Positions 1 to 64,000 of a DNA stretch of 64,000 nt are shown here, one piece after another. Within the stretch, counting starts at the first letter, position 1, and each line of letters opens with the position of its first letter. Location of the stretch: the NCBI RefSeq assembly GCF_026210795.1, contig NC_089440.1, positions 2,108,001-2,172,000 of the forward strand. Direction: 5' to 3'. Below the pieces are notes generated by a model. It saw nothing but the letters and a program-made list of their open reading frames with translations. It ran no database searches and was not told where the DNA came from. A program made the translations under genes and the position numbers. This stretch comes from Rhizophagus irregularis (lineage: Eukaryota > Glomeromycota > Glomeromycetes > Glomerales > Glomeraceae).

Positions 1-947
1 TTAGAGTCAAGATAGCACTTTCCTCCTTTGCCCTTCTCCAGTTTAATAAACATTGGACGACAGATTTGGGAGGTATACCTGTTAGATGGTTCCCTGCAAG
101 TTGGACTTTACGAGAAAGAAAACAATGTGAAAAATTCTAAGCCGTTATTCATGACATTTCGGAGGATATGATGATGGCTACCTTGTGGATGGACCGTAAA
201 CCATGTGAATTTTTAATAAAATCATTCAAACAAGTAAAGGATTGTGTCCTATTTCGAGAATTGGGAGACTACACTAAGGGCCTTAGATACGCCACAGTTT
301 TTCGTACCTGATGGTAAGGAGTTGAAATGGTGTTGATACTCCATTCCTACCTTGAAAAAAGCACAACGTAAACCGAAGGCTAAAAATACATTGAATACGA
401 AAAAGTCAGGTGAGTCTGACAAGAATTTGGACCGTAATCAGCCTAAGAAGAAGGATAAACCTGCATCCTCAAAAAAAATCTCTAAAAATAATAACCAGGA
501 GGAGAAATATCTGAATACTCAAAAGAAGGCAAAGAATTCCTCGAAGAAAAATGGTAATAATAAAGATAACAAGGCAGTTTTAGCAGAAATTTTAACTTTA
601 TTACAGAAACTAGTTTAGCCTATGCTTTGATTAGCGGTTTTACGAATTTCAGAATTGTATTATTTTTAGGATAGAATATATTTATGTGTTGTACCACAAT
701 TTCTTGGAAAGAGGACTTGTTTTCTCCACTTTTTTTCCCCTCCTTTTTTTTACCCAGTGTGTTTGCCTGGACTTTTATTGGACGTGGTAGTAGTGCAGGT
801 CTTTTTTTTCAGGAAGTTCGGGTCAGCTTCCAGCTCCTCTGGTTGTTGATGGTAGGATTCGGTTAGGTGGTACTATTTTATAGTCATGCCTTTGTATATT
901 TCTCTCCCTACTTCACATAAAATAAATAAATAAATAAATAAATAAAT
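1..947 (+). mobile_element. NL-1: non-LTR-type ORF1-only element, 3' half (runs off the left edge)
   Basis: The sequence opens inside the NL core region and runs through the lysine-rich C-terminal ORF (in frame at 352-618, ending in AVLAEILTLLQKLV), a pyrimidine-rich 3' UTR and an (AAAT)n tail ending near 947. A TGA at 334-336 replaces the arginine codon seen in other copies after KELKW-C, and the region before it is partly deleted, so the copy is dead. It sits inside NL-2: the DNA right of the tail resumes the NL-2 ORF1 on the opposite strand. Confidence 0.85.
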
Positions 948-1440
948 TGGAAGCATTTCAACTACTAAATTTGGTATTTGTAATCCTATTTTATTAATCA
1001 TTTGATCGAATTTATCTTCATCAGGCTTATCTTCAGATGACTCATCTAATCCAAGAATTGGCAGCAAAATATTCCCAAGACCTGGACGAAACATATAGCA
1101 CTATAGAAAATATCAGCAAGAGGGTGGTAGGTTGTATATTCGTAGCTTGAGCACTGCTTGAGCTTGTGAAGTAAAGTTCGCAGGGTTGGCAGCTTCGCCA
1201 AACTTTTCTATCAGTAGCTGGGCTTTATCCTTAACTACTGACAGGTTTTTTTTGAATAAATTCTTGAGAAAACTGTCCTCTATAAACGAACTCTACAGCT
1301 AGTTTGTATTATATTCTATTCTTGTTCATATTCATTTTTTTTATTTGTAATAAATTTTAATAAAGGGGATAAATTTTTTTAAAAAAAATATTATTACGCA
1401 TAAATTTTCATAAAAAATGTTTTTCAGGAAAGAGTTTTTT
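948..1440 (-). mobile_element. NL-2: 5' part of an NL element, interrupted by NL-1
   Basis: On the minus strand this has the NL 5' leader (about 1320-1440, ending in the reverse complement of ACTCTTTCC) followed by a decayed ORF1 N-terminus. Recognisable pieces include the reading around TNIQPTTL, just after the conserved SANP block, and an acidic stretch ESSEDKPDEDKF. The reading stops at a segment like the NPVVEMPP stretch of other copies, exactly where the NL-1 tail begins. The rest of NL-2 therefore presumably lies left of the window. Several frameshifts show it is inactive. Confidence 0.75.
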
Positions 1441-1494
1441 CATTGTCAATTAGTAGTAAAATGAAAAGACAAAAAAATACTGATTTTAATGGTA

Positions 1495-1800
1495 CAGTCA
1501 ACTTCCTTTATAGTCACTCTCATTATAGTTACATTCTACTATATAGTTACATCAGTTGGATGTTCAAAACATTTTATTATTAAAATCTATCCTATATAAT
1601 CACAATTCATTTTCAAAAATCTTATTAAAAAGTACTGTTTATAGTCACAGTTATGTAAAGAATATAATAAATTGCTCAGCATCCAATGATTGTAAAAAGA
1701 TGTAATACAGTTTGTTGGAATTGTCTTATTGAGATGATTCTAACAAGCTGTATTAAAAATTTAATTTTTATGTATTTTTATAATCACAGAAAATGGCTTA
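1495..1800. mobile_element. Terminal part of a CAGTCAACTT TIR element (relative of 51743-53589)
   Basis: This starts after a TA with CAGTCAACTTCCTTTATAGT and matches, over about 250 bp, the inverted right end of the element at 51743-53589. The match includes TGTTCAAAACA, CTATCCTATATA and the GATTCGTCT-like module near 1718-1740. The right boundary is unclear. No transposase is visible, so it is called a non-autonomous Tc1/mariner- or pogo-like end from the TA target and terminal sequence. Confidence 0.6.
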
Positions 1801-3021
1801 CTATAGACTACCCTTAATTAAGTTATAATACAACATGAAGAGGGCCTTAAATTTGGATAAGAGAGTTGGCTTATTCTTGTATGACTCACAGATTTTGGCT
1901 ATCTTAGTGGTATATGTTTGGTCTCTAGTGTTCTTGTCCCCTGGAAATAACTTTTTTGCTACAAACTTCATGTATGCTATAGGAGACTTTGCTATCTGGG
2001 TTTGTTTGATATACCTCACATGATCCTGGATGAGGTAACTGGTTTTGCTAGATTTCTCAGACTTGATATATTTGTTGCCAATGCTTGCGAATTTTGTATA
2101 TGTTAACATAATTCCTTGTACTTTTTTGTACTTTATAACAAATAGGAATCTTCAGTTATTTATTCGTGTATGACAAAAAATAAGAAGGTGATAAAAGTGT
2201 CACTTGGTCTTCTGTATCAAAGACGCACCTGGTCTATACAATTAAGGGAGAGTGACTTTCTGAATAATCTTAGCTGCTTTGGACTTCTTTCTTATTATAT
2301 ATCCTCTAAAGACATTTTAGATCATTTTGGCATTATATTTATAAAACCCAAAGTTCATCACCTTTGGACATGTATATTTATATAGCCATATTGCTTGATT
2401 TTTATTAGATTTATCAACTATAACATTATTACAGTAATAAGTGTATTTCTGTGGTATTTCTCTTAATACCCTAATATGGGCAATATAATTGAATAAAAGT
2501 TTGCAAGACTTCAGATAGAGTTGCTGTCCTTCGTAGTATTCTAAAATACCATGAATATGAAAGTTTCATGATCTCATCCACCTAATCCATCTGTATTTTT
2601 CATTTGAGTATCTTGTAAGATTGTATATTCCATAGGTTTATTCTATTATATTATTATGGTAAGTCAGTAAAAAATATATGTTTACTGTGCTGTCTGGTCT
2701 TTTGTATCAGTAGAGAATCTGGTCTGTAAATCCAGAGGAGCTCGCTGAATGACCCTGGCTGCCTTGATTCTTTTATATTTCCTAAATGTTACTCAGGCAC
2801 ATTGCATATAATATCTGTAGTATACTTGTAGCCAAAACCTTTTCACGTGATTTTTGGCCATGTCTTTAAATCAAAATTAAGTTAAAAAATGATAAAAATT
2901 AATCTCTACATCCAGCTGAAACTATAATATAAAGTCTTTGGAGTTTCAGATGGATTTCTGGATAGTTTTTAATAATTTATTATAATTAAGTAGTATGTTT
3001 GCTCAGTCTCTAAAATGCTTA

Positions 3022-3230
3022 CCCCGCCTACTACTAAGATATGTTACTGGTAGAAATTTCACTTTTATATGAGACCTTACCTTAGGATTTGCTTAAATTC
3101 TATTGGTTAATTAGAAAAAAAATCATAATAATGTAACATAAAATTTCCTTTTATAGTAGGATCTTTAAAGAGTTTTATATATAAACCTTACCTTAAACTA
3201 CAGGGTAACCTATCTTAATAGTAGGTGGGG
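3022..3230. mobile_element. Palindromic MITE, TIR CCCCGCCTACTA
   Basis: The left end CCCCGCCTACTACTAAGATA is mirrored by the right end near 3200-3230 as an imperfect inverted repeat (CCCCACCTACTATTAAGATA when reversed). Inner arms are also partly complementary. It is about 210 bp with no ORF. The superfamily is not assigned because no clear target duplication could be read. Confidence 0.6.
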
Positions 3231-3437
3231 ACCTGTTGTAACCTGACCACATCCTTAGCAATCATGTCCAGATAACTTTGATTGCATTTTTTACATAGTA
3301 GTATCCTGAAGTTTTAAATTTGAAGGTCTTTAGAGTTGTATCTGCATTCTCTAGACAAGTGATAAGTGCGAGGAAGTCTGACTGCTTTTCTAAGATAAAT
3401 CTGTCTGTATAGATTTGTCATAATTTATCCTTGTATA

Positions 3438-3726
3438 TAGTGTTTGGAATCATGTAACAGTTATTCGAATAACTTGAGTATATTCGAGTATTCGAATAAG
3501 CATAGTGGTTATTCGAGTATTCATTTAGCCAGATATAGTATAGTTAAAATTCTAATTGGGCATTAAATCCTTAAATTTAACTAAGTTAAAATCATAATTC
3601 AGGCTAAAAATTATGTAAATCATTACTATAAAAGGAAATTTAACTTATTCGAATATTATTCGAATACACTTTATAAATTTAAATGAATACTCAAGTATAT
3701 TCGAATATATTCGATTCCAAACACTA
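3438..3726. mobile_element. hAT-type MITE with 8-bp TSD CTTGTATA
   Basis: The element is 289 bp and begins TAGTGTTTGGAATC and ends GATTCCAAACACTA. The 8-bp duplication CTTGTATA lies at 3430-3437 and 3727-3734. An 8-bp TSD with TAG-type ends is characteristic of hAT elements. The interior is rich in ATTCGAATA-type palindromes. No coding capacity is seen. It interrupts the decayed IQ-unit gene. Confidence 0.8.
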
Positions 3727-4559
3727 CTTGTATAGCTTAATTGCCTCAGATGTAATTTTCTAATAATAATGGAACAATCCTGGAATACTCACCTTTGAAG
3801 GGATTACCTGAGTTTGTAAACTGGAATCACCACTGATCCTCACCTACTGAGAATTCTTTTTACTACATAACCTGGTGATTCTTTATCTTGAAGAAAAAGT
3901 ATACATATTCACCAAATATTACAGTTCCATTTGGCTTCACGTCTTGTATTAATTGTATGTCAAGACTGAATTTCTTCACACGTTGTAAGTTGATAAATGT
4001 GTATACTTCCCTCTTATTTTGTCAAAAGAGAATATTATCCCATTTATCTTAGCAAGAATAATCCACACAAGGCGTATCTTCTGTGGTTAACGAAATCTGA
4101 AAGTGTCTGGAATTTACTCTGTTGAATTGAAAAGTTAGTATTCAATTGTGATAATATGAAAGTTGTAGAGTCAGATCAACCAACTGAGTATTGAGTATGG
4201 TATGTATAATCATACAACTTGAATATTAGTTGATATATTTATTAATATTTGATATAACTTTGTAAATTTCAATTTCATACTCAATTGCTTTTTATTTAAT
4301 TTATGTTATAATTTTACTAAAATCTATTTATTTTATATTAAAGAATAAATATAAATATTTTACAGTGTAAAAACTTAATAAATAAAAATTTAAAATTATT
4401 AAAAATATCAAATTTTAGATTTTTTAACGTAAAAACTATTTGTATTTTTGATTTATTTGTAAAATTCTATATACCGATATAATAGCAGTCAAAATAGCTA
4501 ATTACTTCATTTAATTTGTAAAAAAAAAAGGTTGCTGTTACCTAGACTATTTAATAGAA

Positions 4560-5330
4560 TTTAACACATGTTCTTTTTTGGCAAGTGATAATTCCATTTC
4601 ACAAATTTTTACTTCTTTTTTTCTTAAAATAAGTTTGCATTCCCTTAAAGCTAAAACTCATTCTTGAAATTCAAGCTCACTAAATTTTAAAGTTAATTCA
4701 CTTTCTTTATTATCCTCTTCAGTATCATTTTTTGTTTTAATCTTTCTGCTAAAAATCATATATATATTCTCTTTATCATCCTCTTTAATTTCAATAATAT
4801 TTGTTTTAGTTTTCTTATTAGAACCTGTATGTTTATTTTGTTTATGTTTGGTAGGGACTACCTTTGTCAACTTCTTAGCTAATTATAAATAGATACAATT
4901 TAATGTTAATTACAATATTTTTATTTAGCATTACAACTGAAATTCTAAAAATATACTTACCATTATGTTTATTATCACGTCTTTTATTTGGTATATTATA
5001 TTCGGTGAACATAAATGGTAGTAAATCTTTCTTTATCTAATTTTTGACCACTATAATAAATTAACTTAATAAATAAATAATAATTTTTTAAAGAATAAAT
5101 TATATATCTACATACTGTAAAATAGCCATTAACAATTTAAGATCCCTTTCACATCGATTGCTTAGCGCATGAGCCGCTTCTGCTACATTTGTATTATCAG
5201 GTAATGTTATCTAAGCATCATTAGCAATTTTTGACATAGATTTATTAAGTAATGCAATAACCCATTTTTGACGATAGAATGTAATCCAATCTAAAAATAA
5301 TACCATTTAGTAATATTATAATAAAAATTT
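4560..5330 (-). pseudogene. C-terminal remnant of a DDE-type transposase related to 16835-20179
   Basis: On the minus strand, 5110-5290 reads WITFYRQKWVIALLNK, then a stop, then NTNVAEAAHALSNRCERDLK. This aligns with WLNYYRQSYVLSSLNK and NNAEAAHSMANREGK of the intact transposase at 16835-20179, including the putative third catalytic acid in NNAEAAH. Downstream, 4560-4870 encodes a charged coiled-coil tail as in the intact gene. The NL-3 insertion point at 5425 lies just upstream in gene order, and no N-terminal half was found beyond 11268. The copy is truncated and has an internal stop. Confidence 0.65.
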
Positions 5331-5959
5331 ATTTTTGAATATAATTTTGCTATAAATCACCAGCAGTGATCATCACCGGTATCATGTGTTATTATATATT
5401 GCGTTAAATTATTATAATTGTCATACAAACATGTGTTTATTTTTATTTATTTTTATTTTTAAAATAAAGACTAGTACTGGAGTTGCACTATACATAGGAA
5501 CAGGTACAAACAAAGTAAAACCATAATTCCAAGCTAAAGATTAACCCAACCTCTCGAACAAATCGAAGGGGTCGCCTAGCCTCGCTCTACAAGGAACGCA
5601 GGCTTAGCCGCAACTCAAGCTACGAACCAAATAGAACAAAAAAAGACACTCAAACACTAATTTAGCGAGAGTTCCCAGTCAAAAAGAAAAAAAGAATTTT
5701 GCCTATTCTGAATAAAATCTATTATTCTTATAACTACTAAATCTTTAAGAAAAAAAAGAATGAATCCCCCAGCTGTTAATCAAGGGAAGTTCTTAGACTA
5801 ATTTTCGCAGTAAGGATAAAATTTCTGCTAAAACCACCGTGTTATCCTTATTACCTCCTTTATCCCTAGACTTCTTATTGGACTTCGACTTCTGAAATTT
5901 GGGATCTTTCAATGGGTCTTTAGTAGATTTGGCTTGTTTCTTAGCACTAGTCGAGGATT

Positions 5960-6280
5960 TCAGGTCCTTTTTTTTAAGGTTAACATTACCGGACTATTGC
6001 GCGGTTTTCCTGGCATCTTGTCAGGAACATTCTTTGCCTTTTGTTTAGTTGGTGCTTTCTTCAAGGTAGGTAAGGAGTGTTGACACCATTTCAACTCTAG
6101 AGAATTCTCCCGGAAAGCTTGTAGAGTTTCTAGGGCTTTGAGTGTAGCCTCCCAATTCTCGAAATATCCTATGAGCTTCCTCTTACCTTTACTTGTTTGT
6201 ATAATTTTAAACGCGCTAGTACTACACGTCGTTAAAAATGGTTGTGGTTTACGGTCTGCCCACAAGGTAGCCATCGTCAT
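5960..6280 (-). pseudogene. NL-3 C-terminal ORF (lysine-rich region)
   Basis: This starts MTMATLWADRKPQPFL and contains FKIIQTSKGKRKLIGYFENW and ELKWCQHSLPTLKKA, the conserved core and C-terminal segment of the NL protein. The frame is lost at about 5960. The remaining lysine-rich tail and the final leucine-rich helix lie in another frame to about 5800. The MTMATLW start is internal to the longer NL reading, so it may not be a true initiation site. Confidence 0.65.
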
Positions 6281-6792
6281 TTCAACCGGAATATCATGAA
6301 TAATGGCTTGGAACTTTTTGCGTTATTTTCTTTCTCGTAAAGTCCAACTTGCAGGGAACCATCTTACAGGTATACCTCCCAGGTCAGTCGTCCAGAACTT
6401 GGTAAATTGGGGAAGGGAAAATGAGTTCAAAACTATTTTGACTCTAAGAGTCTGATATTTGTATTGCCGTTTTAATGACAACTTAATAGTTTTGCCCCAT
6501 AACGTTAGTTCTCCTAAGATTCTATCAACGTCCCAGGTATACGGAATGTCATATACAATAATATCTCTGACTTGCTCTCGCTCATCATCGGCTTCTCTGT
6601 ATCCAGTCAGTATATGTGTAACCCCAGGTGCAGATGTTTTTGCCCCAAAAATAGGGTATTTTGTTTGTCTGGGGTTTATGCCTCAGGATTTGCCATAAAT
6701 GATTGGTATATAACTTGTTTATCAGCTGTAGCATGCGCCTTTGTTTATCTTTCTTCCGGGAATTTTCAGGTATCACAGTTGATCGACAGGGG

Positions 6793-7260
6793 TCATTTCC
6801 ACATCAGGCAGTATTGGGGGTGTAACATGTACTGGTTTTGGTGAAGTTTTCGGTGTTGATATGTATGTAGATCCAAATTCGTCTTTAGCGGAGGGCATTC
6901 CAACTCTGAGTCACCCATGTCACCAAATCTAGTATAGGCGCAGGTAGCAAAATTATCCCACGACCTGGACAAAGCGTAAAGGGCTATAGAAAATAATAGT
7001 GAAAGGGTGGTTGGTTGTATATTCGTCGCCGCTGCCTGTTGGGCGAAGTTGTTCAGGTTGGCAGACTCGCCAAACATATCTACTAAAAGCTGTGCTTTAT
7101 CCACAGGTTGCTGTAGGTTTTTATCAAACAAAGTTTTGAGGAAACCGTTCTCAACAAACTGTCCAAGCTGAAATGTTGTATAAGATAAGAACGTATCCCC
7201 TTCTGCTGAAACGAACTCTAAAAAGTTGTCTACAGATATATTTTCTACTGAGTCTCCCAT
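6793..7260 (-). pseudogene. NL-3 ORF1, N-terminal half
   Basis: A 155-codon reading starts MGDSVENISVDNFLEFVS directly after the AT-rich leader. It carries the family signatures LGQFVENGFLKTLFDKN, DKAQLLVDMFGESAN, NIQPTTLSLLFSIALYA and SRSWDNFAT. The last third is shifted in frame compared with other copies, where P-x-LPDV-x-MTPVDQ follows. In-frame continuation of that segment lies at 6585-6776. The function is inferred as the retroelement ORF1 N-terminal region, possibly for oligomerisation or RNP assembly. No named domain is certain. Confidence 0.7.
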
Positions 7261-7671
7261 GTTCGATATTTTTATTTTATGTAAAAAATTTTAAATAAAG
7301 TGAAAAAATTTAAATAAAATTTTTGAAGGAGAAAGAGTTTACAAACATGTGTTACTTATTTATTTATTTTATGTAAAGTCGGGAGATACAAAAAAGGGCA
7401 TGATTCCAAAGTAATACAACCCAAATAAATCCTACCATTGAATTCCAGAGGAGCTGGAGTCCAACCCGAACTTTTTGAAAAGAAAAAAAATCTGCACTAC
7501 TACCATGTCCGATAAAAGTCCAGGCGAACACACTGGGTAAAAAAAAAAGAGGGGAAAAAAGTGGAGAGGACAAGTCCTCTTTCCAAGAAATTGTGGTACA
7601 ACACATAACTATATTCTATCCTAAAAATAATACAATTCTGAAATTCGTAAAACCGCTAATTAAAGCATAAG

Positions 7672-8154
7672 CTAAACTAGTTTCTGTAATAAAGTCAAAA
7701 TTTCTGCTAAAACCGCCTTGTTGTCTTTATTATTACCCTTATTCTTTGAGGAATTCTTTGCCTTCTTCTGAGTATTCAGGCGTTTCTTCTCCTGGTTACT
7801 ATTTTTAGAGACTTTTTTCGAGAATGAAGGTTTATCTTTCTTCTTAGGCTGATTACTTTCCAAATTCATGTCAGACTTACCTGACTTTTTCATATTCGGT
7901 GTATTTTTAGCCTTTGGTTTACTTTGTGCTTTCTTCAAGATAGGAATGGAGTGTCGACACCATTTCAACTCCTTACCATCAGGTACGAAAAACTGTGGCG
8001 TATCTAAGGCTCTTAGTGTGGTCTCCCATTTCTCAAAATAGGCCACGAGTTTCCTCCTTCCTTTACTTGTTTGAATGATTTTAAATGAGCTAGCACCGCA
8101 CTTCATTAAAAATTCACATGGTTTACGGTCCATCCACAAGGTAGCCATCGTCAT
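7672..8154 (-). CDS. NL-4 C-terminal ORF, 160 aa, lysine-rich nucleic-acid-binding-like protein
   Basis: The ORF is intact from MTMATLWMDRKPCEFLMKCG to AVLAEILTLLQKLV. Residues 1-75 form the compact conserved part (SSFKIIQTSKGRRKLVAYF, then ELKWCRHSIP). Residues 80-140 are a low-complexity basic tract with KPKAKN, NQPKKKDK and KKAKNSSK blocks. Residues 145-160 form an amphipathic leucine-rich helix. In the inferred ancestral element this is the C-terminal third of a single protein, and here it is separated from ORF1 by a TGA at 8440. The basic tail suggests RNA binding, by inference. Whether it is translated alone is unknown. Confidence 0.7.
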   Translation of the reverse strand: MTMATLWMDRKPCEFLMKCGASSFKIIQTSKGRRKLVAYFEKWETTLRALDTPQFFVPDGKELKWCRHSIPILKKAQSKPKAKNTPNMKKSGKSDMNLESNQPKKKDKPSFSKKVSKNSNQEKKRLNTQKKAKNSSKNKGNNKDNKAVLAEILTLLQKLV

Positions 8155-8439
8155 ATCCTCCGGAATGTCATGAATAACAGCTTGGAACTTTTTACGTTGT
8201 TTTCTTTCTCATAAAGTCCAACTTGTGGGGAACCATCTAACGGGTATACCTCCCAGGTCTGTCGTCCAATATTTATTAAACTGGGGAAGGGCAAAGGAGG
8301 ATAGTGCTATCTTGACTTGAAGAGTCTGATACTTATGCTGGCGTTTAACTGAACACTTGATAGTATTCCCCTATAGTTTTAACTCTGCTATAATTTTTTG
8401 CAGGTCCCAGGTATACGGGATATCATAAACAATTATGTT

Positions 8440-9075
8440 TCAGATTCGCTCTTGCTCCTCTCTGACAGTTTCGTATCCTGTCAGTATTTGTGTAGCTTTC
8501 GGTTCGGATGATTTCTTTCCCTTATGGGAATTTTTGGCTGATGTTTTCACATCAGGTTTTGCCTTTGTTGATTGGTTCGTAGTTTGTTTATCAGCTGTAA
8601 TACGCGCCTTTTGTTTATCTTTCTTCCGGGAATTTTCAGGTATTACAGTTTGATCAACAGGGGTCATTACTAAATCAGGCATTGATGGAAGCTTGATAGG
8701 TACTGGATTTGGTGGTTTTATAAATCCTTAGCGTATAAGATCATCATCTTCATCAAGTAGCAAAGGTGACTCATCCATCAGATAATCATCAGTATCCTGA
8801 GATTCTGCATCGTCGTCATCATCATCATCACCCGTATCGCCAAAATCGCAATAGAATTGGGTAGAAAAATTATCCCAAGACCTGAATGCAGCATATAGCA
8901 CTATAGAAAATATTAGCGAAAGGGTGGTGGGTTGTATATTCGTAGCTTGGGCTTGTGAAGTGAAGTTCGCAGGGTTGGCTGTCTCGCCAAACTTCTGTAT
9001 CAATAACTGGGCTTTATCCTTAGGTACTGAGGGGGTTTTTTTCAAATAAGTCTTTGAGGAAACCGTCCTGTACAA
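8440..9075 (-). pseudogene. NL-4 ORF1, frameshifted
   Basis: Two overlapping readings, 8728-9075 and 8440-8682, together encode the ORF1 middle and C-terminal parts. These include DKAQLLIQKFGETAN, NIQPTTLSLIFSIVLYA, a poly-Asp stretch, DDYLMDES, MTPVDQTVIPENSRKKDKQ and the end EEQERI followed by TGA. The frame is lost at a homopolymer near 9030 and again near 8720. ORF1 function is inferred by comparison with NL-5. Confidence 0.75.
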
Positions 9076-9912
9076 AAGAACTTAAGTGATGTGTAAAAGT
9101 TTGAAAATAAATTTTGTTAAACTTTGAAACGAAGTCTAAAGCTTCTTCGTTTTGTGTTCGACTCTTATCCATAGACATTTTTATATTTATGTAATAAAAT
9201 TTAATAAAGGGGATTATTTTTTAAAAAAAATTATTACGCAGAAATTTTTGTAAAAAATGTATTCGGGAAAGAGTTTTGTAGACACTCTTACAAACATGTG
9301 TTATTTTTTTTTTTATTTATTTTATGTGAAGCCGGCAGGGGATATAAAAATGAGCATGATTCCGAAGTAATACAACCCAACTAAATCCTACTATCGAATT
9401 CCAGAGGAGCTGGAGCCCAACCCGAACTTCTTGAAAATAAAAGACCTGCACTACTACCACTACCGATAATAATCCAGGCGGACACACTGGGTAAAAAAGG
9501 AGGGGGAAAAAAAGTGGAGAGGACAAGTCCCCTTTCCAAGAAATTGTGGTGCATACACATAAACCTATTCTATCCTAAAGAATAATACAATTCTGAAATT
9601 TGTAAAACCGCTAATTAAAGCGTAGGCTAAACTGACTAGTTTCTGTAATAAAGTTAAAATCTCTGATAAAACCGCCTTGTTATCTTTATTACCACCCTTA
9701 ATCTTCGAGGTATTCTTTGCCTTCTTCTGATTCTTCGGGTGTTTCTCCTCCTGGTTATTATTTTTCAGGACTTTCTTCGAGGATGTAGGTTTATCCTTCT
9801 TCTTAGGCTGATTACGATCCAAATTCTTGTCAGACTTACCTGACTTTTTCGTATTCGGTGTATTTTTAACCTTCGGTTTACTTTGTGCTTTCTTCAAGGT
9901 AGGAATGGAGTG

Positions 9913-10398
9913 TCAACACCATTTCAACTCTTTACCATCAGGTACGAAAAACTGTGGCGTATCTAAGGCCCTTAGTGTGGTCTCCCAATTCTCGAAATAG
10001 GCCACAAGTTTCCTCCTTCCTTTGCTTGTTTGAATAATTTTAAATGAGCTAGCACCGCACTTCATTAAAAATTCACATGGTTTACGGTCCATCCACAAGG
10101 TAGCCATCGTCATATCCTCCGGAATGTCATGAATAACGGCTTGGAACTTTTCACGTTGTTTTCTTTCTCGTAAAGTCCAACTCGCAGGGAACCATCTAAC
10201 GGGTATACCTCCCAGGTCTGTCGTCCAATATTTATTAAACTGGGAAAGGGCAAATGAGGAAAGTGCTATTTTGACTCGAAGAGTCTGATACTTATGTTGC
10301 CGTTTAACAGAATATTTAATAGCGTTCCCCCAAAATTTTAACTCTGCTATTATTTTCTGCAGGTTCCAGGTATACGGGATATCGTAAACTATAATGTC
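9913..10398 (-). pseudogene. NL-5 core domain after the TGA (RNA-binding-like)
   Basis: Directly in frame after the TGA at 10399-10401 the reading continues DIIVYDIPYTW, WGNAIKYSVKRQHKYQTLRV, TTDLGGIPVRWFPASWTLRE and MTMATLWMDRKPCEFL. It ends at a TGA (9913-9915) that replaces the arginine codon after KELKWC. The alternation IVYDIP...LRVKIALS is reminiscent of an RRM-like fold, as in many LINE ORF1 proteins. This is an inference from the pattern only. The lysine-rich tail continues below 9912. Confidence 0.6.
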
Positions 10399-11136
10399 TC
10401 AGATTCGCTCTTGCTCCTCTCCGACAGCTTCGTATCCTGTCAGTATCTGCGTAGCCTCCGGTTCAGATGAATTCTTTCCCTTTTGGGAATTTTTGGCTGA
10501 TGTTTTCACATCAGGTTTTGCCTTTGTTGATTGGTTCGCGACTTGTTTATCATCTGTAATACGCGCCTTTTGTTTATCTTTCTTCCAGGAATTTTCGGGT
10601 ATCACAGTTTGATCAACAGGGGTCATTACTATATCAGGCATTGATGGAAGCTTGATAGGTACTGGATTTGGTGGTTTTTGGAATCCTTGGCATATTAGAT
10701 CATCTACATCTTGATCAAGAAATGGAGACGCATCCATTAGGTAATCATCAGTATCCTGAGATTCCCTATCTTCGTCATCATCATCATCACCAGTATCGCC
10801 AAATTTGCAATAGAATTGGGTAGAAAAATTATCCCAAGACTTGGACGCAGCATATAGCGCTATAGAAAATATTAGCGAAAGGGTGGTGGGTTGTATATTC
10901 GTAGCTTGAGCTTGTGTAGTGAAGTTTGCAGGGTTGGCTGAGTCGCCAAACCTTTCTATCAGTATCTGGGCTTTATCCTTAGGTACTGAGGGGTTCTTTT
11001 CAAATAAGTCCTTGAGGAAACCGTCCTGTACAAAAGAACTTAAGTGATATGTAACGGTATTAAAATATTGTTCGTTAAACAAGGAAACGAAGTCTAAAGC
11101 TTCTTCGTTTGGTGTTCGGCTCTTATCCATAGACAT
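10399..11136 (-). CDS. NL-5 ORF1 protein, 245 aa
   Basis: This uninterrupted ORF starts MSMDKSRTPNEEALDFVS, immediately downstream of the conserved AT-rich leader. Residues 10-110 are a predicted helical region with signatures FVQDGFLKDLFEKNP, DKAQILIERFGDSANP, NIQPTTLSLIFSIALYAASK and SWDNFSTQFY. Residues 113-150 are acidic (poly-Asp, DDYLMDAS). Residues 160-180 carry the LPSMPDIVMTPVDQTVIPEN motif, and residues 185-235 are basic. It ends at EEQERI-TGA, but the same frame stays open beyond that codon as DIIVYDIPYTW. By context it is the ORF1/Gag-like protein of a non-LTR element. No catalytic domain is present. Alternatively the TGA is simply an inherited mutation. Confidence 0.75.
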   Translation of the reverse strand: MSMDKSRTPNEEALDFVSLFNEQYFNTVTYHLSSFVQDGFLKDLFEKNPSVPKDKAQILIERFGDSANPANFTTQAQATNIQPTTLSLIFSIALYAASKSWDNFSTQFYCKFGDTGDDDDDEDRESQDTDDYLMDASPFLDQDVDDLICQGFQKPPNPVPIKLPSMPDIVMTPVDQTVIPENSWKKDKQKARITDDKQVANQSTKAKPDVKTSAKNSQKGKNSSEPEATQILTGYEAVGEEQERI

Positions 11137-11797
11137 TTTTATATTTATGTAATAAAATTTAATAAAAGGGATTATTTTTTAAAAAAAATTATTACGCAGA
11201 AATTTTCGTAAAAAATGTATTCGGAAAAGAGTTTTTTAAAAAATATTGGTTACTACAAACATGTGTTACATGTGCGCGTAATTGATTTCTCCCTATTTTA
11301 CCCTTATCATGTGATTTGCGTTATTGTTTATTGTATAGTTGGGGACACAACAAATCATCAAGTTGTTGGGAAAAAACTCTTTCCCGAATACATTTTTTAC
11401 GAAAATTTCTGCGTAATAATTTTTTTTAAAAAATAATCCCCTTTATTAAATTTTATTACATAAATATAAAAATGTCTATGGATAAGAGCCGAACACCAAA
11501 CGAAGAAGCTTTAGACTTCGTTTCTATGTTTAACGAAATTTATTTTCAAACTTTTACACACAACTTAAGTTCTTTTGTTACAGACGGTTTTCTTAAGGAC
11601 TTATTTGAAAAAACCCTTCAGTACCTAAGGATAAAGCCCAGATACTGATAGAAAGGTTTGGCGAGACAGCCAACCCTGCGAACTTCTCTACACAAGCTCA
11701 AGCTACGAATATACAACCCACCACCCTTTCGCTAATATTTTCTATAGCGCTATATGCTGCGTCCAAGTCTTGGGATAATTTTTCTACCCGATTCTAT

Positions 11798-12208
11798 ATG
11801 CGTTTTGGCGATACGGGTGTTGATGATGATGACGATGACGATGGTTCTCAGAATACTGATGATTATCTAATGGATGAGTCATTTCCGCTTGAGCCCGATG
11901 AAGATGAATTATTACGCCGAGGATTTCAAATGCCACCAAAACCAGTACCTATCAAGCTTCCATCAATGCCTGATATAGTAATGACCCCTGTTGATCAAAC
12001 TGTGATACCCGAAAATTCCCGGAAGAAAGATAAACAAAAGGCGCGTGTTACAGATGATAAACAAGTCGCGAACCAATCAACAAAGGCAAAACCTGATGTG
12101 AAAACATCAGCCCAAAATTCCCAAAAGGGAAAGAAATCATCCGAACCGGAAGCAACACAGATACTGACTGGATACGAAGCTGTCGGAGAGGAGCAAGAGC
12201 GAATCTGA
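11798..12208 (+). pseudogene. NL-6 ORF1, C-terminal half
   Basis: This is an open reading from the acidic linker (poly-Asp, DDYLMDES) through LPSMPDIVMTPVDQTVIPEN and a basic stretch to EEQERI-TGA. The N-terminal part at 11473-11620 is in another frame because of a deletion in the homopolymer encoding EKNPS. The conserved N-terminal signatures can still be read on either side of that frameshift. Confidence 0.75.
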
Positions 12209-12495
12209 GACATTATAGTTTACGATATCCCGTATACCTGGAACCTGCAGAAAATAATAGCAGAGTTAAAATTTTGGGGGAACGCTATTAAATATTCTGT
12301 TAAACGGCAACATAAGTATCAGACTCTTCGAGTCAAAATAGCACTTTCCTCATTTGCCCTTTCCCAGTTTAATAAATATTGGACGACAGACCTGGGAGGT
12401 ATACCCGTTAGATGGTTCCCTGCGAGTTGGACTTTACGAGAAAGAAAACAACGTGAAAAGTTCCAAGCCGTTATTCATGACATTCTTCGGAGGAT

Positions 12496-12975
12496 ATGAC
12501 GATGGCTACCTTGTGGATGGACCGTAAACCATGTGAATTTTTAATGAAGTGCGGTGCCAGCTCATTTAAAATTATTCAAACAAGCAAAGGAAGGAGGAAA
12601 CTTGTGGCCTATTTCGAGAATTGGACCACACTAAGGGCCTTAGATACACCACAGTTTTTCGTACCTGACGGTAAGGAGTTGAAATGGTGTCGACACTCCA
12701 TCCCCACCTTGAAGAAAGCACAAAACAAACCGAAGGCTAAAAATACACCGAATCTGAAAATATCAGGTAAGTCTGATAAGAATTTGGAAAGTAATCAGCC
12801 TAAGAAGAAGGATAAACCTACATCCTCGAAGAAAGTCCCAAAAAATAATAACCAGGAGGAGAAACACCCGAAGAATCAGAAGAAGGCAAAGAATACCTCG
12901 AAGAAAAAGGGTGGTAATAAAGATAACAAGGCGGTTTTAGCAGAGATTTTAACTTTATTACAGAAACTAGTTTAG
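12496..12975 (+). CDS. NL-6 C-terminal ORF, 159 aa, lysine-rich
   Basis: The organisation is the same as the 160-aa ORF of NL-4: MTMATLWMDRKPCEFLMKCG, SSFKIIQTSKGRRKLVAYF and ELKWCRHSIP, then a basic low-complexity tail and the terminal AVLAEILTLLQKLV helix. One codon is missing in the FENWETT segment. The arginine after KELKWC is retained, in contrast to NL-1 and NL-5, where it is TGA. The role is inferred as the RNA-binding tail of the NL ORF1 protein. Confidence 0.65.
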   Translation: MTMATLWMDRKPCEFLMKCGASSFKIIQTSKGRRKLVAYFENWTTLRALDTPQFFVPDGKELKWCRHSIPTLKKAQNKPKAKNTPNLKISGKSDKNLESNQPKKKDKPTSSKKVPKNNNQEEKHPKNQKKAKNTSKKKGGNKDNKAVLAEILTLLQKLV

Positions 12976-13330
12976 CCTACGCTTTTATTAGCGGTTTTAC
13001 GAATTTCAGAATTGTATTATTTTTTAGGATAGAATAGATTTATGTTTAGCACCACAACTTCTTGGAAAGGGGACTTGTCCTCTCCACTTTTTTCCCCCTC
13101 CTTATTTTTACCCAGTGTGTTTGCCTGGACCTTTTACCGGACGTGGTAGTGGTACAGGTCTTTTTTTTCAAGTAGCTCGGGTTGGCTTCTGGCTTCTCCA
13201 GAAATCGATGGTAGGCTCAAGTCGGGTTGTATTACTTAGGTTTTATTACTTAGGAATCATGCTCTTGCTGTATAGCCCCTACCGGCTTCACATAAAATAA
13301 ATAAATAAATAAATAAATCATCAAGTTGTT

Positions 13331-13859
13331 TCAAATTGAGATTTTAAAAAATCACGTGATATATATAACATTAATTTGTGATTGGTTAAAAATCAAACTA
13401 TATCGGGAAATATTTTACTTTATTAATCATCAATATTTTCAAAAATAAAATCTGGAACAAATCTTTCACAGCTTTTTTTCTTTTTTTAGCTATTTTTTGA
13501 CAGTGTTGTGCTTGTCTCTTTAATCGTACTATGGAAAAAAATTCTATGATCTGCATTACCTTTCAGCCAGTCATAGTTCTGGCCTAAATTATAGAATTTT
13601 GTCAAATTCTGGCCAGAATTAGATGTTTCAAATCCTACCGTTTATTAAGAAAATACCAAACTTTACAGGCTAATAACTTTTGATCTAGATCACCAATTAG
13701 GATAATCTCAACGTCATTTTGTAGTTTAAATTAGTAACAATTAAACTATGTTGAGTTATTTTAAATATATGCATCCAAAATATTTTTATTAAATTTCTAA
13801 TTTGGACAATTTTATTTGATGAATTGTTGTGTCCCAAACCGTAGTATTGTTCGCAATTG
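13331..13859. other. AT-rich intergenic stretch without a recognised gene
   Basis: No convincing ORF or element end was found. Short inverted pieces such as TCTGGCC...GGCCAGAA (13575-13610) and a TTTTGATCTAGATCACC segment suggest old repeat DNA, but I cannot assign it. Confidence 0.5.
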
Positions 13860-13875
13860 ATTTTTCCCACTCAGC

Positions 13876-14160
13876 ATTATTTTTAGGATAGAATATGTTT
13901 ATGTGTCGCACCACAATTTCTTGGAAAGAGAACTTGTCCTCTCCACTTTTTTTTTTTCCCTCTCCTTTTTTACCCAGTGTGTTCGCCTGGACTGTTATTG
14001 GACGTGGTAGTAGTGCAGGTCCTTTTCTTTTTTTTCAAGAAGTTCGGGTTGGCTTCCAGCTTCTCTGGTTGTCGATGGTAAATTTCGTTTAGGTTGTACT
14101 TTATAGTCATGCCTTTGTATATTTCTCTGCTGGCTTCACATAAAATAAATAAATAAATAA
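13876..14160 (+). mobile_element. NL-7: 5'-truncated NL copy (285 bp) with perfect 16-bp TSD
   Basis: Only the last 285 bp of the 3' UTR and the (AAAT)n tail are present. They are flanked by ATTTTTCCCACTCAGC at 13860-13875 and 14161-14176. A 5'-truncated copy with an A-rich simple tail and a long variable TSD is the hallmark of target-primed reverse transcription. It is the clearest evidence here that NL elements are non-LTR retrotransposons. Confidence 0.92.
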
Positions 14161-16493
14161 ATTTTTCCCACTCAGCCTCTTGGCAGGTCTATTATTGCTA
14201 GTTTCTTGTAAGTTTGATAGGACTTTTGAAGGGAAGAGTGTCATGTTTGATAGACGTCTGAATTTTCTTTACGTTCCTAACCTACATTAATAAGAAAAGA
14301 CTTAGGTAAAGGAGTATCAAATGCGTTTGATATTTGATAAACTTAGAAATTTCTACCTTATGCCGCTTATAGAGTCTGAATATCAAGTCCAGTCATCATC
14401 CTGAACTATAAACATGGTAGTTATAGACGATATGAATGAAAATACAGTGGCTCTCAAAAGTAACGCACCATGCAAATGGTTGATTATTAATCACATGTAG
14501 TGGTATTAAATTAAAGCCAATCAAAATAAAATTAAAAATGTAAATCATTTATCATATGATTATCAAAATATGGTAAAAATTTAATGTAAATTGATTGGTT
14601 AATTTTTTAGTATGATACATTTTGTCAAAAAAAGGTGGTGTGTTACTTTTGCAGTTTTTTGTATTTTTAATAAATTAATAATTTTATAAAAATTAACAAT
14701 ATGCTTTATTATAAATTTAATGATAAATTAAATATTAAATAGCCTAAATTATTAAATAAACTTAAAAAAAACCAATAATTTTAATAATTTAGAATTAATT
14801 TTATATAAATAATATATTTATAATTATATATTAAATTATACATAAATTTTTAAAATTAATAATAATAATATTATAAAATATTTTTTTAAAAAAAAATTTT
14901 GACAAAATTATTGGAATCTCCTTAGTTAGAGGATTTTTTTAAACTAAATTTCACTATGATCGGGTTGGTAAATCGGCGCCAATTAATTGTCAAAGTTTGT
15001 GTAATGATCATCATTTTATATAGTTTCTTATATATTCAATAATGTTTTATTTATAACTTCGCATTCAGTGATCACAGAAAGATGAAACACAGCTCATCGG
15101 ATTCTTCTCATCGAGACGAATCTAATGGTAGTAAAATCGCATTCATAGGTGCAATACATAAGGAATTGTGACTAAACATGTCAAAAAATTTTTTATAACT
15201 CATGTTTTGCATAGACATTTTTGACGTCACTTTCTTATGTATTGCATCAGGATCCCGAGCAATATATGTATAGGTAACAATATCGTTTGCTTAGTCACAT
15301 GCTATTTTAGCCACAGTTAGAGGTTAAATTTGCGTAAAATTAATGATATTTTTTGCCAATGTCATATTTTTCATTTGCTTATTTTCACAGAATTTTTGAA
15401 AAGTCATATATTATAATTGCTTATTTATTGAGTAAATTTAGTATTATTTAATAATGCATTGTATAACATTTAACTATATAAGCGATGGTATTATGCTAAT
15501 ATGCAAAAGTTAATAGGAGATGAAAAAAATTACTAAGACGGATATTTTAGCTAAAATGATATTACTATTGAAAAAAGTGAAATTGTAAATCATAAATGCG
15601 AGAAAATTTGATCAAATAATTTTTGTAAAATATAATATTATAAAGTCATATGGTTAGATTGCTTATTTTTGGGCAATTTGTGAAGTCACATGTTGAGTTT
15701 GCTTATTTATCTTAATAAAAACCTTGCGTAGAGCTATTATAAAAATTTTGACCTTTTTTGATACCTATATATATATTGCTCGGGGTCCTATCACATCTAG
15801 GCATATGATTTTACCACCATTAGATTCGTTACAATGAGAGGATTCTAATGAGCTATGTTTCATCTCTCTGTGATTACTGGATGCAAAGTTAGACATTAAA
15901 ATGTCTATGCAAAACATGAGTTATAAAAAATTTTTTGACATGTTTAGTCACAATTCCTTATGTATTGCATCTATGAATGCGATTTTACTACCATTAGATT
16001 CGTCTCGACGAGAGGAATCCGATGAGCTGTGTTTCATCTTTCTGTGATCACTGGATGCAAAGTTATTAAATAAAACATTATTGAATATATAAGAAACTAT
16101 ATAAATGATGATCATTACACAAACTTTGACAATTAATTGGCGCCGATTTACCAACCCGATCATAGTGAAATTTAGTTTAAAAAAATCCTCTAACTAAGGA
16201 GATTCCAATAATTTTGTCAAAAATTTTTTTTAAAAAAATATTTTATAATATTATTATTATTAATTTTAAAAATTTATGTATATTTTAATATATAATTATA
16301 AATATATTATTTATGTAAAATTAATTCTAAATTATTAAAATTATTGGTTTTTTTTAAGTTTATTTAATAATTTAGGCTATTTAATATTTAATTTACCATT
16401 AAATTTATAATAAAGCATATTGTTAATTTTTATAAAATCATTAATTTATTAAAAATACAAAAAACTGCAAAAGTAACGCACCACCTTTTTTTG

Positions 16494-19400
16494 GGGTGTG
16501 ACGGAAACATGTACTGTATGGATTCCTATGTATGTATGTATGGTGGTCAATGTATGGTATACGGTGTACTTTTCATACATACATACTTTTTTATTAAATT
16601 ATATAATTAGAGAAAACGTATGTATGTATGAAAATAAAATTTCACGTGACTATACATTGAATTCGGAAATTTTTATAAAAAAAAATCCCTACTGACTACT
16701 TCACGTTTTTGATTTTTTTTTAAAAAAAATTTTTTTTCATGTATTAGAACTGTAAACGCAATTTATATTTTCTTTATTATGATTTATAAACGTATTATTA
16801 TAAATTTAACAAAAAAATCTAAATATATTTTTTTTTAACGTTTTTGTTGATTTTCTATTTCTAATGCTTCGGCTTTAGCTTCCATCATTCGTGCTTCAGC
16901 CTCAGCTACTCGTGCTTTAATTTCACGCTCCCTTAATATAATTTCCTTCTCTTTAAGTTCTAACTCGAGATTTTTTTTATGAATCTCTTTAGAAAATGTT
17001 TCTTCTTCATTGTCTGATAAAATATTTTCAGCTCTTTCATGATTTTCCTTTGATCTAATAGGTGTTCTACTATTAGAAGGTGATAATTTTCTTTTTTTTG
17101 ATGACTTGGGTAATTTATCATTAAGAGATACTTTATTCTTTTGAATACGAGATGCTATATATTATAAAAAAATTTTAAAAATTTTTATAAATAAATAAAT
17201 TAATTGATAAATAATGTTTTTACTTACTTTTGCGTACAATTGAATTTTGTAATCTCTTAACATCACTTTTGTCTCTATGAGTGTAAGGTACTCCATTTTT
17301 GTCATGAACTTCAATCGTTGTATAACACCTTGCATCGTACCTTTTTCCTCTTTAAATTATTTATAATTAATACATAATATTCATAATATTAAATGTAATT
17401 TGGTAATTAAAAAAACTTAAACTAACTTTAAAATGGCTGATAATAACTTCAATTGCTTTCCTTCTCTGTTAGCCATGGAATGGGCCGCTTCAGCATTATT
17501 AGTATCTGATCCACTTTTATTCCAAATCTCATGATCAACATTTGAAACGTATTTATTTAAGGAAGATAAAACATATGATTGTCGATAATAATTCAACCAT
17601 TCTATAAGAAAAAACATTTTTAAAAATTTATATTAATTCTTTTAAACTTCTAAAATAAATAAATAATATACCTTTTATTCCTTCATCATTTGTATCTTCT
17701 ATTTGTTGCAGAAGATCATGAACTTGTTCTTTACTAGTTGCATTAGGAATTTGTCGTATTAAATTTTTCGTGCTTATAGTAAATGTTTTATGAAATAAAT
17801 TTCTAAAAAAAAAATAAATTAATTAAATTAAAAGTAAAAGAGATAACTATTCAATAAATTTATAAATACCTTTCAAAGTGTACAAGGCATGTTTTCAAAA
17901 TAAATGTCAAGTGTGTTTCCCAACTTTTTTCGTGATCCAAATCATGTAATGCTAATCCTAACCCCTTAGCCTGTGCAGCGTCCAGATCAGCCAGAATACA
18001 TCCAATACCACTTCCATGAATATGTTGAAATTGAATAGATTGACCACTTACTTCACGAATTATTTGGAATAAAGATGAGAATAACCTATGATACCCTTCA
18101 GCAGTAAAAACATTAGTAAATATACGACAAAATGACAATACTTAAAAAAAAAACTATGGTTAGTAACATCATTAATGTATATCATTTATAATACATGATG
18201 GGATTAATTTAAATAAAAATTTCACTTACTCAGGTGATGTTTGGAATCATACGTGTTAATTTCAAATTCATTTATCTCTCCTTTTACTCGTTTAAAGCTG
18301 ACATCAATTTGAAAATAATCAAGTGTAATTAATTTTTTAGCTTGATTATCAAGCATACAAGTAATAATTACTTGGCCATTATTTGAATAAAGATCTAAAA
18401 ATAATAGTTATTATTAATGAGTAATTTAAATAAAATGCATAATAAAATTTTAAAAAATTTACCAATTTTGCGAACATAATTTATTAAATCTGATTTGGGA
18501 TTTAATATATCATGATAAATTCCTATAACTCCTTGTCCAAAAGGATGCAAGGTCTTGTATGCTTTTCCTACTAAGTATCGTAATTTGTCTATATTATTGA
18601 GAGAGACATGAACTTCTGCCAATGTTTCTTTATTAAAATAAGCACTGAGTAGATTTCCTATTAGTTTAATATATCAAAACTAAATTAATTATTAATTGAT
18701 GATGATAAATAATAATCTTATTAATATTTTATACCTGACAATATTGATCTTGAAGTAACATTATCATCTTGTTGAATAGCTTGGGTAATTAAAGATTCTA
18801 AGTTATTCTTAATTCCAGAAGGAATCCTCTCAGGTGCTGGGGGTGGATGATTATGTGTTCCTACACATACAAGTGCTACAAAAGGACATTTGACAATATC
18901 ATAAGGAATAAATTTGATAAAGCGCACTTGACAAGGTTTGTCAATTATTTCTCCACGGACAATAGTTCCATTATGTGTATGTGGCATATCTTAAAATAAA
19001 AGAGATTTAGTTATGATTTAAAATAAATTTAATAGTATAATTAAATTTAAATAATTACCACATTTTTTACGTTTACAACTTTTAGAAAGTATCATACTAC
19101 ACTTTACTGTATCTTGTACCTAAATAATTGAATAATTTTTAAATTTTAAAAATAGAAAGATATAAAATAAATGGCTATCTGCAATTGCTTATAATTTCCA
19201 ATTTGACAAAAAAAATAATAATGAGAAATAAATAATACTTACAGATGCAGAACCTGTGAATAGACTTTGAAGTAATGAAATATCAACTTCATCTTGTTTT
19301 ATTTTGATATATCGATGCCACTTATCACCTTGTTTGTATTTGTTGCAACCGATAAAATATGATACAATATTTGTTTGATAATTAGTTATTCTTCCAATAT

Positions 19401-21618
19401 GAGGTCCTCCATTGCATGGGATATTGTCTTTTTTGAAATTACAAGGAGTATCTTTTGCTGCCAAAAATAAACTAGTAAAAATTTGGATTAGTAATTAAAA
19501 TAAGTTTTATACATTTGAAATTAACAATAATTAGTAAACTTACGTATATGTCTTAGCTTCTTTAGTATTATTATTATTTTGTTGTGTATAATGTTGAAAA
19601 ATTTCAGAATCAAAATCAACACTACAGTGTTCTTGATTAACAAGTTCAGGATCAGTGAACTGACAAAACTTTATTCCTTGGCATTTTCTTTGATTTTTTT
19701 TAACGGGTATTCCTCCAAAAAAAGGGCATTCTTGAATATTTGTGGTACCGCCTGAACCATTTGTTGAATATTGAATCTACATTGTAATAAAAAGTATTTA
19801 TAGTTAAAGATCTATAGCTTGTTGTTAAATTAAAGGTAAATAATATATACTTACATGAAAACGCGTCTGTATGATTTTTCCATCCAGTTACATTGTAAAC
19901 GGTTGCAACTCCTTCTGAAGATGTATCTGGATATTCTATAGGAACAGTTGTATATATAACTTTGGGAACTCGCAGTTGAGAAGTAAAGAAAGCTAATGTT
20001 TCTTCGCTTTCTAATTCGTTTTCGCTATCACTATTATTCTCTCTCTATTTTTGTTTATTAGCTTTTAATAATTTTCTCTTTAATAAAATAATATAATTTG
20101 AATAACATTTACTTACCATTTTAATTAAGTCTTTCTCATTATAATCATCTATATCCGAAAGTTCAATAATCGAAGACATTATGAAGCTTGCGATTAATCG
20201 AAGATTGATTATGTTTTAAAAAGTGTATTCTGAAAAAAACGCGTTACAAAATTTTTTAAAAAAATGAATGTTACATGTTGTATGTACTAGTTCTATGAAT
20301 TTAACTTAAAAAGCTAAATCATGGTTTAAAAAGATAAAAAAGGAATAAAAATTAGTTTTATTAATCGTTTTAACGTGAAAAAAACCCAATTATAGTTAAA
20401 TAAAAAAATTCTCAATTAAAAAAATATACCATCAAAGTGCCTAATTACTATTTGAGATTCTGAAGATTCAATTAACTCCCATCCCTAACAGATTGGACCA
20501 CCCATTTGCAGGAAATTTTCATTTAAATTGTTAACTTGCGGGAAATTTTTCAATTATCTACATAAATTACTATTTGATTAGATAGTTAATAAATCAGCAA
20601 ACAAATACTTTCACACCCCCAAAAATATTTTTTCCTGAAACAGACATTTTCCGTAAGTAAATTATTTACTAACCTTTTTCCCAGATCAAATTAAGTGCGA
20701 AAAATGTCAAAAATATTGGAAATTCATTTATTTATATTAGATCGATACAATAAAATCTGATCTCGTAACACATCAATGACGTCTTATCAATTAATGTAAC
20801 TAAATTTAATATATTACTATATATATACAAGAATATATCGAAAAAAAAATTTTATTTAATACGCCAACAATCTAATACAATAAAGGTAAATGAAATATTA
20901 ATAATATTAATGACATCACTAAAAGAAATGATAACTTCTACATGTGCCTTGAAATCTCTTATAAAAAGAATCTTTTCTCTTCAATTACCATTAAAGAGGA
21001 ATACATGCAATTCCTTAAAAATCCATAATGTTGCTGGAAGAAAAAACAACTTCTTACACTAAAAGTTACCCGAAAATTCTTTAAAACATTTGTTTCAAAT
21101 TCCCAACAAATGACTTAAAATCGGAAAAACAGGAAAAAAGGCATTAATGTTTTTTCATAATGCCGTTAACCACTTTATACCAACCCAAAGATGCTTACCT
21201 TAATAGTTCCGTTCCAAAGGAAACTCTGAACCCTAAAAAAATAAGGTGCTAGTCTTTTCAAAATGTCATTAACATCGCGTCATTACAACTACACATTTAT
21301 TAAGAAGAAATAAAAAAAATGGGTTAATATCGTTTTTAAAAGTAAATTTAAATAAAACTCTTACCACTTACCAGAAATCTGTTAAAAAAATAAAAAAATA
21401 AACATAGTTTCGTTTCAAAAAATTTGAGAAAAAAAAGAGCCAAGTCACAATCATGTGAAAAAAATGTTGTTTATACAATCATACGGTCATACTTTATTTT
21501 CTGGTTCGAGATAAATATACATGTACGAAATCATTACCATACATAGCATACATGTAACAGTTTGTAACACCATACATACATACATCGGTTTCCATACAAT
21601 ACTTGTTTTTTATATAAT
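16494..21618 (-). mobile_element. DDE transposon with TGTATG-rich TIRs and 10-bp TSD, inserted in the foldback arm
   Basis: The target CCTTTTTTTG is present at 16484-16493 and 21619-21628. The uninterrupted foldback left arm contains it once, at about 14633-14642 in inverse, so the insertion is directly demonstrated. Imperfect TIRs share GTAYTGTATGG and ATGTATGTATGTATGGTG just inside each end, while the outermost 15 bp match poorly. The 9-10 bp TSD fits Mutator-like elements. It encodes one spliced minus-strand transposase. The stretch 20180-21560 upstream of the gene has no ORF. Confidence 0.85.
16835..20179 (-). CDS. Intact-looking spliced DDE transposase with zinc-finger N-terminus and coiled-coil tail
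   Basis: The gene starts MSSIIELSDIDDYNEKDL at 20179 and is readable through roughly ten exons with GT-AG introns to a stop at 16835-16837. In order: an acidic N-terminus; a Cys/His region (KCQGIKFCQF, PCNFKKDNIPCNGGPHIG, GCNKYKQGDKWHRY); a second Cys/His region ending VGTHNHPPPAPERIP, like FLYWCH/GCM-type fingers; the DDE-like core with a first D in DYFQIDVSFKR, a second in ILADLDAAQAKG, a CLVHFER linker, and an E in NNAEAAHSMANREG; then a basic segment and a charged coiled coil (ELELKEKEIILREREIKA). I saw no stop or frameshift. It is MULE-like by motif spacing and TSD, but the superfamily is an inference. Confidence 0.75.
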
Positions 21619-23435
21619 CCTTTTTTTGACAAAATGTATCATACTAAAAAATTAACCAATCAATTTACATTAAATTTTTACCATATTTTGATAATCATAT
21701 GATAAATGATTTACATTTTTAATTTTATTTTGATTGGCTTTAATTTAATACCACTACATGTGATTAATGATCAATTATTTGCATGGTGCGTTACTTTTGA
21801 GAGCCACTGTATACCACCCGAATTTGAAAGTATTACAAATGGAGATTATATCAATGATATGAATGTTAACAAAGCAATACTAAAAGTTAACGATACCTTT
21901 AAAGACTGGAATGAAGTTGATGTAATTGTCAATCAGCATGCAAGACAAACTGATTTCGTTGCTATTAAAATCCGTAAAGACCTTGATGATGTTGACAAAA
22001 TGATTGTTTGGCGACGTGTCTATACTTGTTGGAAATCAGGAACCAATAAACCGAAGAAGGTAGAGAATATTACTTTAAATCATGATGCTACCACAACCAA
22101 AACAAAATGTCCATGGCAAGCATCATTCTATTTTGGAAAACGCGCAGCTACTATACATCTTAGCAAATTCAACAATGTCCATAATCATCAATGTGATCCA
22201 GTAACTATAGAGTTCGCACCTAAAAATCAACATTTTCCGCAAGCAATGCTGGATAAAATTGAACATTATACCGTCAATAGACATGAAGTGACATCATATA
22301 AAGAAAAAGAATCTATATAATGCAATTCAAAAGTTCCGAGGGGTTAGAATTCATGATGAATCTGATGCAAAAACGATGTTCTCATATCTTATGGAACAAC
22401 ATGACAAGGATCCTGATTTTATTGTTAAAACACGATTGGAAGGTCCTTCAAATGAACTAACTGGACTGTTCTGGATGACAAGTCAGCAACATAACAAGCT
22501 TTGGCCTAAATATCATGATGTTGTCATACATGACAATACAGCCAAGACAAATCGATACGAAATGGCCCTTAGCTTATTTGTTGGTATTGATAGCAACTTT
22601 AAAACAAAAATCCTCGCTCAAGCATTAACAAAATACGAAACTTTGGCTGATTATAAATGGATATTGCAATGCACATTAGAAGCCACAAGTAATCTCACCT
22701 GTTGTGCTATTTACAGATGGAGATCTGGCGATGTTAGGTGCTGTCCAGATGACTTATCCACAAACTCGACACTTGCTATGTATCTACCATATTACAGAAA
22801 ATGTAAAGAAGAAAGCCAAGTCTAAATTGCGTGGGGAGATAATCAATAATTTTATTGAGGATTTTTACCACATGCGCAATAGCTATACGCAGTGTCAATT
22901 CAAATCAAGATACAAAGAAATGCTCACAAAATATGAGCCATGTTGAGCTTACCTTGAAAATAAACTTTACCCAAGTCGAGAGTCATGGGCGAGGTATTCC
23001 ATTGGAAAGATATTTACAGCAGGGGTTGAGTCAACTCAACGGGTTGAATCCATTAATGGTGTTCTTAAAAAGCATCTTGACTGAGGTTCACTTTTAAAGG
23101 AGCTAGTAAAAGAAGTTGAACGAGAATTAGACAAAGAAGCACATTACAGCCGTCTTAATAATTATTATGGGTCAAATCTGTCAATCGGTCTTCCATCAAC
23201 ATACGAAACCATCTTTAAAGACATTGATTCTATATTAAAAGAGTGTTTAATGCCTATACCATTGTCACTTCAGAAAGCACAAATGAAACAGGCGTTATTA
23301 TACCAAGGAACATTAATCACAATAGATCAGCAGGTGAGTGGCTATAAAACAAATTTTTAAACTTTTAGTATGATGTTCAGTAGTATACTAATCCAATTGA
23401 TATACTTATTAAAGATTAGCGAACCTGATATTCTA

Positions 23436-23712
23436 CAGCTGATTGCAAAATTGTAAAACTACCCTATGATTTTCAATTTGAAAATTTGATATTTTGAATA
23501 TTTCAAGAATTAGTAAAAAAGTAATAACTTTAACTCCTTAAAATTAATAAAGATTTTAAAGTAATTTATTTATATTGAATTATGTGATATATTTCTATTT
23601 TTATTTAAGAAGTTGAATAAACTTGATTTTTTACTGGTCTTTGAAAAATTCAAAATATCAAATTTTCAAATTAAAAAATCATAGGGTGGTCTTACAATTT
23701 TGCAATCAGCTA
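23436..23712. mobile_element. MITE family A, copy 1 (palindromic, TA target)
   Basis: The ends are CAGCTGATTGCAAAATTG and its inverse, with TA on both sides. Arms of about 60-70 bp (CACCCTATGATTTTCAATTT) enclose an AT-rich centre. The whole element is about 277 bp. Four further copies lie at 36822, 37939, 46278 and 47474. It sits just after the last readable exon of the FAR1-like pseudogene. Confidence 0.85.
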
Positions 23713-24056
23713 TAAAACAATAGCAGATAACTGAATTTGAGTTGTTTTAAAAAATTCTGAAGATTTATTTTTAAAATTCTGCACAGATTTTATTCTGACA
23801 TGCGTTGACAGGGTAGCAAATCTGCGCAAAAATTTAGGCCAGAGATCTTTGAAGATTTTTACCCTAAAAAATTTACTGATGAAATGTCTACCTTAAATCC
23901 TGGATAGAGTTGGGGCATTCAACACAGCATCCTAAGCACTCAACTCATTTCCAGCGAGCCTCAGACAATTATAGGTAGTTTTAATGCACAGTTACAAGGT
24001 TCTTCTCCTACTCAAGAAAATACCCATGAAAAAAAGCCAATGGAATTCTCTATATC
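23713..24056 (+). other. Unrecognised coding-like remnant
   Basis: A reading EIFEDFYPKKFTDEMSTLN, then a stop, then LISSEPQTIIGSFNAQLQG is open over most of 23840-24056. It shows no motif I recognise. It could be a decayed downstream exon of the FAR1-like gene or an unrelated insertion. It ends where NL-8 begins. Confidence 0.3.
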
Positions 24057-24870
24057 AAAGGAAAATGAGGACAACGTTAGTGCTGTCTTTTTATTGAAAG
24101 CTTAATAGGGTTGCCTCAAAGTTTAAGTTCTGCTGTTATCTTTTCAGCAGACCAGGTATATGGAATGTCATATACTATTATGTCACAGATGTGCTCCTGT
24201 TCTTCTGGACTTGATACTTCATATTCTCAATTACAGCAGGTATGGATAAATTGTTAGCCGGTGATTTCTTCTTCTAGTAATTTTTACCTTTATCATCTGT
24301 AGCACGCGTGGATTTGTTTATCTCTTCTTTCCGTAAAATTTCGGATGTAACAGGCTGATTAACAGAAGTCATTACCACATCAGGTAATTCAGGCTGTGAT
24401 GTCAGAACTGGATTTGGTGTAGGCATATCTCTATTATATCATCTGTGTCACAATCTTTGGCTGAATCATCTGAATCATCCAAATCGAATAGTCCTAATAC
24501 TTCTAGTTTGTTATTGTAAAGCGCCATTTTATAGGCATTCCACCTTGCAGTCGCAAAATGAGAGGCTATAGACATTATTAACGAAAGAGCCATAGGTTGT
24601 ATATTTGTGGTCTTAGACCATTCTTCAAAATATTTCAGGTTGGCACCATCGCCAAAAGTAATCATTAGGAGGGTAGCTTTATCTAAAGTACCGTCACCAG
24701 AAACCCATTTTCAATAAAGGTTGCTAAAGCCTTTTCAGCACCGTCAAAAAAAATTTCAGATAGTGTCGGCTGGAAGTAAACTCCTTTAATAAAAAGTAAA
24801 GGTTCGGTCTTTCTAGACATTTTGATAAAAATTTTATAATAAAAGAACATATTTGGGAAAGAGTTTTTTT
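24057..24870 (-). mobile_element. NL-8: NL copy lacking its 3' half
   Basis: The minus strand carries the 5' end near 24865, an ORF1 N-terminus (QPTLSEIFFDGAEKALATFI, FGDGANLKYFEEWS, NIQPMALSLIMSIASH), an acidic linker and the start of the core. It stops inside the segment VKRQHKYQTL. No 3' UTR or A-rich tail follows. It is a divergent subfamily close to NL-13, and the coding frames are broken. Confidence 0.7.
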
Positions 24871-25530
24871 TTTTAGTTTTGTTTAACTGACAACTTAATA
24901 GTTTTGCCCTATAAGTTAATTCTCCTAAGTGTTGCCTCAGATATGGATAAATTCTTCCTTCTACAAGGTTTTTTGGCTGATGTTTGTGCACCAGGATTTG
25001 CCATTGTTGACTTGTTTATCTTTTGTAACATGCTCTTTTCTTCTAAGAAGTTTCGGGTGTCACAGATTGATCAACAGGGGTAATTTTCACATCTGGCAGT
25101 ATTGGAGGCGTATTGCATGGCTTTGATAAGCTAGTAGACAATTTGTCATCGATGGAAGGACATTCCAATTCTGTGTCATCACCCATATTACCATATAGAG
25201 TATAAGCACAGGTGGCAAAATTATCCCACAACCTGAACAAAGTGTAAAATGCTATATAGGTTGTATATTTGTCACCTTTTCTTATTAAGCTAAATTATTC
25301 AGATTGGCACACTTGCCAAACATCTCTACCAGAAGCTAAGCTTAGTCCATAGCCTGTGGACTCTTATCAAATAAAGCTTTAAGAAAACTATTTTTCACAA
25401 ACGTACTGAGCTGAGCAGTTACTTCATGTAAAAATTGGTCTATGTCCGACATTTTTATTTTATGTAAAAAATTTTTAAATAAAGTGAAAAAGTTTATCGT
25501 AAAAATGAAAAGGAGAAAGAGTTTTTTTTT
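24871..25530 (-). mobile_element. NL-9: NL copy lacking its 3' half
   Basis: The 5' end lies near 25525 (reverse of ACTCTTTCTCCTTTTC) and the leader ends near 25450. ORF1 fragments include an NL-3-type SWDNFATCAYTLYGN analogue (RLWDNFATCAYTLYGN at 25240) and LPDVKITPVDQSVTPE. The copy ends inside the core at the KLSVKQ-like segment, right next to the NL-8 5' end. It belongs to the NL-3/NL-21 subfamily and is heavily decayed. Confidence 0.7.
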
Positions 25531-25599
25531 TCATAAAACAATTGATCTTGATCATTGTGTGTTAATTTCTTATATTTTATTATGAGTATGTGATTTATG

Positions 25600-26440
25600 A
25601 TGCTTCGAACACATTAACGGTTACCATTTCCTAGTAATAATATTCTAATATAACATTTTATTTAACAAATTAGTTTGTAACAAGTTATTTTCTTCTAATT
25701 ATGCCATATTGGCTAAATATGGAATAAAAGGCAAAAATTATCAATTTTTTTGAAATAATACCCTTTTTGATGGTAATGAAAAGGTTGAAGGATACTTTAA
25801 ACATGACAAATGTGTAGGAAAAACTTTTTCTCAATTTTGTTCAGTTGTGCATCTTTAGCTTCTAACAAATTTTTTAACAAATGTAACCGCCGAATGTCCA
25901 AATTAATTATTTATTCCTTTTTAAACAAGGGCAAGAAATTCCTTAAATTATACATGATCAATTTAATTATAGTTCAGATGCTGTATGGCTTAAAATGGAT
26001 TTTCAACAGCTTTATAATGTTGTTACAAATACACTCAAACATCTACCTGGATCAACTAAATCTGATGTTCTCAAAAATCTTAACTATATTACTATTGAAC
26101 CTAAGGATCATTCCTATCATTCACTTATCAAATCATATCCAGCATTTGGTCAAATTTTGCAAGCTGTTGAACTATGGATGAACAATGCCCATTATTTTTT
26201 GGTATGGCACAAGCAGTTACCAAGGTTCTTGATAAAATGAATTAGTACATTATCAGTTTGAGAATATAGCTGAAGCAACAATTCAATTTGTATATAAGAA
26301 ACGAAATGAAAATAGCCAGGGGTTTAATATTCATGGAATTAATCTTTGTGTATTTGAGCAATCTGGCGGACAGCATACAATTATAATAGTCCAACTATAT
26401 ATGCAAAAGATTAACAAAAGTTGCTGAAATGATTGTAAAA
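25600..26440 (+). pseudogene. Unrecognised decayed gene
   Basis: The best part is 25995-26240, an 81-codon reading MDFQQLYNVVTNTLKHLPGS ending near WMNNAHYFLVW. It is followed in other frames by FENIAEATIQFVYKKRNENS and HGINLCVFEQSGGQHTIII. Composition and continuity across frames look like a former gene, but I recognise no domain. Frame shifts near 26210 and upstream stops show it is not intact. Confidence 0.35.
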
Positions 26441-26479
26441 TCTTTTTATTACATTACATTAAGTTTTAACGTCAAGTAT

Positions 26480-26822
26480 TAATTATTTTAGGAGTTGCTT
26501 ATTTTCAGAATTGCTTATTTTCAGATGAATATGGAATTTAGATTGCTTTTATAGGCAGAATTATTTTTTCTCTTTTTTATTTCGCTCTATAAGCCTTTGG
26601 CTTTAGAAAGACTTGCCTTATCTAGGTATAGCCTTTCTCTTTAACAAAAGATGAAGTCCAGTAGCATGGAATTTAAGTTTCCAGTTCTGGATGATAATTC
26701 ATATTCTATACATGCATATTAGTTCTCTGTACTCACATACTGCTTTACTTTTATTTTATTTTGTAATAGCTATGAATTACTACTCTTGTTGGAATAAGAT
26801 AAAAAATTTATGATATATGTTA
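26480..26822 (+). mobile_element. NL-10: 3' UTR fragment of the NL-21 subfamily
   Basis: This matches the NL-21 3' UTR over several blocks (TATAAGCCTTTGGCTTTAGA, CCTTTCTCTTTA, CCAGTTCTGG) and ends in TTACTACTCTTG plus an A-rich tail. The upstream boundary is uncertain. It directly abuts the 5' end of NL-11. Confidence 0.6.
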
Positions 26823-26917
26823 TAAAAAACTCTTTCCCGAATTTACATTTAAATAAAATGTCATAAGGAAACAAATAGAAAAGAAAATAAACAAGCTTTA
26901 GAGTTTATTTCTCATAC
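26823..26917 (+). mobile_element. NL-11: 5' leader plus the first codons of an NL element
   Basis: The conserved start AAAAAACTCTTTCCCGAATT is followed by a shortened leader and decayed ORF1 start codons reading up to a LEFISHT-like segment. The copy then stops at CAGTCAACTCTGG, the end of a different element. Confidence 0.6.
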
Positions 26918-27076
26918 AGTCAACTCTGGTTATAATGAACCTGTTTGTACCAAACCTCGTTATACTGAATCATAATTTCCAGAACTAGATTTTTTATAAA
27001 TATTTCACTGGATATAACAAACTTTTATAATAAAACACTATATAACGCATCCAACCTGAACTTAACCAGCCCCTAT
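26918..27076. mobile_element. Truncated pogo/Tigger-like element end
   Basis: The fragment begins CAGTCAACTCTGGTTATAAT and has repeated ATAACNAAC-like units typical of pogo-type terminal regions. The opposite end is not visible. It is probably cut by NL-12. The assignment rests on terminal sequence only. Confidence 0.45.
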
Positions 27077-27316
27077 ATATTTTTTTTATTTATTTATTTT
27101 ATTTTATGTGAAGCAGGTAGGAATTACATATAAGAGCATCTAGCAACACTACAAAGTGAAGAATCCGCCTGAAAAAAACCTATCATCGAAAACCAGAGAA
27201 GCTGGCACTTGACCCTAACTTCCTGAAAAAAAGACCTATCTACAAGCAAATACACTGGGTAAAAAAAACAAAAGTGGAGAGGACAAGTCCCCTTTCCAAG
27301 AAATTGTGGTACGACT
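27077..27316 (-). mobile_element. NL-12: 5'-truncated NL 3' UTR
   Basis: On the minus strand this carries the (TAAA)n tail at 27077-27110, then the conserved 3' UTR with ACCCAGTGTATTTG, CCTCTCCACTTT and CCACAATTTCTTGG segments. It ends near 27316. No clean target duplication could be read, because the right flank is a degenerate repeat. Confidence 0.75.
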
Positions 27317-27560
27317 AAAGTTGCTGGAGAAACTAAAGGGTTTAGGCAAGTTGGCGAAATGCTGAAATGGCGAAACTTTGCCAAAACTATATGAAAGTCT
27401 TATTAAAAAGTTGGCAAAACTCTGGAGAAAAGCGAAACCTGACGAAACTTATTATAAATGCCAAAACTGCTGAAATCTTGCCGAAACTATAATAAAACTA
27501 TAGTAAAATCTTGGAGAAACTAATCATAGAATTTTGGAGAGGTTTAGGCAGGCAACCTTA
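27317..27560. repeat. Degenerate GAAACT-type short-unit repeat
   Basis: Irregular recurrence of units such as GGCGAAACT, TGCCAAAACT and TTGGAGAAACT fills this stretch. It has no ORF. Similar TTTTGGCAGTTTTGCAG runs occur near 49195-49370. Confidence 0.5.
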
Positions 27561-27599
27561 GATATGACACATAAATAATTCTGCTATACTAATATCAAG

Positions 27600-29310
27600 T
27601 ACAAATTAGTAGAAATAACTAAATTCTATTAAGACTAAACTAATTTTTGTAATAATTCTAAAATTTGCCCTTCGCCTTCCTGTTCAAATTGTCTGATATC
27701 TCAGATCCTTATGTTTTCTGGCCCAGGGGCTTCTTCAACTTGTTACTTGTATTATGAGGTTTAGTCAAGGGCACTTTCTTTAGGTTAGGTGTAAAGTATT
27801 AACACCAAGACAACCTGATCCCTTCTGAGCTCAAAACTTGATGGTAATCTAAGACCTTGCGTATGGCCTCCCATATCTTGAAATATCCAACAAGCTTCCT
27901 TTTACCTTTACCTGTTTGTATGTAAATAGTAGGTTTTCAGCCATTTCACAAGGTGCATGTAGTAACTTCCTCTGAAATGTTGTAAACTACGGCTTGGAAT
28001 TTCTCTCTTTGTTCTCATTTGTGGAGACTCCAATTTGCGGGAAACCATCACACTGGTATACTTCCTAAATCTGTAGCCCAATTATTATTAAACTGCGGCA
28101 AGGAAAATGAGGACAATGCTATTTTTACTCTAAGGGTTTGATATTTGTGCTGTCTTTTTATTGAAAGCTTAATAGGGTTGCCCAAAGTTTAAGTTCCTAT
28201 CTTTTCAGCGGACCAGGTATATGGAATGTCATATACTATTATGTCACAGATGCACTCCTGTTCTTCTGGACTTGATACTTCATGTTCTGTCAGTACTTCA
28301 ATTACAGTGGGTATGGATAAATTGTTAGCCGGTGATTTCTTCTTCTGGTAATTTTTACCTTTTGATGTTGATTGGTTTATAACTTGTTTATCATCTGTAG
28401 CACGCATGGATTTATTATTGTGTTTCTTATTATTAACCCAATCATACTTGTCTGATCGCCCATAACTTCTTACCTGCATTGATTAGGTCATTAAATGCTG
28501 TATCTTGTGTTTCTTTCCAAGAATTTTTTTGGTTCTAGAATAGATTCTGGAATAGGTTGCTCAGGAGATTCAGATTTTGTGGAAGATTCTGCAGGAGACT
28601 CAGGCTGTTGCTCGGAAGTTAGATCTGCAGTTGTTGAATCCAAGTCAGATAGCATGTCTTCTAAGACATTGTAGTCATCATCTGCTTCAAATGTGAGTTT
28701 CTCTGCAGGTGGGTTTTCTTTCTGGTGTCTGATTCAGTAACTAAGTCTTTCTCTTCTCTTAACTCTTATAGGTATTCTTTTTAAGTGTTTAGGTTTGGGC
28801 AGAAGTAATGGAAGAGCCTTTTAAGACCTTCTTGGGAGCTGAATTTGCATTCAAGTTTCTGTAGAGCAGGTTGTGTTATGCCGATTTTGGATATTTCTAG
28901 TGGATCCTTAGTCCAAGGCTTTGGTCAATTCCTTTTCGTCTGTTTTGTGGTTCCAGTTTTTGCCAAAGAACTTTTTGTATAGATCTTCTGGATATGCTAT
29001 GTTATTTTACCTATACATATTTTTTTACTTTTTATACCTAACTCATTTGATATAGTTCTAGAAGTGTTAATCTTTGATAAGGGTGAATATGATGGGTCTT
29101 ACAGTAACCAGTATATACCTTGTAGAATTTCTGAACAGGTAGTTCATATATAAGATGTTCTGCTATAAGGTATTGGTCTGATATGCTTCTGTTTGGATGT
29201 TGTCATGGGTGGCGGATTCCCATTGAAGTCTGGGTACGCATCTATGATAGTTCTCAAGTATGCATTGAATGTCTTACTGGCGCCTGAGTCACCACATCTA
29301 AAAATACTGT
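27600..29310 (-). mobile_element. NL-13: long, heavily decayed NL relative
   Basis: From right to left on the minus strand: coding-like blocks at 28760-29300 (LYKKFFGKNWNHKTDEKE, LIYELPVQKFYKVYTGY), an acidic Ser/Glu-rich linker at 28540-28720 (LEDMLSDLDSTTADLTSEQ), a basic segment, EECICDIIVYDIPYTW-like core at about 28200-28250, the WFP-like core at about 27990-28060, and a lysine-rich end near 27650. The N-terminal blocks differ from other NL ORF1s, so this may be a longer sister family. Many frameshifts and stops are present. Confidence 0.6.
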
Positions 29311-29379
29311 ATGCTTATCATCATTCTCCACTCTGAAAGTATTTCATTGGTTAAGACAATTGTAGACATAAAGTTCTTG

Positions 29380-29737
29380 TACTGTGTTGGCATCTTGTAT
29401 TTCTTGTAGATTTCCATTGTGTCACTTGTTACCTTACTCGACTAAAGATCATTCTGGAAAAAAAAAGGCTCTTTCCAGTAATGTGAAATCAAAGAAGAAG
29501 GATGATAAATCCTTGACCAAAGCTCCTAATACAAGTAACAAGTTGAAGCAAACAAGGAGGTTTTGGCAAAAATTTTAGAATTATTACAAAAATTAGTTTA
29601 GTCTTAATAGAATTTAGTTATTTCTACTAATTTGTAGCATAGCAGAATTATTTATATGTTGTACTACAATTTGTAGTGTTGTTAGATGCTCTTATATGTA
29701 TTCCCTACCTGCTTCACATAAAATAAATAAATAAATA
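29380..29737 (+). mobile_element. NL-14: 3' end of an NL relative (NL-13 subfamily)
   Basis: A decayed lysine-rich C-terminal region (VKSKKKDDKSLTKAPNTSNK) precedes a frameshift, an ILELLQKLV-like end, a short 3' UTR and a (TAAA)n tail at 29719-29737. Immediately after the tail lies a 36-bp NL core fragment (29738-29775, GTTGTCAGTTAAACGGCAAC), suggesting insertion into another NL copy. Confidence 0.65.
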
Positions 29738-30143
29738 AAGTTGTCAGTTAAACGGCAACACAAATATTAGACTCTCCTGATAATAGTAAGTGTCTATTAT
29801 GATATGATATTCATTAATCATTTTACTAATTGAATTTTGCTTTATAGTTGATGATTTTAATGATTCAAGTAATTGGAAAAATAATAGTACATCAAAAATG
29901 AGTAGTATTGAAGGTACTAATTTTACTAATATTAGATCTTTTAAAATTAAGCATTAATTTATATCTTAAACTTTTTTAGCTAATAGTAAAGACGCTTAAT
30001 AAGTTCAAGTTTTAGATACATATATTAGTTTTATTATACTCACGTATTATTTTAGCTTTTATTTGTACTAGTCTTGATTTACTACTCTTGATGAAATAAA
30101 ATAAAAATAAAATCAATTGTTTTATTTTTTTATTTTTTATTTA
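29738..30143 (+). other. Short NL fragments and a possible exon remnant
   Basis: An NL core fragment lies at 29738-29775. A small open block after a TAG acceptor reads DDFNDSSNWKNNSTSKMSS (29848-29958). An NL-21-type 3' UTR end lies at about 30005-30118 (TACTACTCTTGATG plus A-rich tail). No complete gene is present. The boundaries are approximate. Confidence 0.4.
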
Positions 30144-30957
30144 CAGTGGCTCACAAAAGTAACGCACCATACCAATACCAAACGTTAAATCATATGTTTA
30201 TCAATCACATGATCATATATAAATAGGATATTTATTATATATATAATATACTTTAAGGTCATTAAAATATATTAATCTCAAATAATATTTAATAAACTAG
30301 CTTTGCTTTATTTGCATGATAATTATTAAAATTGTGGTGCGTTATTTATGTGCGTTTAGCACCATTATAAAAATTAATTTTTTTTTAAAAAAAAAAATTA
30401 AAAAACTATTACTAAAAATTTATAAAAATGTTTTTTACCATCGCATATAACCTTCTTTGGCATTAATGATATCTTGTATTCTTTCTAGGGATGGCAACGG
30501 TCGGTTATAGTCGGTCATCGGTCGGTCATGACTGGTCAAGAACCTTTGACCGACCGACCGACCGTTTGACTGACCGTTTGACTGATCATTTTTTTATATT
30601 TTCACAGCATTTTTATTAAGGAAATTGAAAAACGTGCGAAAACATTTTTTTTATTAAATTATTAATAAAAAACGTTTTCACAACATTTCTATTAAAATAA
30701 TTAAAAAAACCTTGCGAAACATTTTATTTTAATTAAATTACTAATAAAAACGTTTTCGCAACGTTTTTTGTTAAAATAATTAAAACCGTTTGCGAAAAAC
30801 GTTTTTTTAAATTAAATTATTAATAAAAAACATTTTCGCAACATTTTTTATTAAATTGACGACTCTTTCCCGAATACATTTTTTTACGAAAATTTCTGCG
30901 TAATAATTTTTTTAAAAATAATCTCCTTTATTAAATTTTATTACATAAATATAAAAA

Positions 30958-31623
30958 ATGTCTATAGATAAAAGACGAACACCTAACGGAGCAGCTATAG
31001 ACTTCGTTTCTGAATTTCAAGATACTTTTTTTGAAACAATATCACAACACTTAGGTACCTTTATACAGGACGGTTTCCTTAAAGACCTATATGAAAAAAA
31101 GCCTACTAAACCTGTAGATAAAGCCCAGATGTTAATAGATAGGTTTGGCGAGTCAGCCAACCCTCAGAAATTTATAGAACAAGCCCGTTCTCTGAATATA
31201 CAACCGACCACCCTTTCACTTATTTTTTCTATAGCCCTTTCCGCAGCGTCCAGGTCATGGGATAATTTTACTACTCACTTCTATATGGAATTTGGCAATA
31301 TGGGCGATGAGGTTGAACCTGATTTTTTCGATGAATCAGATGATGAACGGAATGAAGCTGAATTAGGCTCTCGGCTGAGCGAATTGTATTCACAAACACC
31401 AAATCCAGTACTTGAAATGCCTCCAACACTGCCAGATGTGGAAATGACCTCTGTTGATCAACCTGTCACACCCAAAACTTCCCGGAAGAAAGATAAACAA
31501 AAAGTGCGTGTTACAGGTGATAAACAAGTCAAGAACCAATCAACAACGGCAAAACCTGATGCAAAAACATCAGCCAAAAATTCCAAAAAGGAGAAGAAAT
31601 CATCCGATACCGAGGTTACTTAA
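30958..31623 (+). CDS. NL-16 ORF1 protein, 221 aa
   Basis: It starts MSIDKRRTPNGAAIDFVSEF. Signatures are FIQDGFLKDLYEKKPTKP, DKAQMLIDRFGESANPQKF, NIQPTTLSLIFSIALSAAS and SWDNFTTHFYMEFGNMGD, followed by an acidic linker, EMPPTLPDVEMTSVDQPVTP and a basic C-terminal part. It ends at TAA 31621-31623, about 15 codons earlier than NL-5. The same frame continues to the family TGA at 31669. The structure is as in NL-5 ORF1. The role is inferred as a retroelement RNP protein. Confidence 0.7.
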   Translation: MSIDKRRTPNGAAIDFVSEFQDTFFETISQHLGTFIQDGFLKDLYEKKPTKPVDKAQMLIDRFGESANPQKFIEQARSLNIQPTTLSLIFSIALSAASRSWDNFTTHFYMEFGNMGDEVEPDFFDESDDERNEAELGSRLSELYSQTPNPVLEMPPTLPDVEMTSVDQPVTPKTSRKKDKQKVRVTGDKQVKNQSTTAKPDAKTSAKNSKKEKKSSDTEVT

Positions 31624-32171
31624 ATACTGACTGGATACGAAGCTGTCAGAGATGAGCAAGAGCGAATCTGAGACATAATAGTTTACGATATCCCGTATAC
31701 CTGGGACCTGCCGAAAATATTAGCAGAGTTAAAATTTTGGGGGAACGCTATTAAATGTTCCGTTAAACGGCAACATAAGTATCAGACTCTTTGAGTCAAA
31801 ATAGCTCTATCCTCCTTTTCCCTTCCCCAGTTAACAAATATTGGACGACAGACCTGTGAGGTATACCTGTGAGATGGTTCCCCGCAAGTTGGACCTTACG
31901 AGAAAGAAAGCAATGTGAAAAGTTCCAAGCCGTCATTCATGACATTCCGGAGGATATGACGATGGCTACCTTGTGAACGGACCGTAAACCATGTACTTTT
32001 TTAATGCAAAGTGGTGCCAGCGCATTTAAAGTCATTCAAACAAGTAAAGGAAAAAGAAAACTGGTTGGTTACTTCGAGAATTGGGAGACCACACTCAAGG
32101 CCTTAGATTCACCGCCAGTTACTTTGCCCTTGGGTAAAGAGTTGAAATAGTGTCGACATTCCATTCCTACC

Positions 32172-32432
32172 TTGAAGAAAGCACGTAAACCGAAGACTAA
32201 AAATACCCCGAGCAAGAAATCATCTGGTAATACAGGTAAAGCCTCGGTCAGTAATCAGTCTAAGAAGAAGGATCAAGTTCCGTCCTTGACCTTAAATAAG
32301 AAGAATGAAAACAAGTTGAAGGTTCCACCTGCTCAGAAGAAGGCAAAGAATAACTCGATGAGCAAAGACCGTGATAAAAGTAACCAAGTGGTTTTAGCAG
32401 AGATTTTATCCCTTTTACGTAGACTAGTATAG
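32172..32432 (+). pseudogene. NL-16 lysine-rich C-terminal region
   Basis: The 86-codon reading MKKARKPKTKNTPSKKSS to VVLAEILSLLRRLV is the tail of the NL protein. The upstream conserved segment ends with KELK followed by TAG in place of tryptophan, so the tail is cut off from its core in this copy. Confidence 0.65.
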
Positions 32433-33687
32433 TCGTTTCTTTTTCTTCTTATTAGAATTTTAGCATTTTAGGGCTAAGTTACCTTAGTACTAGGATGTCC
32501 TAATCCTTTTTTTTCCGTTTTTATCTACTCTAACTCGGTTGTGTTTTAGAGTAGCTAGTTTTTTACAAAAATCCTAGTCAGGGTTTGCTTTTTAGCAGAC
32601 GAAGTTTTATATTGTGTTTTATATAGTTTTATACTAGCTCTAATTAATCAATGTAATTCTCCTGGCTCGCCTTAAAATAAAATAAAATAAAATACATTTT
32701 TTATTAAATTTTTCATAAAAAAATTTGGTTGGTCAAACGGTTGGTCAAACGGTCAGTCAAATGGTCTGTCAGAAGTCTTGACCAACTGATATCAGTCACG
32801 GTCATGACCAGTCATAATCGGTTAATGACCATGACCGTCTTTCTGGCATTATTTCTATTAACTTAGTACATGTCTCTATTCCAAACTTGAGAAATATACT
32901 CCCACAAAGCATCTCTTCTTCTAATTATATTATTTGACGCCCTGAGTCAAATATCTACATCATTCCAAAGATGTTCAATTGGGTTTAAGTCAGGGGATTG
33001 CGCTGGCTACGGTAACTGGAAGATAACATCTGAAACATCTAATTCATAGTATCGCAGGGTCTCCATAAAGTCTTCACTTAATATTTTGCAATGAAGTTCC
33101 GCGTTGAGCCCTCCTTTAAGAAACCTATACCGCGTGAGGTGAAACAACCCTATACAAAAATGCTTCTGCCACCAAACTTTACTGTAGGTTTAATGTGAGC
33201 ATCTTTGAGCAGTTCTCCTTACTTCCTCCAACAGTATTCACGTCCATCAGAGCCAAATATTTGGAATTTTGAAAACTACCCTACTCCAGTCTTGTACAAT
33301 CCAATCCTTAAATCTCTTAGCAAAATCAAGCCTCTTTTTGCGATGTTTTTTGGATAGAAGAGGTTTTTTATGTTTTGCTCTCGCAGCAGAACCATTTTTT
33401 CTTAATACTCTAGGTATAGTCTCAGCGCTAACCTCGATATCTTCATTAACTTGTATAGATTTTGTTAATAAAACAGTGGTTGTACACTCTCCTGTCAATA
33501 AGCATCTTATAACAGTACGTTCATTACGTTCGTTTAACTTGGGTGGTCAGCCTGAATGCTGTTTATCTTTAACATTACCAGTTTTCTCATATTTCTTTTT
33601 AAGTCTTAGTATCACTCAGTGGACATGTCACATAACATATCAATCACTAATTAAAAAATTGTACCACAAAAATGATCTGCACAAAGT

Positions 33688-35616
33688 GATGTAATATATG
33701 TAAGACTCTTTCCCGAATACATTTTTTACGAAAATTTCTGCGTATTAATTTTTTTTAAAAAATAATCCCTTTTATTAAATTTTATTACATAAATATAAAA
33801 AATGTCTATGAATAAGAGCCGAACACCAAACGAAGAAACTTTAAACTTCGTTTCCAAGTTTAATGAAATTTATTTTCAAACTTTTACACACCACTTAAGT
33901 TCTTTTGTACAGGACGGTTTCCTCAAGGACTTATTTGAAAAGAACCCCTCAGTACCTAAGGATAAAGCCCAGTAACTGATACAGAAGTATGGCGACACAG
34001 CCAACCCTGTGAACTTCACTTCACAAGCTCAAGCTACGAATATACGACCCACCACCCTTTTGCTAATATTTTCTATAGCGCTATATGCTGCGTCCAGGTC
34101 TTGGGAAAATTTTTCACACCAATTCCTTTGCAATTTTGGCAATATGGGTGTTGATGATGATGACGACGATGCAGAATCTCAGAATACTGATGATTATCTA
34201 ATGGATGCGTCACCTTTTTTTGAGCAAGATGTAGATGATCTAATACGCCAAGGATTCCAAAAACCACCAAATCCAGTACTTATAAAGCTTCCATCAATGC
34301 CTGATATAGTAATGACCCTGTTGATCAAACTGTAATACCTGAAAATTCCTGGAAGAAAGATAAACAAAAGGCGCGTGTTACAGATGATAAACAAATCAAG
34401 AACCAATCAACGAAGGCAAAACCTGATGTGAAAACATCAGCCAAAAATTCCCAAAAGAGAAAAAAATCATCCGAACTGGAAGCTACACAGATACTGACAG
34501 GATATGAAGCTGTCGGAGAGGAGCAAGAGCGAATCTGAAACATAATAGTTTACAATATCCTGTATACCTGGGACCTGCAGAAAATATTAGCAGAGTTAAA
34601 ACTTTGGGGGAACGCTATTAAATGTTCCGTTAAATGGCAACATAAGTATCAGACTCTTAGAGCCAAGATAGCACTTTCCTCCTTTGCCCTTCCCCAGTTT
34701 AATAAATATTGGACGACAGACCTGGGAGGTATGCCCGTCAGATAGTTCCCTGCAAGTTGGACTTTACGAGAAAGAAAACAACGTGAGAAGTTCCAAGCCA
34801 TTATTCATGACATTCCGGAGGATATGATGATGGCTACCTTGTGGACGGACTGTAAACCAGGTGAATTTTTAATGAAGTGCGGTGCTAGCTCATTTAAAGT
34901 AATTCAAACAAGTAAAGGAAGGAGGAAACTTGTGGCCTATTTCGAGAATTGGGAGACCATACTAAGGGCCTTAGATACGCCACAGTTTTTCGTACCTAAC
35001 GGTAAGGAGTTGAAATGGTGTCGACACTCCATCCCTATCTTAAAGAAAGTACAAAGTAAACCGAAGGCTAAAAATACACCGAATACGAAAAAGTCAGGTA
35101 GTCTGACAAAAATTTGGACAGTAATCAGCCTAAGAAGAAGGATAAACCTGCATCCTCGAAAAAAGTCCCTAAAAATAATAACCAGGAGGAGAAGTACCCG
35201 AATACTCAGAAGAAGGCAAAGAAATCCTCGAAGAAAAAGGGTAATAATAAAGATAACAAGGCGGTTTTAGCAGAAATTTTAACTTTATTACAGAAACTAG
35301 TTTAGCCTATACTTTGATTAGCGGTTTTACAAATTTCAGAATTGTATTATTTTTAGGATAGAATATATTTATGTGTTGTACCATAATTTCTTGGAAAGAG
35401 GACTTGTCCTCTCCACTTTTTTTCCCCCACCTTTTTTTTACTCAGTGTGTTCGCCTGGATTATTATCGGACATGGTAGTAGTGCAGGTCTTTTTTTTCAG
35501 GAAGTTCGGGTCAGCTTCCAGTGTTGATGGTAGGATTCGGTTAGGTGGTACTATATTATAGTCATGCCTTTGTAAAATTCTCTCCCTACTTCACATAAAA
35601 TAAATATATAAATAAA
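33688..35616 (+). mobile_element. NL-17: full-length NL element with 14-bp TSD
   Basis: GATCTGCACAAAGT occurs at 33674-33687 and 35617-35630. Fifteen extra bases (33688-33702) lie before the conserved AGACTCTTTCCCG start. ORF1 starts near 33801 but has a stop near 33973 and a frameshift near 34316. The conserved TGA is at 34536-34538. The C-terminal part is at 34824-35305 in two overlapping frames, and the 3' UTR carries a degraded (AAAT)n tail. It interrupts the Tc1 transposase. Confidence 0.9.
34824..35305 (+). pseudogene. NL-17 C-terminal ORF, frameshifted
   Basis: MMMATLWTDCKPGEFLMKCG through ELKWCRHSIPILKKVQSKPK is in one frame. A one-base deletion near 35095 moves the lysine-rich tail into the frame 35114-35305, which ends AVLAEILTLLQKLV. 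Apart from this shift it matches the NL-4 ORF. Confidence 0.7.
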
Positions 35617-35630
35617 GATCTGCACAAAGT

Positions 35631-36234
35631 CACAAATGTTTTGAAGTTTTCTCTTAAGTAAAGCCTTTTCAGACATTAGTAAACTTTTATTCTTCAGGTT
35701 CTTACCTACTCGTTTCAACCTTTTATTTAACAAAATAACGCTTATTTGAGAAGTTTATATTAGGCTAACTTTTCCTACTTTTTTGACTTCAACCCCAGAT
35801 GCAAGTTTGTATGAAAACTAAATATTATTTAAAGTACTTAAATACATGTAAATTTTTATAAGGAATCGAAATGCTTAATAAGTAAAAGGTTGGTTTGATA
35901 ATAAAATATTTATTAAATCCATGATTTTTGATTTTTTCTGTAGTTTGTCTATATTAACATTGCAAAAATTACATGTATAAATTTAATTTTAATAGCATAA
36001 AAAGAATATTTGACGTATATTACATACTGTAATCAAATAATAAATAAATATTTTTCAAATTTATATATTAAATAAAATGTAACAGTCATCATTAATAAAA
36101 ATTTTTCAATATGTATTCAATTTCAATAAAAATTGTCTCACAAAGACTTTAAAATATTTTGAATTTATGTGCAAAATTTCAGTATATATTATTATGTGAG
36201 ATAGAGTAAAAATTTACTGTTATACAAATTTCAT
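35631..36234. other. AT-rich interior of the Tc1-like element
   Basis: No convincing gene is seen. The left end continues the interrupted Tc1 region beyond NL-17. The remainder is low-complexity AT-rich sequence with a TTACATGTATAAATTT segment, possibly another old insertion. Confidence 0.4.
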
Positions 36235-36430
36235 AGTAAAAAAGTCCCTATGCCGATCCGTGACATGACCGGTGTTTGGTATGGTTGTATGATTTATGAC
36301 TTCCACAGCCAATTTTGGCAGCAATTTCTTTTGAAGCAAATCCACATTCAATCATCATAATTACCTGTGCTCTTTGTTTTATAGTGATTTTGGTCTTTAG
36401 TTTATAAACAAAAAATATATAATTTCGAAA
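36235..36430 (-). pseudogene. Second Tc1 transposase remnant (N-terminal helix-turn-helix)
   Basis: The minus strand reads ITIKQRAQVIMMIECGFASK and EIAAKIGCGS, then in another frame NTGHVTDRHRDFF. This is the standard start of a Tc1 DNA-binding domain. It duplicates the NVKD...PPKL region near 33600, so it comes from a different Tc1 copy. Another CAAAAGTAACGCACCATG end at 36528-36546 supports a second nested element. Confidence 0.6.
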
Positions 36431-36821
36431 AGTTTTTGTAAGTATATAAGTATTTTATTAATATTACATTATCATTAATTATAAAAAAAAAAATTTTACT
36501 AATAAAGACTTTTCTTAATAAAAATGGTCAAAAGTAACGCACCATGATTTGGAGGAAAAATAACGTAATAGAGTTTTTTTATTACACAAGAAAGGAGTAG
36601 GTATTTATATGTTAAAGATCTACATCTATATTGTTTATTTTGAAAATATTAGATTAAACGGATTTGTTTTGATCGATAAATACATGATTTATCATTTTAA
36701 AAAGTTTGGTGCATTTTTTTTGTGAGCCACTGTATTTTCAGTTATTTTAATTTTTGTAAAAATTATAAGAAATTAAAAAATTTATTGAATGGCATAAAAA
36801 ACTTTTGAAATATTAAGAAAT

Positions 36822-37112
36822 TTTAGACCATCTTATGATTTTCAATTTGAAAATTTGATATTTTGAATTTTCAAGAATTAGTAAAAAAACAAGTTTAAAT
36901 ACCTATTTTGGTAATAACTTTAACTCCTTAAAATTAATATAGATTTTAAAGTAATTTATTTATATTGAATTATATGATATATTTCTATTTTTATTTAATG
37001 AGTTGAATAAACAGGTTTGTAACTTGATTTTTTACTGGTTTTTAAAAAATTCAAAATATCAAATTTTCAAATTAAAAAATCATAGGGTGGTCTTACAATT
37101 TTGCAATCAGCT
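36822..37112. mobile_element. MITE family A, copy 2 (left end eroded)
   Basis: The right end ACAATTTTGCAATCAGCT and both palindromic arms are clear. The left terminal 20 bp are replaced or eroded. The central region is closely similar to copy 1 with a small insertion. Confidence 0.8.
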
Positions 37113-37179
37113 ATAATAAGTCATATATTCAAAATTGTATAACCAAAAATTTTTATTTGTATAACAATAATGATTTTTA

Positions 37180-37338
37180 GGGTGCTGTCAGATATTACCT
37201 AATATTTTATGGGGAGGGGGATAACTAAAGATCTTAGGTTACATACAATATTATATAAGGAATTATATATATAACATATCTTACCTAAGGGGTAAGCTCT
37301 TATATTAAAGTGATATTAGGTAATATCTGACAGTGCCC
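37180..37338. mobile_element. PIF/Harbinger-type MITE, TTA target
   Basis: The element is 159 bp. The ends GGGTGCTGTCAGATATTACC and GGTAATATCTGACAGTGCCC are nearly perfect inverted repeats, flanked by TTA on both sides. A 3-bp TTA duplication with GGG ends fits PIF/Harbinger. Confidence 0.8.
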
Positions 37339-37549
37339 TTATTATAAGTAAGATTTTCATTTTGTATAATGTATATTAGAATTTTTTTTATATACATTTA
37401 AAATTTTTTAAAGTTTTTTTTATTTTTTGTTTAAGAAATTTTTAAGATATTTTTTAGTAAAGTAGAAATTGTTTTTTGTTTGAGAAGTTTTTAAGGGTTC
37501 GTTTAAAGAAATTTTTTTAAAATTCATTTACAAAATTAAAAAAAATACA

Positions 37550-37830
37550 TTTTATCACATATCTCAGCATTCAGTAAAGAAATGAAACACAGCTTATTAG
37601 ATTCGTCTCAATACGATGAGTCAAATGGTGGTAGTTTCATATTTCTAGGTGCAATAGATGCCGAGTTATGTGATAAAATGTAAAATGCATAGTAGATGAA
37701 AATACAAATTGCCGATGTGTGGTATAGCTTAATATCTATCACAAGCTGTGTTCCATCATTTTACGATCACTGAGTGATGAAATATATAACAAAATGTATT
37801 TTCTTTTATTTTGTAGTATACATCCAAATT
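37550..37830. repeat. Palindromic repeat carrying the GATTCGTCT module
   Basis: ACATTTTATCACATA near 37550 faces TATGTGATAAAATGT near 37682. Between them is GAAACACAGCTTATTAGATT followed by CGTCTCAATACGATGAGTC, the module also present at 15100, 16000 and 51931-53350. A further partial copy (AGCTGTGTTCCATCATTTTA) follows at about 37745. No gene. Confidence 0.65.
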
Positions 37831-37938
37831 TTTGTATAAAACTTACTATATTATACATATTGGGCATCAATATCTATAAGGTATTTATAAAAATTTTATT
37901 TAAGTTATTTTTTAATAATTTTTTTTAAGAAAATTTTA

Positions 37939-38215
37939 CAGCAGATTGCAAAATTGTAAGACCACCCTATGATTTTCAATTTGAAAAATTTGATATTTTG
38001 AATTTTTCAAGAATTAGTAAAAAGTAATAACTTTAACTCCTTAAAATTAATATATATTTTAAAGTAATTTATTTATATTGAATCATACTATTTTTATTTA
38101 AGGAGTTGAATAAACAGGTTTTTAACTTGATTTTTTACTGGTTTTTAAAAATTCAAAATATCAAATTTTCAAATTAAAAAATCATAGGGTGGTCTTACAA
38201 TTTTGCAATCTGCTG
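37939..38215. mobile_element. MITE family A, copy 3 (clean TA duplication)
   Basis: CAGCAGATTGCAAAATTG and its exact inverse lie at the two ends, with TA at 37937-37938 and 38216-38217. This is the best-defined copy and sets the family ends. Confidence 0.88.
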
Positions 38216-38349
38216 TAATAATATTTATTTTGAAATTTTTCTTTAAAAATTTTTTTTTTATATAAACTCAGATTCATAATTGTATAATTTATAATAAAAT
38301 TTGAACTTATGTAATGATTTTGTATAAATCTTCTAATAAAATTAGGCAT

Positions 38350-39070
38350 ATAAAGTTATATTACAATTTTGGGTCTGGATCTGAGTTGTATATGTATTCT
38401 TTGGGGTCTTGTATGGATGAGGTACTTTGCAGAATGGATCGCATCACAAGCAGAACCAAGAAGTGGATCCATTAGTAAAGCAGAACAAGTCGAGTAAACA
38501 GAAACAGGAGGAGGATTCTTTGCAAAACATAAAACCAAACAGTTTGCCAAAGCTATGGAAAAGGATCTGGATAGTACAGCGAAACTAACCTTGTTAGCAG
38601 AAATCAAGTTCTTACTTAATAAGATAGTCAACTGATGGGATGCCTGGGCTATTCTGGTGAGCTATAGGCAGGGCTAATAGAACACTATAGTAGTTACTCA
38701 TTATTCAATTTTACTAATTCCCTTTTTTTATTTCTTTATTTTTTACCCTGGCTTTTTTTGTTGAACTCCTTTTATTTTTTTTTGGTCCTGAGTTTTGTGT
38801 TGCAGTTACAGTGAATCTTGTTGGGTGCTCATAGGACAAAGACCTGGAGGAGGGAATCCCTTCTAAGAAAGGACATTTTCTAAAGTGGACTTACTCCACT
38901 AGTCCAGAGTTTCAATCTGACAGTATACATATAATTGCCCTGAGTAGTGAATGGATGGTTTAGTTCCTAATAATGTTAGATTTTATTTTTATTTATGTAA
39001 TCTCAATGTAATAGTTAGGCATAATTTTCTAATAAAGGTCCCAAATGTGCTACAGCCAAAAAAATAAAAA
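38350..39070 (+). mobile_element. NL-18: divergent NL relative, 3' half
   Basis: A basic region (QNQEVDPLVKQNKSSKQKQE, then after a shift KHKTKQFAKAMEK) ends LTLLAEIKFLLNKIVN and stop at 38632-38634. This is the same closing helix as AVLAEILTLLQKLV of the other copies. The 3' UTR contains a TTACCCTGGC segment, and an A-rich end lies near 39060-39080. It is the most diverged family member seen. Confidence 0.55.
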
Positions 39071-39479
39071 AACAAAATATTTTTATATTATTTTTTTAAA
39101 ATTTGCATTAAATATATTTGATAAGATAAATATAAAAAAATAGATAAGTTATTAGATAAGTTGATCAGTAAATAGCAGATATTAAATATATATTTAAAAC
39201 TAATGATTATTCAAATCAATAGCCCATAAAAATTAGTTTACAAGAAAAGATATATCCTGATATGTATAGTTGCCACTAAAATTATTAATACAGTTACGTT
39301 ATGCATATACTATAATCACAAAAACTGTAAACTGTAATTGCCATAATGCTATAATGTGTAATATGCCGTAAATAAATAAGACTAAATTTATTATGTGACA
39401 TTACACTAATTTTCAAAAAGAAAATTTTATCTCTCATTATGGTTTATTTCAAATAATGGAAAATCATTTTTAGAGAATG

Positions 39480-39975
39480 TAAATTTTTAGCTTGAACAAT
39501 TTGTTGAGAATAGTTTCCTAAAAACTTTATTTAATAAGAATCCACAAGCTATGGACAAAGCAACGCTTCTAATAGATATATTTAGTGAGTCTGCCAACCC
39601 AAATAACTTTGCTTTTCAGTCACAGGTGATGAATATAAAACTTACCACCATTTAATTTTACTACCTGCTTTGTAGCTGAAAATTTTAATTAATTAGGCAA
39701 AATTTTTTTATTATTTTTTTGACTGAGGACTCTTGTTAAGATTATGCTTTGGTAGAGTAAAATAGGGTTCTGTAAAGATGTAACTTGAGTTGCGGCCAGG
39801 CCTGCACACCTTTATGCGATGAGACTGTGCAACTACCTTAAAGCTTCTTTCCTGGTGATTGGATTAATTCTGTTTATAGTTAATTTTTTCATTTCATATT
39901 TTTTATGTAACTTTCTTCTGGATAGAATAATGGTCATTTATATTAAAAATAAAAATAAAAATAAAATACTAAAAT
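39480..39975 (+). mobile_element. NL-19: decayed NL fragments (ORF1 piece plus 3' UTR)
   Basis: 39490-39655 reads LEQFVENSFLKTLFNKNPQ, DKATLLIDIFSESANPNNF and MNIKLTT, an NL-3/NL-21-type ORF1 piece. After a deletion, 39720-39975 matches the NL-3 3' UTR (ACTTGAGTTGCGGC, CCTGC) with an (AAAAAT)n tail. The core and C-terminal regions are missing. Confidence 0.6.
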
Positions 39976-40767
39976 GTAACACCAAAAATGTAGTAAAAAA
40001 AAATGTAATGCTAAAAAAAAAAGTACTAAAAAATGTCAATTTATTCAAAAGTTAATTAACAATGTGAATTTTGAAAAGTCATTAACTTTAATTCTTTTCA
40101 AAGGAAAATGGGCTAAAGAGAATATTTGAGAGCACAGACTTGTGAAATAGTCATGAATAATTGTCCCTTCCAACTATATCTAATTGGTAAAACTGGTACA
40201 AGCCTTTTACCTTCTTCAGTAACAATAGCTGGCACAAAATAGTTGACAAATTCTATTAAAATAGCAATAGGAAATAAAGAAGGTGGCTGGTTTTCTTTAA
40301 AATATGATTTCTTGGATAATACCCACTGATCTATTAGCCAAACCAACTTCTATCCATAAGTTAATCCTAAGTATAATTCTTTCTCCTCATGCAATAATAA
40401 TTGAGCCTTGAGTTCTTATTCACCTCTTTACTTCCTGTATGAATAGCTTTGATTAGAGCAACAGAACAATTTAATGATTTAAGCTTATTAATATTAAATT
40501 TAGCAATATCGTACTTTTGAGGTATAAAACATATGGCATCTGAGAACATATATTTGCAATAATATGGCTCTAAACTTGTACTGTACATCTGATTCACCTG
40601 ACTGACATTGAGCTTATAGATTTCACAGAACTGTCTATATGTCTAGATACTGTCAGAGAAAAAACTCTTTCCCAAAATTCTTTTTTTACGAAAATTTCTA
40701 TGTAATAATTTTTTTTTAAAAAATAATCCCTTTATTAAATTTTATTACACTTTTAAAAATAATAAAA

Positions 40768-41516
40768 ATGAATAAGGAAATGAGTAGAATAAAACGATAC
40801 GAAGAAGCTGTAGACTTCGTTTCAAACTTTAACGATATATTTTATCAAAATATTTCACACACTTTAGGTTCTCATATCGAAGACGGTTTCCTCAAAGACC
40901 TATTTACCAAGAACCAGTTAAAGACTGTAGATAAAAGACAGTTATTGATAGAGAGGTTTAGCGAAACTACCGACCCTGAGAACTTTGCTGCACAAGCTCA
41001 AGCTACGAACATACAACCCACCACCCTTTCGCTAATATTTTCTATAGTGTTACATGCTTCGTCCAAGTCATGGGAAAATTTTATGGCCCATTACTTTCTC
41101 AAATTTGGCGATTTGGGTGATGATATATCTGATGAAATGGATAGTTTATCAGAGGATGATCCTGATGCAATGGAATTTCAACGTCAGCTTGACGAATTAA
41201 GGAAGAGATCATCAAAACCAGTAGTTGAAACGCCTCCAATACTGCCAGATGTGGACATGACCCTGTCGATCAAACTGTGATACCTGAAATTTCCCAGAAG
41301 AAAGATAAACAAAAGGCGCGTGTTACAGATGATAAACAAGTCAAGAACCAATCAATAACGGCAAAACCTGATGCCAAAACGCCAGCAAAAAATTCCCAAA
41401 AGGAAAAGAATTTATCTGTACCTGAGGCCACTCAAATACTGATAGGATACGAAGCTGTCAGAGAGGAACTAGAGCGAATACGAGACATAATAGTTTACGA
41501 TATCCCATATACCTAG
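40768..41516 (+). pseudogene. NL-20 ORF1, one frameshift
   Basis: MNKEMSRIKRYEEAVDFVSN starts the ORF. Signatures are HIEDGFLKDLFTKNQ, LLIERFSETTDPENFAA, NIQPTTLSLIFSIVLHAS and SWENFMAHYFLKFGDLGD, then an acidic linker and PPILPDVDMT. A one-base deletion at about 41268-41277 shifts to the frame IPEISQKKDKQKARVTDD, which ends RIRDIIVYDIPYT. It shows that ORF1 and the core were once one continuous protein. Confidence 0.75.
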
Positions 41517-41761
41517 GACCTGCAGAAGATTATAGCAGAGTTAAAGCTTTGGGTAATACTATCAAATGTTCTATTAAAACATAAGTATCAGACTCTTCGA
41601 GTCAAGATAGCACTATCTTCATTTGCCCTTCCCAGTTTAACAAATATTGGACAACGGACCTGGAAGGTATACCAGTTATATGGTTCCCCACAAGTTGGAC
41701 TTTACGAGAAAGAAAACAACATGAAAAGTTCCAAGCTGTCATTCACAACATTCCGAAGGAT

Positions 41762-42241
41762 ATGACGATGGCTACCTTGTGGATGGACCGTAAACCATGT
41801 GAATTTTTAATGAAGTGCAGTGCCAGCTCATTTAAAATTATTCAAACAAGCAAAGGAAGGAGGAAACTTGTGGCCTATTTTGAGAATTGGGAGACCACAC
41901 TAAGGGCCTTAGATACGCCACAGTTTTTCTTATCTAAAGATAAGGAGTTAAAATGGTGTCGACACTCTATTCCTATCTTGAAGAAGAAAGCACAATCTAA
42001 ACCGAAGGCTAAAAATACCCCAGACAAGAAAAAACCTAAAGTAGGTAAAGTCTCAGATAGTAATCAGCCTAAGAAGAAGGATAAAGTTTCGTCCTCGAAA
42101 AATACCAAGCAAAATAATAATCGATTGAAAACTCCAAACGTTCAGAAGAAGACAAAGAATCTCTCGAAGAACACAGATCGTGACAAGGATAACAAGGAGG
42201 TTTTAGCAGAAATTTTGTCCCTGCTGCGTAAGTTAGTTTAG
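41762..42241 (+). CDS. NL-20 C-terminal ORF, 159 aa, lysine-rich
   Basis: The ORF is intact from MTMATLWMDRKPCEFLMKCS to EVLAEILSLLRKLV. The conserved 75-residue segment is close to NL-4 and NL-6. The basic tail is shorter and differently arranged (KKPKVGKVSDSNQPKKKDK, QKKTKNLSKN). The closing leucine-rich helix is conserved even in NL-18, which suggests it mattered for function, perhaps for multimerisation or partner binding (inference). Confidence 0.65.
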   Translation: MTMATLWMDRKPCEFLMKCSASSFKIIQTSKGRRKLVAYFENWETTLRALDTPQFFLSKDKELKWCRHSIPILKKKAQSKPKAKNTPDKKKPKVGKVSDSNQPKKKDKVSSSKNTKQNNNRLKTPNVQKKTKNLSKNTDRDKDNKEVLAEILSLLRKLV

Positions 42242-42770
42242 TCTTTCGTTAGATTAGTTCTAATATGTATTATTTTGTTAGGTAGAAATTTTTGCGTTAC
42301 CTTTCGCTGGAATACTCTTTTCTTATTCCTATTCTATAATGGTAGTGTTATAGAATAGTTTTTTTTTAAAATTCTAGTCAGGGTCTGATTTTTTTTGGGC
42401 GAAGTTTATTATTGTATATTCGTTACAACTATTTGTTGAATTTTAATTATCAATGATATCCTCTTGGCTTACCTTAAAATAAAATAAAATAAAATGTCTA
42501 GATACTATCATTTGACAATGGATTTTCTTGAGAAATTTTTGAATACATTAGTCTATTGTGTACTGGTAGAAGCTGACCAAAATCTCTGACCAAGATTATT
42601 GAGCATCTACTAAAGAGGACCCTATACATCACATATACAACTCAGAGGTTGACTTTTTGAAAAATATGGCATAGCGCCTTTATCTTTATTAATTTATTAG
42701 AAACATTTACAATTAAACAAAATACAATAAAAGAAATAATAAAAAAATGAACTAACTAAAAATAAAGCTA

Positions 42771-42949
42771 CCGTAAAGTCTCAATTATAAGCAACCTTTT
42801 TTGTTATAGAATGTGCTTATATTTGGGTAAATTTATATATTTGGTACATTGTAGTATTGGCATAGTGTTGGTTTAAGGGTGCTTTCAGGTAATATTTTTA
42901 AAATCTGGGATGCTTATATTTGGGGGTGTTTATATTCAGGACTTTACAG
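42771..42949. mobile_element. MITE with CCGTAAAGTC ends and TA target
   Basis: The left end CCGTAAAGTCTCAATTATAA and the right end TTATATTCAGGACTTTACAG are inverted repeats, with TA at 42769-42770 and 42950-42951. It is 179 bp with no ORF. By the TA target it is probably Tc1/mariner-type. Confidence 0.7.
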
Positions 42950-43079
42950 TATATAGTATATTTCAAGCATAGTAGATGCAACTATACTAATCAGACAATG
43001 AAAAGTGCATCCATTATAAAAATTGTTACCCAGTTTTGCTAAGAAAGCAGTTATTCAATAGCACCATTAGACAACCCAG

Positions 43080-43955
43080 AAAACCTGAAAAGTGATATTG
43101 ACATTCACTTGCCAATCTTGGAGCTGCAATCAATCATGAGGTTCAGGATCATGTAAGTACATATCTTTTGTGACCTCTTTTGGATAACCATATTTTTACC
43201 TGCGTGATCTATACAAAGACAATGCATAGGATTATATCTAATATGATGCTGCAGTTATACTTAATTCTTTAGGACGTTTTTTACAAGGATGGGATGTTGA
43301 GCAGGTACAAGTGCGTCACAATTAGCGTATTATATTATAGCGAGAATAAAGGAATTGTTAAATTTGATAAGACAAATAGGAACAGATGGGCCAATATTTT
43401 TTTACCTTTAGTGCCATAGATATGTATTGGCCTGAATTACACAAACTGATGGAAAATAATGATCATAATGGAGATGAGGCTGAATCATCCAAATGTCAGT
43501 AATAGAACATAATTGATAATCCACCATCACAATGTGGTTTTTTAAACAAAGATTTAAAACTTTCTTTAATGATGTGTTAGACTATTGGTACTGATACGAG
43601 TGGCAGCAAGGGGAAGTAATAAGGATGAAATGAATAATGTAATTCAATATTTTGATTAAAATATCCATGTCAGAAGGGAGCAGAAGAAATAAACGATGAT
43701 TTACAAGACTATGTTGAATTGATAAATGACATACCAAATGTAGTCTCTCATATTATTTAAGTCAAATACAGACAACAGATTTGTAGATAAGGATACTCAA
43801 AAGAGAGAAATGATCATTCATTTATACGCAAGGATAATCATGGACAACCTGAATTAGTGACATCAAGGAACAACCCATATCTAAACCCGCACAACAGGTT
43901 GCAATTGCAAGGTTGGCAAGCAAATGTTGATATCAAACCTGTCCTCACTATACCT
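43080..43955 (+). pseudogene. Helitron-like Rep N-terminal domain pseudogene
   Basis: Across frames it reads IKELLNLIRQIGTDGPIFF, then TFSAIDMYWPELHKLMENND (43340-43460), NDVLDYWY-x-YEWQ (43570-43610), and TSRNNPYLNPHNRL followed by GWQANVDIKPVL (43857-43953). These match the Helitron-like N-terminal (Rep-type) domain in order, including the xQWPDLH-like and W-x-ANVDI motifs. It has several frameshifts and stops and is cut by NL-21 shortly after. The PIF1-like helicase remnant nearby is on the other strand, so the two are not one intact Helitron. Confidence 0.7.
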
Positions 43956-45202
43956 CGTCTTCTATCTCTACTTCTGCCTTGTCTTCTATCTCTACTTCAA
44001 AACTCTTTCTCCTTTTCATTTTTACAAAAAATTCTGCAAAAATTTTTTTTTAAATTTTTTCACTTTATTTAAAATTTTTTATATAAAATAAAAATGTTGA
44101 ATATAGGAGACTTAGTTAGAAAGAAGAATTGCGCAGAAGACTTTTAAAGTTTATCTCGTATAATGGATACCAATATTTACATAAAGTTACTGCAGAGCTC
44201 GGTTCGTTTGTAGAAAATGGTTTCCTTAAAACTTTATTTGATAAGAGTCCACAGGCTATGGACAAAGCTCAGCTTTTAGTAGAGACGTTTGGCGAAAGTG
44301 CCAACCAAAATAACTTTTCTATACAGGTGCAGGCGATGAATATATAACCTACCACCCTTTCACTAATATTTTCTATAGCGCATTACGCTTTATCCAAATC
44401 GTGGGATAAATTTGCTACCCGCGCTTATACTCTATATGGTGATATGGGTGATGACACAGAATCGGAATGTCCTTCCGCCTATGACGAATTGTTTACATCT
44501 ACTAGCTCTTCAAATACGAAAACTACACCAAATCCAGTACTTGAAACACCTCCAATACTGCCTGATGTGGAAATGACCCTGTCGATCAAACTGTGATACC
44601 CGAAACTTCCCAGAAGAAAGATAAACAAAGGCGCATGTTATGGATGATAAACAAGTCAAGAACCAATCAACAACGGCAAATCCTGGTGCACAAACATCAG
44701 CTAAAAACCCCGTAAGGGAAGAATTCATCTGTACCTGAGGTTACTCAAATACTGACAGGATATAAAGAAGCTGATGACCAGCGAGAGCAAGTCAAAGACA
44801 TTATTGTATATGATATTCTGTATACCTGGAACATTGAGAAAATCTTAGGAGAATTAACGTTATGAGATCATACTATCAAGTTGTCAGTAAAACGGCAGCA
44901 CAAATATCAGACTCTTAAAGTCAAAATAGTTTTGAACTCATTTACCCTTCCCCAATTTAACAAGTTTTGGACGACTAACCTGGGAGGTATACCAGTGAAA
45001 TAGTTCCCCGCAAGTTGGACTTTACGAGAAAGAAAACAATGTGAAAAGTTCCAAGCTGTCATTCTTGTGGAGTGACCGTAAACCACAATTATTTTTACAG
45101 ACGTGCAGTGCTAGCACCTTTAAAATTATACAAACAAGCAAAGGAAAAAGGAAACTCGTAGGTTATTTCGAGAATTGGGAGACCACACTCAAGGCCTAAA
45201 AT

Positions 45203-45517
45203 ATGCCTCAAGTTTTCCTTAATGATAAGGAGTTGCGATGGTGTCAACACTCTATTCCTACCTTGAAGAAGAAGCACAAGCCGAAGGCTCAAAATACTCC
45301 GAACAAGAAGTCTGAAAATCCTGGACAAAGTTCGAATAGTAATCAGCCTAAGAAGAAGGATAAGAAGTTCTCAACCAAGACTGCTAAAGATGATAACCAG
45401 TTGAAGAACCTGAATTCTCAGAAGAAGGCAAAGAAATCCTCAAAGAGTAAGAGACGTAATAGTGTTAACACAGAGATTTTAGCAGAAGTTTTGGACCTAT
45501 TACATAAATTAAATTAG
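45203..45517 (+). pseudogene. NL-21 lysine-rich C-terminal region
   Basis: MPQVFLNDKELRWCQHSIPT leads into a basic tail with NQPKKKDKK and KKAKKSSKSK and ends EILAEVLDLLHKLN. The upstream part (TCSASTFKIIQTSKGKRK) is in a different frame. The tail is therefore separated from its core. Confidence 0.6.
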
Positions 45518-45828
45518 TTTAAATTCCTATCTAGTTATAGTTATTTATTTAATTAGAATATAGCGCATTTTTAGTAGCAGAATTTTTTTTTCACTTTTAA
45601 TTCTACTCTATAAGCCCTTGGCTTTAGAAGGAGCTTGCCCCAGTTCTTCCTTATTTTTACCCAGTTCATATGGGTTTGTCTAGGCGGCGAAGTTTCACCT
45701 AGATTGAGCCTTTCTCTTTATCAAAGGGTGAGGTCTGGTTGTATGGGAATTTAGTTTCCAGCGCTGGTTGAATTTCCTATTCTAGACACAGTTTTTAGTT
45801 GGAATGTATTTCGATATATGATAGCTAT

Positions 45829-46067
45829 CAGTGTTTATTTTCACTGTGCGGCATGTGCATAGCGCACATAATCAGAATTTTGCACACACCTTTTTTAGAA
45901 GGGATGTGCGGCATGCACAAAAAATTTTGAAATATCCTTATATGATTGGACGCATATGTATTACAGTACCTATTATAGTAGTATAGCCATACCACTTTGC
46001 CACACAGTAAAACTCAATAAATTGTGCGCCGTCCGCACAGTAACTTTTTATCAAAAAATTAACACTG
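45829..46067. mobile_element. hAT-type MITE in the NL-21 3' UTR, 8-bp TSD ATAGCTAT
   Basis: The ends are CAGTGTT and AACACTG, with CACTGTGCGG facing CCGCACAGTAA inside. ATAGCTAT occurs at 45821-45828 and 46068-46075. It is 239 bp. GTGCGGCATGTGCATAGCGC and similar GC-rich dinucleotide runs stand out from the AT-rich surroundings. No ORF. Confidence 0.85.
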
Positions 46068-46277
46068 ATAGCTATTATTTGTACTAGATAGGTTTTACTA
46101 CTCTTGGCAGAATAAAATAAATAAATCTCTACTTCTATCTCTACTTCTTGATCAAGACCTAGATTGTGACCTTCTTCTTTCCCTTCGCAATCTATATTCA
46201 TATCAATGTTGATCATGCGCAGCATGCTGCCGTCGATACTCTCATCTAAACAGATCTAAAATCCAATAAAAATATTA

Positions 46278-46510
46278 CAGCTGATTGCAAAATTGTTTGA
46301 CCACCCTATGATTTTCAATTTGAAAATTTGATATTTTGAATTTTCCTATTTTGGTAATAACTTTAACTTCTTAAAATTAATAAAGATTATTATTTAAGAA
46401 GTTGAATAAACAGGTTTTTAACTTGATTTTTTACTGGTTTTTGAAAAATTCAAAATATCAAATTTTCAAATTAAAAAATCATAGGGTGGTCTTACAATTT
46501 TGCAATCAGT
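46278..46510. mobile_element. MITE family A, copy 4 (internal deletion)
   Basis: CAGCTGATTGCAAAATTGTT at the left and ACAATTTTGCAATCAG at the right. TA precedes it at 46276-46277. The centre is about 45 bp shorter than copies 1 and 3. It lies directly upstream of the MULE C-terminal remnant. Confidence 0.82.
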
Positions 46511-46590
46511 GAATAGTTCCTTATATTGCATCTAATTCATACCAACATATTATAATTCTCAATGATGGTATTTATTTATGTATTTGTTTA

Positions 46591-47257
46591 TTGTTGATTT
46601 CTCATGGAATTATTTGTCAGCACTATTTTAAGTTAATGGTTGAAAATCAAAAAGCTTTATTTCACGTAATGTTGATGCCATCAAGATGGTTACATAATGA
46701 TACATGGAAAAATATCGATTCTATATACTGTGAACCATTTATTAATACTTTATCTCAAAATTTTTCCAATACTAATAATAAACAAATTTTTAATCCTAGA
46801 CATTATAATAATATTCAAGGAGTTCAGGTTTATCAACAAGTACGAAAAAAAATGTATTATGGTAGAATCATGGGTCATTTTAAAAAAAATGATCTCATAT
46901 TATCTTATATTGCTAAAAGGGTTGAAGAACGTGAAGCCAGATATCAATCAACTACTACTAACAAAATTCAGCCTTCAAATAATACTATTAAATCAAAAGA
47001 TGGATGCGTTTATAATGTCACTATGTCAGTGATATTAAAGATCCAACTGTGTGTCAGGTAAAGGTAGATCTTCTACTAAACGATTGAAAGCTTTTAATAA
47101 AGTGCATAATAAAGTAAGAAGCACTAGTACTAGCGAACAAATTAATATTGGTTGTGAAGAAAATGAAATTAATGGACGTAGATGTAGATTGTGTCATAAA
47201 ACAGGACATTATGTTCTGAAATGTCCTAACAAGAAAAACACTAATGTAAATGGTTAG
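46591..47257 (+). pseudogene. C-terminal part of a FAR1-like MULE transposase (SWIM finger and zinc knuckle)
   Basis: SHGIICQHYFKLMVENQKAL is the second half of a SWIM zinc finger (expected CxC upstream, missing here), followed by LMPSRWLHNDTWKN. The protein ends with a CCHC knuckle, CRLCHKTGHYVLKCP, at about 47185-47230 and stops at 47255-47257. A frameshift near 47020 separates the two blocks (YVSDIKDPTVCQVKGRSSTK is in the second frame). The catalytic half is absent. It would fit as the missing end of the pseudogene at 14414-23340 but is more likely from another copy. Confidence 0.75.
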
Positions 47258-47473
47258 TAGTTAGATATTAGTATTAATGATATTAATAATGTATTAAGTT
47301 AAATATAATGTATTAAGTTAGATATTAGTATTAATGATATTAATAATGTGTAAATAAAATTTTATTTATCTTATACTCTAATAAAATGATACAAATTTTG
47401 AAGTCATGTAATATCACGTGAATTTATATGAGGCAATGTTTAAGCATTATAGCAGGCACGATAAATAAATTTG

Positions 47474-47637
47474 GTAATTTATTTATATTGAATCATATGA
47501 TATATTTCTATTTTTATTTAAGGAGTTGAATAAATAGGTTTTTAACTTAATTTTTTACTGTTTTTTTGAAAAATTCAAAATATCAAATTTTCAAATTAAA
47601 AAATCATAGGGTGGTCTTACAATTTTGCAATCAGCTA
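47474..47637. mobile_element. MITE family A, copy 5 (right half)
   Basis: The centre and right arm are present, ending ACAATTTTGCAATCAGCT. The left arm is missing. It follows the MULE remnant closely. Confidence 0.78.
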
Positions 47638-47689
47638 TAATAAAGCATCTCAAAAATAAATTATAAGTTCAAGATGCAACCCGTATACA

Positions 47690-48260
47690 TGAAATGTCTA
47701 TTTAATATGCATAATTATTTTTTTCAAAATACTTTTGAATTCGTTGTTTCTTTATCGCCAACTCCTTCTCAATATCTACCCTATCCTTTAATAACCCAAC
47801 AATAACTTCTATCACTCACTTTACATTTTTACGCAATTCTTTTTTATCCTCTGAATTCTCTTTCAAAGCAGATTCAGTAAATTGGATATTAAGAGGATTT
47901 TTACTTGTATAATATATTCTGTCTGAAGTGTAAAGGATAAAATACCAATCCGTAACTGTTGTAATGATTCCATAGATATAATTGAAGTCATCTCTGAATG
48001 CATCACACCATCACCTGACTTATGCTTTCTTCACTTTTACATTGAACCAGATTCTGAGCAAAGCTAATGACCACTTGATATAATTTCCCTTCCATGATGC
48101 AAATAAGTTTATCAAGAGCCTTGATTGCATAATCGATTTAACTGGTATTTTCTTCACCAACAATTTCTAACTGGAAAGCTAAAGTAGTGCTTCGATCTGA
48201 ATGGGATTTTAACAGATCAATCTGCGGTTTACTATGGTTGGGCAACGATTTATTTGAGTT
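47690..48260 (-). pseudogene. Unrecognised remnant with a coiled-coil C-terminus
   Basis: The minus strand reads KENSEDKKELRKNVK, a stop, then VIEVIVGLLKDRVDIEKELA and KKQRIQKYFEKNNYAY to a stop near 47695. Upstream pieces (47940-48250) are coding-like but broken. A charged coil at the C-terminus is common in transposon-associated DNA-binding proteins, but no domain is identified. Confidence 0.35.
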
Positions 48261-48299
48261 GGAGCTATAAGTTTGGCCAAAATTAATAAAATTTGTAGA

Positions 48300-51106
48300 A
48301 GAATAATTTTTTTAAATCTGACAAAAATTATAGTTTAACAAAAATAATAGAAAAATGTTGTGATGTCAATGGATCAATCCGGATTGAAGCACTAAGCCAA
48401 AGTAATCTTCTTTATTATTATTCTCTTAATAATATATAGTAAAGTGTAAAGAATGACCAAAATATATTCACACTATTACCAAAACTGATGGTAAAATTTA
48501 CTGAAACTGATTGGTAAACTTATCAAAAGTATAAGTTCTAAGGTTGCATAGTATATGCTAATTAGTTTTGATATTAATCATATAAACTGATTTATGATCA
48601 GTATAGATAATCTCTTTTTTTTGAAAATAAATTCTTTAACTCTTTTTTTTGTAGAATTTTTATAGAGATCAGACTGGAAATTGGAATTGAGAATGAATAA
48701 GTGTTCTAAGTGAAGGAGAAAATAATTTTACTTTTTTTTTTATAGAAGAACGTTAATTAATGTTCTTTAACTCTTATTTTTTTTGTAAAACTTTTTGGAA
48801 TGAGCTTAAGGAAGGAGAAAGGATTTTTTTTTAATATATTAAAGAACGTACTAACTGTATGTTTCTTTTTTATTTCTTTAGGTTGCCAGACTTTTAGATG
48901 AACCTGGATTAAAACACTCAGAAATGTAAGCTTAAGGAAAGGAAAGAATTTTTTTAAAATATATTAAAGAAATGTACTAACTTTTTTATTTTTTAGATTG
49001 CCAGACTTTTAAACATCCAATCAGTAAATTTTTTATTACAATCAAATAAAAAATATTAAAATAAAACAATAAATAAAATATTGCAATGAATTTTTTAATT
49101 ACAGTACATATAAATTCATTGAAAATAAAAAAAATAAAATAAAAAATTAAACTATAGCGAAACTCATATAAAATATTATTACTTTTTATGCCACAAGTTT
49201 TGGCAGTTTTGCAGTTTTGCAGTTTCGTTACTATATAAGAGTAAATCAGTTTAGTAAATTAGTTTAATAAATTGTAAAACTAATACTGAAACTAAAGTTC
49301 AGTTCAGTAATTCAGAATACTGAAACTGTTCTGATATTGAAACTGATTGAAGCCCAAAAAAAAGGTTTATTGTATACTTTGAACTAAATTAAAAATTACT
49401 ATTAAACGTTTATCATATATTTTTATGATTATGAATAATAAAATTTTGATAATTTTCTTGAATGGAAATTGGAATTAAAAAAAAAATACCAATTTACTTA
49501 AATATAAAATGACTTTGTAAAATTGACACAATTTGCTAAAACTCATAATTCTGATTATTAATTAATTTTCAATTAATTTGCTCTATCTAAAATTATGAAT
49601 TTAACTTAATTTTGACTGAATTTGCTAAAACTCAAATGTGAGTTATATATATGATGTTTAGGGTCATGTAATAAGGTTTATCTAATAATTAAAAAGGTAA
49701 CTAAAATTCAGTAGTAAAGTTTTTTTTATATAATTGATAATATAAGGTAAGGTTTATATATTTTTTTTAAAATGTTGTGGTAAATTTCAAAATGTTACAT
49801 TAATTTTTCAAAACTTTAATTTTTTTTAATTTTTTTCTTTATTTTATAGGTATCAGTTAGAATTTTTGGGCAAAATAGTAAGTTTTGAAAAAAATCATTT
49901 TCTTTTCAAAACTTTAATTTTTTTTTTGTTTTTTAATAAATTTTACTAACATATTCTTTTTTGTAAGTTTACAACTTTCTGAATACTTCCTGAATAGAAC
50001 TATTCTTCAAAGTTCTTTAATTTCTTTTATTTTCTTTAACGAAATATTGACTAATGTTTTGTTTTTCTTTTTTTACTGTAGATTAGTGACTTTTTGGATA
50101 ACATCTGGATGGAATTTTGAAAAAAAATAAAGATTTTCAAAGAAATGTAATTTGTAAGTTTATGAGCATCTGAATAGAACTTTGAAGGTATTTTTTGAAG
50201 TTTAAATTTTATTTTTTTAACAAAATGTTATTAATTAACTGAATATTTTTACTTGTTTACTTTTGGTAGTTTACAAGTTCCTGGATGCTTCTTAAATATA
50301 AATTTAAATAGTTATTTGTTGAAATTGAATCAACTGGAATAATATCCAAACCATTAACAACATGTAAATTACAGTAGAACTTTAGCTATTAGTGCACTAA
50401 TAAAATAGTGTAGTAAAGTTATAAATTTGTAATATATTTAATTAATAAATTAAGTAGAATTTAATAACAAAAATCCATATAAAATTTTATTATTTATAAA
50501 ATCTGTACAGTTTTTTATTAAATTTTTTCTCTAATGTTTTGCATGAGAGTATAAAATTTGCACAGATATAATTTTTAAAAATCTATATAGATTTGCTTTC
50601 CAAAAAAATTTCTGATGATAATTATTTTAAATTTATAATTAAAGTAATATATATATTTACTATAAGAAAGTGTTATTTTTGCTATTTATTGTTATTAAAA
50701 TTTTATTTTATAAATTGCAAGAGTTTTCTCTTTTTATTAAATTAATAATTATTCTTAATTTATAATTAAGATGATATATTAATATTATACTAAAATACTA
50801 AACAATTTTAATAAATTTCTTATTTTGCTAAAATTGAAAAAATACAGTATTATATAAAGTCAATATTTTAAAAAATAAATAAATAAATTTTTATAAAGTA
50901 AATCTAAAAAATCATGTAGATTTTTTTTTAAATAATATTATAAATTAGTAATTTGTTTTTTTTTTTAAAAGTAATTAGATTATAATTCTAGTTCTAAAGA
51001 AATGTTTGGAATTTATAGTAAATTTACTAATGCAGATATTAGTAGTAATTAAATTAATTTTTATTTAATTTTAGTTTTTTTTTTATTATGTAATCTAATC
51101 TTAATA
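48300..51106. other. AT-rich region with degenerate tandem duplications, no gene seen
   Basis: Between 48620 and 49015 a roughly 130-bp unit recurs loosely (TTGCCAGACTTTTA, AAGCTTAAGGAA, ATATTAAAGAA). Between 49780 and 50330 a TTTTCAAAACTTTAATTTTT unit recurs. The rest is low-complexity AT DNA. A GAAACT-rich patch lies at 49195-49370. Confidence 0.5.
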
Positions 51107-51108
51107 TA

Positions 51109-51600
51109 CACAGTGAAATTTTATAAACCAGATCTTTGATAAACTGAATTTAGGCTTAAACTGAACTTTTTTGCTGAAACTAAATCACGTATATTAAAAT
51201 AGTTTCGATATACCAGAGTTTACTAGTAAAAACTCGATATTCACTATAATAAATCAAATGATTTGATAAATCAGATCACGTGATAATTAACCAATAAAAT
51301 TTAAGTAACAGAATACTGTAAATCTTAATTTTGGCCAGAATTATAAAAATCTTAATTCCGGTTGAAGTTATATATTACTTATATCTTCAATTAAAAATAT
51401 TTTATATTCGTTTTCATGAACTCTATAACTTAAAACTAAGATAAAAAATTAAATTACAGTGTATATTAGTTTTATTAGCATGAAAATTTTTTAAAAATTC
51501 AGTATAATAAATTTTCAGTTTTTTTCGATTTACCAGATATTCTGATAAATCAGATATTTTTAGTGGAACCAATAGATCCAGTTTATCAAATTTCATTATG
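51109..51600. mobile_element. TA-target MITE with AAATTTNATAAACNNGATC ends
   Basis: The left end CACAGTGAAATTTTATAAAC and the right end GTTTATCAAATTTCATTATG are inverted repeats, with TA at 51107-51108 and 51601-51602. The interior has several GATAAATCAGAT units. It is 492 bp without an ORF, probably pogo/mariner-type. Confidence 0.7.
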
Positions 51601-51742
51601 TACTATATTTTTCCAAGGATTTTGGTTAAAAAACTTGTGAAGGTACTTAATTTTAGAAGTTTTTTTTATTAATATTTTATATATTAATCTTTTTATCAGA
51701 TGCTTAATTTTGGAAGGTAACTAATTTTGGAAAAATATAGTA

Positions 51743-53589
51743 CAGTCAACTTTCTTTATAGTCACACATTTGAAACAGTTCATATTTGGTGATTATAAAA
51801 AGATAAGACTATATAAAAAATTTTCTTATATATATATATTATAATTCTGGTCAAAAATTCATAATTTTAGTTAGAATTATACTTAAAACTTTATTGTATC
51901 GATACTCTGCCAATATTAGTGAACTTACCGCCATTCGATTCATCTTGATAAGACGATTCTAATGATATAAAATACATTGAAATCCAATCACTAGATCAAT
52001 TTTTAAAATTAAAAAATATTAATTGTTTTTGCATAATAACTCTATCAATATTGATTCTAAAAAAATAATCTTACTACCATTCGATTCGTCTTGATGAGAT
52101 GAACCTAATGGTATAAAATGCATCAAAATCCAATCACTAGATCAATTTTTGAAATTAAAAATATTAAATGGTTTTTGAGTGGTAATTCCGTCAATATTAA
52201 TCACAGGGAGATAAGTTTACCACCATTCAATTCGTCTTGATGAGGCGATTCCAACAAGCTATTAATCGTCTTTTTATAATCACTAGGTATCAAGCAATTT
52301 AGCAAAATGTTAAATAGCGCAGTAAATGTAAATTAAGAAATTATATAATGTCGATTTTTAACATTTTGTTGAATAATTTATCAGCTAGTATTAATCGTAA
52401 AAGGATAAAACTAGGGTTAGTCACCATAGTGCAGTCATTAAGGTGGCATCCTTCATATAGTCTAAGTATGGTGAGATCGCAGATTCGATTCCCATGATCA
52501 CAAAAATAAAAAGAATTTTATTGCGAATACTACAATCAATAGTGTGAAAGTACAGGGATTAGTGTAGTTAAACTGCATCATAGTGAATTAATGTATACAG
52601 TTAATTTTGCCTGATCCTGTGCTTGAAAGATCATTACTATATGAGGAACTTTACGTAAAGGTGGTTACTTCACGATATTACTTGTCAGTTTAGATGGTAA
52701 AGCTGAAGGTGCAATGTCTTAGTGGTAGTTTAAACTTCTGTTAGGTCGTAAACCAACTAAGGTGTTGCATACGAAAACAAAAGATAGCATGGTTATAGAT
52801 TTTAATTCCCTACTTTCTTTGGGTCTAGGTGAATCTCGGTGGTTGGATATTCCATGGGGTGATTTTGGATCTAAAGTACTAAATCAGAACTGAAAGTGTA
52901 CTTGGGATTTATAACTATACTATCAGTGCTGAATAATCGTGGACTGTAGTGGCCTTTAAGTAAAATCTTATACCTAAATTGGTGGTATGAAAGAGTACTA
53001 GATGGTTGATACTACCTGTTGAAAGTCCTCCATAAAAGTAGGTGCTTTTTAAAGGTCATAAAATAAATTGAGTACTAGTATCATGCAATGGATGTAAGGA
53101 TAAGTAGGCGGTGTATTCTATTTTCAGATTAGCCTTAAAAGTGGCCTAATAGGAGATGTTCTCCATATTTGGTGCTGTTTCTCCAGAATTAAATCTCAGT
53201 AGTATAGTTGCCGCTGGGGATGATAAAATATTAAGCAGGCACCTACCTATAAATGGGTGGATTGGAAAGCCTTAACTATAAACTTCTAGCAAAGTAAAAA
53301 AATAAAACTACCACCATTCGATTCGTCTCAGTAAAATGATTCTAATAAGCTATAATACATCTTTGTACAATTATTAGATATCAAGTTATTTAATATATTC
53401 TTTGTATAACTGTAATTATAAACGGTTCTTTTTAATATAAAATTTTTAAAAATAGGTGTGATAGTGACTATAAATAGATTGTAACTATATAGGATAGATT
53501 TTAATAATAAAGTGTTTTGAACATTTAACTAATATGATTATATAGTAAAATGTAATTATAATGGAAGTGACTATAGAGAAAGTTAATTG
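51743..53589. mobile_element. CAGTCAACTT TIR element with repeated GATTCGTCT modules, split by a SINE
   Basis: CAGTCAACTTTCTTTATAGT at the left faces ACTATAGAGAAAGTTAATTG at the right, with TA at 51741-51742 and 53590-53591. Without the SINE it is about 0.95 kb. It contains GATTCGTCT-type modules near 51934, 52076, 52222 and 53318. The first three are spaced about 145 bp apart as tandem units. There is no ORF. A related end lies at 1495-1800. Confidence 0.78.
52414..53301 (+). mobile_element. Long tRNA-headed SINE (888 bp) with 9-bp TSD
   Basis: ATAAAACTA at 52405-52413 and 53302-53310 flank the unit. It starts GGGTTAGTCACCATAGTGCA and contains an A-box-like TAGTGCAGTCATTAAGG and a B-box-like GATTCGATTCCC about 50 bp later, as in tRNA genes. 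A second weaker pair (TGTCTTAGTGGTAGTTTAAA and GGTTATAGATTTTAATTCCC) around 52715-52815 suggests a second tRNA-like unit. It ends AAAGTAAAAAAATAAAA. The body is less AT-rich than its surroundings and has no long ORF. Confidence 0.65.
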
Positions 53590-53959
53590 TATCAATATTC
53601 AATTTACCAATATACTATTAAAAACTTAATATATCAATAAAATTTTATTTTCCCACTATATGTGAAGACATATAAATATTAATATTACAATATTTCCTAA
53701 AAAATTTTCATATATGTTCTAATATATTATTATATAAAAATTTGACTGTACTTCAGTTAAAGAAAATGATTAATTTTAGTTTATTTATTTTATTTATCGC
53801 CATTTTCAAAATGGTATGCGCAGTGTCGATCATGTATTAAAAATGAATACCCGCTAAGAATACCAGAAGGTTGTTATCACATGAACATTATCCAATTAAA
53901 TTATTAGATTTTATAATAATTTAGTTTTGTGTTTTTTTCATGTTTCAACTTGAATAATG

Positions 53960-55390
53960 ACACTTAAAGAATATCGTTGGTACGTGCCTTGGCTGTAAGA
54001 AATGTTTATATTGTGGAGATGAATTAAGTATTCAAAAAAAATGTCTCGTGATAAAACTATAAAACCAAGTAAAAAAATAGGACAAACAAAGTAAAGGTTG
54101 CACATCTCAGGTTTTTGCACCTGAATTATTTTCCAAACAATATGAATATATCAAAGATAATGTCACTCGTTTCAACTATTCTTTGGATCTCACTACAAAA
54201 TTCAACTTCACTCTTTGCTCTTCATGTCACAGTTATTTTCAAAGGCAGAGAAAATTCATTATTACTAAGGACACTTCAAATTTTTTAGAAAATAATAAAT
54301 CAAATGATGATTGTATTATCTTAGATGAATCTGATGATAATACTAAGCATGAATTTAAAGTGGATAAAAAATCTGAAACTGAGCAAATTACTATATCATT
54401 TAATTTGGTCATAAAACTTTCTGCTGGCCTATCATTACCATCGAAATGGTTAGAAATTGAGACTTCATCATTAGATGATATACTTGCAGACATTCACCAT
54501 TATGTTGGAAAACTAACCAGTGATGGAGAAATTATGCATTCTGATTATTCAGTATCATTTAAGCTAGAAAAATCAGGAGAGGTTAGAGTGCAATTAGAAG
54601 ACATACAAGATTATAAAAAGTTCCTCTCAGATTACAAAAAACTGGTAGATAAAAAAAAGAACATGTCAATTATAGTTTCTCTTAAAAAGAAAAGGCAAAA
54701 GAGAAAGGTAATTTGCTTTATATTTCTTTATACAGAAAACTATTTTTTATTTATTTTTATTGTTTTAGGAAATCTCAGATTCTGAAGAATCCAAAAGTGA
54801 GAATATCAAGTTGAATAAAAAAAAATGTGTAATACCAAAATTAAAAAATTTTTCTACAATTTTACAACAAGAAGGCCATATAATTTGTGAATTGAGAGAG
54901 AAATACAAATGCAATCAGTATAATGCATCATGTTTTATTGGCGATAAAAGACATATAAAACTTACAGCTATGCACCTGCAATGCTAGGCAAAAGAAATTG
55001 TAATTATGTTTATAAATTTATTATTGACCAATCAAAAAACTAATACTTTTTTTAATAAGTTTTTTTTATTTTAGATTCGAAGTACCACAGATAATACTCA
55101 AACACTGAATTTGCCAATTTTCTCACAATCTAGCAGTACAAAAGAAAATTTCAAGCCACCCACACCTACTAATTTTTTTTACTATGATACCTCAAATGAT
55201 TTCATTTGCACAAAATTCAAATATGGTTAATACTTTAAAAATATATTTGAAAATGAACAGATTACTATAGATCAAATATATGATCTTACTGATGCAGAAT
55301 TTGACCAGTTAGGCGTAAATAAAATTTGGTGGTAAAAAACATTTAGAGCTGCAGCAAAACGTTACAAATAATTTCAAGAAAATTCATGTT
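53960..55390 (+). pseudogene. SAM-domain protein with an N-terminal Cys cluster, decayed passenger gene
   Basis: An N-terminal cysteine cluster CLGCKKCLYCG (about 53980-54020) is followed after stops by FAPELFSKQYEYIKDNVTRF and FTLCSSCHSYFQRQ. A large open block at 54183-54710 follows, ending in basic KKKRQKRK before a GTAATT donor. A second exon from about 54772 reads EISDSEESKSENIKLNKKK, and a third from about 55077. The C-terminus reads FENEQITIDQIYDLTDAEFD and QLGVNKI-x-W, typical of a SAM domain, then FRAAAKRYK. Stops near 54090, 54985, 55230 and 55335 break it. SAM domains mediate protein-protein or RNA contacts. Its role here is unknown. Confidence 0.65.
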
Positions 55391-55479
55391 ATATTTTCAT
55401 TTATAATATAATAAATTCACATTTTACAGTTTGACTAATATGAAAATAAAATTTCTATATACTCTAGTTTTTATAAAAT

Positions 55480-56687
55480 TTCTTATCTATAAGTTCTATT
55501 ACATATAAATTGAATCCTTAAAAACTTTCATAGCTGTCTCCAGAGTAATTTGAGAACATGCTATTAAAAAAGGATATTTAGGATCATTACATAAATAGAC
55601 AAAGTTCCTGTATTTCTTTAAAAATGATTTTATAATGGAAAAACAAGTTTCAACTGGGTTAAGATCTGGCGAATAAGGAATAAGAACTCAACACGACCAC
55701 CAAATGCTTCAATATATTCTACAAGATCTTGATCATGGTGAATTCGCACATTATCAAATACAAGAACACTTTGTTCACCAGGATATGAATTCATTTGAGA
55801 AACCTAATACAAGAAAAAAAAAATAAATATTACAGGTAAAATAAGTAAGATAATAATTATTATAACAATTCCTAAACTTATTATCACATTTGAAATAACA
55901 AAATTTTTAAAAATTTCTTTCGTACAGCTACCTTCCATGATGTTTACAGCAATAATGCCTTGTAAAGAAAATGCAGGCAATATTGTATAACGTACTCCAC
56001 GTACAAATACATTCTTTTTAATTGCAAAAGTATTTTTAAAGAATAACCATATCTACGAGATAAAGTGCGTTCATCTTTAGAAGTTTCATCCATAAATATA
56101 AGCTGTTCAGGTTTATAATCATGTCCAACTTTTGCAATAAATGTGCTTCTAAGAAGTTCATTCCGTTCATAAGCTGCTTGATGTAACTATACAAAAACAA
56201 TAAAAATAAATTACAAAAAAAATAACAAAAAAAGAAAACTACAAATAAATAAATAATAAATTTGCACATACTTTCTTTCTACTAATTCCACAGTAAACTA
56301 AAGATTGCCAAAGAGTTGGAATAGAAACCAACTTTCCTGTCTGTTGCTCAAGTTCTCCTACTAATTCGTCTAAATACCAATTCACCTTATCCTTAACTAA
56401 CTCTCATAATATCTAAATTAATAATACAATAGTAATATTCAAAAGTGAATTGATACACTATTTTACTTATAAATTACCTTCATTTCATTTTGAGTTAATA
56501 TTTTATGACGTCCTGGTGGTTTTTGCTATGGATTTACTACCGTTCCCCATTGTACATATATTTGCAAGATATTATCAACAGTGTGTTTGCTAATGTGTAA
56601 TAATCTAGCAATTTTTATTCAACTATATCCATCATGATGAAGGTAAATAATTCTCCACTTCAGATCCTCACTAAAAGCACAAGCCAT
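55480..56687 (-). pseudogene. Tc1/mariner-type DDE transposase with introns, decayed
   Basis: It starts MACAFSEDLKWRIIYLHHDG at 56687, with a helix-turn-helix (IKIARLLHISKHTVDNILQ). It is read through introns at about 56413-56477, 56187-56271 and near 55810-55900. The catalytic region includes LIFMDETSKDERTLSRRYG (first D) near 56040-56110 and QSVLVFDNVRIHHDQDLVEY (second D) near 55710-55780. The C-terminal PYSPDLNP motif is eroded to LIRQILTQ. Several stops look like CGA-to-TGA changes (for example ILxEL at about 56406). It is convergent with the SAM-domain gene. Confidence 0.75.
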
Positions 56688-56976
56688 TGGGAAAAAACAA
56701 TGTCTAAAGTTGAAAAATTTGAATAATCTCAATAATCGGCGAATAATCGCAAACTTTAAACAAAAAAAACTTTCAAATATTACATAATACTAACTTGATC
56801 TATAACTCTATAAAAAGCTGTAAGTAAACCTACTAGTGCAAATAATGCTGAAAAATCTTAGGTATCGTTAAAAAATAACGTGACGCATATATTGGATTTA
56901 AAATATTCTGCAAAAAATTGGGGGTTTTTTTTTAATCAAATGATCAACACTGCGTATACCATTTTGAAAACGGCGA

Positions 56977-57993
56977 TAATTTTATTTCATTTTATAATTA
57001 ATATATAGTAAATTTTTATTTAATTTTTTATTTATAAATTATATTATACATATTAAAAAAAAAAGACATTATTGTAAAACTAAATTATTATAAATATATT
57101 TTAAAAATTAATAATACTATAAAAATGCAATTTTTTTATAAGTACAATTTATTTATATTAATATAAGTATTTTCAACATTGCTGAATGTTAATAATATAC
57201 AATAAACCAATTTTTTTTTTAAATAATATATCTATATTTAACTTATAAAAATGATATATATATAATAAAGCAATTACAATGACTAATAAGCCTAAAATGA
57301 ATACAGCAGAAAATACCAAAAAAAAATAAAATCACAGAGTACTAAAAACACATAAGTAAGCAACACTATAATATAAGTAGGCAACAATCTTAAAGAGGTA
57401 AAATTACACTTTGAAGTTAATAAAATCAAATAAAATTAAATATAAAAAACCTAAGATAATTCAATTTTAAGCTTACATAATTTCGAAAATTATATATAGA
57501 AAATTGGGTAATAAACTAATAATATAACTAGTCAAAAAAACTTCATTACATTTTCTTTTAAGTATTTAATTAAGTAAAAAAAACAAACGTAATAGCCAAC
57601 TATATAGTTAGAAAATTTTTTCATCATATAATGAGAACAGTAACTTTTCTATAATAAAATATAAACCAAAGAATTATGTACAAATAAATATAATTTAAAT
57701 CCACAATGAAGTTCTCATTATTCTCATTAAATATGGTTAGAAACGTCGAATTTTTTAACCTCTCGTAACTAGATTGCACGTGATTCCATTTTTATGTATA
57801 TTAGTCATGATCAATTTTGATTTGTAGCATATAGTATTTGAATTTTTCAATCATGATTGTCGAATTTATCTTTAATAGAGCAAATTCGCAACTAAGATTT
57901 CTTACAAATTGCTGTTGACTTTTCAGTATTTCTTATAGATCGTTTAAGAGATCTATTATAGAAAGTTTTTGATCATCACTATAAGTTTTCGCA
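56977..57993. promoter_or_regulatory. AT-rich intergenic region upstream of TAF1
   Basis: No ORF or element end was found between the transposon and the TAF1 start codon. The last few hundred bases presumably hold the TAF1 promoter and 5' UTR. No specific core element can be named with confidence in such AT-rich sequence. Confidence 0.4.
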
Positions 57994-60900
57994 ATGAGTT
58001 ATGCAGGTCTATTTTTTGGAAATTTCGACGAAGAAGGACAACTTGAGAGTGCTGGTTTCGATGAAGTATTTATTCAATTGAATTGTTAATCGATGAGATA
58101 TTTCCAGAAATTTTTAGCACTCACTTATAGTTATTTATCATTTATTTAGGAAATTAGAGAAAGTTTACAGAAAGACGTTTTGAATGAAATTTTTTCAGTT
58201 CGTTCATTGGGTATTGATGATAAGGAGGAGGAGGATGCCATCAAAAGTGAAGTGTCAACTCAAACTCCAGTACAAACACCTGGTGAATCAAGTATTAAGC
58301 CTGAAGAAGATGCAATTGATTATTCCGATTTCAATGAACTTGCTGATGAAACAATGTTTTCAGAAAAATACTATCAACAAGGTGTAAATAGTGTTATAAA
58401 CTTGAAAAGATCTTTATCATTTCCGCCCTTACAATCTAACAGTTTAGAATCAATTGGAAAAGAAAATTTAAAACAAGAAGATGTACAAACTGAAGTGCTT
58501 CATAAAGCCACAACTTCCACAACAACTATTCCTTTACAGGATTTTTCTATTGTGGATAATGAATTACAAAAAGTTATCAGACGAAACAATGAAGAAGTGA
58601 AACCAGAAATAAACATAAAAGCATTGTATCCTGCATTCGAGAAAGACAAGATTTTGAAGTTTTCTGAATTATTTGCAACTAAGCTTACTCAGCGTAAATT
58701 ACATCAATTAAATATTCATGGTACCGAATCATGTTGTACTTAATATTGTTTTATTCATATTACTACTACATGAGTTTACATTAAATTTTAATTTATTAGT
58801 CGAACCACAATCAGAATTTGATTTTGCAAAAGATGAACGAGAATTATTTGGGTCTTCAAAACAATACTTTATATCACTTGATAAAAAATCTGAGGAATTA
58901 GATCTTATTGAGCCAGTTCCATCCTCACCGATGACTCAAGTTTCTGATGGTAGTATGTATGGAAGTGATTTTGAAGCGGAAGCTCATCATGTAACGGTTA
59001 TTTAATGGTTCAATAAGTTGTTATTTCTGTAAAAAAAAAATGGTTAAACAGATTAAATAATTATTATTACGATTATGTAATAATTATAGGACAAACTTGA
59101 TGTTGAAAAGTTATCTTGGAAAATTCCAGAGAAAAATAATGCGTATTATTCTATTGTAATGGATACTTGGGAAGATAAGATTTTATGGGATAGTGATGAT
59201 GAGGATCAAACGAGGTATTTAATATATAAATCAAAACAAAAACTTTTTTAATTATTAGTATAATTATATCGAAATTATTTTCACGACAATGTTGTATTTT
59301 AGTATTGACATGGATTATGTGTCTGAGCCAGAGGTATTTGCTTATAAAGAATTTATCATACTGACCTGTCGAGGGTAGATGTTAATTTATATTATATTTA
59401 TATATTTTATATTGTTAGGGGTCTAGTGCTATAATGGCTTATCGAAATTCTGAATTAGAAAGTGGGGAGTGGATTAATCATATTTTATGGGATGATTATA
59501 GTGGGCCCATCCCTTTCGCTAGACTAACATTGGATATGAATGATCCAAATTTACTTTTTGATTATTCTGCTCTTGAACCGCCAAAGCCAGCAGCTTTCGA
59601 CTTACCAGGTTTGATGATATATATTTCGAATCATAATCCTTTAACCAATGAGACAAAGTGAACTTATATTCTCTAATCATAGATATAAAAGGTAGAAAAA
59701 TGATCAGATATAATCCTAAGGTGATTATTTTTTAAGTATACTATGATCAATGTTTGATGTTTTTTTTTTAATTAACTTTATATGTTTTTATTATAAAAGA
59801 AACCTTTTGGCTTTTCTTACAAACCCGAAAGACGAGTTTATCAACGACGACTTAATTTTGGACGAATGTACATTCAACATTCTTTACCTGCTCTTCGATT
59901 ACATTCACAATATGTATGTTTAAGGAAAGTTTATATATATATCAAACGTCATTCAAAATATTAATAATGATGTATATTAAAGTTTAAGACTAAGTTCACT
60001 AAATCGGATATTCGAGCATTACATCGCCCATCAATTCAATTTCCTCTTGAACAAGAAATTCATTTTAGCAGAATGAAGAGAATCAAAAAGAAAAAAATTA
60101 AAAGTCGCGAGGCAATGAAAAAATCAAAAGATTTAACTCTTAAGGATAAATCTGATTTCGTCTTATTTGAATATTCGGTATTTACTCAATTATTTCTATT
60201 ATTATTATTTTATTTTATTTTATTATTTAGTAATGGTGCTTTTAATGTTTGTTGTTAATTAGGAGGAATACCCTCCAATATTATCAAATATTGGGATGGG
60301 TACTTTGCTACTTAATTTTTATAGGAAAAAGGACCCAATTGATTCTTTCGTGCCTAAGGTGGCTAATTATTTAAATAATAGTTAAACTATAAAGCATTTC
60401 ATAGGAAGTAACACTATTTTACATTATAGCTTGATATAGGTGATCCAGTCGTTCTTGATGTGATTGATGAATCGCCTTTCATGAATTTTGGTAATGTGGA
60501 AAGAGGACAAGTCATACCCGCACTATATAATAATTTAATTAGAGCACCACTGTTCAGACATGACGCCAATGATACAGATTTCTTGGTTATTAGGTTAGCA
60601 TTCTATCTTCACAACTATTAATCAGTAATATCACTATTAATTTTTATAATCATGATTGTAATACCAGGAATACATATAAAGGAAAATCAAAATATTATGT
60701 GCGTGAAATAAAAAATCTTTTCGTAGTTGGCCAAACATTTCCCATGCAAGAAGTTCCCTCCCCACCATCCAGAAAAGCGAAAACCATAGCCAATACTCGT
60801 ATTCAGGTTGCCGCCTTTCGATACATGAAAAAGAATAGATACAATCTTTTAATTCAGGATAAACTTACTAAGAAATTTCCAGACTATTCGCTTCAAACCC

Positions 60901-63674
60901 TTCGTGGGCGTTTGAAGGTAGTAATAAATTATTATTCTTTATATATTTTAGTATTTATTGCTAAAATATTATTAAATATTCCTTAGGAATTTGCAGAGAT
61001 GGCTCGTAAAAAAGGAAACTTCAATAATAGTCCAATTTGGAAATTGAAGCCTTCAGTTCGTATTCCCACTGAAGAAGAACTTAGAAGAATGTTGACACCA
61101 GAAATGGTCAGTAATCGTTAAATATTTACTTTTGAATATATATATTTGTATCTAACATAAGTTACTTTTTAAAAGATTTGTTTAGAAGAAAGTATGATGG
61201 TGGGAGAAAGGCATTTACAAGATGCGGGTTATAAATCAATTTGGACTGAAGATGACGATAAAACAAAAACGACTAAAAAAGATGAAGAGGATGGCGTTCA
61301 AGATGACAGTAAGCTAGCTATTGAAGAGTCTAAACTTGCTATCGAACAACAATTAGCTCCTTGGATAACTACGAGAAATTTTCTTAACGCTACGCAGGTA
61401 TTTACTCTTTCATATGTTATTAATTTCAAAAGGAATAAAATTTTCATAAATTTTTCATAAATTTTGCAGACAAACGCCATGTTAAAATTGCATGGCGAAG
61501 GTGATCCAACGGGGCGAGGCGAGGGTTTTAGTTTCATTCGAATATCTATGAAAGATATCTTTCTTAAAGCAGGCGAATCTGCTCAAGAGAAGCTTGGTAT
61601 GAATAAGTCAATTATTTTTGATCAAATGGATTCATTATATTTATTAGACCGTTATTCCTTAATCGATTTGCAGCTGAAATAGAAAATAGGCCTAAGAGTG
61701 GACATAAATATAATGTAGTTGAACAATGGAAAAGATATAATCAAGAGGTATTTTTGAAATATATGGGTAAACATGCATAAGAATTATGTATATATAACAT
61801 TTTATTCTATATAGATCTACCGTATTTGGAACGCTCAATATGCATCTCTTAGTAAACACGTAGATTTAAGTGCGGAATCTGCAAAACATGCTGATGATAC
61901 TGGAACTTATTCAAATAATCAATTTATGAATGATGACGATAATCAAGTAAAATCAATGTTCTATTTTCGAGAGAGGATCTTTCAACAAAATTCTTATATT
62001 CTCTAATTTGTATTAGATCGATAGTGATGTTGACTATCAGAATATGATTGATTCCGCAATGCCCGATCGGGAAGAATCAAGTTCTCCATTGCCTATTACA
62101 CCTGCAGACTATGATGATGCAACATCTCTTGATGGCAGTATTAGTTCTAGAACAAATTATGATTGTGGATCCCATCGTAACAGGGCACTTGTTATAAACA
62201 GACTTGTATGTAGAGGCAGAATATGGTAGATCATATATTATTTAATTTAGCTAATAATATATTGCTCATTTGTAGGTGAGATCATCGACGGGGGAATCAA
62301 TGTGGACAAAGACGCATGTTACAGACCCAGCTGTAATAAATGCATATATTAATCAAAGACAAATTATTGAAGAACAAACGACAGCGTAAATAATTTTTTC
62401 AAGATAACTGGTTTCCTTAGTAATGAGTTTTGTTTAATCATTATTTATTTTTGTAGTGCTGAGTTATTGGAGCCTACAAATGATGAAGAGAGGAACAAGA
62501 GATTAAGGAAAAGGTTTATAATATAAATTATCTTTTTTTTTTAGTTATTTTTTTATATATAACTAACTTTTAATAATGGTACTTAGGATTCAAGATCAAT
62601 TGGCTAAATTACGAAGGAATCAAGAGAGACGTCAACAGCGTAAAGCTGCTCGTGAAGCTGCAAAGGCTTCGTCAACAGGAGATTCTACATACGGATTATC
62701 CAATAAAGACAAGAAAACAGACACTATTGTAAAATAATTTTTTAATTAATTTTAATCTTGTTAAATTCCAATTAATTCACTTTGACTCTCTTAATAGAGA
62801 CGCTGTGGCAATTGTGGTCAAACCGGACACATGAAAACCAATAAAAAGTGCCCTCGTTATGGAATGAATGCAATTGATCCTATGAGCCCCACGTTAGCTG
62901 GTCCATCTGAATCAGTCGCCGATGTTAAAACGGAGAGGAGCAGAATTCTGATAAAGTCAAAGGCAATAGAGAAGTGAGTAAATTGTATCACGTGATTAAA
63001 AATAATTTCTTCCGTGCTTTAATTATATCTTTTTCTATTAATTAGACCTCCCGAAACAACAAGAATAAAAATTACATTACCTTCAAGTATGTGTATCTAA
63101 TATATTGTTCTTTTATATTGTTAAATTATACTTAATTTTAAAATTTAATTTTTTTAGATGAACGTAAAAGACCAGCACCAGACTTAGATTCTGCTACTGA
63201 TCGCAAACGGCCATTTATCGATGTAACCAGTTTAATCAGTAATACAATTAAAACTCTCTGGGACACAGAAAATGTAACCATTTTTTTTTTTAAAAAAAAA
63301 ATTTATCAATCGGCATTAATTTTCTTATATTGATTTAAATTTTCTAGGCGCATCATTTTCATTACCCAGTTACTGCTGAAATTGCACCCGATTACAGTAC
63401 AATTATAAAGGAACCTATTGCCTTAATACAAATGCAAAATGTTGGTATTTTTTTTGAATTTATTTTCAATGTAATCATAATAAATTTAATTTTTTGTTTT
63501 TGATTGTAGAAAAATTCTCGCGGTGAATATAAAACTATAGGGGAGTTTATGCAAGATATGAAATTAATGGTTAATAATTGTCAAATATATAACGGTGACG
63601 CTAGTGGCTATACTATTATTGCTAAAAACTTATATGCTAAGGCAGAAGAATTAATCAGAGAAGCCGGATTTTAG
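57994..63674 (+). CDS. TAF1: TFIID subunit 1 (TAF1), about 26 exons
   Basis: TAF1 is the scaffold of the general transcription factor TFIID in the nucleus. The start MSYAGLFFGNFDEEGQLES matches the TBP-inhibitory TAND start. An acidic N-terminal region follows (exon 58150-58720). The DUF3591 core spans about 59419-61747, with LTLDMNDPNLLFDYS, GRMYIQHSLPALRLHSQY, DVIDESPFMNFG, YYVREIKNLFVVGQTFP and GEGDPTGRGEGFSFIRI. A zinc knuckle CGNCGQTGHMKTNKKCP lies at 62798-62860. One bromodomain lies at 63190-63674 (AHHFHYPVTAEIAPDYSTI, with the acetyl-lysine Asn in NNCQIYNGD). Introns are 60-100 nt and GT-AG. The exon 59419-59612 / 59685-59723 junction is the least certain. I saw no stop or frameshift, so it looks functional. 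Confidence 0.93.
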
Positions 63675-64000
63675 CGAAAGTTTACTACTTTAGAGTTAAT
63701 ATTATGCTATTCTTATGTTTGTAATATTTTTTTTTTTTTTTTTCATGGGGCAGTTTATAGGGTGAATGCATCTGATTGGCATAATGATGAGGGGCTTAGC
63801 TTTAAATTCAAATGCATATTATATTATGTCATGTAGGTCAAATAATTTATGCTAGTTATGAAAGTAGTAATGATTTACAAGGGTAATTTATTGAATGCAT
63901 TTTGTATGGAAGTTTCTCGAACAAATTCGAAATATTTAGATCATAATCACTAACCAAATAAATACTAAACTGAAAAAAAATGGTAAATATATGTATATAA
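63675..64000. other. TAF1 3' flank
   Basis: AT-rich sequence after the stop codon, including a long T run at 63728-63743. It presumably holds the 3' UTR and polyadenylation site. No further gene is visible to the window edge. Confidence 0.5.

Follow-up and report, generated by a model that had tools for sequence, protein, structure and literature searches.

To our knowledge, few cases of ORF1-only retroelements with a recognizable donor come from organisms other than mammals and flies. HAL1 derives from L1, keeps ORF1 and lacks ORF2, and has a coiled-coil/RRM/CTD ORF1 protein and a poly(A) tail; HeT-A attaches at chromosome ends without target-site duplications (TSDs). Stringent 3′-end recognition is known as a class, and Grem-LINE1, a LINE tied to the pericentric regions of the early-diverging fungus Mucor, carries a reverse transcriptase (RT). 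HAL1 is described as non-autonomous and likely moved by L1 (PMC4161310), and for HeT-A a description has its ORF1p apparently guiding TART ORF1p to the ends of chromosomes (PMC4700185). G2/Jockey-3, a non-LTR element of the Jockey family, is reported from all five Drosophila centromere contigs and is enriched there; these contigs hold about 63% of its copies, and that account presents the element as not specific to them (PMC6516634).

The NL family compares in part with each of these systems. It was found in the window, by which we mean the whole 64-kb stretch of Rhizophagus irregularis DNA analysed here. Like HAL1, NL keeps ORF1 without ORF2, and the HAL1 resemblance proposed in an earlier reading of the letters alone (the sequence-only reading) holds as a fair functional analogy. 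Nevertheless, NL is not a HAL1 member, as it belongs to a fungal genome and, in a comparison with local LINEs, its closest kin was one of these, and it differs in its two RNA-recognition motifs (RRMs), basic C-terminus, (AAAT)n tail, structured 3′ end and once-per-chromosome clusters. By analogy, HeT-A appears closer to NL in lifestyle than HAL1, since both carry ORF1/Gag only, would need the RT of another element (a presumed partner in the case of NL) and keep to one kind of chromosomal structure. However, HeT-A occupies the telomere, with TART as RT donor, whereas NL clusters are internal, and TSDs are present in NL, together with a 3′ fold that it shares with its presumed donor. Stringent-type SINEs share a 3′-terminal fold and tail with a LINE, as do the NLe and NLf copies (weakly NL1; none found for NLg), but SINEs have no protein gene, whereas NL is 1.9 kb long with a constrained 501-aa ORF. 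In contrast to G2/Jockey-3, NL is ORF1-only and has 130 of 134 listed matches in clusters, and its likeness to Grem-LINE1, as a putative centromere-region element of an early-diverging fungus, is one of description, not of sequence. New here are the visible candidate partner LINE and the confinement of NL to one spot per chromosome.

NL copies and their coding content

Window self-comparison and the merged copy table gave eight full-length NL copies (Table 1), where at least seven had been claimed, and one of them carries a MITE-like insert, as the sequence-only reading had noticed. Older NL fragments lie at about 1.05, 24.1-30.1 and 39.4 kb of the window. The NL leader is CTCTTTCC, the tails are (AAAT)n or (TAAAA)n, and at least three 3′ UTR types (NL1, NLe/f and NLg) agree with the earlier division into three or more subfamilies. 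Candidate TSDs of 13-17 bp were found in 9/9 copies with both ends inside the window, and none was found for the edge-cut copy at 1-943 (10 copies tested); the 66 mismatched flank pairs used as a control shared a mean of 6.7 bp and a maximum of 12. The family combines variable TSDs, an A-rich 3′ tail and 5′ truncation; the truncated copy at 13876..14162, with the 16-bp TSD already reported for it, is typical of target-primed reverse transcription, and the earlier proposal of this mode of movement is upheld. NLh (5438..7328) is the third copy of a head-to-tail trio, and one TSD is common to all three.

Table 1. NL copies and features within them, in window positions.
Feature	Position	Strand	Remarks
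NL1, 3′ half only, 5′ part left of window	1..943	+	84% to the copy at 11370
NLh, NLg-type ORF	5438..7328	-	Self-comparison; TSD AACACATGTTTGTA
NLa, NL1 copy, full length, ORF broken	7352..9280	-	TSD TAACACATGTTTGTAA
NL ORF1 C-terminal part in NLa: second RRM, basic tail, closing helix	7672..8154	-	
NLb, NL1 copy, full length	9301..11237	-	TSD TAACACATGTTTGTA
NL ORF1 N-terminal half in NLb: helical part, acidic and basic linkers	10399..11136	-	
NLc, NL1 copy, full length, ORF broken	11370..13318	+	TSD AAATCATCAAGTTGTT, 16 bp
5′-truncated NL1 copy, 3′ UTR and tail only	13876..14162	+	TSD ATTTTTCCCACTCAGC, 16 bp
Possible divergent 3′ module, NL1	14015..14149	+	Weak: 23.8 bits, E 0.05
NLf, full length, ORF broken, LINE 3′ fold in 3′ UTR	30860..32693	+	TSD 17 bp
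3′ module in NLf	32523..32681	+	R1 model match 137.7 bits (sequence in model)
NLd, NL1 copy, full length, ORF broken	33702..35616	+	TSD GATCTGCACAAAGT
NLe, full length, ORF broken, LINE 3′ fold in 3′ UTR	40658..42495	+	TSD ATGTCTAGATACT
3′ module in NLe	42327..42483	+	R1 model match (sequence in model)
NLg, full length, ORF broken, with MITE-like insert	43997..46131	+	Merged copy table
MITE-like insert of the NLg copy	about 45829-46067		Genome-wide dispersed matches to insert

According to the ORF listing, the full NL ORF is kept in no window copy; a stop directly before DIIVYDIP is common to three of them, and in NLb the ORF is broken by a stop upstream of the RRM core. Intact ORFs of 501 aa were found in copies outside the window. 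The listing showed no RT-size ORF in any window copy, beside ten near-full-length cluster copies (loci L020-L029, 2.4-2.6 kb) or in the dispersed relatives, whose loci measure 3.4-8.5 kb. NL is not an autonomous LINE, being without an RT or EN of its own in the loci read, and the claim that it encodes only an ORF1-like protein withstood the search for an RT in full copies outside the window.

By structure prediction (pLDDT 80.9) and structure matches, the NL ORF1 core consists of two RRMs, with PABP RRM1-2 as the best solved-structure match (Z 10.3, 154 residues). L1 ORF1p was absent among the matches listed for the core, which excludes nothing, and an AlphaFold model of the whole protein (pLDDT 48) served solely to comment on helices. 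Against the LINE ORFs of eight loci, the NL profile matched ORF1 of L017, a local LINE (E 1.5e-6; best blastp 1e-8, both in a small database), in an alignment spanning both RRMs, and this is the nearest LINE ORF1 relative of NL found. RRM_1 was above the Pfam cut-off in the ORF1 of L017 and L012. After the RRMs, NL has a basic tail and L017 a Cys/His stretch, and Pfam gave no match for a CCHC zinc knuckle in this region of L020 or L031. The dN/dS ratio was 0.33-0.40 between subfamilies (intact 501-aa copies) and 0.23-0.40 in the 10/15 between-family pairs for which dS could be computed (exceeding 2 in some), and the lowest pN/pS in seven intact ORFs was that of RRM1 (0.18). The NL ORF does not evolve neutrally, so that the neutral decay named as a possible refutation of the earlier claim was not found. 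At the 5′ end, all three dispersed leaders compared with L013 beat 300 shuffles and NL1 against L017 gave p 0.01 (40 uncorrected tests), which is suggestive of a resemblance between the leaders of NL or dispersed elements and those of LINEs.

A second ORF1-only family, sister to NL, has a poly(A) tail and dwells in hexamer microsatellites. At least one local LINE, L016, also inserts in hexamer microsatellites.

The shared 3′ end and a candidate partner LINE

In the 3′ UTRs of NLe and NLf, the last ~160 nt fold into an RNA structure with covariation. In the alignment, on which the fold was also predicted, 96.5% of cells are paired and 10 pairs carry two-sided changes, compared with 4.4 in shuffles and 0-4 when slid. 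The same 3′ module ends an 8.6-kb EN/RT LINE, represented by L051 and L052 (96.6% identical over 8.57 kb), which matched the R1 fold model with 111.2 and 110.7 bits (E 6e-20) and were not used in building it. Both have the order ORF1, EN/RT-type ORF2 and, about 45 nt behind ORF2, the 3′ module, and a degraded LINE on C28 shows the same order. The sequence-only reading had proposed a protein-coding parasite of an unseen LINE; this is supported, and a candidate for that LINE is now visible. The matching 3′ end and tail sought for NL were obtained for NLe/f, only weakly for NL1, the commonest subfamily (12/17 copies searched, E 0.007-0.2, the weakest barely exceeding chance matches at 18-20 bits), and not for NLg, whose 3′ ends, like the dispersed families, gave no credible R1 match.

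ORF2 has two in-frame stops in L051 and one stop plus frame breaks in L052; because both copies are broken, no active donor is seen. L018, a relative (RT 53% identical), is open, yet it ends in another 3′ sequence. The ORF1 of L051/L052 gave neither an NL match nor a Pfam RRM, so that NL would combine, as a chimera, the ORF1 kind of one LINE with the 3′ end of another, the nearest LINE ORF1 relative found (L017) and the sharer of the 3′ end (L051) being different LINEs. Likeness between NL and non-NL 3′ pieces is no more than about 70-77%, so the true donor may be a sister LINE outside those seen. L012-L019 were rejected as 3′-end partners, as DNA comparison gave no 3′ end common with NL, and L006-L011, six loci read from the RVT_1 search (best 150 of 1007 candidates scored), were rejected as LINE partners for their gag-pol type ORFs.

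Away from NL, 28 3′ pieces were listed, three of them only 45-52 nt long. L036, L038 and L039 were discarded as separate events, being copies of one DNA repeat of >5.6 kb, and at least two further pieces have an identical score, so the 28 are not independent events. No LINE or NL protein match was found in the stretch read at the module loci L036, L037, L040, L041 and L043, which may be either truncated LINEs or SINEs.

One site per chromosome

The genome was scanned with the C-terminal part of the NLa ORF1 (7672..8154; best 150 of 283 candidates scored). Among the matches listed, 130/134 NL matches fall in single intervals no longer than 120 kb, one for each of 30 of the 32 chromosomes, compared with an average of 41.5 under uniform placement (contigs without known size taken as 4.2 Mb). 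Cluster-type and dispersed-type rows were split at 47% identity, a line set after the table had been seen (gap 48 vs 45). An NLg query gave the same spots, which are internal and not at chromosome ends. The NLg 3′ UTR outside the insert occurs almost only in or near clusters, with one exception on C24, and the MITE-like insert (query 308-546) is dispersed genome-wide. All 28 listed 3′ pieces away from NL lie outside the NL spots; location therefore seems to go with ORF1 rather than with the 3′ end. Because centromeres would give one such interval per chromosome, the NL clusters are most likely centromeres; a CENP-C domain search had no match (0 candidates) and was uninformative. This confinement, the microsatellite family and the split between L017 and L051 lay beyond the view of the sequence-only reading.

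Alternative explanations and proposed mechanism

We consider it probable that NL is a non-autonomous ORF1-only family, served by an L051-type donor through the shared 3′ end and occupying one domain per chromosome. If the copies were instead internally deleted LINE remnants, with ORF2 lost many times and no family of their own, the homology of the NL ORF1 core to LINE ORF1 and the likeness of some 5′ leaders would fit; yet the eight full window copies and the ten cluster loci keep one compact ~1.9 kb layout, the sister families (503-505 and 539 aa) follow the same plan with intact ORFs under constraint by dN/dS, and the best LINE ORF1 match in the 10 loci read (L012-L019, L051, L052) is about 20-27% identical, which makes this very unlikely. 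Slightly less credible still is a spread not by retrotransposition but by exchange between centromeres, through ectopic recombination or gene conversion: it could account for the head-to-tail copies at 5438-11237, L002 and L005, but separate copies have distinct TSDs and flanks, and the target duplication recurs between tandem copies.

The clustering might also reflect survival, with insertion anywhere and persistence only in gene-poor domains. Centromeres often collect retroelements, and the ORF listing of the window holds no ORF of at least 150 aa besides NL pieces and one MULE/FAR1-like ORF. Against this, the listed NL matches crowd to an extreme degree into 0.67% of the genome, copies of the sister ORF1-only family with intact ORFs persist outside the NL clusters, and some cluster copies are young (L022/L024, dS 0.006); 0/104 listed LINE RT matches fall in the clusters, a weak point as about 0.7 were expected. 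We regard survival alone as unlikely, though deserving of weight. It is more doubtful that the clusters represent another once-per-chromosome heterochromatic domain. C24 and C29 have no NL protein match among those listed and C13 and C18 have a second spot, but most chromosomes carry a single site of up to about 55 kb (99 kb on C3, 71 kb on C21), regional fungal centromeres look like one such site per chromosome, and no further kind of domain found once per chromosome readily suggests itself.

In the mechanism proposed for the ORF1-only family, the NL transcript would be translated into the two-RRM protein, which presumably coats its own RNA. The 3′ fold and A-rich simple-repeat tail of this RNA may have been copied from, or be shared with, an L051-type EN/RT LINE, whose ORF2 protein would take the NL RNA as template for target-primed reverse transcription, an encounter suggested by the shared 3′ end. 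New copies would then land, on each chromosome, within a single short domain that is most likely the centromere, and those of the sister family in hexamer microsatellites. Tentatively, and with some hesitation, we propose that NL ORF1 steers the RT of a LINE located elsewhere in the genome, captured through the shared 3′ fold, to centromeric chromatin, and that the sister clade is directed to hexamer microsatellites; we infer such ORF1-directed targeting from the locations described above.

NL offers a natural experiment on the landing site of LINEs, with related 3′ ends, two outcomes, and an outcome that tracks the ORF1 protein. If ORF1 acts as an address label, target choice would reside in ORF1 instead of the endonuclease, and NL would be a marker for centromeres in arbuscular mycorrhizal fungi, where they have so far not been mapped. 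According to a 2023 chromosome-scale study of R. irregularis, finding out where its centromeric repeats lie may help studies of chromosome number and structure (PMC10234402), and NL provides a sequence-level centromere candidate for nearly every chromosome.

NL copies and their confinement to one site per chromosome

The ORF1-only elements of the NL family occupy about 19.3 kb of the window, where the merged copy table holds eight full-length copies, one copy cut by the edge, one 5'-truncated copy and older fragments. Target site duplications (TSDs) of 13-17 bp were found at all nine window copies with both ends, compared with an average of 6.7 bp and a maximum of 12 bp shared by mismatched flank pairs (n=66, pairs within the tandem array excluded). 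Three copies lie head to tail with one TSD common to all, indicating repeated insertion at the same site; two loci of a sister family (L002 and L005) resemble this array.

The genome searched comprised 146,748,485 bases in 32 contigs, and the window corresponds to C12:2108001-2172000. A query with the C-terminal part of the NL protein gave 152 matches, 150 of them listed (150 of 283 candidates scored), and rows with at least 47% identity were taken as cluster-type. Among the matches listed, 134 such rows were spread over 30 of the 32 contigs, and 130 of them fell, contig by contig, inside a single window no longer than 120 kb, with C1, C5 and C25 trivially counted as confined by a single match each. 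Uniform placement put a mean of 41.5 and a maximum of 51 of the 134 in such windows (2000 runs). The exceptions were a second group on C13 and one copy on C18. No NL protein match was listed on C24 or C29, and C24 carries one 3' UTR piece of the NLg type. The same spots were marked by the NL1 3' UTR (40 of 98 candidates scored) and by the NLg protein, which also detected a sister family (108 of 701 candidates scored). A 548-aa open frame that reads like an F-box protein starts immediately beyond the right edge of the window.

Regional centromeres appear as one compact site per chromosome, and the NL spots are probably centromeres. In the available portions of two papers on R. irregularis transposable elements, which name LINE or SINE families, the string "centromer-" occurs once, in the reference list (PMC8647823), or is absent (PMC11075540). 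The Rhizophagus passages of a review of fungal nuclear organisation describe A/B compartments and no centromeres (PMC10246852), and among the open-access papers listed for Rhizophagus, mycorrhizal fungi or Glomeromycotina, no title or opening of an abstract reports mapped centromeres for this group.

Coordinates of features in the window and elsewhere in the genome
Feature	Location	Remark
Tandem NL copies	window 5438-11237	three copies
Shared stop codon	window 10398, 12209, 31672	three NL copies, two subfamilies
NL1 copies whose 3' end has no listed fold-model match	window 1-943, 11370-13318, 33702-35616
Inverted repeat	window 14626-15221 and 15898-16493	596-bp arms, 97.8% identical, from self-comparison
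Open frames reading like MULE/FAR1-type transposase pieces	window 21706-22320; L049 5206-7534
MITE-like short repeat	window 23430-23715, 36818-37163, 37933-38262, 46269-46509	~240-350 bp, self-matching in both orientations
NL spot of C12	C12, ~2.102 to 2.154 Mb
Second NL group of C13	near 3.00 Mb
Isolated NL copy of C18	2.75 Mb
NLg 3' UTR piece of C24	3.187 Mb
EN-bearing LINEs	C12:2.289-2.306 Mb, 2.568-2.576 Mb; C17:3.67-3.92 Mb	spaced roughly 8-9 kb, as if in head-to-tail arrays
LINE L016	C14:3419800-3429200

Coding capacity and constraint of the NL ORF1 protein

In the window, no NL copy retains a complete ORF. An intact 501-aa ORF was found in seven of ten cluster loci picked for long open frames (L020-L026), and the remaining three contain ATG-to-stop ORFs of 365-423 aa. 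The stop shared by three window copies lies at the codon preceding DIIVYDIP; this position is a CpG-containing Arg codon in intact NL1-type copies and a Gln codon in two further cluster copies, a pattern consistent with a possible hot spot of CpG decay.

No Pfam family scored over the cut-off with the NL protein. Its profile matched the ORF1 of LINE L017 (E 1.5e-6, in a small database of LINE ORFs from eight loci) over both core halves, after which the L017 protein goes on with a Cys/His stretch absent from NL; the ORF1 of L013 was a weaker match (blastp 0.006). RRM_1 was above the cut-off in the ORF1 of L017 and L012 but not in those of L013, L018 and L051. In the predicted structure (pLDDT 80.9), the NL core forms two successive RRM folds, with RRM1-2 of a poly(A)-binding protein as the best solved-structure match (Z 10.3, 3.6 A, 154 residues). 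Foldseek returned tandem-RRM proteins at E ~1e-5, yet with TM-scores of only ~0.3, perhaps because the two domains are differently placed. The helical N-terminal part and closing helix proposed in the sequence-only reading agree with helices drawn at residues 2-113 and 486-500 of the whole-protein model, a poor one (pLDDT 48) that proves little.

The same reading had called for dN/dS on ORF1, and constraint was seen: dN/dS was 0.23-0.40 between subfamilies or families in the 10 of 15 pairs with computable dS; four of the ten dS exceed 2 and are rough. The three pairs of cluster-type subfamilies gave 0.33, 0.37 and 0.40. Across the seven intact ORFs pooled pN/pS was 0.42, with a minimum of 0.18 in RRM1, and it reached 0.7 and higher in the closest pairs, as expected after insertion. 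Only open ORFs entered these tests, which biases against stops and not against missense changes.

A 3' fold shared with a LINE

The 3' UTR of the NLe type gave 25 genome matches, many of them its terminal ~170 nt at non-NL loci, and this 3' piece as found in L037 gave 34. An alignment of 13 sequences folds into a hairpin and a closed domain that contains two inner helices; of its 31 pairs, 10 show two-sided compensated changes. Pairing reached 96.5%, whereas shuffles gave 91.5% and slid controls no more than 46.9%, though these controls favour the fold because it was predicted from the alignment itself.

On C28 the 3' piece sits behind a degraded LINE ORF2, and a reverse transcriptase search (104 of 985 candidates scored) yielded two matches on C4, each with a 3' piece at the same fixed spacing. 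These loci, L051 and L052, hold two copies of the same 8.57-kb LINE. The copies are 96.6% identical and carry a 758-aa ORF1 and an ORF2 like that of L018 (36% over 1951 aa in L051), which is broken in both. The 3' piece lies ~45 nt past the frame end of the L051 ORF2 and ends in a tail of the same kind. The fold model, built from other sequences, scored 111.2 bits for L051 and 110.7 for L052. A LINE with an NL-like 3' end and tail, which the sequence-only reading proposed to look for, was found for the NLe/NLf types. Another repeat, >5.6 kb long, ~99% identical between its loci on C1 and C7 (L036, L038, L039) and with no obvious transposase ORF, carries a captured copy of the LINE 3' end.

NL1, the commonest type, gave only weak matches to the model. 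Among 17 NL1 3' ends (six from the window, ten from L020-L029, one from L033), 12 gave full-length matches (20.8-28.0 bits, E 0.007-0.2), all stopping at the same (C/T)A(C/T)ATAAAATAAA, where the tail begins; L021 matched over a shorter stretch (17.6 bits), and no match was listed for three window ends and L023. Elsewhere in the searched sequence three matches scored 17.8-20.3 bits. The alignments of L020 and L027 keep the closing helix and first inner helix fully paired despite changed letters, with two faulty hairpin pairs each and the second inner helix broken in L027. Our reading, short of proof, is of a diverged version of this 3' end in NL1. The NLg 3' end gave no match.

Location, sister families and proposed mechanism

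Six of the 34 matches to the 3' piece lie inside clusters, each immediately downstream of an NL ORF match among those listed, and 28 lie outside. Beside these 28, no cluster-type NL was among the matches listed for three NL and sister protein queries. Thirteen of these loci were fetched (L036-L043, L046-L048, L051, L052), L038 and L039 being compared only as copies of L036; tblastn with NL proteins gave no match in the other 11. The naive value of 7e-7 is too small, since several outside pieces come from copies of a single DNA repeat. NL location seems to go with ORF1 and not with the 3' end, and ORF1 may do the steering. The NL 3' pieces form a group of their own, somewhat diverged from the non-NL ones, so aiming at the clusters might also be the work of an unseen LINE whose 3' end is NL-like. 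Unrooted trees set cluster-type and dispersed ORF1 proteins apart, with support of 0.90 and 1.00 for the dispersed clade.

The dispersed proteins belong to sister ORF1-only families with intact ORFs of 503-505 and 539 aa (L001-L003, L005, L030, L031; 85 of 710 candidates scored). Copies at L001-L003 are ~97-98% identical, keep the 503-aa ORF intact, end in poly(A) tails and are inserted in hexamer-type microsatellites (TGTACA-, CATTGA- or GTACTTA-type); L002 holds a head-to-tail pair. The 505-aa proteins of L030 (C2) and L031 (C7) look identical. Another poly(A)-tailed element, LINE L016, sits within a TGTCAATGACAA-type (CATTGA-type) microsatellite, the target kind of one sister-family pair, making it a candidate donor for the sister family.

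The nearest described systems, judging from the available parts of the sources, are HAL1 (PMC4161310), HeT-A (PMC4700185) and G2/Jockey-3 (PMC6516634). In the mechanism we propose, NL RNA would be transcribed and translated, its ORF1 product would bind it, and an ORF2 protein of the L051 clade would take this RNA via the 3' fold and tail. The complex, possibly steered by ORF1, would then insert into centromere-like chromatin by target-primed reverse transcription.
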